This document shows positions 1 to 64,000 of a stretch of 64,000 nucleotides of DNA, piece after piece. The translations under genes were made by a program, and so were the position numbers. The stretch comes from Asterochloris sp. CNOR1. Taxonomy: Eukaryota > Chlorophyta > Trebouxiophyceae > Trebouxiales > Trebouxiaceae. Below the pieces are notes generated by a model. It saw only the letters and a list, made by a program, of their open reading frames with translations, made no database searches and had not been told where the DNA came from. Position 1 is the first letter of the stretch. Each line of letters opens with the position of its first letter. Location of the stretch: assembly GCA_963969365.1 (NCBI GenBank), contig OZ017762.1, forward strand, positions 1,922,001 through 1,986,000, in the 5' to 3' direction.

Positions 1-177
1 ATGCCTCCCGCAGGAAAAGGGTTTGCATCCCTTTCACCACTCCATGAGTACAGATGTGCGTGTTGACGCGCCTGTGGGTGACCACTACTGGACCCCAGCA
101 TGGGGCTCCACCGCAAGGGATGCACAGGCTGCCAACACCTCTGCAGAAACTCATATGCACCCACTGTGTGTGTGCAG
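1..177 (+). other. Left-edge intron of SEC31
   Basis: No exon could be placed here. The stretch ends in a GTGCAG acceptor directly before the first recognisable SEC31 exon (178), so it is most simply the tail of an intron. The upstream WD40 exons of SEC31 lie outside the window. Confidence 0.5.
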
Positions 178-3100
178 GTGACAATGCACACGCTGGCCTC
201 CTTCACGGCACCAACAGTGTCCGAGTCTGTAAACGAGGACTTCTCAGTCAGCACCGTCACCTCTGGTGAACTGCATATTGTGTGCAGCAACTCTGCGTGC
301 AGTATTTCGGCAGGCTGGGCCACACTACTGCATGCTCACGCAAGAGATCTGCTGCCTGGTGGATGATCTACTGATCGCCACTTCTAGAGGAGTGGTGCGG
401 GCTGGGGCGTGCCATGCTGCAGGGTTTTGCTAGGGTGTCTGTGTGACGTTTGGTGACCTTTGCTGGGTGTGGTACCAGGCTACAGTATGTCTCAAGGTGT
501 CTCAGGCAGCACCTGCCATCTTTGGGGAGCTGTGCAGTGTGCTGCATGGCGATGTTGTTCAAGTCAACACCCTTACCTTTGGTGAGCTGCGCTGGGTGTG
601 CATTACTTCTTGCGGAGCAACAGGGGCAGAGTGATCCAAGTGCAACACGCACAGTAGCAACACACGTTTCATTGTTTCATGCTACAAGCTGTGCTGCAGG
701 CTCCACGCAGCCCCTCAAAAAGGCACCAGCATGGCTCAAGCGGCCAGCAGGCGTGGCCTTTGGCTTTGGCAACCGCCTTGTGTCCTTCAGCAACACAATG
801 CAGCAGAGCCAGGATGGCCAGATGGCGGGGGTTGGCAGCGTCACCATTCAGCAGGTGGGCAGGCTGTTACACTGTACTTTACAGGCTTGCATGCCAAGAG
901 GGGAAAGGAAGGGGGGGCAGAGAGGAGGTATAGGTAGGCTAGCACCAGTCTTGAACGGAATATCTGCATTCTGTGGGCTCATGGCCCCGCACTGCCCACC
1001 AGCAAGCAGCTGACAATGAGCTGCAATGCCCGGCACAGCAAGCTGTGATAAGAGGATGTCTCCCAGCCTCCTGCTCACTAAACAGTCATCTGTGTGCCAT
1101 TAGGTGCCAGAGCAAGAGGAGGTGCTCAGGCAGGCTCCCCATGACAGGACCCTAAATGCTGCTTCCCTGAGATCATAGTTTCATGAGACTCTGTCTTTTT
1201 CCCTGGGAGGTTCAAGAGGCAAGCTGCAGCGTTTCTACCAGAATCAATGCATGGAGTTTTGCTGTACAGCTGGGCTCTCCCGTCCCCTGCAGCAGCTGAC
1301 TGAGGTTATACTGCTGTGAAGGAGCTGCAAGAGGTCGAGATCGCCAGGCACGCAGCTTCAGAAGCAATGCAAGGATCTGTGCTGTGAAGCTGTGTTTACC
1401 TGTTCCCTGCAGGAGCTGACTGAGCCAGAGGTTGTCAGGCAGGCAGAGGAGTTGGAGGCAGCCCTGGTGGGGCAGGATCAGGGCGCTCTGCAGCAGCTGT
1501 GCCAGGAGCGGGCAGCCAAGGCAGCCAAGCCAGAGGACAAGGAGACTTGGGAGTTCATGAGAGTCCTGTTTGCAGATGACGCCCGGCGGTGAGCGCGCTG
1601 TGGGTTAAACCCTGAACCCTAAACCCCAGCACGCTGTTCTCTGGAGGCTGTGAAAGCCCTGGCAGGTGCTGGCTTTGGATGAGCCTCAACACATGGCTGG
1701 GTGTCATTTTGCAGTCCTGCATGACGTCTGAAATTGTGCAGGTTCTGCGCATGGGCCAAGCCGGTCAGTGAGTTGGGTGCTGCTTCTTTGTGTTTGTCAG
1801 CCCAGCCTGTGAATGAGGATACCACGCAGTTTGTCTGGGCCTTTGCGAGCAGCCCAAAGTCCTGAGGGCTACTTGTGCTGCCTTCAGGGCCCTCTGAATG
1901 GAAGAGGGCTATCCTAAGGCCCATTTGTTGCATGCAGAGTGCTGCTGTACCATCAGTGGCTGTTTGTCGCCCTGCAGCCTCAACTCTCAGCACCCATACT
2001 AGTGATGCTGTGACATTGCTGCATGCAGCATGAGTCTCAGGCCCATATCTTGTGCCATGCCCTGCAGCCTTGTGCTCCCCTAGTCCCAGTCTTGGACACC
2101 GTATCTGTGCTGCCTACAGCGTGATGCTCAGACCAGTGTCAACCAATCAGTTGTAGCCTCCACCCAGCAGCCCACACGCAATGCATGCCCTGTGCTGCCT
2201 GCAGAGTGCTGCTGGAGCACCTAGGGTTTGCCGACACCCTAGAGCCGTTGCCAGCAGGCCCCACTCCCGAGGCATCCCTGGACGCTGCAGCCGCCAGCCT
2301 GGCTGGCACCAGTCTGGACGATGGGGGCCAGCCAGGCGCCGATCATGGGGCGGGGGAAGCTGCTGAGGGTTTGGAGCCACAGGACGACGCTGACTTCTTT
2401 GACCAGCACCAAGGTGTGCTGAGCTTCAAGCGCCAATTGAGGGCGTGCTGTTTTTGCACCACCACATCAGGGTGCCCTGGGCTTAGGCCACCAACGAAAT
2501 CTCTGCTGTCCAGGCTTTTGTCATGCTGAGTAGTGCCAGGGATGCATGCTACCTGACAGGCCACAGATACTTATGCAGATGTTCAGAGTGGGTCATCTGC
2601 TGCAACAATGCCTGCAGCCCACACAGCTGTCAGTGATAACCTGCTAGCCAGCCTCACTCGTCATCAGAGGATGTGCTGCTGCTGGTTCTAGAGGCCATGT
2701 CTGCAGCCGACACACATCTTCAGTGACACTCAGTGTGTTGGCGCACAAGCTTGCAGTCTGAACTTGTTTGCATCGCATGCAGAGGAAACAGACTTCTTCG
2801 ATAATTTGCCAGCCTCAACGCCAGTCACGCCTGAGAGGTCTGCAGCTGACCTGCTGTCGCCCCGCAGCCCCCACTCGCCTGCTCCAACAGGTGTGTGCTC
2901 CATACTGATGTACTATCCCGTCATGCATTTGAAGATGCATGATCAGTTCTCTCAACCTGTCTGGTCGCAGAGCCTCGATGCTGTGTGCTGATGAGGGCTG
3001 AGCACGAGGGGCCTGAAGGAACACTGCAACGCTACTGAGTGAATGGGACCTGCAATGAGGCCTGACTTTGCACAGCTGCAACAGGGATCTGAGTTACTTG

Positions 3101-6100
3101 ATTGAGAGAGCTAGCGGGAGTAATGGTCCAGCAGTTGTTCAAGGGTGCGTGTCTGCCATGGCCACAGCAGCAAGGAGAATACCTCATGGATATCAGCCAG
3201 CAGTTGCTACTCCAGCCTGAAGGATGTTGCTTTGTCCTCTGCAAGAGAGGGCAGGAGAGTCCGAGGATGCCATCCAGCGCGCTCTCTACTGCGGCAACTA
3301 TGGGGCTGCAGTGGACGCCTGCTTCAAGGTGCAGTGCTTAGGAGTGATGCTGTGACGGAGTTAGCTTTGCGACGGCATGCTGCAACAGCGTTGAGGCAGC
3401 CACACCTGCTCAGTCCAGCCTGCTTGCATAGGGCACTCACAAATGCAGTAGCTCTCCTGCACTGTTGCAATAGAGATGCTGCGGGTGTTGCACATCAACT
3501 GCAAAAGCACTGGGCAGAGGCCTGCCGGCTGTCACAGAAGTTTGATTGAGGGACCTATGCTGCAAAGCCTTAACAGGCTTCCCGATGAATAAGATATCTA
3601 GAAAGGGTTCTTGACTATGCAGCCCTGCACTGCAGGCCAATCGGGTGGCAGATGCGCTGCTGATTGCGCACCTGGGGGGCACTGAGAGATTTGCAGCAGC
3701 CCAGAAGCAGTACATGCGGCGCCACCCTAGTCCATACATGCGCCTCATCAAGGCCATCCAGGGCAGCGACCTGCTCAGTGAGTAGATTAGCCCGCCTGAA
3801 CAGCCTGTGGTGCAAAAAGGTTCTGCTTGCTCAGCTTGACTGGCTAGAGCTGTGGCTTGTGCCGTGTCTTGCTGTATCAGCCCCTACCAGCGCTTCAGCA
3901 AAGTCATTCAGGGCAGCCACCTGCCCATTGACTTGCGTTATCTGTGCCAGATCGGCCACATTTGTGATGCAAAGGGGCTAAGTCAAAGGAAGGCCACTCA
4001 GGGCCGCTCACTCAATGCTTGTTGGGAGTGAGGAGGGAGCTGGGCTGACCACTGCAACAGGTAGTGCAAAGGAACGCATATGGAGTGTGTAAATCAATTG
4101 CTTGGGCTGTACAAAACGATGTTCTCATCCAGTGAGCAGTGTGCTCACCACGCTTCAAGGTGAAGTGGCCTGCCTGTTGCAGCAGAGCCCCTCCTCACGG
4201 CCGTTCAGAGCATGGACCTGACCATCACAGGTTGCCCTCTGGACAATTTACAGCTGTGTGCTGCCCTCCCATGCTGCTCAGTGCACAAAATTTCACCATG
4301 TACATGTTGTAGGGCTGATCAAGGAACGTCCCCTGGACCAGTGGCGGGACACTTTGGCAGTCATTGGCAGCCACTCCCAGCTGGACGAATTCAACGATCT
4401 GACCTGCGCCCTCGGCAAGCGTCTCAACAGCGCAGGTGAGGTGTCTGAAGAGGTGCAGGATACCGGAGCTGGCAGTTCCTGATGCTAGAATGGAGGACGC
4501 GAAGCTGCGTTTCACCTTTGACGCCCTGTGCTGGCTGAAGATCTGGCACAGCACTCTGCAGGTTTTTCGCACCCGGCCACGCTGTGCTGGCTGCTGGGTG
4601 GGGAGGTGGATGCAGTGGTGGCTGCCTGGATGAAGCATGCCAAGGGGCGTCAGCTCAGCGTGGAGGACTTGCAGGCAAGTGCTGAGATGAGCTTGCTGTC
4701 GCAGCCTGAACAGCATCGAATGCGGCCAGATCGAGGTCAATGCACCTCGATGAGACCAGATGCGCTACAGGGCTCCTGTTGCTGATGAACCCCGCCAGGC
4801 CTCAGGGTCTGGTGGTTGTGCGTGCAAGGCAGACAGGTGAGGGGATTGAGACAGTGCATCTGAAAGGCAGCCTTGTGCTGCCAAGTGAGGGCTGAAACAC
4901 ATGCACTTGCAGAGCCAGCACAGCAGCTTTGTGCACCAGCACACACCTTCCTCGGCCACACCGGTGTACATCTGTGCCTGCAGGAGTTGATGGAGCGGGC
5001 ACTCATCCTGTCGTCAGGGGCTCAACGGCATCCCAGCGGTGGCGCCCTGGCCCACCTCATGGGGCAGTATGCGTCTGTGCTGGCGTCGCAGGTGAGCTTG
5101 GGGTGACAGTTTGACAGGGTTGTGTAGTTTGTCAGAAACGCAAAGGGGATTGGAAGTCACCTGATGGGGGCTGGAAGTGTCTGTGCTGCTGTCGCAGGTA
5201 AGAGGTGCCAGGTCTCAGGGCGGGGCTGTAGAGGTTCATGTTCTTGTGATGGGGCAGGTCACTGGCCTCAGAGACATGTGCCAGATTGTGACATGCACCT
5301 GGTGAGAACCTGCAAATCCATGCTGGTGTCAGAATTGAATGCAGGCAGACTGCCAGGGTGCTGCGCATATCATTGCTTCCGCTCTCGGGAAAGTCGCTTT
5401 GCCGAAAGATAGCCCACCTGACATGCCCTCACAATGATCCCTGCACAACTGCTTACTGATATATTTCCCCTAAAGCAGGGCTGCATGACATTGGCCTCCG
5501 ACCTGCCTATCTTCCCTGGTGACAAACAACGCAGGTGTTGCAGCTAAGCGCCAGGACGTCCAGACCTGCTGCTTGGTTCCCTGCAGGCATCACATCTAGG
5601 TTCAGGCCCTGGACAGAGGGTTATTTGCCTTCACACAGCTGAGCTTGTGCAGTAGGATCTTTGCTCACCTGGTCAATCCCTGCTGCAGGGCTGCATGGGA
5701 AAGGCCTTCGAGTACCTCAACATGCTCCCCGGGGACACTGCAGAGGAGGTGCTGCAGCTGCGGGACAGGATCTTCAACGCTGGACCCCCCGACCTGCCTG
5801 TGGGCACTCCCCAGCCGCCATTTCCATATGAGGCAGAGGTGCCGCAGCCGGATGCCAGCGTGTCAGGTAGGGCCCGCATGCACTTGGCGCCCGGTGTTCA
5901 CCTGTCAAGCAGAGGTGCTTTGTGGCAGCACATGCATTTGCTGACGAGTGTCGTCTAGGAGGTGTTTCTTGGTGTCAGCTCATGATAGCAGCCAAGAAAG
6001 ACAACAAACATACCTGGCCTGCACCCTTGCCAATCTCTGCAGGTGGCAGCTGCTGCCTGCAGCAACTGCACTTCTTCATTGTGCAAAGCAGCAGGCACCA

Positions 6101-9100
6101 TGGCCTGCCGTACTGGCTGCAGGTGCCGCCGTGGCTGGCAACGGCGATGGCTATGGCATGACGGACAGCCATCACTTTGGGCAGCCCAGCGTCACCTATC
6201 GCAGCAATGCGACTGCCTCGTATGGCGGCCAGGGTGCCTACGGCAGCGACTACCCTGGCTATGGGGGTGCCCCAGCAGCGCCCCAGCTGCAGCCGCCCCC
6301 TCGGCAACAGGCGGCGGCGCCCACTCCTGGGTCCCCTTATGGCCAGAGGAGCCCCCACAGCGGTGGGGCAGCTGCTGGGTATGGAGCCCCTGCAGCAGGT
6401 GAGCTTTGCTGGCAGACACACCAGCAGTCGTGCAGCGTGCTGCTTGTCAGCAGGAGCTGCCCTGGCAGAGTGGCTAACAATCTGCAAAGTCTGAGTCCCC
6501 TAGGGTCCCCTTACGGCCAGAGGAGCCCCCACAGCGGTGGGGCAGCTGCTGGGTATGGAGCCCCTGCAGCAGGTGAGCCTTTTGCTGGCAGGCACACCAG
6601 CAGCTGCACAGTGTGCTGCATGGAAACACGATCTTCCCTGACAGAGTGGCTGACAAGCAGCACAGCCTGGGTCACCCAATGGTAAGAGAAAACCCCACAG
6701 TTTGTGGCAGCTGCTGAGTATGGAGCCCTTGTTGCAGGAGAGAACGGCTCTGCATGCTGGTGTGGAGGGCAGCAGGCAGAGCAGGTCTCCTGCTCTTTGG
6801 CCAGACTGAACCTCTGCCAGCTGTAGAGACGGCTTCTGTGGCGCCTAGGCATGGCAGCGCTGGGCAGAGGGTTTTATAGCACTGTGCGTCCATGCAGGTG
6901 GCTATGGTGCCAGCACAGCTTCCACAAGCTACGGCGGCAGCTTTGGTGGAGCTCAGGCAGGTTACGGGGCAGTAGGGGGAGCTCCGCCCGTGGGCGGGGG
7001 CCAGTACGTGCAGCAGCCCACCGCTCCCCCGCAGCGACTGGTGGGTCCAAGCTGCAGCATGACAGGGTGCTCCTGTGGCAAGGCTGAGTTACTTGCGCTG
7101 CAATTGGTGGCAATCCCTATATGTAGCAGCCCACTGCAAGTCAATGGCGACTCTTGTGTGCAGCGGCTCGCTGCTGCACCGTAGCTTCTGATGGCTCACA
7201 TTTTGCAGCAAGCTGGATGCACGAGGCTGCGAATCAAGGCACCACACAATTGCCACCTGGGTGCCATTGAGGTGTAATGAAGGGACAATCTCAGAAGGCA
7301 TCCAGAAAGCTTTTGCAAGCTGCCACACAGCAGCCCTGGCCTTTGCTACATCTCCACCACGTTACGTGCTGCTGCAACTATTTCATCATGTATTGGCCCT
7401 TGCCATCTGTTGTGCAGGTGCTGCTGCAGCACAAGCTCATGGGCCATCAGGCTTTAAGTGAGTCACACACCTGCCATCTGGGCTGCTGCTGGGTGGCACT
7501 GCAGATGATGCGCTCCTGCAAGGAGTAAAATCCCTGGACTGGCAATATGACCCACTGGCGCTTGTCCTACAGGTGCCGCCGTCACGCAACCCAATGGGGC
7601 AGCAGGCGGCCTGGGGCCAGCTGCAGCAGCAACAGGCCGGGGCCCAGCAGTGGTCCCAGCAGCAGCCCAACGTGTTCCCGCCAGGCTCTGCAGGCGGCGG
7701 CAGCGGGCCACAGCCGCTGCCCCAGCCGGCCATCTTCAAGCCCCAGCAGTCCAGCAGGGCTCCACCTGCTGCTGCTGCCCCAGCGCCAGGGCCGCAGGTG
7801 GGCATTGCACCACTCAGTCTTTTGTTGTTCCTTACTGTAGTGGATCTAGGATCTAGAATGTAGGTCTCACCTGCTTCTGCTGCCCCAGTGCCAGGCCTGC
7901 AGGTGGGCATCTCACCACATGGTCTCTTGTTGTTCTCTAATTTAGCGGGTTCAGGACTTAGGTTGTACCTGCTGCTGCTGCCCCAGCACCCAGGCTGCAG
8001 GTGGCCATCTTGCTGCTTGGTCCCTACCACTCTATGCTTCTTGTCTGTCATTTTTGTGCTGTACTGGGTGGCTTTGGGCGGCTGCGTCCTGCAGGCCATG
8101 CTGCTCCCACCAGCTGGTGCTGCGCCTGCCGTGCTGTGGCTGCCAAAGTGGGGATAGGTGGCCTTCTGCATGCTGTCAACTGGGTCAGCCTGACCGCGCT
8201 TGAAGCTCCAAAGGCCCAGCCAGAAGCCGGCGGCTGCTGCTCCCGCAGCACGAATGCTGCTAATCAGTGTCTTGCAGTCTGTCTGGTCATTTTGAGTGGA
8301 ACTGGCTGCATCTTGAGGTCTCAGACGCCAAGCTGGGGGACCCAAGACCCTGCTGCTGCCCTGCCTGCGCGTCAGCAATTGCATAATGTCCTTCTCTGGT
8401 GCACCTTTGGCTTGTTAGTGCTCAATCAGAAGCTGCCAGCGTGCTATCACTTGCACTGCCCCAAGTGGCCTTAGTGCCAGCATGTGCCTCATGATGGTTG
8501 AGGCTTTGACAGGGCCGCCAATGCTGTGCCCTGTAAGTCTCGTGGTTGTGCAGCCCATACCTCTGAAACAGACCAGCAACTTGGCCACGATCTAGCTGTC
8601 CTGCTGTAGGTGCCACTCCTGATTTGCAGTCTGCTTTGCAACTGTAGGCAACGGTACTGACCTGCTTCACAATCCAACTCCCTGCTGCAGGCTGCCCTGG
8701 CCCAACGTGAGCCAACAGCCTCCCCCAGGGCAGACGCTGCAGCTGGGGCAGTCTGCTCTGCAACTCTTGTTGTCAATACACTGGATTTCAAGGTTCTATC
8801 TGTCACTCTTGAGCCGCCTCACAGTCCAACTCCCTGCTGCAGGCCGCGCCTCAGTTTGTGCCCAAGGCCTCCCCCAGGGCAGGCGCTGCAGCTGGGGCAA
8901 CCCCCTTTGCGGCAGCGGGGTCCCAGCCTGGCGCCCAACACTCCTTTGCGCAGCCGCCCCAGCAGGTGCGCTTCGAAAGCATCGAGTCCATATTCCTGCA
9001 AGGTTCTGCTGCTGCGCTGAGCATGTTTGGCAGCTCAGTCCGTGAGCTTTGGTGCCGCACTGGGCACGCAGGTGGTCTACAATTTATGCCTGGGCATTGA

Positions 9101-11343
9101 TGCAAGTGCTGGACACAGGGACATGTCTCACACACCATCAAGTCGCCACAACTGCAGGTCACGATGCAGCAGACGCCACTGCAAGGTACCAAATATGGGC
9201 AGGCCGTGACCTTGTATTTGATACTGCAGGTCATGGGGCAGCAAATGCCCTCGCGGGGCAGCGGGTATGGGCAGGCCGCAGCGCTGCAGGCTCCTGCAAT
9301 GACTGGGGCGGCCCCTCCGCAGCCGGCGGCAGCGCCTGCACCCACAGGCCCGCCGCCAACTGTCAACGTCTCCAATGTGGACGTCAGCAAGGTGGGTCAG
9401 GGTTCAGGTTACTGCTGCTGGAGCCTCCATGACGAGGACAGTTGCTGGCTAGGCATCTGGGGCCGTCAGGTGAGAGGTCACAGTGCATTTTGCAAAGCCT
9501 AAATGCTTTACTCAGGGCCTGCACCGGACACCCGTTGGGGCAAACACAGGTCCTGAGGTTTGAGTCAACCACTTTGATCTCTAAGGCGGCAGCAAGCCCC
9601 ACCCTGCCTAATTCTGCAGTTATTGACCCATCACATCGCACTACCAGGCCTTGGGAGGCTTCTCAGGGCCACCAGCTTGCAGCATGCCCTGTCTGGCAAT
9701 GTGACAGGCCACATTCTGGCTGGCCCCCTGCAAGTGTCATTCACTGTAGCACCCTGAGGCCATGTCATGTAGCGCCATTCACTTCAGCACACCCTCTATT
9801 TGCAACATGCACCTTTGGCTTTGCCTCAGTCGGCATCATATACTTCAAATCTGGCCGGCTGACACATGCCACCCTGGCCAACGGCGCAATGAGACACTGT
9901 ACTGCCACCGCTGTTAGAGGCCTGCAGGGCTCTCCCATGACACAGCCTGGCTTTGGCTGGAAACTCTCACCTTGATCCTGACCTACTTTAGCTGCGACCC
10001 TCCATCCGGATCCTGCCTGTCGCCTGCAGGTGCCACCTGCGCAGCAGCCCATCGTGCGCAGCCTGGGCGCCCTGTTCAAGGCCTGCTCGGCGGCCCCCCA
10101 GATGCAGGCTCCAGGGAAGAAGCGGGAGAATGAGGACAATTCGCGGCGCCTGGGGCAGCTCTTCTGGAAGCTGGGGGCAGGGTGAGCCCGAGTCCCTCTG
10201 GGGTTCAAGCAGCTTGGCATGGCCCCAAGGATCAGTGGGCCCACTTGCCAGAGCCAGTGGAACTCTCGTGCACCAATGACGGGTTCTGTGTCGCACTGGA
10301 TGCTGGCTCGGTCAGTGGCACTTGGGGAGAGGTCAGCTTGGCGCTTTGTGGGACTCAGATGCAGCGTGTGGGGCAGCTTTCCTGGCCCCTGGTAATAGGG
10401 TAAATGAGGGTTGTGTCTCGACCCTATCACCGTTGTTGCAGTACAAGACTGCTTGTGTTGCACCCCAGCCCATGTGTCTCCAGCTTTGCCTTGAGCACGA
10501 GGCTCAGTGAGTGGGTGGGTGCCATCAGACGTATTAGGTAGCTGCATGACTGAAGTTCATTGGCAGCCACCTGCTTCACTGAGACACTTTGCAGCACCCT
10601 GGGGCAGCTCTTGTGGCACCTGGGAAGTGACTGCGTCTGTGTGAAGAGCTGCTGGTGTCATGGCAGTCCGCCCCTCCCTCGCTGCTTTTCATGGGAGGCT
10701 AACTCGTGCTTCTGCCTGGCGCTCGCCAGATCTACGCCGCCTTCTTGCCTGCGCTCACTGTGCCAGGTGGTGCTTGACGCTGCAGTGGCTGTGCGGTGCA
10801 GGGACGTGTCAGAGAGCGTGACACAGCGGCTACTGCAGCTGTGTGCTGCCCTTGACAAAGGAGATTGGCCCACAGCCTCCAGCATCCAGGTATGTGGGCC
10901 CACTGGTACTAGCCTGGACTGCCTGCTCAGCCATTCACACCCACCTGGCTGGGTGCCACACTGCAGCCGTCCTGGAGATAAGTTGTGTCTCCCTTTTGGC
11001 ATGGCTTGAGCTTTTGGGCTCCCAGTTTGCATGCTGCTTTGCTGCGTATGGTAGGGCATTCATGTGTCAGCTCTAAGGTGAATGTTTACAATCAACATCA
11101 GGCTGACTTCTTACTGCTCAGGAGGGGTTGGGCCCTTCAAGGGCCAAGACTGTAATAGGAACCCTACTTTTGATGCAAATTTGCCTCGTGTTAGCAGTCC
11201 CCCTGGATTGCTCTTTTGCCAGCAGTTCACTAACAGCTGCGCTTGCTCTGCAGGTCCAACTCACCACTAGCGACTGGGACCAGTGTGGCTCATGGCTGAC
11301 GGCTCTAAAGAGACTCATAAAGACCCGTTCCATGCTGGGATAA
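178..11343 (+). CDS. SEC31: SEC31, COPII outer-coat subunit (5' partial)
   Basis: SEC31 pairs with SEC13 to form the outer cage of COPII vesicles leaving the ER. Twenty exons are visible: 178-265, 700-854, 1413-1588, 2205-2413, 2783-2890, 3255-3328, 3636-3777, 4313-4435, 4562-4674, 4984-5091, 5689-5866, 6123-6398, 6504-6572, 6898-7040, 7573-7797, 8843-8965, 9230-9391, 10030-10181, 10802-10889, 11254-11343; all phases agree and they give 933 residues plus TAA. The N-terminal WD40 propeller is mostly upstream. Family marks are the post-propeller KAPAWLKRPAGVAFGFGN, the helical-domain blocks ETWEFMRVLFADDAR, VLLEHLGF and HPATLCWLLGG, a long Pro/Gly/Gln/Tyr-rich linker (exons 6123-9391), and the C-terminal helical domain (EDNSRRLGQLFWKL, then VQLTTSDWDQCGSWLTALKR). 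The linker grew by exon duplication. Intron 4675-4983 has a GC donor. Identification is secure; individual linker exon edges are less so. Confidence 0.93.
1295..1436 (+). repeat. Decayed upstream copy of SEC31 exon start
   Basis: An intronic CTGCAG followed by CAGCTGACTGAGG at about 1293-1308 mimics the true acceptor and exon start at 1413 (GAGCTGACTGAGCC). The spacing is about 117 bases. It is not open as an exon. Confidence 0.6.
4675..4983 (+). other. GC-AG intron in SEC31
   Basis: The donor reads CAG|GCAAGT, the consensus of the minor GC-AG class, and the acceptor before 4984 is TGCAG. Using it keeps phase 0 and joins two conserved SEC31 blocks (SVEDLQ and ELMERALIL). Confidence 0.75.
6331..6745 (+). 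repeat. Three tandem copies of a SEC31 linker exon
   Basis: A unit of about 170 bases is repeated: copy 1 is the end of exon 6123-6398, copy 2 is exon 6504-6572, and copy 3 (about 6672-6745) is decayed. Copies 1 and 2 each encode GSPYGQRSPHSGG followed by AAAGYGAPAA and keep the same donor GTGAGC and phase 1, so the protein carries the block twice. Offsets measured on CAGCTGCTG are 174 and 165 bases. Confidence 0.9.
7755..8010 (+). repeat. Three tandem copies of a SEC31 exon end with donor
   Basis: The end of exon 7573-7797 and its donor (CCTGCTGCTGCTGCCCCAG, then GCAGGTGGGC) recur at donors 7903 and 8001, periods 105 and 98 bases. The two downstream copies lie in the intron. Confidence 0.85.
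8671..8907 (+). repeat. Tandem copy of SEC31 acceptor and exon start
   Basis: The segment before 8691 and that before 8843 share CCAACTCCCTGCTGCAGGC and the following exon sequence through CCTCCCCCAGGGCAG. The offset is 152 bases. The upstream copy has lost coding potential. Confidence 0.85.
9158..9205 (+). other. Possible alternative SEC31 cassette exon (tandem copy)
   Basis: An acceptor ACTGCAG precedes a 48-base stop-free segment encoding VTMQQTPLQGTKYGQA and ending at a GTGACC donor. It is a copy, 72 bases upstream, of the start of exon 9230-9391 (VMGQQMPSRGSGYGQA). Phase is 0 at both ends, so inclusion would be silent to the frame. Confidence 0.45.
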
Positions 11344-12472
11344 GCAAGGCCTCCCATGAACAGTCCAGTTGCCGTCATCATAATGCAGTAGGTTGGGCAG
11401 TAGACAGCACAGGTCAGCATCTTGGTGAAGCCAGGTTGTCCAGCTCGTTCTGAGCCTCATGTAGTTCTGAAAAGCATACTTCAAGCTGCACTTTTTGATG
11501 GCAGTCTACCACAGGAGTGAGGCATCACAAAAGGTGATCTCTGCTGGACAGCGTGTCAAGGGTGGCGGCAACGCTGAATGACAAAGATACCAACCGTGTG
11601 ATCAGCACAATCACAGCTATAGGTCTCAGAAGGGGCTGGGCCGCACGCAGGTCTAGTTGCTACTGCTGTCACGGCGGCAATCGCGATGCAGCAGATAGCA
11701 ATAGCAGGTTCCTCCACCCCTGAGGACTGAGCACATGTTTCATGGTGAACAGTACCAGGTGTCTACCAGACGGGCCTCATTGCCATGCCTTGAGCTGCAC
11801 CAGCATGCCTGGCAGGCAGAACCTGCCTCCACGTGGGAGAGCCCCTGTCAATGACCATCCGCAGCACAGCTTTTGAGTCATGCGGCAGTGACAGCATGCA
11901 GCCCTGAACCTGGTGCGCATGCGAAGCAAGTGCCCATTGTCTGGCCTTTGATCTGCTTGATTCTCTGGCAACCAAAGCACTGGCGTAGGAAGGGCACATG
12001 CCTAGTGAGGGCAGGAGCACGGTGTCTCTGGTTTGAGTCAACAACTAGGGTGGGTAGTTGGAGCACGTCTTACTGATGCAGATGTAAGACTGTGCAATGC
12101 ACAGAAATGCTTCAAGGCAGACCATCACAGCTCAGCCAGTTCCCTGCCAGAGCAGGACGCAGATCTGGCCCATACATGAGGATAGCGGCGACAAGACCAT
12201 GCATGCCCGGCAAAAGGAAAGTAAGCAAGTTGCCAGGTTTAGAGAAGGGTCGTGCAGCACGCCCGAACCCCTTCACCATGAACACCTCTTGTCTTCGGCA
12301 TGTTGGCCTAGTTAGCTCCAGTTGAGAGCACGCCCCTGTGGGCGCTGGCCCACTGCCAGCCTGTCTCTCTGCCCAGGTGGCTTCCTCTTACCACTGGCAG
12401 TGGTCCTAGGAGCACCTAGGTCTTGGCGAGCCCGTGCTGGGAGCCATCAGGCTTCTGCATCTTTTCACTGGC
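11344..12472. other. SEC31-CDKG intergenic region
   Basis: About 1.1 kb between the SEC31 stop and the CDKG start on the same strand. It must hold the SEC31 3' UTR and the CDKG promoter. A TGTAA, the usual green-algal poly(A) signal, occurs at 12083-12087, far from the stop. I see no convincing gene here. Confidence 0.6.
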
Positions 12473-15400
12473 ATGCCTCCGCCAGAGAGAGCCTCGTCTG
12501 GCTCAGACAGGAGCGAGCGTGACAGGGATAGCTGGCACCGTGGCCACCTCCCTGAGCGCAGGGAGAGCAGGCGTGACGATGGCTCCAGGTAAAACTTCCA
12601 TGCACTGCAGGACACAAATGCTGTGTGTGCAGTACAGTACTTGCGGGACCTCAGCAGCGCCATTCAGGCGCCCTTGCTGGGCCAGTACGCCGGCAAGGGG
12701 CCTCCTGCCAGGTGCTGCACGTTCAGCTGTGCTTGGTCCAGCTGCAATTGTTCAAGTGTGCATCGCTTTTTCATGGTGCCTCTGCCTGTGCCTTTGGCCC
12801 GTGCTGGCAGCATGTGGCCAGGCCTATCTGTCGTCATTGACCTGGAGGGCTGGGCAGCCCTCCATCCCCGCACCCTGACGTTGTGAGCTTGGGCTCGCTG
12901 CACAGGGCTAAGGGCCAGCTCCGGCTGCAGCGGACTGCCCTTAAGGCCTGCACGCCAGCGAGGTCAGGCTCTGAGGGGATACTTGCACTCGCTGGGTTCT
13001 GGGTGGAGCAATGAAGACTCAGCATGCCCAGAAGCTTTGTGAAGCGCCATTCCACCATGTCTGCAGGTCTCAGAAGCGGGGACGAGAGGACTACGGCCCA
13101 TCGCGGGGCGGCGCTCCATATCCTGGAACTTCCAGGTGCGCTGCCACTGATGTCAGCACAGGTCAGAAGGTTGTAATGGTTGTAACGGCCTCTAGCCCGG
13201 CACAAGGTGGTCGTCCTCAAGAGACAGCTGGGCGTTACGCCACTGTTGTGCAGCGCAAGTCCTGTGCTTGCGCGCATGTTATGCGATTGCACCACAGCTG
13301 GGCCACAAAGTGAAGCAGCCTGCATGCTCTCTGCATGCATGCATGACTGTGCACATCGTGGAGCTGAGTGGCCAGCCTGGCCTGGGCAGGTCGGCGCCGG
13401 CTTGATAGAGCCGCAGGGTGAAGGCATGCACAATCAGAGGCCTCACTGGGCATTGAGTGACCTGGTGCCTAATGCCTTGGTGAGGCTAGAACAGGCACTA
13501 TATCAGCAGGGCAGTGAAACATCGATTGTCCAGGACGAGCTCGTGGTTCAGCATGCTGCAGAGCATGCTGCAGAGTCCTGCGGCACACCGCAGTGCAGAC
13601 GCATCCGTGCCTGCTGCTTGCAGGACAGTGAGAAAGTTGGGTGACAGTGGTGAATGTGCTGCAGCACACAGCAGGTTTTGCAGAAGGTCCGCTTGCTGTC
13701 TGCAGGCAGAGGTCTCACTCGGCTTACAATGACCGGCCAAGCGACCGCGCACCTCACTTACCTGAAAGCAGGCCCCGGACAGACAGTCGGGGCCTCCCCC
13801 TACCTGACAGCAGGAGCCAGCCAGATAGCAGGGGGCTCCCGCCGCCCCCCTCGCAGCGAGGCGTCGTGAGTCTAGAAGCCTGAGGCGTGGTCGAGCCTGC
13901 ATCTTGAGCGGCTGCTTCCGAGATAGTGGCATCTCCGCCCGCTTCCAGCTGCTTGTTGGTGTCCGCTTTGGCAGGCCGCAATTGCAGACTGTTTCTTTCC
14001 CTCTCAGTCCCACTCTCTGCTGCTGCTGCAGGGGCAGCCAGCAGCTGCGCCTGCCAGAGGGAGCGGGGCCACGCGCATGTTGGGGTCCAGCGGCCAGGCA
14101 ACGTAAGCTGTTGCTCGACCCCTGTATGCATGAAGCACCGTCATGCATGTGTTACGAGCATGGGAAAGGCCTTATGGGAAAGGCATTTCTCTGCATGAAT
14201 CACCGTTGCTGGGAAGCTGCAGCTGGTGCCAGGATGCACTCCACTGCCAACCCTCAGAGAAGCGCCGGGTCCAGGTCAATGCTTCTCTAAGACTGCCTGA
14301 CTGGTCTTGGTCTTGGCTCTTCGCCTGTGTGCCGGCCGCTGCTGTCAGGCACTCTCTCTCTCTGTGTCACACATACCTGTGTGCGCTGAGTCCTGCTCAC
14401 ACGCTGACGCCGCCCGTTTGTGTGCAGTTCCTGAGAGATTGCCTGACAGTGGCGGCAGTTGGGCCTGTGCCTCCTGTGGTTTCATACACACCCACACCCA
14501 CTCAGCTTTCACCTCGCACACACACCACCCACCACCCACCGGTCTGGTATGGAGTCCCTTGTGCAGCTTTCCTGCACGGCCACACACAGCAGTGGCTGAT
14601 TATTCATTCCACTGCGTGCCTGGGGGCTGGGGGCCGGGGTGCTAGGCTCACAGCCCCCTCCTGCATGCCGCATCCTGCAAGACTGTGTCGTGGAACCCTG
14701 CAGTATCCTGGCCGAGGCTGCCCGCCTGGCCAAGCAGAGGCTGGCCGAGGAGGAGCTCCGAGCCCAGGCCTTGAGGGAGAGGGAGAGGGATGCGCCCCAG
14801 CTGGAGCAGGGGGAGCTGGAGACAGAGCCCGGGGAGCTGCCCATCCGCAAGAAGCCCAAGCACGAGCGCATCGTGTGGCGGGGCGCACCGGGTGGGTCTC
14901 TGGCATTGGATGCCAGCCCCTAGTGCTGAGCAAATGCAGGGTTGTATTCGGCGCCTGAAGTCCAAGCATGAGCATGAGGGAGAGCTGGCATCTGAGCAAT
15001 GCTTGGGTGCTGGTTTGCCAGCTGCAAGCTGGGATCAGGTTTGCCAGAGCTGGGGAAGCTGCCCACCCACAAGGAAGCTTGAGCCCAATGTGTGGCCGAA
15101 GCTGATGCTGATGAAGACGGTGGGACTTGGTTGATGTGCTAGTTTCCCGTACACATCACAAGAAACATCGTGCTTGGTCTTTGCCTGAGCACACATTAGG
15201 TTGTTGCCGATTGCACGCACAAGTGCAGGCGCCAGCAATGCGCTTTTGCAGTCATGAGGCGTGATCATTGCTGTGCTGGCAGCAATGCAGCACTGTAACC
15301 TCTGGGAAAGATTAATTTTGTGCTCAGAAGCAGCACAGCAGACTTGTACCCGCCTGCCTGCAGACAAGGATGGACATCATGTAGAAGGGTGCAGTAGGCG

Positions 15401-18400
15401 TCGAACCCTGTGATTAATCAACAGACCTTACCCAGCCGAATTGCCTCACCCTCTCTGTTTTGCAGACAAGGAGAGGTGTTCATGCGAGGAGCCCACCAGT
15501 GCTGTGGCGCACTCGCAGCTTGCAGCCCTATCACTGTCTGCAGTTGTGCGGAAGTCGTCTGTGTCTGCCTGCAGACAAGGAGCGGGGCTCATCTGAAGAG
15601 AAGGTGGACGCTGGGGCGCGTTCGCAGCCTGCAGGCCTGTCGACCTCCCCAGCACAGCACCAGTCGCCGGGGCCTACTTCCGACTCTGCCATTGTTGGGG
15701 CTCGGCAACCACAGACCTCAGGCACAGGCCAGGGGGGCCAGCGCAAGCGCACTGCCTCAGGTGAGCTATGCAGCAGGGATGGCACTCTCTGGCTGAGTGA
15801 CACCCGCGGGACACAAGGCTGTAAGCACCTGTTGCAGACCTCTGGTGCTTTGAGGGCAAGGGCAAGTCAGTATGACCAAAAAGACTGCCAGTCTCTGAGG
15901 ATCTGCAGCCTGCCTAGCCTGCAATGGAGCCTGGAGGCACCTCTCAGCAGCAAGGTGCTGTGAGCCCTCTGGGCTCTAAACTGATGGCTGCTCGAAGAAA
16001 CACATCAGTCGAGTCAAAACTCATGAAGGAAACTGCATGCTATGGTGCCCTGCAGTCGAGTCCGAGGCGCGACAGAGCAGCAGGTCTGCCCTTAGTCCCA
16101 CAGCCTCAGTGGGTGTGGCTCGCAGAGCCAACTTATCAGCCGCAGAGTTAGCTCTGGAGGAGACTGCAGCCTTCCGTCGCCAAGTGTTGGAGGTGGACCC
16201 CGATGCCCCAGCGGCCATGAAGGACTCACCCCAAGTGTCGGGAGAGGAAGGTGAGAGTCTGTATGGTCCTGTTCCCTGAGCCTTTCAGAGTGGTCGTGGT
16301 GGCTGCTTCTAGCTGTTGGGTGTTCGAGGTGCTGAGTTGGGGTGGTACCAGCCTCACTGCAGAGCTGCCCCTAGGTTCAGCACTGGCTGGTCTGCTGCTC
16401 CAGCTTTGTGCTGTGCCTGCTTCTGAGCAGCCACTTCTGCTTCTGCAGAGCTGCCCCCAGGTTTTAACCGCTCTGGCGCCGCTGCCCCAGCCAATGGGTT
16501 GCTGGAGGAACTGGCTGTCGACGCCCTGCCCATGCAGAGCAGATGGGCTCAAATGGACGATGACCTGCCTGCCAAGCGCAAGGGGGGGGACAAGGTGAGG
16601 TGGCCGTCCTGTGGGGCGGCCACTCTCCTCTCTAGGGGGCGATGCATGTTGGTGTGTGAGGCCCCTCAGCTCTGTACTTTGCTATGCTTGTCCCTCTTTG
16701 TGCTTGTTCCATCTGCGACTTAGACAGCGGCCCAGTTTGGTATGCAGTGGGAACCATGAGCCTCACTGCACCTTATATTGAGGCAGCTGATTTTGTGGCC
16801 ATTTTTCTCTGCAGGAACTGTCTGCATGCTTGACAGCTCCACACCAGCTGAGGTCTCAAGAGGTCCAGGCGTCTCACATGTTGAGCACCTGCGGCTGAAA
16901 CTCTGCAGCACTACTGCTTGACAACTGGGGCTTACGCATTTATCGTTCATGCAGGAGTCCTCTGCCAGACAGACAGCTCCCCACCCAGCACAGGCGTCAG
17001 AGGCCGAGGAGAGCCAGGTGCAGGACGCAGAGGGTGCGGATGGCGATGGCCAGGTGGGCGACAAACCTGTGCGACTCCATGAGTTTGTGGAAAAGTGAGC
17101 AGCACCCTGATCGCCCTCATCACCCTGTAGTTCGTCAGGTTTGTGAGAGCGTTCACATTCAACGCGAACAGCTTGCGCGGTGGACGAGCAGGACTGTCCT
17201 GTTGCCATGCTTTCTTGGTACATGGGCAGCAGAAACTCTTGCCTGAGGGAATTGCATGTCCCAGGTCAGCATGCTCAGCTGCTGTCTGCCACCTGACTGC
17301 AAAATCTCAATCTGTGCGCAGGCGTTGGACTACTGGGGGGTGATTTTGGCTCGGTCAAGTCTCTTGAGATGCATGCTTCAGCATGCAGTGCTCCCGCCTG
17401 TTATGCAGGTTCTGTCCATACTCGCATGCTTCCTGCACAGCAAGGGCGACTGTTGGGGCACAGCACACGCCTCACCATGCCCACACCTGCCTGCTGGATA
17501 CTCCACTGTCCGGGGGCTTTGCATGCCTTGAGATTAGCATGGTCCACTCCAGTGCTGGGCATGCACGCCTCCAACCAACCCTGACAGTACTCACTCACGT
17601 CTGCAGGGGTGGGACTCCCCCAGGGGCTTTGCGCGCTCTGAGATCAGCATGCTCAACTCCTGCCGCAGCGTGGACCTGTTCCAGCGAGTCAACATGGTCA
17701 ACGAAGGGACATATGGGATGGTGTTCAGGTGGGGACACAATTGTGCGCAGCCCAGTGCATGGCTTGAGGCCTGCCCGGTCTGGTCTGCAGGGTCATGCGC
17801 CTTCACACCGGCCGGGACTTTTTGCTCGGAGTGAGAGACATTCTTAGCCTTCTGCTGAGCCCAACCTTGTGCTCCGCAGGGCCAAGTTAAAATCTGACCC
17901 CAAGAGCTTCTATGCGCTCAAGAAGATCAAGCTTGCGCAAGAGAAGCACGGCTTCCCCCTGACCTCGCTGCGGGAGATCAACATCCTGCTGTCCCTGCAC
18001 CACGCCAACATTGTGAATGTAACAGAGGTGCGTCAGTCCTATGCCCATAAATTATGTATAGGGGAGCACACCTGTATGGGACATCATAGAAATTCGCTCT
18101 GCCATTGGTGCAAGGGGCCAGTATTGCCACTGTGACGGAGATGACACAGTTATTTGAGGGCACGAGCGTACAGTCTAAGCCGAAGTTTGAGCATGCTGTT
18201 ACGGATCTGGAAGCCTCAGTCTGCAATCTGCTGCCCACTTGACGGGTGTGAGCTGAAGGTTTCTTGATGAAAGCATGAGATGTAGCTCCTACTGGGCTTT
18301 GAGCAAGATGCTGTGCATCTGGAGTCACATACGGGCACACCAAGAGCATATGCCCTTGAAAGCCCTGGCTCAACCTGTATCTGCAGTACTGCTGTCTGTG

Positions 18401-21400
18401 TGGGTGGCAGAGGCAAGTGACACCTGTTGCCCCTCAGACTCCCCACAATACTCGTTGCTGTGCAGGTGCTGGTCGGTGGCAGAGATGACCAGGATGTGTT
18501 CATGGTCATGGAGTTTTTGGAGCATGACCTGAAGGGGTTGCTGGAGCAGGGGCGTCTGAAGGACTTTGGGCCCTCAGACGTGAGTTTGTTGGGCTTGCCA
18601 TTGCCGTTCTCTCTCAGATGAAAGATGTTGCTGCTGGAGCTGAGGTGCCTGCAGGACTTTGGGCCCTCAGCCTTGCCGCTTGCAGCAATTCCTCTACTCT
18701 CAGGGCTTTGGCAAAAGTTTTACAAAGCACGTCTTGCTGCTGTCATGCCTTGCATTAGGGGTCGTGGCAAGTGCAGGGGAGGTCTGCCATCATTGCCTGG
18801 CATAAGGCTTGGGAAATATTTGCTATCGACAGCATGAACAGCAGCTGACGCTCCTCACCTGCCTGCCCTGCAGATCAAGTGTCTGATGCAGCAGCTGCTG
18901 AGCGGCGTGGCCTACCTGCACGACAACTGGGTCATCCATCGTGACCTGGTGAGCCTGCCTGACACGTGGGGCCAGCAGCTGCACGCTGCAACGCGCAGCA
19001 TCTGTGGCTGGCAGGACACTTCCCGCTTGGCAACTGTTACTGCACCAGGGCTGCTTCAGGCTGGCAGGATGTATACGATGGGCAGCTTTGTTTGCCACTG
19101 CATCACTTGCTGCCGCATGCATTATGACAGCCAGGAGCAACGCCAGCATAGGTGCCAGCAGCCTGGGCTGGGTACATGCAGAAATCACATCATGGACTCC
19201 CCTGCCCTGCACTGGCCTGTCTCACCCAGGAGCCATTCAAAGACTAGTGTGTTCTGTACGCCCAACTGCTGAGATTTAGTTCATGTGGTGTTCACCGTTG
19301 CTGTCCTGCCCTTCTGAATATCCCTAGACCTGTCCACCACCAACCTAGCCTCGTGTGCACCTCGTGGGGCACTCAAAATGCTGAAACACCTGGGCAAGCC
19401 CCCGCCCTGCCCTGCAGAACACCCCACAATCTGTACAGCATCAAGCTCCTTGACTGTGAGCTGCCTTACTCAGTCGCCACCTCGTGCCCTGCAGAAAGCT
19501 CAGGACAACCTTTGCAACACTCAGCCTCGCACTGTGCAACTTTGGCCTGTGGCTGCCTACCTCTAATGCCCCCCTTGCCCTGCAGAAAACCTCGAACATC
19601 CTGTACAGCAACAAGGGGTACCTCAAGATCTGCGACTTTGGCCTGGCGCGCCAATTTGGGGACCCCCTTCACCCGTACACCCCCACGGTGGTCACGCTGT
19701 GGTACCGCGCGCCCGAGGTGCTGCTAGGTGCGAAGGTGGCAGTGCGTTGGGTTTTGCAGACCACTCAGGTGCAGCCACACCTGCGCTTTGCTTGCTGCAT
19801 GGGTGTGCATGTCACGCTCCGTGCATTCTACCACATGGAGGGGCACCCCTACAAGTCCACCAAAGTCGTGCTACGTCACTGTACGCCCAAGGTTCCTCTG
19901 GGTCAACTGCCAGACAGGGCTGGCAGACCCTGCATCAGTGTACGAGGGCCTTGTGGTTGACGGGCAGCTGTTTGCAGGTCTTGTGCCTCTTGTGCACTCC
20001 TCCGCCATACAAGGGTGGGGCTCTGCCCGCCAGGGTGTGCTGCAGTCCTGGAAGCCTACCCCTTGGTCACGCAAGAAAGGGGCAGGCATAGGGGGCCAGG
20101 ATTGCTGGCAGGGCCATGAGGTTCTCTTTGCAAACAGTGCCACAGCTGTTGCAATCGATGGAGGCTCTTGAGCCCCCAGTGGGGGGGCGGTCAACTTTGA
20201 GCGTGGGCAACATCTCTGCTACATCACTGCAGGCCCACCCAACTCACCACTCTGGAGCTCACAGAACATCTGCTGCAAGCTCCCCAATCGATGGTCACCA
20301 CCCCAGTGCTCACACTCGCTCTGAGATGCAGCCACAGCATACCTTCCTGAGGCCAGCCCTGCCCGCCGTCCTGCAGGCTCCAAGGGGGAGTACTCGACTG
20401 CCATCGACATGTGGAGCGTGGGCTGCATCATGGCTGAGCTGATCACGGGGAAGCCCCTGTTCGCCTCCAAGGGAGAGCTGGACTGCATTCAGAAGATCTT
20501 TGGCATGGTCGGGGCGCCCACCAAGCAGAACTGGCCGGGCGTCGAGAAGCTGGACAACTGGCAGAAGGTGGGTGCTGCACGCTGCTGACATGAGTGTGCA
20601 CATCGCCTGCCGCCCACCAAGCAGATTTGGATTATGGAGAAGCTGTAAACTTCGCAGAAGGGGGATGAGCTCTGGTGTGTGGGCATGGGCCAGAAGGGAA
20701 TGTTGGCCTGCACTTGGTGCAGGGAATGGCAGTGGTGCAATCAAAGCTTTCTGCACTGGAGGGCTGCTCAATGGAGGCCATGGTGGCACACACGCCTGTG
20801 AGTTGACAGAGCAGCTGCCAAGGGATGCCGTCAGGGACCTGCGCACCTGACGCTGTACCTGCTGCCCAATTGGGCAGGCTGTCTCATCATCATCCCTGAG
20901 CTGAGTGCATATGGTGCTGGCCAACCTTGAGCATTACGTGGTTGCTAGCGTCTTCTGCTGGCCAGAAACCCCTTTGGCAACCCTGGCTGCTGCCTGTTGC
21001 TGCCATCTGACGTCACCTACAGCGGAATCTAGCCCAGACTTGAATTTATCTCTGGCAATCCAAACTGCAGCTGCTGCTGCTCTCCCACTTGCCATGACCA
21101 GGGTTCCAACCTTACCACCGCCCCTCTTCCCTGCTGCAGTTCAACTTCAATCGCGGCGAGAACAAGCTGCGCGACACCGTCTCGGCTGCCAAGATTCAGG
21201 GGGGCCCCCTTGCTGAGCTGGTCCCCTCAGAGCAGGGGATGCTGCTGCTGGAGGGGCTGCTAACTCTGGATCCCGCTCAGAGGCTGACTGCTGAGCAAGC
21301 GCTGCACCACCCCTGGTGAGCCTTGTTTGGCTTCGTGGGGTCCACCGCTGAGTTTGTCAGGAGCTGCCGCTGCACATACACAGACACATGGCGAAGAATG

Positions 21401-24129
21401 ATGGGCAAGCCAGCAGATGTGGTCTGGCCAGCACAACTATTTTCTGGAGTTATGCTCGGGTTTAGTTCAATGAGTCCTTTGGGGTGCAGCATTAGGCTGC
21501 GCTGTGAAATGAGCTGGCAAGGGCAGGCTGAGGATGACAAGGGCGCAGCGTGTGCGACTGCACAGCGTCAAGTATCCAGCTGACAGATAGCAGAATAGAG
21601 CTGTGTGTGAGTGCCTGATCTCTGAGCCTCTCTGGCTAGCGCATGAGATGCTGTTGCTTCTGCAGGTTTGATGAGCAGCCCCAGGCAAAGGCCAAGCACC
21701 TCATGCCAACATTCCCCATAAAGAGCTCTACTGGGCAGGGGTCTCATCATCACCGCCAGCACTGAGAGCAGTGCTTGCACCCCTCTCTCTGTTTTTGCTT
21801 TCCTAGGCAGCTTGTGCATGCACCTTGGACTCATCGTATGCCGTCCCCGTTTATCAATGCTGCTTCAATCATGTCTGAGGCGGCTTCATGCCGCAAGCAA
21901 TAGGGATGTTTCAGCTAAGCTCAGCTGGTGAGCACTTTGCTGCTTCCTGATACTCTATGACGGCATACAGTACCTGTGCCAGCTCAATGACGTATATTGA
22001 TGGAGGACTTGCTCAGGCTAGTTCCAACACTCTGCCTGCACACAAATTGCACAGGGTCATGTGCAGGGGGAGTGGGAATCCCACTGCGGGATTGCCTGCG
22101 GCACATGGACTGCCTCCAGACATGAGCATGAAGCCTGAAGGGGCCCTATATGACATGTCATATAGGGCTCCTATTGTTGTGTACATTGCGTTTGCCTTTC
22201 TATCAAGCCCAGATCTTTGCTGTAGCGATCTGCTGACCCAGTCAGCCTCCCATTCAATCACAAGCTCCACCCTCAACATGACAGGCGGCCAGGTACGATG
22301 TGAGGCCGCCCTCAATGCCTTCGCAGCACAGCCACCTGTCAAGTAAAAAGCACTGCTTGCACTCCAGCACTCTCAGTAGTCCAGATCTGGTGCATGGCAT
22401 GCAGAGCTATGCCAGCGCAACCGCTGCAAACGTGAAGGACAATGACCAGGGGGCACAGCCTGCCCAGCTGGACGCGCCATCAGCCGGAGGCACTGGAGGT
22501 CAGTCTTCCAATCACTGTTTGCTAAATGAACAGTCCAGCAGCTTGCTTTCATGGATATAAAACAGCACAGATCACGGCTAGGTGCACATGCAACCTGCCC
22601 CTGCGAGTCAGCAAGCTTGTGGCCCAGCACGACTGCTGGTGCAATCCCTGTAGGCTGTACCTTGACAACCCGACTTGCTGTGCAGGCACTCTCGGTGCCC
22701 CGACAGGCGCTGGCGGGCTCGCAGGAGCCACAGTTGGTGAGCTTCAGCCCATGCATTGACACCTGCCGCTCAGGCCACTCTGCTCTCACAAGCTGGGCCA
22801 TGCAGTGCCAAAGATCAGTGGCTTTGCTCATCTGCTCTGCCGGGGTTTGAGGCCCTCTGCTCGTGCTCTGCTGTTGCCATGTCATACCAGAGGCCATCCC
22901 ACAAGGACTGATGGCCAAGCTACAATGACTAGTGGCCAAACAGCAGTTCATTGCGCCAGATCCACCACCTGGTCTTGTATGCTGCAGGTGGCTATGGCGC
23001 TGGAGGTGCTGGAGGTGAACAGGGCTGCCTCACTGTGTTCCTGCCTGCACACATCTGTGCCAGGCACAATAGAGCAGGACATTCCTATGCCTGCAAGTGC
23101 AGCTCAGATATGTCTTTCGGTCCTGCATTCAGGCTGCTGACCGCGTTTTGCACTGCCCGTATATGAGGCTGCCAGATCTTGTTGGTCCAGAACTTTGATG
23201 CTGGCAGACCTTGTGTTGATGTGAGGCAGACTGTCGCCACCACCAGGGCACAGCCCATCTCCAGCCTGTCCCCAGTTCACCAAGCACATCTGCTGGCAGG
23301 TCGGCAGCCTGTCAGGGACCCAGTGTGCTGCCCTCACTGCATCCCTACAGGTTCTCCCCCCATTGCCAGTGCTGCTGCCCCATGAGACATCGGCCTCCCA
23401 TCAGATTGGCTGTGCCTGACTACCCGCAGATGTGTCACCCTGGGCATGCAGCCCCAGAACCTGTGCACAGGCCACCGCCCTGTCCTCAATACCACAGGGA
23501 CATGCAGCACTGCAGCTCGCCCGGCAATCTGCCAAAGGCAGAAGTGCTGCCCTGCAGGCAAGCTGTGCCCATCCCTCAAGCTGCTCTCTGGTGTGCTGCA
23601 GGCCTGTCAGGTGGGCTCCCAGGGGGCACTCAGGGCAAGGACGGCAACGAGAGGGAGGCGGCAACAGGGGCTGCCACCGGGCGTGGAGCGGCCACCAACA
23701 CCGTGACTGCTGGGACCAAGACAGAAGCAGGTGAGGCTGGGCGTCGTTGGTACCTGTTCTCAGGAGAGCATGGTACAGCCCAAATGCTGCTGGCAGTGGT
23801 GTGGCTGCTGGCGCCAATGGCAGGGACAGGTGAGGCTGCTGCCTCCGCAGCTACCCTTGAGGCTTAGATTGTCTCTGCTGGTGCTTTGACCAGCACAAGC
23901 ACTGCTGGCTATTGTTGATGGTGGGCACTGACTAGAATCAGCCATATCAAGGCATCTCGCTCCTTGAAAAAGGCCTTTAAGGAGCTGCCACCAACCAATG
24001 AGTCCATGTTGGTTGGCACGCTAGCCAGATGCCTACGCAACAAGGCTCAAAGGACCTCCATGTGTATCACTGCACATGTGTGCTGCAGGCGAGGGGCAGG
24101 GCCTCTCTGGACAGGGAGGAGTCTTCTGA
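12473..24129 (+). CDS. CDKG: Cyclin-dependent kinase, CDKG/CDK11 (PLTSLRE) class
   Basis: A Ser/Thr kinase of the CDK11/CDKG family, which in plants and animals acts with L-type cyclins in transcription and pre-mRNA splicing. Exons: 12473-12588, 12655-12711, 13067-13135, 13712-13865, 14032-14102, 14704-14891, 15575-15760, 16056-16250, 16449-16594, 16955-17094, 17624-17728, 17880-18027, 18466-18579, 18874-18948, 19586-19727, 20377-20567, 21140-21315, 21666-21740, 22407-22498, 22686-22736, 22988-23014, 23602-23730, 24089-24129 (895 residues). Residues 1-440 are an RS/RD-, Pro- and Glu-rich tail ([25 protein letters not shown]). The kinase follows: glycine loop [14 protein letters not shown], the hallmark [52 protein letters not shown] Gly/Ala-rich tail ends [10 protein letters not shown], resembling plant CDKG ends. 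Reading on after 21740 gives an alternative stop at 21763-21765. The second exon could start at 12658. Confidence 0.92.
15361..15640 (+). repeat. Tandem acceptor/exon copies before CDKG exon 15575
   Basis: GCAGACAAGGA occurs at 15361, 15462 and 15571 (periods about 102 and 109). The third is the used acceptor. The second also matches further on (CGCACTCGCAGCTTGCAGCC versus GCGTTCGCAGCCTGCAGGCC). The first is the most decayed. Confidence 0.75.
17505..17675 (+). repeat. Tandem copy of the CDKG exon 17624 start
   Basis: GGGGCTTTGCATGCCTTGAG at about 17512 matches GGGGCTTTGCGCGCTCTGAG at 17623 and the match continues through GAT(T/C)AGCATG. The offset is 110 bases. A weaker third copy lies near 17330-17395. 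Confidence 0.75.
18541..18705 (+). repeat. Downstream copy of a CDKG exon end
   Basis: GGACTTTGGGCCCTCAG at 18561 (exon end plus donor region) recurs at 18654, with the flanking CTGGAGC(A/T)G(G/A)GG before it and CTCTCAG after it. The offset is 93 bases, inside the intron. Confidence 0.85.
19411..19640 (+). repeat. Three tandem acceptor/exon copies in the CDKG kinase domain
   Basis: CCTGCAGAA(A/C) followed by copies of the KTSNILYSN-coding exon start occur with acceptors ending at 19417, 19494 and 19585 (periods 77 and 91). Only the last is a working exon; the others have lost the reading frame but still look like splice acceptors. Confidence 0.8.
22143..22168. repeat. Perfect 26-bp palindrome
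   Basis: GCCCTATATGACA followed by its exact reverse complement TGTCATATAGGGC, with no spacer. Allowing one mismatched pair extends it to about 34 bp. It lies in a CDKG intron (21741-22406). It could be a cruciform or hairpin-forming site or a dimeric protein-binding site; nothing in the context decides. Confidence 0.95.
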
Positions 24130-24803
24130 GCGCTCACAGTGCTGTTGGAGGTCTCAGTCAACAAACATCGTGTGTGGGCCAGCCCAGGTTGCAGCACAGA
24201 ATCCACCTGAGCAGCCCAGGCCACGCCACTCTTGTCTTCTACGCAGCAGCAAGTCACTTGGTGGCAGCAAACATTTGACCAGGCAGGTTGCCTCCCTTTT
24301 TTGTATCAATTCATGGCTGTGCTGAGATCAGCTCTTGAGCCTTTGATGGCCTTACCTTGACTCCCAGTACTTTCCTGACGGGGGTTCAGGGGTGCAGCTA
24401 TCAAATGCCTATTGTTAAATCTGAGCGCATGGATGATGTCACAGCACAAGCTCATGCTCAATCTGCAGATGACAGCTCAATTTAGTGCATCACCTGCACG
24501 CACGCCTCAGGATTTGAGGAGGTGCGAAAGGCGTTCTTACAGACCTGCTGGTGCTGACCCTCACAGCTTCTCACCCAGCCTCTGAACCAACCAGCTCGCT
24601 GTAGTGATGCAAAAGCACCGTCCTGTTTCCACCATCAATAGGGTCCTCCTGGCCAGGGAAGGCTCCTTGCACTCAGCCATGATGATCGCTGGGTTCATAT
24701 GTTATGGAGGCAGAAGCCTGCTGGCAAGTTTTGATACATTCATGGCTTCACGGTGAGGGGCAAGGAGGGAAGTTATTCATGACTGGCTTTGGAGAAGAGC
24801 ACA
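24130..24803. other. CDKG-BT1 convergent intergenic region
   Basis: About 670 bases between two genes that converge, holding both 3' UTRs. A TTACA at 24537-24541 gives TGTAA on the - strand, a possible poly(A) signal for the transporter about 265 bases past its stop. No further gene is visible. Confidence 0.55.
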
Positions 24804-27800
24804 TCACTCCTGCTCCTCGGCATCATGCATCTGTTCTCTGGTGGAGCCTTCAGGCAGCAGGCGCAGCAATGGCAATGGCAGCAGGCTGGACAAGTTGCAT
24901 AGAAAGACAAGAGCTGCAAGATTGTGCAGGTCTGTGGCTGTGATGTCAAAAGCTTTTGTCAAGAGAGCCCCCAGCGCTGACCCAGTCATTGCGCCACCAT
25001 TGAGAATACTCATCAGCGTAGCAAATAGCGTGGCTTCGACACCCTGCAATGCAGCAGCAGCTGGTATGATTGCATCATTACTTGAGTGTGATGCTGCACA
25101 GTTGGCCACTCCACAATGTGGGTGAGAGTCCCAGAGAACCCTTGAGCTGAGAGACCCCTTACAGCTGGCCATGCAATGCAGCTAGCCCAGCACACATACA
25201 TACCTGCACATGATGGCAGCTACATGTGGGCATCCAGCAGAAATGAGCGATCTTACAGGCGCCTCCAGGCAAGTCCTGGCAGCCGGTGCAGTACTCTGCA
25301 TGCAACATGCTGTACCCTTGGGGCACCTTCTGGCCACCAGCACCAGGGCAGGCCTCGACACGCGCAGGAGATGGTTCTTCAGCCTCTTGGCCAGCCTGGA
25401 CAATGCCGCCAGCACTGGCAGTCTAGGCAAGACCCCAGAAACCCACCTGTTGCCATATTCTTGCAGCAGAGAGCAAAATGGCTGGCCGAAGATCACCTCC
25501 CGGTAGTAACAACCGATTGTCAGAAGCTCAGACCCACCTCTGGGCACGATCTGGCGGCCAGCACCAGGACTGGCATAAAAGACACCTGCCCCAGAACAGT
25601 CAAAATGACTGAGTCCCCCAGCACGAAGTACTCATTGCGGATGCCCCACTGCTCGTTTAGGCCGGTGATGAGGATGAGCTGGGTCATGCCCAAGGCACAG
25701 CCAAAGAGGGCTGTCCACCTGCAGCCAGCACAGAAGCTGCTAAGACTGCAAGCGGCTTTCAAATTGCAGGGGAGCCCCAAGGTGCCAGCTCTGGGAACTG
25801 CGCTGAGGCTGAGGATGCTCTGAGCCAGGCACAGGGCGCACATCAATAGTGCAGGGCTCCCCCTGCACTCAAGACCAGCGGGCAGGCCCTCAAAAACGGA
25901 GAGCAGCCCCAAGCCTGCCAGCTGTGGCTGAGTTGCTGCGCGATGGGCACAGAGGCAGCTGTCCACTGGAGGTAGCGCAGACACTCTCAGGTCAAGGAAG
26001 AGACACTGGAGCACTGATGATGCTCTGTGTTGTGCCGAATTCGTGGCCAGAGACGGCTCTCCACTGTCACTCAAAGCAGAAGCTGTTTTGCCCATGGGCT
26101 TAAGCATTGTACCTTCTTGCTAGTGAGGAATCAAGGGCCCTCTGCAAACCCTTGCAGCCAGACAGGGCCCGATGAACTCAGCACACTTGATGCAGAGGGC
26201 ATGGGGGTTGCTAGAGAAGGGAGACAGACAGAGATGCATCCAGCTGTGGCCATGCGTGTTCTGCGGTGAAATTTGCAAGAGGCTGTTAGCAGCTGGATCA
26301 GGCTCAGACATGCCTACCATGTCACTTCCAGAGCAAGTCGCTTTGCATGGCAGAGCAACACCTCATGCATAGCAAGTGCCATGCAAGCAGACAGTGGTTG
26401 CACAAGAGCCCCCCCTTTGCAGCGGCATAGCATGATGGGTGCCAAGGGGGAAACTGCCGCTGATGCTGCAGCAAACAGGCAGCAAGGGCACCAAATGTAT
26501 TGCAGTTCCTCGTTGGACTCACAGAAACATCTTCTTCAGAGAAACGTCCTTGAGGGAGTAGTTGTAGATGCCGACCTGCACCCGGGATGACATCTCTTAG
26601 GCGGGGAGAAAGAAAGGTAGGGGGTCAGGCCAAACTGGTACCTGCCATGCAGATGTCCTGCATCAGGGAGTGCAGCCATCATCTCAGGACCTGCACAGCC
26701 CACGCCGGCCAGGCACCTGCCAGCACCCTGCCTGGCACTCCACTGAAATGTCTGGCTGGTACAGCAAGACAATTCCCATGCTGACCTCATCCTCAAGGCA
26801 GGTGACTCAGGTCATTCATTCACACATGCACAAGCCTTGGAAAGACTTCAGCAGCTGACCAGCAGCGCAGGAGAATCGGCTTTGCCCAATCATGTGCCTA
26901 AAGCACACAGCAAAGTGTGTTCTGGCCAGACAGCCACTGCTGCCTGGTGAGGCACCATGCCATGGCCGTCCACTTGCAAAATTTGAACAGGCTGGTCAGG
27001 CTGCCTCACAGAACACTTGAGGCAACAGCTACTGCTGTACAGGTGAATCTGCAACAAGGCAACAGCACGCAGCACACAGACTGGCTGGCGCACCCCAATC
27101 AGGCTGGCAATGCTGCCTGCCAGGCGGATGCGCCCCATGAACTCGGGTGTGAACCCCAGCTGGTTGGTCTCAAAATAGAAGAAGGCAGTGTCGGCAGCCG
27201 GCGTCGCCTGCATGGAAATGATACTGGACATCAGATGTCAGATAGACTGAGTGGTTTGAGTGGACTGCAGCAGAAAGGGGAGCAAAAATATTGAGCAACT
27301 AATGTGACACCAGCAAGTTGCAGAGCTTGACCTGGTGGCTTCAGGGGTCAGCAGCTGACTACACCTGCCAGGACCTCCATATATCTGTCTCCACTCACCT
27401 GCCAGCAGAAGGTGAAGATCGCAGGGTACAGTATGGAACGCTGCTGGACAGCTGCCCATAGTGCATGTGCTTGCACCTGCAGAGCGGACAAAAGAATAAC
27501 TAGGGTACAGGTATCGATCAGGACGACTCGAGCTTGCTATTGAATTGCTGCCCACCATGTATGCACCTGCAGCTTCAGGGCAGCGGAAGGCGGCTGCCAT
27601 GCAGTGAGCTCCCAGAGGTCAATGGCTACAGAATCTTAGCGTCCAAATAGCAGTGACCGCCTTTGCAGCGATCAGCGCAGCGCCCCACTGGGCAGTGGGA
27701 GACTGAAACAACTCTGACATTTGTGGCACAGTCACATCTGCTTGATGTTTGCCTGGGTAGTGCAGCAGCCAGCAAGCAAGAGTGTAGAGCACTCTTGCAG

Positions 27801-30800
27801 CACCTGCCTTGAGGCGCATCCACATCTGCTCTGCTGTCCCTGGACCAACCTTGAGCGGGTGCCCATTGGAGGTTCCCTGGCCCGGCTTGATGCCCAGGGC
27901 AGCGACGGGCTGTTCTGCAGGCAGCAATGCAAAGGCACAATCAGGCAAATAAAGCACCTATCTAAGAAAGTCAGCAATAGCGGGCGATGTCCTCAGACGC
28001 AGCAGCGCACTGCGTGGCTGTGTCGTGTGACCTCTGCAGCTCACACAGCATCTGCTCCCCCAGGGAAGGGGTAGGGCCAAGCAGCCTGGTGCTCTTTGCA
28101 GACAGCATCGATGCACACCGCAGAAGCCGGGGCAATGCTGACAGCAGATGGGCAGCAGCACCATCTGTGTGGTAGCCAGACGAGACGGCTGTGCACGACA
28201 TACACACGTACCCACCATTGACAGGAACACTCACACAGATGTTGTTTCATTCCTTTCCCATCTGTACTGGTGTTCCAGTGTGCAGACTCACTGATACTGC
28301 TGCTGCACAGCTGTACAACACTGCACAAACGCCGCATCCTGCTTTCAGCAGCAGCAGGGGGGGGTCCTACCTGAGATGAAGGCAGCGGACAGGGTGACCA
28401 GTAGAGGGAAGATGGCTGTGCAAGCAAAGACGCCCCTTGTGCCCCAGGCCTGCATTGAAAACCCAAAAGTATGTGCAGCCTCACATGTACAGAAGACCAG
28501 GCAGCTGGTGCCAGGCAAATGCAGCAAGCCAGAGCCCAACCCTCTCATATATCTCATGGATATACTTGGTGCAGTGCAGTGCGTACGCACAAACTCCATC
28601 ACAGGCTGCTTCTGACCTGCTGCTGCAGGGCATGTGCAGTAATCCCATGCATGCTCTTCGAACAACACACAAGGTGCGCATGCAGCAAGCCAGCTTTGCG
28701 GTTGGCTTTGCAAGCTCATGAACACAGTGCTACTTGTGTGCAGAAGCATGCGCAATAGGCCAGCTCAGAAGGGTTCGACCTGCTGGTGCAGGTCACGTCA
28801 CACAGCAAGGCGGTACAGGGCCTTTGAAGATGCGGTGCAGAGTTCTGGGCAAAGGGCAGCCCAGAGCCTCTTCAGGCTGCCTACAAGACTATAGTAGATG
28901 CTTGCATCAGCCTTTGCCTCACCTGCACCAGCGAACCGCTGAAATAGGCCGACACGATCCCGCCCACAGCTGCAGATCCCCAGCACAGCGACTGCAGCGA
29001 CCCTGCTGTGCTCTGCAGCCACACAAGGGAGTTCAGTGACTGCCGATCATGTTTGCTGAAGGGTTTCACAGCGCCCCTACTGTGCCATTGAAGACCTTGA
29101 ATGTGCCTGGCTGCCACAAAGGCACCTCTGGTCAGATCACTGGCTGCAAAGGAGGACCTCACCACAGTCACTTCACTCGGCTTACAGGACAGCAGCCTGT
29201 CTCAAGGCTGGCCGTGCAGCATCCTACACTTAAAACTCAAAGACTGCATGTGGGACAAATGTCATGGCAGTGCCCCAGCGCAGCGCTTGCAACAATCAAG
29301 GTGCCACCACAACGCCCTAGCACAGCGCCTGCAGCACTCATGTGCCCTCAAAAGGGCTGGCCTGCCTGCCAGCCTGCCTCAACCTTGAAGAGTGTGTAGT
29401 GCAAACCCATGTAAATTACACTCCCTGTAAACTCAATTGAATGGCTAGGGCCCACCTGAGGGGCCCCACGGCAGCGCTCCACAACGATTGAGTCCACCAC
29501 GACATCGCTGCAGGCTGTTCCCAGGGAGCCCACCACCAGCATGGCGCATGCAAAGCTGGAGCTGCTCACTACAGCTGACATGGCCAGCCATGACGCTGCA
29601 CCTGCAGCAAGGAAGGGCATCTCTTCTACACCATTCCAAAGGAGCACACGCCGTCTGCCCACAAGTGCAGACATGGCCAGCCAAATTGCTTTCACTGCAG
29701 CAAGGGTGAAGACCTTCTGTGCTCAGTGCTTGCTGGGCAGAGGCACTGTTGACAATGTCAGCCATGACGCTGCACCTGCAGACGCAGAATTGACTTGCTC
29801 ACGGTGCACACAGGTCCAGACAGTGTGCAGGCTCCCACTGACCCAGGGTATCATCATAAATGCTCGACTTCTGAGGCAATCAGCCATGCAGGTTTGCATG
29901 GCTGCAGTTTGTATGTGTGCAAGGTACCTCAAGTCAAGGTTTCAACAGCTCACACCTCTGCCGGCTGGTGGCCAAGTCTGTGGGCACAGCAAAAATCTGA
30001 TTTGCATTCCACTCTCGCGGCAGGGGCTGCTTGTCAAGCTGCCTATCAAGCTTGTGGCTACACAATGCGCTGCCTTGCAGCCACGCAGCTACGCCTGCTG
30101 CAGGTGATGATGACTTTGGTAAACATGAAGTTGCCTATGTGCTGTTTGCTCAGAAGCACCATTGAGCGGCCAGCACCGCTTGATTGCAAAGCATTGTATA
30201 ACCTGCTAAGCTGATAGATCAGGCTGCTGTTGGCTCGCCGGTTCAACAAGATCCAACCACAAGCACGCCATCTCACCCAGGATGCCACAAATAATAAGGT
30301 AGGACCGGCGTCGGTACCCAAAGATGGGGACTGTGTCAGAGATGAAGCCATACAGCGGCTTGACCACCCAAGGTGCTGCTCCCAGCCCTGTCAGCACAGC
30401 CACCTGCATGAGGAGGGAATGCAGTGTGAATCCCTCTGTGGGCGGGTGCACAGGCGTGTGTGCAATGGCTTCCCCAAGGCCTGTCAGCACTGCCACGTGC
30501 AGGCAAGGGGATCTGTCTGAATCCTCTGTGTGAGGGTGCGAGGTGTCTGTGCCATGGTGGCCCTGTGATGCGTCAACACGGCCACTTTGCGGGTCAGGTG
30601 CGCCTGGCTCCGCTCACAGCAAAGGAGTCACCTGCCAAGACTGCATGTGCTCATGTGTGACAGCCAACGCAGCACCGTATGACGCATTTTGAGAGATAGA
30701 TGAGGGTTTGTGGCGCTGCTGCCAGCCTGGCTGACCAGCCTGTGCTCCTGCCAGGGCTCTCATGGCAGGGTTTTGGCGTGCAGCACCTCCTTTGACTCAG

Positions 30801-31562
30801 GTGGCTGCCTGCTCAAAGATTTGGCATCAAGCAGTGCTGCTGCCTGGCTACCAGAGCAGTGCCGTTAGTATGCAGCACCCAGCCAACAATGTAGCTGCCA
30901 TCTTGACCTTCCAAAGTCTGACCCTGCTGCACCAGGATCCCAGAGCAGGCCCACAGACTGATGCAGTGGCAGCTGTCAGGCATACTGCTGCTTGCTGGAC
31001 AAAGATACCAGAAACAAGCTGTGGCTTGACTCGGCACATGGCTGCTGTGGGCGGGTCAAGGACAGGTGCTAGACTCGAGACCTACCGTGGCAGGATCCAG
31101 CTTGAACTCGTCCTTGAACAGGTAAGTGACTGCCAGTCTGGCCAGGCCCAGGATGCCTTGCACAAAGTAAACTGCAGACAAAATGTGCAGCAGCTTTGTG
31201 CAGGTGCGCCCACTATGAGAGATGAAACAGGCACGCTTTGCTAAAGCTGTGGCTTGATGCAGAGACACACAGCTGCCGCCATCAATGCAGAGCAGGTCAC
31301 TTGGCCACAGTCGTGCACAGAAGCCAGGTTCGGGAACTGCACCTAGTGCGATTGCAGCTAGCTCTGCAGAGGGCTCTAGTCCCAAGATTGTCCAACTCTT
31401 TTGCGTGTGTTGCTGCGGGCCAGGCGCTGGCTGCAGATCTGTCCCCTCTAGCCTGCTGAGTGAGGAGGTGGAGCTTGATGGTGCTTCCTGGTCTGGCTTT
31501 GTACTTGCAGTGACCAATTGGTAGCCTGCTCGCTCTCGGCTGCTCATTTTGCTGAGATGCAT
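24804..31562 (-). CDS. BT1-family (folate-biopterin) transporter
   Basis: A multi-pass membrane carrier of the BT1/FBT family within the major facilitator clan; plant and cyanobacterial members move folates and related pterins, in plants often at the chloroplast envelope. The substrate here is inferred only from family. Exons in transcript order: 31562-31343, 31171-31086, 30403-30277, 29601-29456, 29012-28923, 28449-28371, 27914-27808, 27476-27399, 27207-27094, 26575-26523, 25718-25538, 25043-24804; 506 residues, the usual family length. Signature segments are [35 protein letters not shown] followed by [76 protein letters not shown] and [10 protein letters not shown]. Met at 31562 is taken as start; 31547 (MSSRER) is equally possible. 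No clear plastid transit peptide stands out. Intron 27807-27477 uses a GC donor. Confidence 0.93.
27477..27807 (-). other. GC-AG intron in the BT1 gene
   Basis: On the - strand the donor reads AAG|GCAGGT and the acceptor CTGCAG. Only this choice keeps phase 0 between MWMRLK and [10 protein letters not shown]; the GT three bases on would break the frame. Confidence 0.6.
29456..29790 (-). repeat. Three tandem copies of the BT1 exon 4 start
   Basis: Read on the - strand, CTGCAG plus (A/G)C(A/G)TCATGGCTGGCCATGTC-like sequence appears with exon-equivalent starts at 29775, 29694 and 29601 (periods about 81 and 93). Only 29601 is spliced in the model. The middle copy still encodes [11 protein letters not shown] beside the real [11 protein letters not shown]. 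Confidence 0.8.
30380..30590 (-). repeat. Three tandem copies of the BT1 exon 3 start
   Basis: On the - strand the exon start GTGGCTGTGCTGACAGGGCT (30403) is preceded by copies starting at 30496 (GTGGCAGTGCTGACAGGCCT) and about 30585 (GTGGCCGTGTTGACGCATC); periods 93 and 89. The spacers between copies are also alike (ACACAGAGG(A/G)ATTCA). Confidence 0.85.
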
Positions 31563-32009
31563 GCGTTGCCGCGTGCGCCCTTGAGGAAGTAAGTAACCCC
31601 TCCTGCGGAGCTGCCCGTTGAGGGGCAGCAACACCTCATGCCGCACGGCCTGAGGGGCAGCCATTCATTGAGTTGACAACAGCAAAATCTGACCTTCCAC
31701 AGTGCCTGGCATGGCCCAAAAGTCTTTCGGCGAAACGTCAAGGTCTCAAGCTTGCCCAGGGCATGATGCTGCAAGTAAGCACCTCGGACTTCTCTCTGTG
31801 CCTCAGATCTCAATGTGTGTGTGGACCACTCAGCAGAATGCCCAATCAGCTTGGGAACTTGAGCAATCTTGGATAGTACATCAATTTTGGCACGTCATAC
31901 TGGCAGCATCTGCAGGCAAGACAGGTTTGCCGAAAGGTATCCAGCCACAGCATGAGGTCGCATCGGTAAGCTTAGGTCATAGGCCTCTCTCTCCTGAGCA
32001 GGCACACCC
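31563..32009. promoter_or_regulatory. Divergent promoter between BT1 and NOC3
   Basis: The 447 bases between the BT1 start (- strand) and the NOC3 start (+ strand) must serve both genes. I recognise no TATA box or specific operator. An in-frame ATG upstream of the BT1 start at 31664 (- strand) lies inside it. Confidence 0.6.
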
Positions 32010-35000
32010 ATGGTGGGCCTGAAGCGCAAATCGAGGCCGAGGCAAACATCTGGCGGCGACAAGCAGCATGCCAAGAAGCTCAAGCAGGTAAGCTAAGAGT
32101 CCTGCCAAGCTGCAGCATGAGCTGCTCTGTACTGACAGCTTGCTTCTGCCCGGTGCAGGGCAAGCAGGGCAAGGGTGCGCAATCCCGCAAACACCAGAGC
32201 CAGCATCAGCATGTTGAGCTGCTGCACGACTTGCCAGATGAGGCTCCAGAGCTGACAGCAGAGGACGAAGCACTGGTGGATGAGTATGACTTCAGCTTTC
32301 TGGACACAATGGACAGGGAGGCTCTTGACAGGTAGTTTGGGTTGCTCGGCGGCAATTCTGTCTTGCATGTGGTTCTTGAAGATGCAGGCGGCAGCAATGG
32401 AAAGGGATCCTCTTCACAGGTGATGGGTTCTGTTCACAGCGCTGTGTTGGCAGACATCAGCCACCCTGTGGCTGCAGGGGAGTGGTGGTGGAGCTCTGCT
32501 CGGGCAAGATGCACGCTGTACCTGCACATGCCATGGCAAAGCGTTCACTTGCACAGGGTTCTTGCAGAAGCAGCTTTGGCTATCAGGACCCAATTGACAG
32601 GCATTGGGCAGGTTGCCTTGTGACTAGAAGCACGTAAGCCCCAGTTGCGCGAGCTCCGTTGGGGTCAAGGGGGCAGCCCTGGTTGCGCAGCTGACAGGTG
32701 GCATCAAGGCCTCAGGGGGCAGCTCTGTTGTCAGCGTGTTGCTTGGGGAGTGCATGCGGCAGCCCTGACTGTGCAAATTGACAGGTGGCTTTGATGCTTT
32801 CAATTAGTTGGGCATGTGAGTTACAGGGTGTGAAGGCAGCAGCCCTGGCTGTGCAATCGACATGCGCCTCTTAAGGTTCAAGGCGGCAACCTTGGCTGTG
32901 AAGTCATCGTGCACATTGTGAAAGTGCAGGGGGCAGACATGGCTACAGTTCACAAGCCCCATTGGGGGTTAAGGTGCAGCCCTAGCTAGCCAGACAGAGC
33001 CTGCTTGTGGGGCACTAAATCTCGCTGCATTGTGAAGCTGCAGTGAGATGCTTCAGATGTGTTGGTGGGGAAGCAGGGCGACAAGTGAGCGGCGCAGAGG
33101 GCAGCAGATTTCACACCTTGCTGTTTGGGCAAGCTGCAATGAGCAATGACGTTTGTGGATTGCAAGGTTCACGACAGGTGGTAGTAATTGCACAACCAGC
33201 AGCTGCTGTTACAGTAGCCCCATGGGCTGCTCTTTGTGTGGCAGCCTTGGCCGCGCCGTGCCTGTTGCGGGTCTTATGGCCACCTGGCTGCGCTGCAAAG
33301 CTGCTAAGTCCTTTGCACCAGGTTGCAGCCATGAGGGCTTTGCATGCGGCGGCTCATGTGATGGGGGGCCGGTGTAGAAAGCCTCCCTGCTGTGTTTGAA
33401 GCAAGACAGCTGCATTGTTGCTGCCAAGCAGCTGCTGTAGTTCCAGAAGCCCAGCCTGTTGTGACTTCCTGCTTGTATGGGCGCTTTCAGCAAGAAGCGC
33501 TTTGTGTGTATTTCAGGCAGGCAGCTGCAAAAACCCTGCTCCAAACCAGCCATCGAGCAACATCTCTATGGTCTGGGGTAGTAAGTGGGCAGGATACGTC
33601 ATGTTCTGTGGCGGGGAACAGCTGCAGCCGCCTCAAGGATGACCAGCTGCATTGAAAGGCATGCAGCCCAGAGCAGCACTGCTGTGTCGACGTCCACCTG
33701 TGCTGCAGGGAGCTGCAGCAGCCCCGCTTCAAGAAGGCAAAGGGCAGGCCAGAGCCCCCTGCTGCAGGCGGCGGCAGCGCATCTGATAATGAGCATTCAC
33801 CAGGTGCGCCTGCCAGAACTTTAACAAATCATCCGAGATCTGCATCTCCTTGAAATTTTGCTTGGCGGACGTCCGTCATGTCACCGTCTGGGAACAATGC
33901 GTTGCTGGCAGCTGCTGCTCTGCTTCCATTTCTGCTTGCACACCCCGCAGTGCAGTGTACAGTTGCTGGACTGGTGTGCATTCATAACAGGGCCTACAGG
34001 CTGACCTTGTGTTTACACAGCAGGTTCACCCCCAGGGTCATACACCTGCAGATGTAGAGCAGCCGCGTGAGATGGCTCCCAGACACTGCCTGCAGGAGCA
34101 GCAGGCTCACATCGTGCTCCTCACAGCAGGCTTACTTTTTGTTCATGCTGCGGGCTCACCCAAGATGTTTACGTCTGCAGAGGTGGAGGAGCGGTATGAG
34201 AGGGCGCCGAGGCAGCGCCTGCAGGAGCAGAAGGCAGCAGCACAGCCTGAGCAGGGGGGCCTGCCTGTCAAAACCCTGGAGGGCAAAGTGGTGCCCCAGC
34301 TGCGGGGGGTGAACCTGCAGGTGAGCCCTGCACTCAACACCCTGACATCACAAAAGTTGGCAGAGCTGCTTCAAGCACACAGGGCAGCTGCTGCACCCGG
34401 TCATGGGGTGGTGGCCTGTGGAGACCCTTCAGGGTATGGTGGTGCCCCAGTTGTACGGGGTGGCCTTGCTGGTGAGCACCACTGCTGCGCCATAGCCAGA
34501 CAAAAACACACAGCAGGAATATGTGACAGCATCGGACCTGCCTGTAACATCCTGCACCAGAGATGTCTTTCTGTGGACATCTGAGGGAGGAGGTGGTACC
34601 CATCTGCACAAGCTGAGTTAGCAGGTGATCAATGCTTCCAGGCATACTGCACTTACAGTCATCCGTGCAAAGCAGGTCTCATCCCATAGCATCCCATCTG
34701 CCTGCAACACAGCCGCGTGTGGCCAAGAATACTACTGTGTACGTGTTGCACAGCTGCGTGGCTGCTGTCTGCGGGCAACCCAGCCACTATGTTCTTGCCT
34801 GCAAAACGCACAGCCGTCCGACCGCTGCCTGCAGGCCACACTGTGTGGCATGCAGAACGCACAGCCGCATGCAAGCCACAAAGGGCTGCCTGCAGAAAGA
34901 AGGTGGCAGGCTCATGCTTGTTTGAAGCCTGCGCTCAGCGCTTCATATATGAGGCGGCATCCGCTGCGCCCAACATGGCAGCCATGAAGGGCTGCACCAG

Positions 35001-38000
35001 AGACGGGTAGCTAGGGGTCAGATTGCACGCTTTGTGTGCTGACTTCGCTGTGATGCCTGCAGGCTGCAGTGGCCGCTGTTCCAGGCGTGGTCGTTGAGGG
35101 AGGGATGCCTGCAGAGGGCACAGATGACGAGCCTGAGGCCGCTGAGCCACCTCAGCCAGCAATGGAGGGCAGCATTAAGCAGCGGCGGGACAGCGCCGAG
35201 GCTACGCAGGAAGCAGGCAGCACAGACGATGACGGCCCAGATGATCTCCAGGTCACTGCATACTGCAGGGGGAGTGCCTGCAGTTGGACGTGAGCACCAG
35301 CAGGTTGCTGAAGTCTCACACACAGGGATGGCGACGCAGGTAAATTGAAGGCATAGGTGAGCATCAGGTCAGAATGCACTGCAACTGCACGCTTGCTGGG
35401 ACCAAACGCAGTGCGGCCTCGCTGAGGGCTTGCTAGTCCAGGGGTTCATGATCTCGGCTCAGAACAAATGCTGGTCTGCCACTGGTGCTGATGAAGGACA
35501 TGTTGCAGTTGGGGCCCGTGCAGGGGCTGCTACGCTGGAAGAGATCAGCGCATATGGGTGTTCAAGGAGCGTGCATGCATGACACGCAGCTGTGGGGTCT
35601 GCAGGCAGTGTACTGCCGAGAATGCTGCTGTGTAAGTGCATCAGAGGGAAAGCTGCTGCTAGAGTGCTGAGGCAGGTCATGCTGCAGTGGAACGCTGCAG
35701 TGGAATGCTGCAATGGGAATGTGCAGGCAGCTTTTTCTGCCGGCAAAGCTGCTTTGGGAGCGCACAAATGGGGGGGACTACTCTGGGTAGTGCATATGCA
35801 AGTTTTGCAGCGATGGAAGTTTGATCACACTGCACTGACATGCACAGGTAGGGTGTGCTGCATGGGGCTGGTGCCCAAGCATCTGAGTTGGCCATAGCAG
35901 TGATTAACATCAGTGATGCAATACTCCTGAAGAGCTGCATGGCGCAGTGTTGTGGCCTCTCAATGTCGCGGGAAGGGGATTATTGCAGATTGGTGGGAGG
36001 CGCTGAGACAGGCGACAACAGTGACAGCTTGTGGTTCTGGCAGAGCTGAACACAACATCGCTGTCCTTGTCATGCTTGCAAAACTTTCTGAGAAGCTGCT
36101 GAGCTGTGGGAGGCGCTAACGCCGATGATGGCAGTGACAGGCTGTGCTTTCAGCAAAACAGCACATGTTGTATTCTGCTTACTGAAGCTCCAGGGTTGAG
36201 AAGACAGGCAAAAGGTGCTGAAGCAGAAGATTGCAATGACAGCCTCTGAGCTGCCAGCTGCTGGGCGTGCCAAGCATGGGCCAAACTCGTTGGCCCTTGT
36301 CCCCTGCAGGACTTTCAGGATGCTGGAGAGAGGCGCGAGGAGCTGAAGCAGAGGATGGCGGTGACAGCCTCTCAGCTGCTGGCAGACCCTGAGCGCCACC
36401 TGCCCAGCATCAAGCTGCTGCTGGAGCTGGCGCGGGACAGCGATGCACAGGTAAGGGTTTGTTCAAGTGGGTGTTGGGTGATGTTGGCATGCAAAAACCC
36501 ATTCCACATCTTGCTGAGGCTTGACGCTGTGAGGGAAGCTCATCCGCGATGCGGTTTTTAGGTCAACTGATGCTTATTCTTGCACATGTGCAGCGCCTGG
36601 CCCTGCTGGTCATGTGCTGGGACGTGTGCTGGGATCTGTGGTCCCTGCTGCTGCTGCTATTGCGGCAAGTGCATCGTCTGGTGTTGTTGTCCCTGCTGGT
36701 GATGTTTCAAGACCTCAAACAACCTCAAGACAGCCTGTATTTCCTGCTGTTGCAGGTACAGCGCCTGGCCTTGCTGTCCCTGCTGGCAGTGTTCAAGGAC
36801 ATCCTGCCGGCCTACCGCATCCGCCCTCCCACAGAGAAGGAGCTGCAGGTCAGGGTCCAGGCTTTGCGCTGCACGTGATGCTGCGCAGCCCTACTGTGTG
36901 CGGCTTGACTTGGGCGGCTGTACATGGCTTGGCTTCAGGCAGCTGCATGTGGCTCCAGCACAAGCCGCTGCATGTGTGTTAGCTGCAGGCGGCCGCATGT
37001 GTGGCCTCGCTGCAATGGGTGATTGTTGTCTTGCAATCAGGCAGCTGCTTGTGTTCACAAGTAGGCAGCTGCTTTAGGCATGAATGCAGGGAGCCACTTA
37101 TGTCTGCATGTTGGCGGCTGTGCAACAGGTGACTGCCTGTTTGCACTTTCCACCAACACAAGACTGCTCTGCATGCAATGGCCTGTCTGCAGCGATCCCA
37201 GGCTGATTGGTGCAATGCAATATGCGCTGCCAGTGGTTGCTGGGCATCACTGACACGGACCATAGTGGCCAGCCCCTGTCACACCTCGACATTGTCTGCC
37301 TGCACTGCCATGGCTGCCTGGCGCCTCACTGCGCCCCCTACTCCCTGCAGGTGCAAGTCTCACGGGAGGTGCAGCGTGTGAGGGATTACGAGGCAATGCA
37401 GCTGCGCTGCTATCAGGTAGGCATGGTCACAAGTGCTGCTTATCAGAGGTTGCTTGTCTGTTTGAAGTGTGTGCTGAGGCAACAAAGCAGCTGTGTGAGG
37501 GGCTATGAGCATGCAGCCAGCTGTGATTAAAAGGGCTGGGGTGCATGTGCAGCTTGCTTGAGCAATGACATGTAGTCTGAGCTGGGTACCATGAGTGAGC
37601 TAGGCAGCTGCATCTTCAGAATGGGGGTGCTGAAGCTACACAGCAGTGTGTCACAGAGTCTTTAGGCAAGCACCTGCGCTGCCATTGGGTGAGGTCATGA
37701 GAGTTGCTCCCGTTCTGCTGCCTCCATGCTGCTCCATCTTGCTGGAGCAGCTTGCCTTGCCATTGAGGCAAGACCACATGGTGCTTGCTGCGGTGCAACA
37801 AAGCCTGTGGGCAATTCTGTATCTGACATAGTAATGCTCTGGTTTCTTGTGTTGAGTCAGAAATTAAAGTCCTTCCATGCCCAACTGATTGGAGAGAAAT
37901 CAAATGGCCCCATGGCCCCTGCAGGCTACATGAGGCAGCTGCTGGCAGCCTGAGTTGGCAGGGGAGCTCATGTGATCAAGTGATATGAATGCACACGTAT

Positions 38001-41000
38001 GCTGCAAGTCTACTTGATGCACCCTTCAAACACTGGACAAGGGGTTATAACACGCTCCTTCCATTGCTGCAGGTCTGCTTGAAGCAGCTGCTGGCAGCCT
38101 CGGCAGCAGAGCACTAGGCCAATATGGCAGCCCTGGCCCAGCCTGCGCATGTTTTAGGCAGACTTTGAGCTGCCGCAAACACCACACGCTTCTCTGCAGG
38201 TGTACTTGAAGCAGCTGCTGGCAGTCTCTAAACAAATAAGCGCTCCAGCTGACCCAGTAGCGGCTCAAACAGCTCGCGTCGCTGTGCGGTGCATGGCAGG
38301 GCTGCTGGCTGCTCACCCGCACTTCAACTTCTCAGGGGACCTCCTTCAGGTACGGGGTGCAGCACAATTCAGCTCCTGCTGATGCTTGCCTGCCATGTAT
38401 GTTGCTTGTGACTGGCTGTCGGGAGGTAGGCACATTGCAGTCAATGCAATGCATGACAAGGCTCCTTGCCGCTCTTCCTGACACAAATCTCAGCATGGCT
38501 GTCTTTGTATGGGTGCTGCTTCTTGAGTGCATTCAGGCAGCCCAGTGGTCTGGCAGAGGCTGCTGTGTACTGTCCCAGATGTGAACTTTGTCAATCGTAT
38601 GCTGCTGTCCGCCCATGTTGCTTTCACTCTCCAGAAGACCTCCCGCTTTTCTGCAGACTGCACCATCTCTCGGTGGTGCCAGGGTGCCTGCAGGTGACAG
38701 CATTGGCCTGCTGAATGCTCCCAGCATTTCAAACCTGCAAGAAGCCTCCATATATCTCCATCAGCATTTGAGGCCTGCTCTAGTGCAGGCATTGGTCCCT
38801 GCACATGAAACCTAGGCCCCTCAGCTGCAGGCCTTGTGCGCATACACTGCCGGAGCCATCATGCTTTGCTGCAGGCAGCAAGAACATGGGCAGCCAACAA
38901 AGCTCGCCCATCAAATGAGATGAACTTAAAGCATATGCTGATGCAGTACCCTGATGCCCTGTTGCAGGCGGTGGTGCCACTGCTGGCCAGCCGGGATGCA
39001 CAACTGCGCCAGCTGTGCTCCCAGGCGGTGCAGGACTTATTGGCGGCAGATCAGGAGGGCGCAGTTGCCTGCGAGGCGGTGCAGCTGATTGCAGGTGTGT
39101 TCATAAGACTGAGTCTGGACAGGCAATGCGCCTTGCTGCCTCTTGAGGGCCGACATTGATTTGTGAAAGGGCTGATTTTTTATGGTGGGTGACTATTGAC
39201 CAGCTGTGTCTGAGTTCGCATGCAGTTTTCAGGTGTTGAACGGCACTTTCCAGGCGTTGCTGTGACTGTGCCTGATAGGTGAGGGCATCGCAGCTGTCTC
39301 CTGCCTGGGAGAGCTTCTATTCTGACACAGATGCCATCAAGCTCAGTCATGCGTCGTTTCTCAGGCAGGGGCGTGCTGCCTGCATGCTGAGGCTCGTGCC
39401 TCACCTCTTGTAGAAGTTGCGGCTGCATACCCCTCTGTGGGAGGTGTCCAGCAGCTCTCACACACATGTGTGTGGTCCAGAACCTGTCATGCACTGGCAA
39501 GCTGGTGGCTTTGTAGCCCCAAGCACGCGTAGCTGCACGCTGTCTGCTTCACACCCATCTCACCAACATCTCCTGGTGCGCTGCAGACCTTGTGAAGCGC
39601 TGCAACTGCGTGTGCCCCCCAGAGGCAGTGCGGCTGCTGCTGGTGCTGCGGCTGACGGAAGCCTCTGCCAACGATGTGGGCAACCCTGCCAAAGGTGAAG
39701 CTCAGCATGGACAATATGCATGCTTTGCAAGGGACCAGCTCAAGAGGCTGAGCAATCACAGGTCTGATTCCTGCAGTTGCACAGGCTGAGCCAGGCTTGT
39801 GATGTGCATCGTCAACTTGTTCAATGGGTATGAAAGTTGCATTGCTGGCCTTTTGGTCTGGGCTAGTGACTGCACAGGCATCCCTGTGCTCATGCCCTCC
39901 CTTCCTCTGACTTTTGCGGGGCAGCGAATATGATCCGCATGACCTCCTTCTAGCTGCCTGACCTGTCTTTGCTAGCGGGGCAGCGCGATGGTTTGCACAC
40001 TCATGTCACGCTGTTGCTCTGGCCGCTGCCCAGGCAGACTCTTGGTCTAGCTGCCAATAACACAATCTGAAGGGATTGTATGATCGACCAAAATTACGCA
40101 GAAAGGGGCAAAGTCATTAATGGGCGAGCATTCCTTGACGGCTTGAGGATCGTATCACCATGTGTGCTCCTTGGCACAAGATTCTCTTGAACTATCAGAA
40201 GAGGAATGGGCTGGGTATAGCGACAGAGGCCGTCTGCTGAGGCAATAATGGGCTGGCTGTTGCCAGCCCTCAATGTTTTGGGAAGTATCGAACATGCAGG
40301 GTGGTATAGGGAGGCATCAAGCAAGCACCGCCTGACCTGAGTTCACCCTGTGCTCCTTGGTGCAGGGCAGCGGAAGATGTCTAAGAACCAGAAGAAGAAG
40401 AGGCGTGGCCAGGATGCCGTGGATGAGGCCTTTGCTGAGGCAGAGGCTGGCCTGGACGCCAAAGCCCGCCGGCAGCAGCACTCTGCGATGCTGGAGGCGC
40501 TGTTCGAGATCTTCTTCCGTGTGCTGAAGCACTGCGCTGCGGCCTCAAGACAGCAGGGTAAGCCCCTACTGCACTGCCTGCTTTGGCAGTGCTGTTTACA
40601 TGGGCACCTTTCAGGATATTTGCTGCAAAATCAGCACAGTAGATGCCAGGAACACTATTGAGGAGCTTCTGCATTGTGCTGAAGAACTGCGCTGTGACCT
40701 CAAACCGGGAGGATGAGGACAGTTTGCTTTGCCGGCTTTGCTGCAGTGGCCTGGAAAGCATCTGGTGTTTGTGAGTTCTTTGGTCCCTGCGCCCTGCATA
40801 GGTCTGACATGTAGCGGGATGCAGTGGCACCTTCCAGGCCCTGTTTTGTGGTGCACGGGCCCTTTGGAGCTGTGGCCTACAAAAACTTGGATGGGACAGT
40901 AACACACATGCTGCACACAGCAGGCCATTAGCATGACTGGCCTGCGCCCTGCTCGGTGCTTTTGCCAGAGGCTTCTGCCAGCAGGTTGTCATTCAACAGC

Positions 41001-44000
41001 TTGTGATTGCTGTCCGGGATGAGGCATGCACTCGCTTCAAGCTGGCACTGGCTCTTGGTTCAAAGAGCCAGGTGGCTGCTGGGGTGCGCTGCCACACAGC
41101 CAGCACAGCACTCCTTTGCAGGTGATCATGAGGCTTACGTGAGCCTCTCTGACTTGACATTTGTTTGGGTGTGCCTGCCGTGCCTCTGTCTGCAAATCTT
41201 GATCTCTTCTCCAAATGAGCTTTTCATGTTTGCGCTGTCACCTGTTGGGATAACTGTCTGGATGTGCCTACGGGAGTTGTCCTGAGAAGGACCCGCAATT
41301 GCCACCCTCTGCTGGGCCTCATACCCCTGCCCTGAAGCCCTTGCTTGCGCGTGCTTTGCACTAATCGAGTCTTTGCTGTGCTCTGCACACCAGAAGCAGC
41401 CTCTGTGCCCTGCTCCAGTCCCTCTTTACCTGCAGGCGCCCTGCCAGCGACCGGCGCTGCACTTCCCCTGCTGCGCCTCCAACCTCTACTCATGCGCAGT
41501 GCACCTACTGATCACTTGACTTTGGCTTTACCCGCATGCTATATGAGACAACTGCGCGTCTACATTTGAGCATCTTTTGCACACTGATTGCCTGCAGGCG
41601 TCCTGTCTGTGGCGGGTGCCCGCAAGCGCTTTCCCCTGCTCAGCCCCACTCTGGAGGGTTTGGCACGCTTTGCCCACCTCATCAGCGTGGACTACTTTGG
41701 GGACCTCATGCAGGTCAGCACAGACTCTGGGCACAGCTTGGATTCTTGCATTGTCCTGTGATTGTGCATGCTGAGGTGGAGGCCCCTGCTTGGACATCCT
41801 TGTCGCTGTGGCTGACGGTGCTGCCTGCAACACCCTGCAGGTGCTGCAGCAGGTGCTGGCTTTCAGAGCTCTGCCCCTGGCGGAGCGCTTGCGCTGCCTG
41901 CTCACAGCTTCTGAGGTCCTCACGTGAGTTGCAAACATGAGCTCACTGCACCGTACCATCTCTGACTCACGACTGACATGCTGTCTGCACTGCGTCCCGC
42001 AGTGGATATGTCTTCTTCTGCCTGGCAGCACCTGCGCTTGTGCACTGCGTGAACCCCATGCCATGGGACCAGTTGGCCATCAGCATGTGGACGCCTCACT
42101 CGATGTAGGCTGCCTGCCTACAGCTGTGACAGCTCCAGTAGAGCGATCAGTTCCCGCACAGCCACCTGCAGGGGCCAGAGGGAGGCCGCCGGGGTCAGTA
42201 CCTATTTACTAAACCCTCAATCCCACGTGCTTACATCTGTGACAGCCCCACAGAGTGAGTTCCTCCTGCTACCTGCAGGGGCCAAGGGGAGGCTCTGACC
42301 GTGGATCGCCAGGAGCTGTACCAGCAGCTGCAGGAGACCATCCCTGAGCTGCTGCTGCAGCCGTTGATGGCGGATGCAGAGTGGAGGGCTGTGCCAGGTG
42401 CAGGACCCACCAGATCTGCTGCCTCGATGTGCATCTGTTGCTGCTGCACATCTGCAGTGCTTTTGTCGCATGTTTGGGCCTGCATGGCCATCAGCATCAA
42501 GCTGCTGTAATGCCTGCGTGCCATCTACATGGTGCGGCTCAATGCCGATGGCTGACCCAGAGATCTCTGCCAGGCATGAGCCTGCATGCTGTCGCTGTCA
42601 TACCTGCACAACAGTCTGCTGCTGCAGCGCATGCTATGGCTCATGTAGGGTGGGATTTGCTGATACCCCAAAGACTGGCAGTCCTCGTTACTTTGTTCTC
42701 CACCCCTAGGCTTGTGTGTCCTGCTCACAGAGGGACATAGGCCCCAAGAGATCTCTAGAGGCTCAAGCAGGAGTGCTCAGCGGCCACTTTGCCTGTGCAG
42801 GTGGCAACTCAACAACTAAACAGTGCCTTGCTGCCTGCACTTGTTTACAACTGCCTCTGGCTTGACTTCTGCTGCTTACAGAGGCCGCTCCAGGGGGTAC
42901 CCGGCTGTCTCCATCAGTATTTCTGCTTGCACAGGTGGCCACATCTGGGTGCCCGCTGTCTGCAGAAGCAGTTGAGGAAGAAGGCAAGCTGCAGCTGTGT
43001 GCATGAACGCAGCCTCTGGCCTGAGCTTGTGTCGTGATGCCTGCAGGCGCTGCTCCAGAGGGGGGCAAGCAGCAGCAGCGTCGGGAGCGTCCAGCAGGAG
43101 TTCTGCTGGCCCAGGTGGGTCTGCGCAGCTTGTTGTGTGACAGAAGGCAAGCTGTGCTGACTGGGCAACACTGAGCATGAGTTGAGACACGGCTGGCACA
43201 GCATCGTCATCTTGTTTGTCTCAGCCTGGCTGTGCCTGCACAGAAAGGTCCCCAGATCATGCAGCGTATAGTCTGCTGTATGCTGCAGCAACTGGCCCCG
43301 TCAGAGCCTGCTCTGAAGCACCTGCAGGTGCAATCTCAGTCCTGGCTGCCCAGCCTGTGAACGAGGCATGCACATTGCTGTCTGACAGCCGAGCTTAGTG
43401 AGAGCCTCGTGAACGTGCCTTTCTCATGGTCGTCCTCTTCCAGGTGACTCAGCAGCTGCTGATGCAACAGGCCAGGGTGTGAGACATAGACTTGCCTTCC
43501 AGATTGCATCGGCAAGCCAAACCTGCTGACCTCTTTGCCCTGTGCAGGTGCCAATCGAGACAATAGTTACACAAAACCCTGGGCCCTGAATCCTAATCCC
43601 CTGTGCAGGTGGCTCAGCAGCTGCTGGTGCAGCAGGCCAAGGGGCTGGACACAAACCGCCTGGCAGGCTTTGTCAAGGAGCTTGGTTGCGCGGCGCTGGA
43701 GCTGGAGACAGGCGACGCGCTGGGCAGCTTGGCTCTGATGAACCGTCTGCTCAGGTGCGCCCTGCAGGGTAGTGTCGGCAAACTCCTAATGGCGCACTTT
43801 GCGTCCAAGTCAGCTCTTGTCAGAAATCTGCTTGATGAAGCCGACACATTTCCAGCTGCATGTAAACTGGTGCAAGGAGGTCGGCTCTGAGGTGGCTGGC
43901 TTGGCAGGGTTGGTGAAGGTGCTCTGCCATGCTGAGCTCCAAAACACGCTTGCGCCGGGCGGTTGTGTTCCGGCCAGCAGTCTGCCCAATGGCGGCGTGA

Positions 44001-45819
44001 CATGTTTCAGGCCTGCTGCGTGGGTGCAGCAACTGATAAACAGGAGAAAGAAGGCTACAAAAGGCCACAAGGCCACGTCAGAAGCTACAGGCCCAGCATG
44101 AGGGCTGCAGACCGGACTTGCTCCTCATCTGTCTGCGCGGATTGAAGGAGTGGCAGCTGGGATGTGGCGCCCATGCTGCTGCAGGCGCAATATGAGGCTA
44201 CGTGGCATGCTGGAGCACGAAGCAGGGACCCCACAGCTGTGGGCAGCTCCAGACACGGCCAGGACCGGACCCAGCGCGGCTGCTGCCCTGGCAGGGGCAC
44301 CTCTGTGGGAGATGGCCCTGCTCCGGAAGCACTACCATCCACATGTTGCCCAGTCGGCTGCCGTGGTGGCTGCCATCCCCCCCGAGGGTGTGTGCATGCC
44401 AGCAGAAACCTGTATGTCAAACCCTAAGCCCTCACCCCACACCTGCAGCAGATAGCCAAAGGTCTGCAGGCTGTGTATTGATCTGTGCAGCAGCCCAGTC
44501 AGGTGCTGTGCTGGCTGTCACCCCCACTGAGCTGGTGGTGGTACATGTGCTCTGGCCTCATCTGACAAGGGATGTTGATATATCGTGTTGAGGAGCTCCT
44601 TTGTGGGAGCTGGCCCTGCTCCTGCAGCACCAAAGTCTGCACTAAATGTCGCTCAGTCGGGTGCGGTGATGGCTGCCATCCACCTCCAAAGGCGCTTGCA
44701 CATGGGCATGCCACACATTGAATGCAACAGCAAAACTAGGAAGCTGCAGGCTGAGCGTTGTCAATGTGTATATGCATCAACCCCCAGATTGCAGGGTGTT
44801 GGCTGCTACTCTGCTGAAGGTGTGTGTGCGGCCCGTCTTTCATTAGCATGCTGCCCAGAAGGTTTGTGTATATGCGGCTAGGCAGCACCAGCAGAATTTG
44901 CAGCCCATGCGATGTTTACAGCAGCTGGTCTGGAGGCTCTGCAGTCAGGCGGTTGTGGTGGTTGCTGAGAGCCCCGAAGGTCCCTCTATTCCCCCTCCCT
45001 TTTCACCACTTGCCTCCATGCTGGTCATAACATGTGTATATATGGAGACCTGAACTGCTAGTATAAATGTGTCCATGTGTTATGCCCGCAATGCAGCAAA
45101 TTGGCCAAGGTGGGGCAATGCAGTGGTGCACATAGCACCCCTGACATCCCTTGACTGTTGTTTCTCCTGTGGCTGGCAGCATCAGGACAGGGTCATGTGT
45201 CCCTTGCCTCATCCCAGGCTGCTCTCAACCCAGGCTGACCTCAGCCATGGCCAGCAGGGTGCCTGTTGTGCTTTTAGCATGAAGCTCCCGCCCAGCGCAG
45301 GAGCCTTGGAAGCCCTCACTGTTTTCTAAGCTGTTCCTGATACTGCAGGCAGCAGCAGCAACGCAGGACTGCTGCTCTCATGGTATTGCAGCAGTTTTCC
45401 CCGCTGCAAGTGCTGTTTCTGTCACTGCAGGCAGCAGCAGCGGAGGATCGCATGGTCCCCTGGCCTCAGCACAGGAGCCTGCCACCATAGCTGCAGCCTA
45501 CAGCACTGTGGGGGGAGCCTTTAACCCGCCGCCCACTGGCCCCAAAAAGCGCCACCCATCCAAACGCAAACAGGCTGGCCCTAGCACCGCCCTGCAGGCG
45601 GCTTCCGAGGACCTTCTGGGCAACACAAGCACAGGCATTGAGGCTGCATCCCTGGAGCAGCAGGCAGTGCTCGATGCTGTGGGCGCCCAATTGCAGCAGC
45701 ACTTCAGGAGTTGCAGGCACTTTGCTGCCAACGAGGAGCTGCGTCGGCAGGCCCAGACACAGGAGCGCCAGATTAGACTGCTGCGAGACCACTTGAAGGG
45801 CAGCACTGGGAAAGGTTGA
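32010..45819 (+). CDS. NOC3: NOC3, nucleolar complex protein 3 (60S biogenesis)
   Basis: NOC3 works with NOC2 in the nucleolus and nucleoplasm to mature and export pre-60S particles. Exons: 32010-32087, 32159-32331, 33709-33803, 34181-34320, 35063-35251, 36310-36450, 36756-36848, 37351-37416, 38200-38349, 38968-39094, 39587-39694, 40366-40557, 41598-41713, 41841-41923, 42279-42397, 43047-43114, 43609-43754, 44185-44387, 45431-45819 (891 residues). The start is basic (MVGLKRKSRPRQ). Family blocks in order: DEYDFSFLDTMDREALDR, RLALLSLLAVFKDILPAYRI followed by RPPTEKEL, REVQRVRDYE, LLAAHPHFNFSGDLL, the basic RKMSKNQKKKRRG, LEALFEIFFRVLKH, LEGLARFAHLISVDYFGDLM, GQGEALTVDRQELYQQL, PLWEMALLRKHYHPHVA and YSTVGGAFNPPP. 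All phases close. Intron 32332-33708 is long and repetitive. The least certain exon is 43047-43114. Confidence 0.92.
32673..32985 (+). repeat. Degenerate tandem array in NOC3 intron 2
   Basis: Six copies of a unit beginning GC(A/G)GCAACC/GCAGCCCTGG(C/T)TGTGCA and often followed by (T/C)GACAGGTGGC start near 32673, 32759, 32839, 32883, 32932 and 32976. The period shrinks from about 86 to about 45 bases. Confidence 0.7.
34021..34480 (+). repeat. NOC3 exon 34181-34320 flanked by its own copies
   Basis: The exon's first half with acceptor is copied upstream (acceptor ending 34051, offset 129; shared CTGCCTGCAGGAGCAGCAGG-like block). Its second half with donor GTGAGC is copied downstream near 34400-34475 (GGTGGTGCCCCAGTTGTACG versus AGTGGTGCCCCAGCTGCGGG, offset about 150). 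Neither copy is an open continuation. Confidence 0.85.
36000..36370 (+). repeat. Four tandem copies around the NOC3 exon 36310 start
   Basis: The motif (G/A)TGACAG(C/G)CT, preceded by a GAAGCAGA(G/A)GAT-like stretch in the closer copies, occurs at 36021, 36134, 36236 and 36361. Periods are about 113, 102 and 125. The last is the coding one (KQRMAVTAS). Confidence 0.75.
36586..36800 (+). repeat. Three tandem copies of the NOC3 exon 36756 start
   Basis: GCGCCTGGCC at 36593, its decayed form at about 36672, and GCGCCTGGCC at 36761, each followed by a CTGCTGG(T/C)(C/G/A)(A/G)TG block. Periods about 79 and 89. Confidence 0.75.
37920..38250 (+). repeat. Three tandem copies of the NOC3 exon 38200 start
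   Basis: CTGCAGG plus GA(A/G)GCAGCTGCTGGCAG(C/T)C occurs with acceptors ending 37924, 38072 and 38199 (periods 148 and 127). The two upstream copies run into stops shortly after the match. Confidence 0.85.
42160..42300 (+). repeat. Tandem copy of the NOC3 exon 42279 start
   Basis: ACCTGCAGGGGCCA followed by GAGGGAGGC-like sequence occurs with acceptors ending 42171 and 42278, offset 107. Confidence 0.75.
42882..42934 (+). other. Candidate mutually exclusive NOC3 exon
   Basis: A 53-base stop-free segment between CTTACAG and a GTGGCC donor encodes AAPGGTRLSPSVFLLAQ and is a tandem copy of exon 43047-43114 (AAPEGGKQQQ...GVLLAQ). It enters in phase 1 and leaves in phase 0, like the downstream exon. 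Including both would shift the frame, so the two could only be alternatives. Confidence 0.45.
43441..43640 (+). repeat. Tandem copy of the NOC3 exon 43609 start
   Basis: CAGGTGACTCAGCAGCTGCT at 43441 matches CAGGTGGCTCAGCAGCTGCT at 43606, offset 165. The upstream copy could be an in-frame 33-base exon, 43444-43476 (VTQQLLMQQAR, phase 0 at both ends, donor GTGTGA). Confidence 0.8.
44296..44695 (+). repeat. Downstream copy of the NOC3 exon 44185 end
   Basis: The exon end coding PLWEMALL...VVAAIPPEG (44296-44387) recurs in the following intron at about 44588-44690 (TTTGTGGGAGCTGGCCCTGC versus TCTGTGGGAGATGGCCCTGC). The offset is about 292 bases. A third, weaker remnant lies near 44797-44830. 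Confidence 0.8.
45341..45450 (+). repeat. Tandem copy of the NOC3 last-exon start
   Basis: ACTGCAGGCAGCAGCAGC occurs with acceptors ending 45348 and 45430, offset 82. The second starts the last exon. Confidence 0.8.
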
Positions 45820-46796
45820 AGTCAAAGCCTGCAAAGGGCAAGCCAGCCAATTGACGGCAATAATGCAGTCATAAGCTGAGTGGCATGCACGTACCAGCCA
45901 TGCTATAGCTTGCTGAATGCGCATCTATAATCATCTTCCCTGCCCTTGCCTCTGAGTTTTGTCACAGTAATAGTTATCTTACACTTGTCACGCAGGCTAC
46001 GGTGGTGCAAGCAAAGGAACAAAGTGCCCAACAAATGTCAGCAGCAAAAACAATCCAGGGCAAGGCAAAAACAAGGTCTTCCAGGGCAAGGCAAAACAGA
46101 GGTCTGGGTGCCACAGCAAGCCAGAATCACAGATTCCCCTGGGAGCACAGATGCTCCAGGAGGCTGGAGTGCATTCAAGTGTCTAATGGCAGCACATGCA
46201 TATGGCCATGGGTCAGCCTTCACAAGAAAGGGAGAGTCTGGGATTCGCAATTGGCTAACACAGCAGGAACAGCAGTATCGCCATGTTCATGTGCAGCAGG
46301 GTGAGCCTGTTTAAAGGTCTGGGGAAGGTCCATATTTGGCTGACACAGCCGGGAAGAGCAGCATTGCCATCTCTTGGGCGCAGTGGGGTGAATCCTATCC
46401 ACGCTGGGAGTGTGCACTGAATGTGCAGGGCTGAGCTCTATGCTGCAGCAGAGGGTTTTGCTTAGAGGGGCACCAAAAGGAGACACTCCTCTCTGTACGA
46501 TTTGAAAGAATGCGGGGGGCATGATGTGTTGGTGGGCGGCAAAGGTGCTGCCTGTGATGTTGTTGCCACAGAGGGATAGAACAGCAAACAGTGACTGGGG
46601 TTGGTTGGCCTGAAGCCTGATTCACCATGGGCTTTCACAGCAGCTCATATTGCAGGGCGTGATCGGCAGCCAGCCTCTCAAGTCCCGCTGCTTATAGGAG
46701 CCTTACTTGGCCTTCAGTGCACAGCAGCGAGGCTGCTACTGGGGAGTAGTGGGGGCCAGCACGCTGCTGGGGCTGGGGCTGCTGCCTGAGTTCACG
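45820..46796. other. NOC3 and unknown gene convergent intergenic region
   Basis: About 980 bases holding both 3' UTRs. It contains a short tandem repeat, two units of about 31 bases around CCAGGGCAAGGCAAAA (46049-46110), and a duplicated block (about 46253-46310 and 46338-46400, offset about 85: GGCT(A/G)ACACAGC(A/C)GG). I see no further gene. Confidence 0.65.
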
Positions 46797-49700
46797 TCAG
46801 CCGCCGACAGGGTGCTGTCGACATCGACACCTGCAGCACCATCGAGCGTATTCAATGCTAAGCCTGACAGCCAGCCTGCCACGGGGGCCCTGCACGATAT
46901 GTGGCAGATACGTGCGCAGGGTGCTGCCAGCGTCGCCTTCACCAACTGTGAGGAGCAGTTGTGTTGTGCCCCCAGTGAGTGCAGTGACCCCCTTGGGTTT
47001 CACCACACTGCCCCTGAACATTTCTGCAGGCAAAGCAGATCCTGGCACTGCCAAATCGTTGTCAGTGGCAAGGCTGTATGGGCAGCATTGTGAGCAGTGT
47101 GCTGAGAGGTGCATCACAGGGTGTCGGCATGGGACGAGTCAGTCTCAAGGCTTCACCTGCACCCCCGCTCTCCACAGTCTTCATCTGCTTGAGGCACTGC
47201 TTGGCCAGCTCACTGCAGCGGGAGGTGGCCTCCACGGCGGCGCGACGCCCTGCTGGCGTGTCGGCAATCCACCCCTGCTGGGCCTCCTCAGCTGCACGCA
47301 CAGTCTGCAGGCAGGGTGGCAGGGCTCAGGGACCTACACAGCACAGGCTGTGTGGGCCAGCAGCCCACCTATGCTGGGACACTGAAGCTGTGCACAGGTT
47401 TCGGGGAGGGCAGAGGTGCTCAGCAGGTGCTCAGGGGCAGCTGGAGATCCTGGAACACATGCAAAGTCAGGAACCTGGCCGGTCATCTCAAGCCCCTACT
47501 GGTGGCCCTGATATTGTAGAAACTCTCCTCAAAATGCAGAGCAGCCCATGTCAGCAGGTCTCTCACCTATTTGGCCACACCACCAGCTACGATGATGACT
47601 GTCTGCTGGCGCCAGTCCTTTAAATTTGAAAACCTCAGCTCTTGACTTCCCACTCGAGCTCCAGGGTTCCCACTCGAGTGCCCAACCAATGCAAGCTTGC
47701 TGAGCCCCCACCTCGATTCCTCCTGAATCCCGGATACTCACCTGCTCGGCCACATGGCTAGCCGCGGCAACATACATGAGCTTGCGCCAGTCCTTGGATG
47801 TAGAGTACTGCTTGACCTCAGCCTCCACAGCGCGCATGGCTGTGCTTGCGGCTGCCAGCACGTAGCTGGTTGCGTCAATGGCACACTGCTTGGCCTGCAG
47901 CGGGGAGGGGACCTATCAGAGCACTGCTGGTATCCGGCAACCTTCTGACTGATGACGTCAAGGCAAAAGTGCCTGCCATGCGAGACGGGATGATTGGTCA
48001 CCCACATTTATGGGTGGCAACTAGCGGACAAGCAATTTCTTGACAGGTGTCAGATCAGAAGAAGCACTGCTGGCACACTGCGTGGCCTGCAAGGGCGACA
48101 ATCAGATGATGAGCACAGACTCTTCAGCAGGGCTGTGCTTGCAGCTGCCAGCACGCAGCTAGTGGCTTTGCCAGCACAATTGTCAAGCCTGTGCAGGACA
48201 AAGAGGTAGACAAGCAGGACACAAAGTGCCTTTCACTGTCAAGCGAGGTCTCTTAAGGAGCCGGGCAAAACCCCAGAAGGTCTCACCCAGGCTGTAGCTG
48301 CGCAGATGGCAGCGCAGAGTGGCCAGCGAGACAGACGCCTCTGGGCTTCAGCCAGCTCAGCAATGTATACTGAGGTGCACCATGTTGAGCAGGGCAGAGA
48401 AGTGCATCACCACATGTGGCATGCAAGCAGCTCTGGGCTGCAGCCAGTCCAGCATTACAGATGCGCACAAAGCAGAAGTGAGCACTCAGCAGGGAATCAG
48501 CTGATCCCTTGCTGGGCTGCCTGCAAAACCTACCAGGTTGTAGCTCTGGGCAGCAGCCAGCTCAGCGTTGTAGGCCCGCACGCTGCGGCTCTGCCCCGCC
48601 GCCTCCGACGCGCCCATCGCCTGCTGCTCCGCTGCAGACTGGGCCTGAGCTGTCTGACGCGCCCGCCAGGCGGTGTTGCTGGCTTCGGTGATGGCCAGAG
48701 TGGCATTTGAGGTCGCCTCGGCGCTGCGGGTGGCGGCCAGGGACTGCTCTGCACCGTCCAAGCCGGCCTTGGCAGCCTGCAGGGCGCAGTGGCACAGTCC
48801 AAGCGAAGTCAGGTGGACTGATGCTTGCTGGACCAGACAGCCTGGAGGGAGGCCACATGTGTGGAATGCTCTGCACATTGTTCACAAGCAGCCAGCCATG
48901 GACAATATGCAAAGAAGGTGGGATGGAATGCTTGCAAAACTGAGACGGTCGGACAAAGTGTGCAACGCCACAGCCAAGGACTGCTGTGTGCCATCTGGGC
49001 CTGCCATGGCGGCGGGACTTTCAGCGGCAGCAGGCCACACCACTGACAGGCAACACTCTTTGTCGTGGAGCTGCACGCACTGCGGGAAGCTGCAGTGGTC
49101 CATGCAACCCAACTGCGAGCAAGCTCAATCAGCAACATGCCTTTCAGCTGCTGGGCATGTCGCCCTCCAGACAATTGACTGCAGCAGCATGCCTCCATCG
49201 ATTAGTCAGAAGGCCAAGGCAACCTACCGAAGCAGCACCAGCAGCCTCTGCAGCTCTCTGCAAAGCCAGCTCCACCAGTGACGTGTCTCCTGCAAATGAG
49301 CCACTGTGCATGCCGCCCTCGCTGGCAGCAGCCGCAGCGGCTTCGCTCTTGAACAGGAGCCTGTAGCGCTCAGCCAGCTGGTTGATGTAGCCCACGCGCC
49401 CAAAGCCCTGCTCGATGTTGAGCATCAGGCTGGGGTGATGCAGGCCCAGGTCCTGCTTGGAGGCGCCCTCTGCAGCAGGACAGGCAGAACTCTCTCTGAC
49501 TGCGAAATCATCAGGTCAAGATCTCCCTTGTTTGGGGTGACGCAGCCCCAGATCCTGCTGAGGGGCGCAAGTGGCCTGGTTGGCCTGTCAGAATTAAGTA
49601 TCCCTAGGCAGAGTCCAGGGCAGGCCACTTGGCTGCAGACCTCTCTGACACACAACCAATTGTTTGTGCACAGCACACATGGGTTGCTGTTGCAGCAGAC

Positions 49701-52700
49701 TCGAGCAGCTCTGCTCCTTGACACATCTAGGGCAGAAGGCTTGGCTCTCAAAAGCAGCATACACTGTATGTGTGCATGGTAGACATGCTGTCAGGCGCAC
49801 CGTGCAGCAGGCTCCAGCACTCCTTGGCGCCTGTCATCAGGCCGCCCAACAGCAGCACAGCTGCGGTGTCCACCGTGGCTGCAGGGGCAGAAACCCAAGC
49901 TCAGCAATGGGGAAAGATGTTTGAGCAATGACAATAACAACATGTGCTTAGTTCCAGTGAGCAGTTGCTAGAGGAAAAAGGTGTCAGCCGTAAGTCATGG
50001 AGGCTGCAATGCTAAGAGAGTGATCCTGTTGCTGCCGCTTATAAGTGCACTGGGCAGTCAAACTCCTGCCCTGCGTAGCAAACAGTGGTAAGAGTGAAGC
50101 CAGTGAAGCTGGTTTGCCTGCCATGATGCAGTCTGCCCTGCACTTTTCCTTAGTTGTAGGGCAATCATGCGGTGCAGAGAAGGTTGCACCCTCTGAGCTG
50201 GGACCGGGGACACAGTGCTGCCATGCAGCAGGATGCTTGCCCTGCAGGGGCAGAGCACAACAGGAATACCATCTGCATGCTGAAATGCAGCCTGCCATGC
50301 ACCGCGGCTGCAGCGACGACGGCTGACAAAGGATAGGATGCTGACAGACATTGGGCAGCAGCCTGCCATGCACCAGTGCTGCAGTAGCATGTATGCAGAA
50401 CTGCAGTGGTTGCGACCACACACCTGAACACAGGCTGAGCCCTGAACCCCAGAGCAGTATAGCCACACAGGGTCGACCCTGAGCCAATTAGGAGCCCTTC
50501 ACATCTCGAGCCAGGCTCTACTTCGTCATAGTGCTATACGCCATGACTCACCCTCCACATTGCCGCCCAGGAAGGTGCTGACCGACCCGCTGGGCAGCAG
50601 CTTGCTGGGAGTGCCCTTGGTCTCTCCATAGATGTTGAAGCCCTCTGGGACGGGGTCGGCCGCCTTGTGCACATTGCCCACCAGGATCTTGTCAGCTGCA
50701 GAGCCAAGAAACAGTTCTTCTTACAACGGGGTGCCAGACGAATGAGGGTTCACATTACTGAAGATGTCTAGCAGACCCTCAAGCCCAGGTTCCATTGACT
50801 TTGGCACCCAGATCTGGCCAGCTGGTCCAGCCAGCAATCAAATTGCTGCAAGCCGCGGGGGCATCCCCATTGGAAGGTGCATCCCCTTTGAGCACAACCA
50901 CTTTGCCCGTCTTCCAGCCCAACTCACTTGAATCTGGCACTTGGATGAACTGCAGCCACCCTGACCAGCCGGCGGTCCACTCGCTGCCGGCCGCGGGGTT
51001 CCCGTCCCACGCCAGCACATTGTTGGCGTCAAAGCGCCACTTGGAGATGACGTGTTCGTCCAGGCAGACCAGCAGGCCGTTGGGGCGGACTGCGGTGCGG
51101 GTCTCAGGGTCAGCCTGCAGGTGGGTCTTTGAGGGTTTGGTGGACCCTTGCGGCCCCTGGCTGGAGGCCCCTGCCCTAGAGGTGGTGGCGACGCTGCCTG
51201 GGGTGGTGAAGCGCCCACCCGACTCCTGGAGCGGGGAAACCCAAGATCAGCAAACCTCTTGGAAAGAAAGCAGCCAAAGTCCCATCGCAGGCCCACAATG
51301 CAACCCATACTGTGCAGCAAGTGACACGCACATCGCAGCGGATCACAGAGTAGATCACAACTCACCCGGATGATCAGCTCTGGTCCCTTGACAGGTGCCT
51401 GGACGCCGCTGCGCAGGAAGGTCGTGCTGTAGCTCCCAGCAAACTGACGCAGCCCGTCGGCATGCCCACCAGCCACAGCAGCCGCCTTGCTGCAGATGTT
51501 GACCTTGCCTGCAGGGCGAAAGGGATGACTGAAAATGGATATGGGAAGTTGAACAGCTTCGCCGTCAGCGCAGTTGGTACCTTGCTGCAGATGTTCATCT
51601 TGCCCACAGAGAACGGGCCAGGAAGAAGACTGCGACACTAGACCACCAAGCAGAATCGCCTGACCCCAAACCCATCTGATGCAAGGCTCGTGAATGAGCT
51701 TAGCGAAGCTGCTGGGACAGAAGGAGAGCTTGAGCACACCCAGCACATTTGACATGTTGACAGGTCACTTGGCAGGATAGTCATGCTCTGCTCAGCTTTG
51801 AGCAGAGCTCCTCAGCAGCAAGTCCACCACAAGAGGTGGCCTCTGGGATGATGACAGGCATTAGCGGTGGACACAAGCATGAAGCTTGACTTTCAACACT
51901 TGGCATTGCAGCCCACCTGCGACACTGACGAAGTGATGCAGGAGCAGCCCAATTCACAGGCAAGCATCTCAGGCATCCGAATGATGGTACAGGACCATAA
52001 CAAAGCACAATCTCCCAAACAACGTCGCACAGGCGGCTCACCTGAGACGATGACAGGTGTCATGGGCCACTTGGCGGGGGCAGGGCTGCTGCTGATGCTG
52101 CTGATGCTCCAGTCCTGGTAGCTGCTTGGCCCCCCCGCAGGCCAGATCATGCCACTGATCTGCAGGGCGCGTACTCGAGTCTTGGCCTCAGTCAGGCCAT
52201 AGGGCTGGCAGAGGCACCCCTCATGACGAGCAAGTACTAGACACTTTGCTGTTGCTTTTCTGAAGCCACCATCTGCACGGCACACAGTGTGGGGCAGGCA
52301 GAGACTGATGCGTGATTCAGCCTTTGACAGCTCCACTTGGGAGCTCCACAGACAAGAGGGCTGAACTTTTGCATAGCTGCAAGGTTTCAGGCCATTTCCA
52401 ACATATGAGATGCATACAAAGTGCAAGATGGGAGGCACAGACCGAGGGGCTCAGCTGCATGCTTACATGCTGATGTGCTAGAAGGCAGCGCTGCTTCAAT
52501 GTGGCAGTTGGCCGAGCCATTTCACATCTGCTTTACCAACCCTCCCAAAGCCATGCTTGGTGACAATTGCAGGACAGCATCACATGCCGTGGCTTACCTG
52601 CCCGCCCACATTGGTGCTAGCAGGCCTCCTTCAGTGCGGTAACTGGTTGAGCCATGCCACACCTACTTGCCATCCCTTCCAAGGGGACACGTCCACTGAT

Positions 52701-55700
52701 GATTTGACCAGGCCAAGGCACATCTGCCCACCAAAAGGGGCCCACATTGTACTTCTGAAGTTTACAGTGAAGGCGCTGCTGCTCACCTGCACACCCACAT
52801 ACTTGCTGGCAGGCGGTGCTGCCTCAGCGTGGCCGTTAGCCAGGCCATTGGTAGGGTGCCCGCCCTCATCCTCTGCGACAATGCCCTTCTTGTGCCCATT
52901 CAGCTCAGGGGTGGTGTTGAAGTTGCTGCTGAAGCTGAGCTGCAGGTGCACCTGCAGTTGCAGTGCTTTGTTGTGACTGCAGAGGTCCTTACTTAAGAGC
53001 TGCATGAGGAAATCAGGTTGGCGCAGATGGATGACTATGGCGCAGCGACCCTCAGGGCACTGCAGATCAGCACTGGACTGCACATGCACCTGCGCAGGGT
53101 CAAGTGCAGAAGAGAATGGGGGTATTTGAAGGGGCGATCGTAAAGGAGCTGCAAATTTGCTGCGGGCCTGCTGCTTGTCGAAAGGAGTGCAGCCACTTGC
53201 CGCCATGGCACACAAAGCAACATGTGCTGCTGGCAAGCAAGTATGTGAGCACGTGGTGGTTGTGACCTGTGCAAAGGGGTTGGAAGGAGGTGGTGCAGGG
53301 TGGTGGGTAGAGTGGGAGCCTCTGGCCGGTGCATAATATGCACCAGGGGGTTCCATGTAGCTGGTGTGGGTGACAGTGTTCGGGCACGTGTGGCCTGTGA
53401 GCGGGGGCAAGGAAGCTGGTGCAGGCTGCTGGGAAGGGCAATCAATGTTGTCCACATAGGCAGCAAGGATGACAGTCATGCTCAATCAAGCAGGTGTGGC
53501 TTATGGATATGGGCTGGAAGAAACTGGGGCCGATGGGTGAAGTGTGCTATGTCTGACCACGAAAGTGGCCGAGCCTGGGGGAGATGAGCTTGGCCTTGCA
53601 TGGTGACGCTGTCTCACCTGGTGGGGGGCGCCCTCAGGAGTCATCCAGGAGACCGGGGTAGTCGTGCGCAGCAGCCCGTCCGAAAAGGTCCAGCCTGCAG
53701 CCAGAGGGGCCCAGGCATCCAGGCAGGTGACTGTCTCACAAACCAGGGGCACATTTGAGGAGGGATCAATGTGCTGAAGGACTCTTGGGCATCCAAGGTG
53801 CTGTATGAGGAGGGCTACACCCCATGTAGGAGCCAATCTGCTCTGAGATTCAGGCTTCAGGGTGACAACTATGTTGTGCAGAGCAGCAGCACATCTGAAG
53901 AGGATCCCAGTAAAGCGCTTGATGGCGCACGTTAAGCTGACAGCGCAAAATGTAGCCCATTTGCGACCACTTTGCTGTTGAGCAGCAGCGTGTACAACCC
54001 CACTTATGCTGGCAGGCAAACTGTGTTAAAAGGGAAGGCATGGGCCTCAAAGCAGTTGTCAGCTACATGTTATGGCAGGCAACTTGCTATGTGGCAGGCA
54101 GTTGCCCTGCTGGCCCATTACATCCAGCACATGGCACCAGCATGAGCACCTGCGGGCAAGTGCCCTGTTCACAACAGCACCAGCTATGGAGTCACATTGC
54201 AGGGTCCTCACCTTCCAAGGGCTCGTTGTTCAGCAACACCTGCACACGTGAGTTGGTGCCCTTCTCAAAGCCACTGGTGCCTGCGCCGGGCGCCTCACTG
54301 ATCTCCAGCAGCACCGCGCCCTGAAGGGTGGGACAAGCAAGAGTGAGGTGACTGCATTCCTGGGCAGCCTCCTCCATGGGCAGGAGGGCTAGCCCTCTCC
54401 TTGCAGGCAGGCACAGCCAGATGACCTCAACTTCAAGTTTCTGGAGGGTGCCTTGCGCAAGGGGGAGCTGGCTGCAGCAGACCAGGCACGAGGCCCATGT
54501 TGGAAGCTCATTCAGCATCTGGCCACAGCAATATCTTAAACATGAACTCCAGCAAGGCTGAGAGCAGCAGCCCAGCAAGGGCAATCAGAGGACCAAAGTG
54601 TACAGGCTGCCCTTGCACCCACAGCGCTGCTGGCCTGGTACGGCCAGCAGATGTCCCAGCCTGACAACCTCGAGTAAGAGCTAGTCACACTGCCAGAAAT
54701 CCTGATGCGTACCTTGCTGCCCAGCGCCTCTGCCGCAATGTCCCAGGCGTGGCTGCCATCAGGGGTCCACTGCACGTGCAGGCTGTAGCAGGCCGCCCAG
54801 AAGAGCAGGTCTGAGGACTTGGCTGCCTCCATTGCCTGGTGCACCTGCAGGACATGAAGCAGGTCAGCCAGCAGCCCGGCTATTGCATAGGGTGGGCGCC
54901 CCTGCTCTCGATGCCTCAGGAGACATGGTTAAGGGGATGCTTGTTCACTCCAGCTCTTACTGCTGTAAACTATGGCCAGCATGCGGCAGCACAGCAGATG
55001 CCAGCCTTGCAGGAATGCACCGGCTTGCTGCCATTCACGAATGGTGCTCAATTCATGCAATGGCAGGATACAGCCAGGATGGCCGAAACATCACATGCTG
55101 TCCCTCCACCCATCACTGACAGGCATCTGCAAGCAACCGACCTGCCGCGGCGCAGTAATGCAGGACTCGCTGAACCCATTACTCACCATGACACACACTC
55201 AAACTGCGGCCACACAACAGACTGGGCCAGATTCAAAGTGCAGATTGGACACTGGCTGGACGCAACCCTTCCATGCCCACCACACTCAGGCAGCACCAGG
55301 CATGCCTCTGAACGGCGCAGCCATGCAAATGTTCAAAACACTGGCTGACTAATACAGTGCATTCTGGCGGTACTTCTGGCTTTTAGTTACAATACTGGCC
55401 ATGCACCCTGCCTGCAGGAGCGGAAAAGGGTTGAGTACGCCAAGAAAATCCCCTACCAGCGCAGCGAAGAACCACAACCTGTGGCGGAACCACAGCCAGC
55501 GTGCCCGCACTATGGCAGCTGAGCACCATATTGGCCACCAGGCATATGACTACCATCAAGTCACTTATGCAAGCTGTGCACACGGTGCCCAGTTGTGCTC
55601 ATCATGTTAATTTGGGCCCCTGCGCAGTGCGCAGCCTTCAGCAGGGCCTCAGGCCCTGCCCTGTGCGGCCAATGTGTGTTTGGGCACACAGCAGTGTACA

Positions 55701-57237
55701 GACAGCCAAGCCCCGCAGGGGCCTCAGCTCATAAGGCTTGCCACCTCATCCAAGAATGTACCAAGGCCTGCTTGTCGCAAAGCCAGCTGCAGGGTCTCTG
55801 GTGCTGCCCTGTGCAGGCACCCTTTGATGGACAGGCCGGCTGCCGCCTTTCTGGTCCAGAAAATTCCTGACCTTGCCTGTTGCACATTGCAGCTGCCCCG
55901 TCTTGACAAACCTGCAGCTGTCAAAGCTGGGCAAGTGCTGTCAAGCAGCCCTAGTGCTGCAGCCAATGCAGGCCTAGCAGGTCCCTGCCTAGTGCGCGTT
56001 GTCTTTGCGCTCAGCCAGTCCTGAAATGCCCTGCAGCCGTCCCCGTGTTCAGGAGTGCCCATGCAGCCCTGAATGCGCTGCTGCTGCAAGCCCTGCTCGT
56101 TGCCCCCAGCCTACACACACTGCTCCTGCAGGCTCTTGCTTTAGCTACCCCAGCCAGGCAGCATCTCAAGTGCCTGCCCAGAGGTCACTCACTCGTGTGA
56201 GCAGGAGGGCTTTCTCACCTGGTCCAGTGTGCTCATGCAGCCCTCATCGCGCAGCCACTGCGAGACCTGCTCATCGCCAGAGCCCACAAGGAACTGCTCC
56301 CGCAGCACGTGAGCCACTCCCTGACGCAGCTCCAGGTCCTTCTTCAGGCGCTTGACAAAGGCTTCCGCGCTGCCGCCGCCGCCAGGCAGGCCCCCCGACA
56401 GGGAGGGAGGGATGCTTCCAGACTTGGCACCTGCAGGCCATGGAAAGACAATGTCACAGATAATACCTGCACCCCTGGGGTGGGAGGGATCCTGTACGCT
56501 CAGAACTCGGCCAAGCAGCCCCCCCAACACGGAGCTGGGGACGCTGACATCCTTGACTCCTGCAGGCGTCATGATGAACAGTTCATATCACGCCTGCCCA
56601 GACAACCTGCAGGGCAGTGAGCAGTCCTGACGCACAGGCGCATCACGAAGGCCCCTGCAGCGTTGCTCAGCAAGCTCCTGCAGGAGGGTGGCACCAGCAT
56701 GGACAAGGTACAGCCTTTGGAGCTGTCCAGCAGCAGCAGCAGCACAACAGTACACATCCTGGCAAACAATGCAGCAGGATCTGGCAGGATGACAATGGCA
56801 GGGTGGGGCCCGCTGTGGCCAGTGCAAACGCTGGCCGGCTGGAGTCACGCTTGGAGCTGCTTTGCTCAGCGGCCCCGGTCATAGCAGTGACAGCTGTGGG
56901 AGACAGTCAAGGGGGCCTAGCATGGAGCTGCAGGGCAGGGCAGGGCAGGGCGGCCGCAGACACGACAATTGTGTGGTCAGGCAGGCTCGAGTCACCGGTG
57001 TGTGTGCGCACCATCAAAGGGTGCGCTGCCATGCTCATCAAAGGCACTGGCGGCCCTTGTGGGGGCTTGAGGCTCAAAGGCTGTGCTACTGGCATATGGC
57101 CTCTCCATTGGCACATATGACGGATCCTGGGCATGTGTGCTGCTGGCCTCTGGCTGGGTGACGTTGAGATCCTGGCTAGCGCTTAGTACGCCCGAGCTTT
57201 TCTTGCTGAAGAGGTTCTTGCTCTTGAGAGAACGCAT
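46797..57237 (-). CDS. Unrecognised 933-residue protein
   Basis: I do not recognise this family. Exons in transcript order: 57237-56996, 56677-56607, 56430-56219, 54844-54713, 54320-54212, 53694-53618, 52951-52787, 52159-52042, 51508-51366, 51225-50928, 50695-50552, 49878-49801, 49469-49228, 48776-48534, 47894-47742, 47304-47157, 47023-46797; every phase closes and the sum is a multiple of three. Residues 1-80 are polar and disordered (MRSLKSKNLFSKKSS). The middle has compact, Trp-containing segments (AACYSLHVQWTPDGSHAWDI, VQVLLNNEPLEG, WRFDANNVLAWDGNPAAGS, PEGFNIYGETKGTPSKLL), perhaps beta-rich. Residues of about 640-860 are Ala/Gln/Glu-rich and probably helical or coiled coil. No signal peptide or membrane span is evident. 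The final exon is uncertain: another frame, ending at 46736, also looks coding. The start may instead be Met at 57108. Confidence 0.7.
47838..48180 (-). repeat. Copies of an exon of the unknown gene in its upstream intron
   Basis: GGCTGTGCTTGC(G/A)GCTGCCAGC at 47838 (inside exon 47894-47742) recurs at about 48133, and CACACTGC(T/G)TGGCCTGCA(A/G)G at 47884 (exon edge with acceptor) recurs near 48076. The copied blocks lie in the intron upstream of the exon on the - strand. Confidence 0.75.
48338..48585 (-). repeat. Three tandem copies of an exon end of the unknown gene
   Basis: CTCTGGGC(T/A)(T/G)CAGCCAG occurs near 48340, 48428 and 48544. The last lies in exon 48776-48534 (codes AELAAAQS on the - strand); the others are in the next intron. 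Periods about 88 and 115. Confidence 0.8.
49438..49585 (-). repeat. Copy of an exon start of the unknown gene
   Basis: CAGGCCCAGGTCCTGCTTGG at about 49441 (exon 49469-49228) is matched by CAGCCCCAGATCCTGCTGAG about 101 bases on, in the intron upstream on the - strand. Confidence 0.75.
51487..51610 (-). repeat. Copy of an exon start of the unknown gene
   Basis: TTGCTGCAGATGTT(G/C)A(C/T)CTTGCC occurs at 51487 (exon 51508-51366 start) and 51582, offset 95. Confidence 0.8.
52467..52865 (-). repeat. Three copies of an exon end of the unknown gene
   Basis: The segment at about 52797-52860 (exon 52951-52787) is matched near 52586-52665 and 52467-52540: TTG(C/G)TGGCAGGCGGTGCTGCC-like, then a (GCCGTTAGCCAG/GTTGGCCGAGCC)-like block. 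The two intronic copies lie downstream on the - strand. Confidence 0.65.
56931..56950. repeat. (CAGGG)4 microsatellite
   Basis: Four perfect CAGGG units in the first intron of the unknown gene. Confidence 0.95.
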
Positions 57238-57246
57238 GCTGTGCTA
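57238..57246. promoter_or_regulatory. Nine-base gap between divergent start codons
   Basis: The modelled ATG of the - strand unknown gene (57237) and of MIA40 on the + strand (57247) are separated by nine bases. Both 5' UTRs and core promoters would therefore lie within the other gene, unless one start is wrong or lies in an upstream exon. Confidence 0.45.
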
Positions 57247-58813
57247 ATGCCCTTGGAACAGATGGTCCCCGCTGCCGGATCCTGGGATGCCCAGCGAGTC
57301 GAAGCCGAAGGTCTCTCGAACTGCTGCCAGGCGTCAAGCTATAGAGGTTGTGCAGGTCAGATCAGGCCCCTCTCCCCCAGATCTTAACAAGACCCAGGAG
57401 TACTGCCGACTGCTGCTGCTTACGGTCAAGCTAGAGCGCGGGATCTGGCTGGTAGTACAAACGCAGCGGGGTCAGAATTGAAAACAGGCGATCATTTAGA
57501 TTCCGTCAGCGCAGCCATCACCTCAATCTGCAGGTGCCCTGTTGGGCATGACTGAGGCACACAAAGGTGCAGTGCGCACCTGGGTGGATCCTTGATTCAG
57601 CATGTCTCATCCTAATCTGCTCAATTGCCTTGCAGGATTGGACAGCCAGCAGAGCACTCCCAAGCCCACCAAGGAGGTACTGCTGCATGCACTACATCAG
57701 CGCATGCACACAATCACATTGCTTGATTGCAGTAGTCATGTGCACCAAGATTGGCTCATAGCAGCGGGGTCATTGCATCACCAGCCAGAATCTGTTGCTG
57801 TTGCCAAAGGCTACTGTAACTTTACATTTCTATCTGCACCTGCTGCCACTCATGAGCAGCAGCTCTGCCGCTGCTGCACATCATGCTGACCTCCGTCCAC
57901 GCCTCTTAGTGTGGTCACCCCTGGGCAGACAGCCATGCTGCTTCCGCCTGCCAATGCCATTAGATGTCACTGTGTGGCCCCTGTCGTGCAGGAGCTTCAC
58001 AGGAAAGCTGAGGAGGCACTTGCCTGCCCATGTGTGGCAGACCTGAAGGCGGGGCCATGCGGAAACAGCTTTGTACAGGCCTTCACCTGCTTCCTCACCA
58101 GCACTGAGGAGCAGCAGGTGAGGATGGACAATGATGCTTCCTGACAGCCAATCTCTCCGCCTGTCCTGCAGCAGGTTGTTTACAGGAGAAGTTACAACAG
58201 TAAGCCCAGCAGCTGGGGCTGAGCACAGATGCTTTCTGGCAGAAGGCCTCTCCATCTGCAATGCACCAGGCTGTCTGAAGGGCGCTGGATCAATGAGCAG
58301 CAGCAGTGGCGCCTTCTCGGAGACTCAAGAACCAGTGCTGCATGGTGTCCAGCCCTCGTCTGCTGAGGTGCACAGCTGCCCAAGCTGGGTGCAGGGAACT
58401 GAAGGTGTGGCTGCCATGCAGCCCGCCATCTGATCAGGCAAACTGTCTTGGCGGTCATGATGGCACTAAATGGTCCCCTGCTGCAGCTCAAAGTTGAGCA
58501 GGGTCAGGGCGCATCTCGACCTGGAGTCCCCCTGACAGTAACCCTATGGGGTCCCCTTCGCACAGTGGCAAGATGGTCACTGACGCATGTCTCCACAGGG
58601 GTGATATGTGATGTTGGGTTGATCTGCGTGCAGGGGTCAGACTGTTTGAAGTCCTTCGGGGCAATGCAAGACTGCATGAAGAAGCACCCAGAGGCATTTG
58701 CCGAGTTCATCAACAGCAAAGAGGAATTTGATGCAGTGGTCAACACCCCCTCAGGTACATTAAGCTCAGAAAACAGCAGCAATTTGCATAGTGAGCAACA
58801 CTTAAGACAATGA
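57247..58813 (+). CDS. MIA40: MIA40, intermembrane-space import oxidoreductase
   Basis: MIA40 (CHCHD4) oxidises incoming twin-cysteine proteins in the mitochondrial intermembrane space, with ERV1 as partner. Exons: 57247-57310, 57636-57676, 57992-58117, 58634-58813; phases agree, 136 residues. The redox CPC motif (ALACPCVADL, about residues 47-49) is followed by two CX9C pairs, CGNSFVQAFTC and CLKSFGAMQDC, that form the helical hairpin; FINSKEEFDA follows. There is no N-terminal membrane anchor, so it resembles the short soluble animal/plant forms rather than yeast. The first two exons are short and chosen by phase (MPLEQMVPAAGSWDAQRVEAE joining GLDSQQSTPKPTKE) and are less certain. A GTACAT donor at 58755 could create another C terminus. 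Its stop is 91 bases from the stop of the converging MFS gene. Confidence 0.9.
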
Positions 58814-58904
58814 CGTGCACACCTGTCATGCAACGCTCACAAGCCTTGCTGAGCGGACTTCACTTTCAACTTGAGCATAATGCATGTCATGAAATCAGTA
58901 GCTT
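58814..58904. other. Very short convergent gap between MIA40 and MFS genes
   Basis: Only 91 bases separate the two stop codons, so the 3' UTRs of the opposed transcripts almost certainly overlap. No TGTAA signal is visible on either strand inside it. Confidence 0.7.
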
Positions 58905-61900
58905 TTATGGATGCGTCTGTGCTGGGCCTGCCGTTAATTTTGTCACACTCCTGCGATCCAAGGCATAGTATGGACCTAGCCTGCTGAAGAAGTATAAGCA
59001 GGCAGCCCAGGGCACAACCAAGCAGACCAGTAGTGAGCTGCTGAGGGCCTTGGCACTGGCCTCTCTTAAGTCTGCGGACCCAGTGGTGACTTCTGCCAGG
59101 GTGCCTTTGAAGCCAAACATGCGAGTGGAGACAAGTCCTGCAATGAAGGGGACACATCTTCACACGCCATGACTGACAAGTATGCGTGTCAAACATGTGT
59201 CAAGGCCTGCATTGAGCTTGATAAGATAGCAGCTACTGGTGAAGGGGGAGCGACGTACCCACTATTGGTGCAGCGCATGCGGCCACTGCGCCTTCAAAGC
59301 TCCTGTCAAAGCCAAATATCGTGGAGCGCAGCTGTGCTGGCACAACATCTGCAAACATGGCCTGCAGCGACCAAGCTGTGTCTGTCAGGGACAGTCCAGA
59401 GTGCTGACAGCCAAGCTGCACGACCAGAACATGCACCAAGCCAGCTTGCGCAGCTCACCGTGTTATTTGCTCCACACCTGCATGCACATGCACAGCGGTA
59501 AGAGCCACACATACAAGGACACATGCGATTTACGATCAAGCATGGCCTGTGGTAACTTGTGACACAAAGAACGAAGAGGACTCAAGGGAATGAGCATGGC
59601 AAGGCAGCTTGAAACCCTCTGGCAGAGCTCAGCGGCTGATCAGCCAACAGCAGATAACGTGACTTGCTGCATGGTAGCATTCTGAGGCACTGGGGTGCTA
59701 TCGGGGGATGTTGTGCCCCAGGCAGGCAGCTTGATGCTCCCAATGCCCTTCAGGCTCTCCAGGTGATGAGAACATCAGCGCGGCCGCCGGCACTTTCAGA
59801 CAAGCACAGCATACTGCCCAACAGATTATGCCAGAGCCTTTTGGGCCAAAAACAATCTGCCAATGAGGGTGCTAAGGGTATCCAGCAGGACCACACACAG
59901 CACTGCCAGCTTTGTATGAGTGCTGAGAGGCTGTGCTTATCCCCACCAGCTAATGAGGCTGCCAAATGTTCCCAGCACCACAGCATACAGCAAGGTGTGC
60001 TGCCCAATGTTGGCTGTGGGCAGCCCCTTGAGCACCAGCCATGACGTGGGCAGCCCAAGAGCCACACTGATCATGTTTGTAATGATGCGCCCGCGGTCTG
60101 GGGAGATGCGGGACATCTTGTCCCCTGCAGCCACCAGGCCAAAAGTTGGTCTTGCAGTTGGAGGGTGATGGGGATGTGCAGGAGATTTGAGGATCTGTGA
60201 GTCCCCTGCAGCAGGGGTCTTGCAGTATTGTTTGCAGGCTGGCAAGACTGTTGTCTCATGCAGGGTACAAGCCCAGAGCAGATGGTGCATTTGCTGGGCA
60301 GCACTAAACCCTGCAACTTGAAATGCAAAGGCAGCAGCATCTTGCAGTGAAGTTTTGGATGGAATGAGAGGGACAGACAGCAATACAGTCACTTCTAGGT
60401 CACAAAGCAAAGCTCTGCTGCGATTGCAGCGCGACTGCTGTCTGGGGACATGTAAAATTGCTTTTGCTTTGCAAGACGTGATAATGCTTGCTGCATGGTG
60501 GCTGAGGTGCACAATGCACATGTAAAGAGGGTGCTACGTCAAGTCAACTCTCGTGCAATTGTGTCATGCAGCAGGGCAACTTTGATTCAAGCCCCAAGCA
60601 GGTCTGCCTCCTGCTGTGCCAAGGCGTTGTCACACCAAGCTGAGCTTCCAAACACTGTGGCCAGCGCACAGGCCGACTGCACATCATTCTCATAGCAATG
60701 GCCCTAAAGACGGCTGCCAAAGCAAGGTGTCACCTAGCCAGCCACCAAATAAAGAGCCCAGCGCACACCCGCCGGCAAAGATGGCCATCAGGACGGCGGC
60801 CTGCAGGGCCACAGCATGCAATCAACAGCAACCTGGGAAGGCTGAAGGCATTGTGCTTGGGGCCATTGATCGCTCTTTGGATCACTGGGTAACAGAACAG
60901 CCCAGAGGGTGTGGCAACTGCCCTCAGCACGCAAATCTGCTGTCTGGAGCCGATGTGCGGTGGTTGATGTTCAGGAAGGCATGAACCCGAAGGCACTGTG
61001 TGGCCTGTGATCTGATATCACACCAGCTGTGTCACCAGCGTCGCCACCAGGCTACCAAGGCACGCACCTGCGCACTAATGAGGAGCACAAGCCTGCCTGA
61101 CTGCCTGCTGGCGCAGCTGTGGAGGCCAGCGTGCCAGATCTATCAGCACTGGATTGCAACTGATGAAACCAATGTACGGCCAGGCATTGTTTGGGTGTGC
61201 TGGAAAAGTGGCACCGGCAGAGCACACAGGCAGCACCTTGTTATCTTTTGCACTCAATGACCTTTTATCATGCTCTTTCTCTGTCCCCTGTGCTAGAGCA
61301 AAAGTTGGGGTGCGACGTGCTGCACGCAAGCCCACCTGAGGGTCGCTGAATCCCAAGAGCTGCAACCACAACGTGAAGTAGACCAGCGCCTGCAAACATG
61401 GGATCAGGTTGGGAACCAGGCCAAGCCCTGCTGCGCTGTACAGCATGACGGTGCAGACTGCCTCAGCACCCATGGCAAGCTGCCTCCTTTGCAAAGGTAG
61501 TCACAAGCTGCGCCTTCCCATGCTAGACACAGCACCACCAGCGCAGGTGTATGTATACAAGCTAACTGCCACATGTGCACTCAGCCCACAGTTGGCTGCT
61601 TCACCCGGGCACAGCCCCAGCAAGGCCAGGTGGCCACTGACTTTGCAGTGCATCCAGTCCCCACCTGCCAGGGGCTGGAGCCCACAACGCCCTGCAGGAT
61701 GAGGATCTGGAAGGTGCGGATTTTCAGCACCGCCGAAATGTCTCGCAATGTGTTGCGTGCATCCTCAGACAAGTTGCGCTTCCTGCTGCATGTCAAGTGG
61801 CACCAGTACTGATTGACAGGCTGACACTGAAGCAGAGCGACAAAGCAGCGCTGCTCACGGGGCACAATATATGCTTTGGCGTGCCCAGCACCAGCAAATC

Positions 61901-63830
61901 CATCTTTGTAACGGCAGGTGTGCAACACAATGCAGTTGAAAATGGACGGCAAAAAGAGAGCTGCTTGGCACTGCCAAGCTGATGATTTGTGTATTGAAAG
62001 CATCTCAAAGGTGATGGGCTTCTGCATGGCGAACTATGCAGAGTCGCGCCCTCTGGCCTGTGAGGTGTTGTTGAGAGCACTTTGAGGAGAGGTGAGGCTG
62101 CACCCAGAGCAGCCGCACTTGTCACAGAAAAAAGTCTTGCCGGTGCATAGGCCATCAGGCAAGGCTGTGCACAGCGTTGCTAGAGCTGCTGCCTGATCTG
62201 AGTGAGCTTGGACAATGCAGCTGAGCAGAGAAGGATGCTGCAGCTGCCTGACCTTGACAGGGGCCCAGTCGCAAGGTGTCGCAGAGAGCTGCCTGAGCTG
62301 ATGCGCGTCAGCATGCCCTTCTCAGCGCCTGCAGCATAGGTCGGCGACCCATGGAGCTCGCCCAGCTGAAGAGGGGAGATCCAGGCCTGCACGCAGCAGA
62401 GCGCCTTGGGCAGCAGCATGGTTGAGCAGCATGGCACAGGAGAGAGTTGTGAGCATGCCCTTGAGCCATGACCCTGCTGGCAGGCAGGGGGAAGCAGGTA
62501 TGTCAGGGACGCAGACAGCAAGCAGACATCAACCAGCATCTTGTCTTTCTTGATCCCACTGCCGATTTGATGGCAGGCAGGGCTGCAGGGAGCACAGGCC
62601 TGTGCTGGGCACCGGCTGTGCCCATGTGGGTGAGTGTGCACACCTTGACTCGTGGTCTGGGGTCGACGGCCAGGAGCAGCACCTGCAGGGCAGGGGAGAG
62701 CCCGTCCGCCTGCTGTATGCTGCAAGTGAGAAGCCCTAGGTCAGTTGTGCAGGCTTCACTCAGTGGCCACGCATGCCGCGGCCCCTGCGAGCGGCCTAAA
62801 CTGCCTCTGAGAATGCTCAGAAAGTGCACATTCTCACACCAGAGCTCCACGCAAGGTACATGAGGCGACAAAAGACTTGCTTGCACAGGCTGAGACTGAT
62901 GAGTGGCAGTCATTGACCTTGAGCCATTTGCACGCCTTGCAGCGTAGCAGGCACAGGCTGTCTGGATGCAGCATGCCAGCCGCTGCCATCAGGAGCAATG
63001 CCAGCGCAGATGGCATTGTTTGTATGCGGAAGGCTTAACATGGTTGACATAACATACTGCAGCGCCCTGCACAGGCCGCCGACAGGTGGCATGCGCTTTG
63101 CTAGCATTTGCAGGACTTGTCCTCTGCAGCCCTGACCCCTACTGACTCACACCCCAGCCAAGCGGCACTCACCAGCAATCCACAGAGGATGCTGACTGCT
63201 GCCATCAGGTGGAAGGCAAAGCGCCACCCATCAATGTCAAGGGGCCGGCGGCTGCCTATGCTGGTTGCAGACAGGCCGCCCAGCATGCCCCCTGCATGCC
63301 AGCATACCAGACAGCAGTGCCCAGCTGTCATGGTGCTTTTGAGAGGCCTGCCATTGCAGCTGTGTGGCAGTCTACTTTTCTGTGCCCACATGGAGAGGAG
63401 GAGCCTGCCAGCACCACAGCAAGTCCAAGTCATAGTCTGGCGGCCTGCGGAGTGGGCAGGCCACTCACTGAGCAGGGTGCTCAGTCAGCACACTGCCTCT
63501 GGTGGCACCTGTGACTATGGGAGCAATTGCTGAGGAGCCAGACCAGCCTGACCCCCACAGCAATGGCAAAGGTCATGAGCCCAACCTCAAATGTGATGGT
63601 TCAAACTGTTTGCGTGTGATGAGGGGGACGCTTGGGCTGCAGCATGCATGGCACTGAGGAACCTCAGAATATTTCACAGCAAAGCAGCACCCACCCACAG
63701 CGCCGACAAAGTTCATTGCTCCAAAGGCCCGCCCTCTGCTGTCTGCAGGGCTGAAGTCTGCAATGAGGCTCTGAATGCAGGGGATGACCATGGCCAGCCC
63801 AAGGCCATTGAAGCCGCAGAAAACCATGGC
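58905..63830 (-). CDS. Plant-type major facilitator transporter (5' partial)
   Basis: A multi-pass carrier of the MFS_1 type, resembling the little-studied plant group that includes Arabidopsis At4g36790 and At2g18590 (recalled, not searched). Substrate unknown. Visible exons in transcript order: 63830-63695, 63291-63173, 62682-62644, 62365-62253, 61785-61665, 61389-61336, 60800-60734, 60124-59947, 59477-59459, 59361-59259, 59137-58905; phases close, 393 residues plus TAA. Marks: FNGLGLAMVIPCIQSLIADF, SRGRAFGAMNF, RDISAVLKIRTFQILILQGV, FTLWLQLLGFSDPQ, GDKMSRISPDRGRI, ISWCGANNTAMFADVVPAQL, FGFDRSFEGAVAA, ending FFSRLGPYYALDR plus a short tail. One exon is only 19 bases. The first transmembrane helices must lie beyond the right edge. 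Confidence 0.88.
59459..59477 (-). other. 19-base micro-exon in the MFS gene
   Basis: Between CATGCAG and GTGAGC on the - strand, this segment supplies the residues CGANNT. It exactly bridges phase 2 to phase 0 and restores the family motif SW(x)xxxNNxxxFAD(I/V)VP. Without it the two neighbouring exons do not join in frame. Confidence 0.75.
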
Positions 63831-64000
63831 CTGCAAAACCAACACATGTGTATTGGTACTGCCAGGTGATCACTTCAGGAACACAGCTGTACCCCCACGA
63901 TTGCACAATCTCAAGCCCTGTACATCAGGCGTCAATCGGCAAATGAGCCACAAATTGGCCCCCTGCCTTTACAAACCACATAATTTCGTCAAAGCTGAGT
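63831..64000 (-). other. Right-edge intron of the MFS gene
   Basis: Upstream of exon 63830 the - strand reads a TTTTGCAG acceptor and no recognisable coding block. It is taken as intron running off the window. Confidence 0.55.

What the first reader, a model, noticed from the sequence alone, without database searches (positions are those of the whole stretch)
855..63300. Introns built from decayed tandem copies of the neighbouring exon edge
At least twenty introns in five of the seven genes (SEC31, CDKG, BT1, NOC3 and the unknown gene), on both strands, contain one to three degenerate copies of the adjacent exon border with its splice site, in local tandem array with periods of about 70-300 bases. 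Clear cases: 6331-6745, 8671-8907, 17505-17675, 18541-18705, 19411-19640, 29456-29790, 30380-30590, 34021-34480, 36000-36370, 37920-38250, 43441-43640, 44296-44695, 48338-48585. Seen directly: the copies and their spacing. Known: tandem duplication of a segment containing AG|GT can create an intron (the tandem genomic duplication model). Inference: in this lineage introns arose or lengthened repeatedly this way, leaving ladders of decoy splice sites. Dispersed introner elements would not produce locus-specific copies, so this is a different process.
Basis: partly seen in the sequence, partly recalled or inferred. Interest (0 to 1): 0.88.

Follow-up and report, generated by a model that had tools for sequence, protein, structure and literature searches.

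The report
Introns littered with exon-edge copies
In this alga-like genome many introns contain decayed, locally made copies of their own exon edge with its splice site; they look like old tandem duplications that made existing introns longer rather than events that created introns.

Summary
All 13 listed intervals hold local direct repeats. In 284 kb, direct repeats 50-350 bp apart number 245, against about 10 expected; none of 45 bits or more is shared between stretches. In 316 kb, 94 of 531 modelled introns (window: 33 of 108) carry a copy of their flanking exon. Decoy acceptors lie upstream of the real one 62:1, decoy donors downstream 40:2. Most copies look non-coding.

Best reading: tandem duplication of short units spanning an exon/intron border. 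The uninterrupted exon keeps its own site, so the intron grows and the extra sites decay. The AG|GT route that creates introns is rare: 3 of 529 introns at score>=22 (0.46 expected), 11 (4.3 expected) at >=18.

Unexplained: similarity is confined to islands far shorter than simulated neutral tandem duplications give, and copies have too few in-frame stops (4 versus 13-18). No RNA and no relative could be examined.

The parts
1239..1304 (+). decayed copy of an acceptor edge; modelled real site in 1359-1424 (exon from 1413)
   Evidence: 79% over 66 bp, spacing 120
6326..6403 (+). SEC31 exon edge with its donor (real copy in my model)
   Evidence: Pfam on the predicted protein: Sec16 Sec23-binding domain
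6503..6577 (+). near-identical second copy of that edge, could itself be an exon (my model has a doubtful 3-bp exon here)
   Evidence: part of a 251-column alignment at 80% overall, spacing 174
6666..6742 (+). third, decayed copy of the same edge
   Evidence: 78%, spacing 340 from the first
7763..8010 (+). ladder of three copies of a donor edge; real donor after 7797, decoys in 7868-7912 and 7967-8008
   Evidence: TRF period 105, 2.4 copies; 77% and 88%
8658..8899 (+). two copies of an acceptor edge, spacing 152; my model has an exon in each (8691-8706, 8843-8965)
   Evidence: 81% over 93 columns
17510..17550 (+). decoy copy of the exon segment at 17620-17660 (CDKG)
   Evidence: 80%, spacing 110
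18632..18670 (+). decoy copy, in the intron, of kinase exon end 18539-18577
   Evidence: 87% over 39 bp, spacing 93; the real exon lies in the kinase stretch that aligns with CDK11B
19401..19445 (+). decoy acceptor edge upstream of the real one at 19569-19615 (kinase catalytic-loop exon)
   Evidence: 81%, spacing 168
30468..30557 (-). decoy copy of the BT1 acceptor edge at 30375-30468
   Evidence: 77%, spacing 93, alignment as long as the spacing
34414..34477 (+). copy of donor edge 34263-34326 (NOC3 gene); my model has a short exon inside the copy (34433-34471)
   Evidence: 75% over 64 bp, spacing 151
36065..36254 (+). two decoys (36065-36143, 36202-36254) of the exon edge at 36295-36379
   Evidence: 72% and 81%, spacings 230 and 125
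37919..38101 (+). ladder of two decoy acceptors (37919-37951, 38067-38101) before the real one at 38194-38228; both copies end at nearly the same exon base
   Evidence: 91% (spacing 127) and 85% (spacing 275) to the real edge, 88% to each other; exon reach 29 and 28 bp
43441..43477 (+). decoy acceptor edge of exon 43609-43754
   Evidence: 89% over 37 bp, spacing 165
44591..44684 (+). copy of exon end 44293-44381; my model has a short exon inside the copy (44628-44660)
   Evidence: 78% over 94 columns, spacing 298
48127..48166 (-). decoy copy of exon segment 47834-47873 (unknown gene)
   Evidence: 88% over 40 bp, spacing 293
48339..48456 (-). two decoys (48339-48367, 48429-48456) of the donor edge at 48544-48572
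   Evidence: 86% each, spacings 205 and 113

Best explanation
Short tandem duplications (unit roughly 60-200 bp) occur in this genome, perhaps by repair of staggered breaks or paired nicks. When the unit spans an exon/intron border, the exon that stays contiguous keeps its own splice site, the second border is spliced out with the intron, and the protein is unchanged. The duplication is therefore tolerated, the intron grows, and the extra border decays as a decoy splice site; re-amplification of one unit makes ladders. Shown: the copies, their excess, orientation, border placement, mostly non-coding state and the shared unit end in ladders. Inferred: break repair as the source, neutrality, and which site is used in RNA.
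For: Excess confined to 50-350 bp direct spacing. Copied exon segments mostly abut the border that faces the copy, with inferred exon share median 35 and 34 bp and never larger than the spacing (0 of 160), as a contiguous unit requires. On the exon side similarity stops sharply at the island end. Order of real and decoy site 62:1 and 40:2. Two decoys of one edge end at the same exon base within 4 bp in 18 of 32 ladders against 4.2 expected (10 of 20 against 2.7 at the stricter cut-off). Exon-exon copies keep frame in 22 of 26; exon-noncoding copies do not (55:49:40 of 144). In 30 three-way sets 166 changes are unique to one of two decoys and 32 to the real copy, decoy changes being flat over codon positions (52:55:59; decoys were found by similarity to the real copy, which lowers the count for the real copy). 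Complete young tandem units exist: L011 72 bp 100%, L012 56 bp 96%, L009 114 bp 93%, with 0 or -1 bp beyond the unit. A simulation of uniformly placed tandem duplications with protein-preserving survival gives 17-19% acceptor and 17-18% donor decoys; 61 (21%) and 39 (14%) of 286 were seen.
Against: In simulated neutral tandem duplications at 75-90% identity the alignment covers 0.81-0.97 of the spacing; in observed no-exon pairs 0.17-0.25. The intron half of the unit is hardly similar (mean z 1.13 +- 0.23 inside the unit, 0.70 +- 0.17 beyond it; 10.6 expected at t=0.2), also in the 23 testable pairs whose exon part is 82% or more identical; short windows show a weak excess there (z 3.6 at 20-40 bp, 3.1 at 80-100 bp, 0.1-1.9 in the other bins). 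Exon parts are shorter than uniform placement gives (median 23, against 45-64 bp for t up to 0.35; 25 bp at t 0.4-0.45 but with only 8 detections). In ladders the nearest decoy is not the most similar (14 against 17, one tie). The simulation predicts 12% intergenic, about 8% whole-exon, 35-38% intron-only and 6-8% exon-interior pairs; seen were 8, 75 and 52 of 286 for intergenic, intron-only and exon-interior, and 7 of 160 whole-exon. Too few in-frame stops in copies.
Confidence: 0.6

Rival explanations
1. Short templated insertions: break repair copies 20-90 bp from DNA 50-350 bp away and pastes it into the intron; copies were never adjacent to their source.
For: Most islands are short and their flanks nearly unrelated.
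Against: Exon templates should lie anywhere in the exon, but they hug the border facing the copy; independent patches should not share an end, but ladders do; direct orientation outnumbers inverted about ten to one (245 to 26); some complete tandem units exist.
Confidence: 0.22
2. Tandem genomic duplication of exonic AG|GT created the introns.
For: A 64-bp intron L009:5358-5421 whose donor and acceptor contexts match (score 43; 24 bp at 96%) and a weaker one in L024 (score 27); 11 of 529 against 4.34 expected at score>=18.
Against: Only 3 of 529 introns at score>=22 (0.46 expected), while 94 of 531 carry a copy of the flanking exon. The L009 case may not be an intron: an in-frame TGA lies inside it and the gene may end there (my reading).
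Confidence: 0.05
3. Copies are real coding parts: alternative exons or gene-model errors.
For: In-frame stops 4 against 17.9 expected (12.9 if 28% of changes fell on the exon side), other frames 29/24.3 and 22/23.8; AG kept in 53 of 62 decoy acceptors; donor-type spacing is a multiple of 3 in 29 of 59; at least one apparently swapped gene model (L016).
Against: No phase-matched partner site (2/4/4 of 66 acceptor decoys have a donor of score>=4 at lengths 0/1/2 mod 3; 6/7/5 at >=3); no clear frame preference outside the islands and acceptor-type spacing mod 3 near even, 28:23:21; flat codon-position divergence of decoys.
Confidence: 0.1
4. Chance: shared splice motifs, low complexity, or assembly artefact.
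For: CTGCAG is frequent: 848 in introns, real acceptors included, against 425 expected from dinucleotides and 554 from trinucleotides.
Against: Edges from other stretches reach score 30 in 7 and 5 of 9460, own edges in 41 and 50 of 473; reversed sequence gives none at E<=0.01 or at 36 bits or more; copies average 83% identity, which assembly errors would not give.
Confidence: 0.02

Closest known systems
[quoted passage not shown] reviewed in PMC3443670: outline with abstract and one section read)
   Same: Local duplication at AG|GT-type sites produces extra splice sites without altering the protein.
   Different: There the intron lies between the two copies and is new; here existing introns carry extra border copies inside them, and the donor-to-acceptor match is rare.
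Potato RdRp intron gain (Ma, Lan and Niu 2016, PMC4974935; passages and results section read)
   Same: The duplicated unit spans the 3' end of an intron and the 5' part of the next exon, like the acceptor-type copies here; the same gene has an 83-bp tandem duplication inside an intron.
   Different: There the duplicate became a new exon and intron in one gene; here the copies appear to stay in the intron, in about 18% of sampled introns (94 of 531).
Tandem duplications from repair of staggered breaks or adjacent nicks (PMC5730883; passages read, which cite work in plants)
   Same: Local direct duplications, sometimes repeated several times.
   Different: Mechanism not tested here; only a few young units, too few to judge junctions.
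Introner elements (recalled)
   Same: Many introns affected.
   Different: No dispersed copies at 45 bits or more against 48 local pairs.
Tandem exon duplication (recalled)
   Same: Exon plus flanking intron copied locally.
   Different: Whole exon in only 7 of 160 exon/noncoding pairs.

Membership tests
Tandem genomic duplication intron gain | donor and acceptor of the intron lie in two copies of one segment (spacing equals intron length) | tested here: not met
   3 of 529 introns at score>=22 against 0.46 expected; 1 clear case; not met for introns in general
Tandem genomic duplication intron gain | intron absent from relatives | not testable with these tools
   The genome search states that this genome has no relatives held
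Tandem duplication of border units | direct orientation, local spacing | tested here: met
   245 direct against 26 inverted at 50-350 bp
Tandem duplication of border units | copy abuts source over the whole unit | tested here: inconclusive
   20 of 109 pairs of 36 bits or more cover at least 0.8 of the spacing; simulations differ from the rest
Tandem duplication of border units | same unit end in successive copies | tested here: met
   18 of 32 ladders against 4.2 expected; 10 of 20 against 2.7 at the stricter cut-off
Introner elements | similar sequences in introns of different genes | tested here: not met
   0 hits between stretches at 45 bits or more
Alternative or cassette exons | both splice sites with matching phase | tested here: not met
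Alternative or cassette exons | presence in mRNA | not testable with these tools
   no RNA data held

The most novel reading that the evidence does not exclude
A genome in which introns grow mainly by repeated duplication of their own borders, without transposons, so that a large share of intron DNA is decayed exon-edge arrays. The copies stay readable (few in-frame stops) because the decoy sites are used at a low level or were used until recently, making introns a standing store of spare exon edges.
Probability: 0.2. Interest if true: 0.85.

Novelty: new variant of a known kind. Interest (0 to 1): 0.62.

Why it matters
How introns get longer, and how genes survive local duplications across splice sites, is usually argued from few cases (my knowledge). 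Here 94 of 531 sampled introns carry a visible copy of their flanking exon, the order of real and decoy site is nearly absolute (102 of 105), and about a hundred natural decoy sites of known origin in this sample alone (66 acceptors, 43 donors) could test how a spliceosome chooses. It also warns that gene finders can pick the wrong copy.

Tried and rejected
Rejected: chance and shared motifs; dispersed elements; selection keeping the CTGCAG of decoys (first suspected; TGCAG is retained to a similar degree in intron-intron columns, so not needed); a 12-fold CTGCAG excess (an artefact of base-composition expectation); a preferred 93-bp spacing (P 0.054); an age order along ladders (14:17); identity falling with spacing (rho 0.10, P 0.30, n 105); decoys as cassette exons. 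A first gene finder fused genes and was replaced. Pfam on one short exon gave nothing. A per-window extension test over both sides was refined.

Limits: gene models are predictions. Rows dropped: genes scoring under 30 (intron counts) or 15 (labels); introns under 60 bp; introns within 40 bp of a stretch end; pairs with exon on both sides in the exon/noncoding tests; pairs with under 12 exon columns and under 20. The simulations use assumed exon constraint and indel rates. Counts between stretches treat the window as 7 pieces. Near and far pairs compared differ in length (45 against 22 bp).

Papers: search listings only for (no result); PMC3443670 outline with abstract and one section; PMC4974935 passages and results section; passages of PMC8469720 and PMC5730883. 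No paper describing this pattern in an alga was seen in those listings; the library is partial and this is not a full literature search.
Full report
What was examined. The window is C17:1922001-1986000 of an unnamed 56.4-Mb genome of 21 contigs with no relatives held. I added 22 stretches of 10 kb and 8 nuclear stretches of 4 kb, 316 kb in all on contigs C1-C18. A further stretch, L032 on C21, has 39% GC and is plastid-like. The organism was not identified.

The repeats are real. The window against itself gives 26 direct hits at E<=0.01, all under 500 bp apart; the reversed sequence gives none. In 284 kb at 26 bits, 245 direct pairs lie 50-350 bp apart where pairs 1.2-9 kb apart predict about 10; inverted pairs number 26. 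At 45 bits there are 48 local pairs and none between different stretches; at 40 bits 77 and 3, at 36 bits 105 and 39, the space between stretches being far larger. Repeats occur in 28 of 31 nuclear stretches.

They are tied to exon borders. Gene models came from an HMM gene finder trained on the sample. Pfam found Sec16 Sec23-binding, protein kinase, BT1 and NOC3/CBF domains in the four predicted proteins given, and residues 447-778 of the kinase align as one stretch to CDK11B. Of 258 pairs 119 include a border, against 62.7 +- 6.5 after random shifts, and 46% against 16% for distant chance pairs, which are shorter. Introns scored against their own exon edges reach 30 in 41 (donor) and 50 (acceptor) of 473; against edges from other stretches, 7 and 5 of 9460. 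In 94 of 531 introns there is a copy of the flanking exon, and 151 have any local duplicate.

Anatomy. In 105 pairs with one clear border, the real acceptor is the downstream copy in 62 and the upstream in 1; the real donor is the upstream copy in 40 and the downstream in 2. The copied exon part is short (inferred share median 35 and 34 bp) and mostly touches the border facing the copy; it never exceeds the spacing (0 of 160), and a whole exon is included in 7. Where both members are coding, spacing is a multiple of 3 in 22 of 26; for exon/noncoding pairs it is 55:49:40. Ladders of two decoys end at the same exon base within 4 bp in 18 of 32 (4.2 expected), or 10 of 20 (2.7 expected) at a stricter cut-off. 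Decoys change more than the real copy (166 over two decoys against 32) and evenly over codon positions, with a bias in how they were found. AG is kept in 53 of 62 decoy acceptors and GT in 23 of 39 decoy donors.

Creation or lengthening. If an intron was made by duplicating an AG|GT segment, its donor context must match its acceptor context. That holds for 1 of 529 introns at score>=30 (0.00 expected), 3 (0.46) at >=22 and 11 (4.34) at >=18. The clear one, L009:5358-5421 (64 bp), may not be an intron at all. So the evidence is mainly for growth of existing introns. If each detected duplication added its spacing, roughly 15% of intron DNA (26.9 of 176.7 kb) came this way; this rests on taking spacing as unit length.

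How it most likely works. A tandem duplication across a border leaves one exon contiguous; its own splice site stays in use and the rest leaves with the intron. Random duplications with this survival rule, simulated on my gene models, yield 17-19% acceptor and 17-18% donor decoys; 61 and 39 of 286 were seen. Other classes fit less well: intron-only 35-38% predicted and 75 of 286 seen, exon-interior 6-8% and 52 of 286, intergenic 12% and 8 of 286. Repair of staggered breaks or adjacent nicks is a known source of local tandem duplications (PMC5730883, passages). Here it is an inference; the three youngest units show no extra junction homology, too few to conclude.

What does not fit. Observed no-exon islands cover 0.17-0.25 of the spacing at 75-90% identity where simulated neutral duplications cover 0.81-0.97. 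Intron flanks of copies are barely similar (z 1.13 in the unit, 0.70 beyond), also for well-kept copies, with a weak excess in short windows. Either spacers turn over fast by large indels, or many copies are short patches. Border-hugging and shared unit ends argue against patches, so I keep tandem duplication at 0.6. Copies have 4 in-frame stops against 17.9 expected, or 12.9 if 28% of changes fell on the exon side (P 9e-5 to 4e-3), while the other frames match expectation. Gene-model swaps may explain part; low-level or past use of the copies is the bolder reading, though no phase-matched partner sites were found. Among 83 no-exon pairs 8 are intergenic, where uniform placement predicts about a quarter.

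Known or new. Tandem duplication at splice sites is known as a way to gain introns (PMC3443670, PMC4974935). What I did not meet in the listings is a genome where about a sixth of introns hold visible copies of their own flanking exon. Whether other genomes look alike at this sensitivity could not be tested here.

Noticed in passing
L032:1429-1800 (minus), contig C21: 4-kb stretch at 39% GC with an ORF that reads like ribosomal protein S12 (by eye); likely plastid. It has a single weak local repeat (27.4 bits), so it served as a small control.
   Followed up: partly
L009:264-614: In-frame exonic tandem repeat, 93-bp unit, nearly four copies at 72% (31 residues per unit).
   Followed up: no
L009:5358-5421: Best candidate for an intron made by AG|GT duplication (64 bp, 24-bp match at 96%), but an in-frame stop inside makes the gene end an alternative reading.
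   Followed up: partly
L011:1751-1894: Perfect 72-bp tandem duplication inside a modelled intron, the only pair at 100% among those of 40 bp or more.
   Followed up: no
L016:6573-6911: The gene finder seems to have chosen the decayed copy of an exon; the segment called intron reads as an intact GDSL-like exon (motif recalled; sequence).
   Followed up: no
284-kb sample: Many inverted hits with span 15-50 bp (136 at 24 bits or more), i.e. short hairpins.
   Followed up: no
316-kb sample: Intergenic DNA has fewer local repeats than introns (8 of 83 no-exon pairs); could point to a gene-body or transcription-linked process, or to gene-model error.
   Followed up: partly
window 59236-63827 (minus): Predicted protein looks like a multi-pass transporter of the MFS type (by eye).
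   Followed up: no
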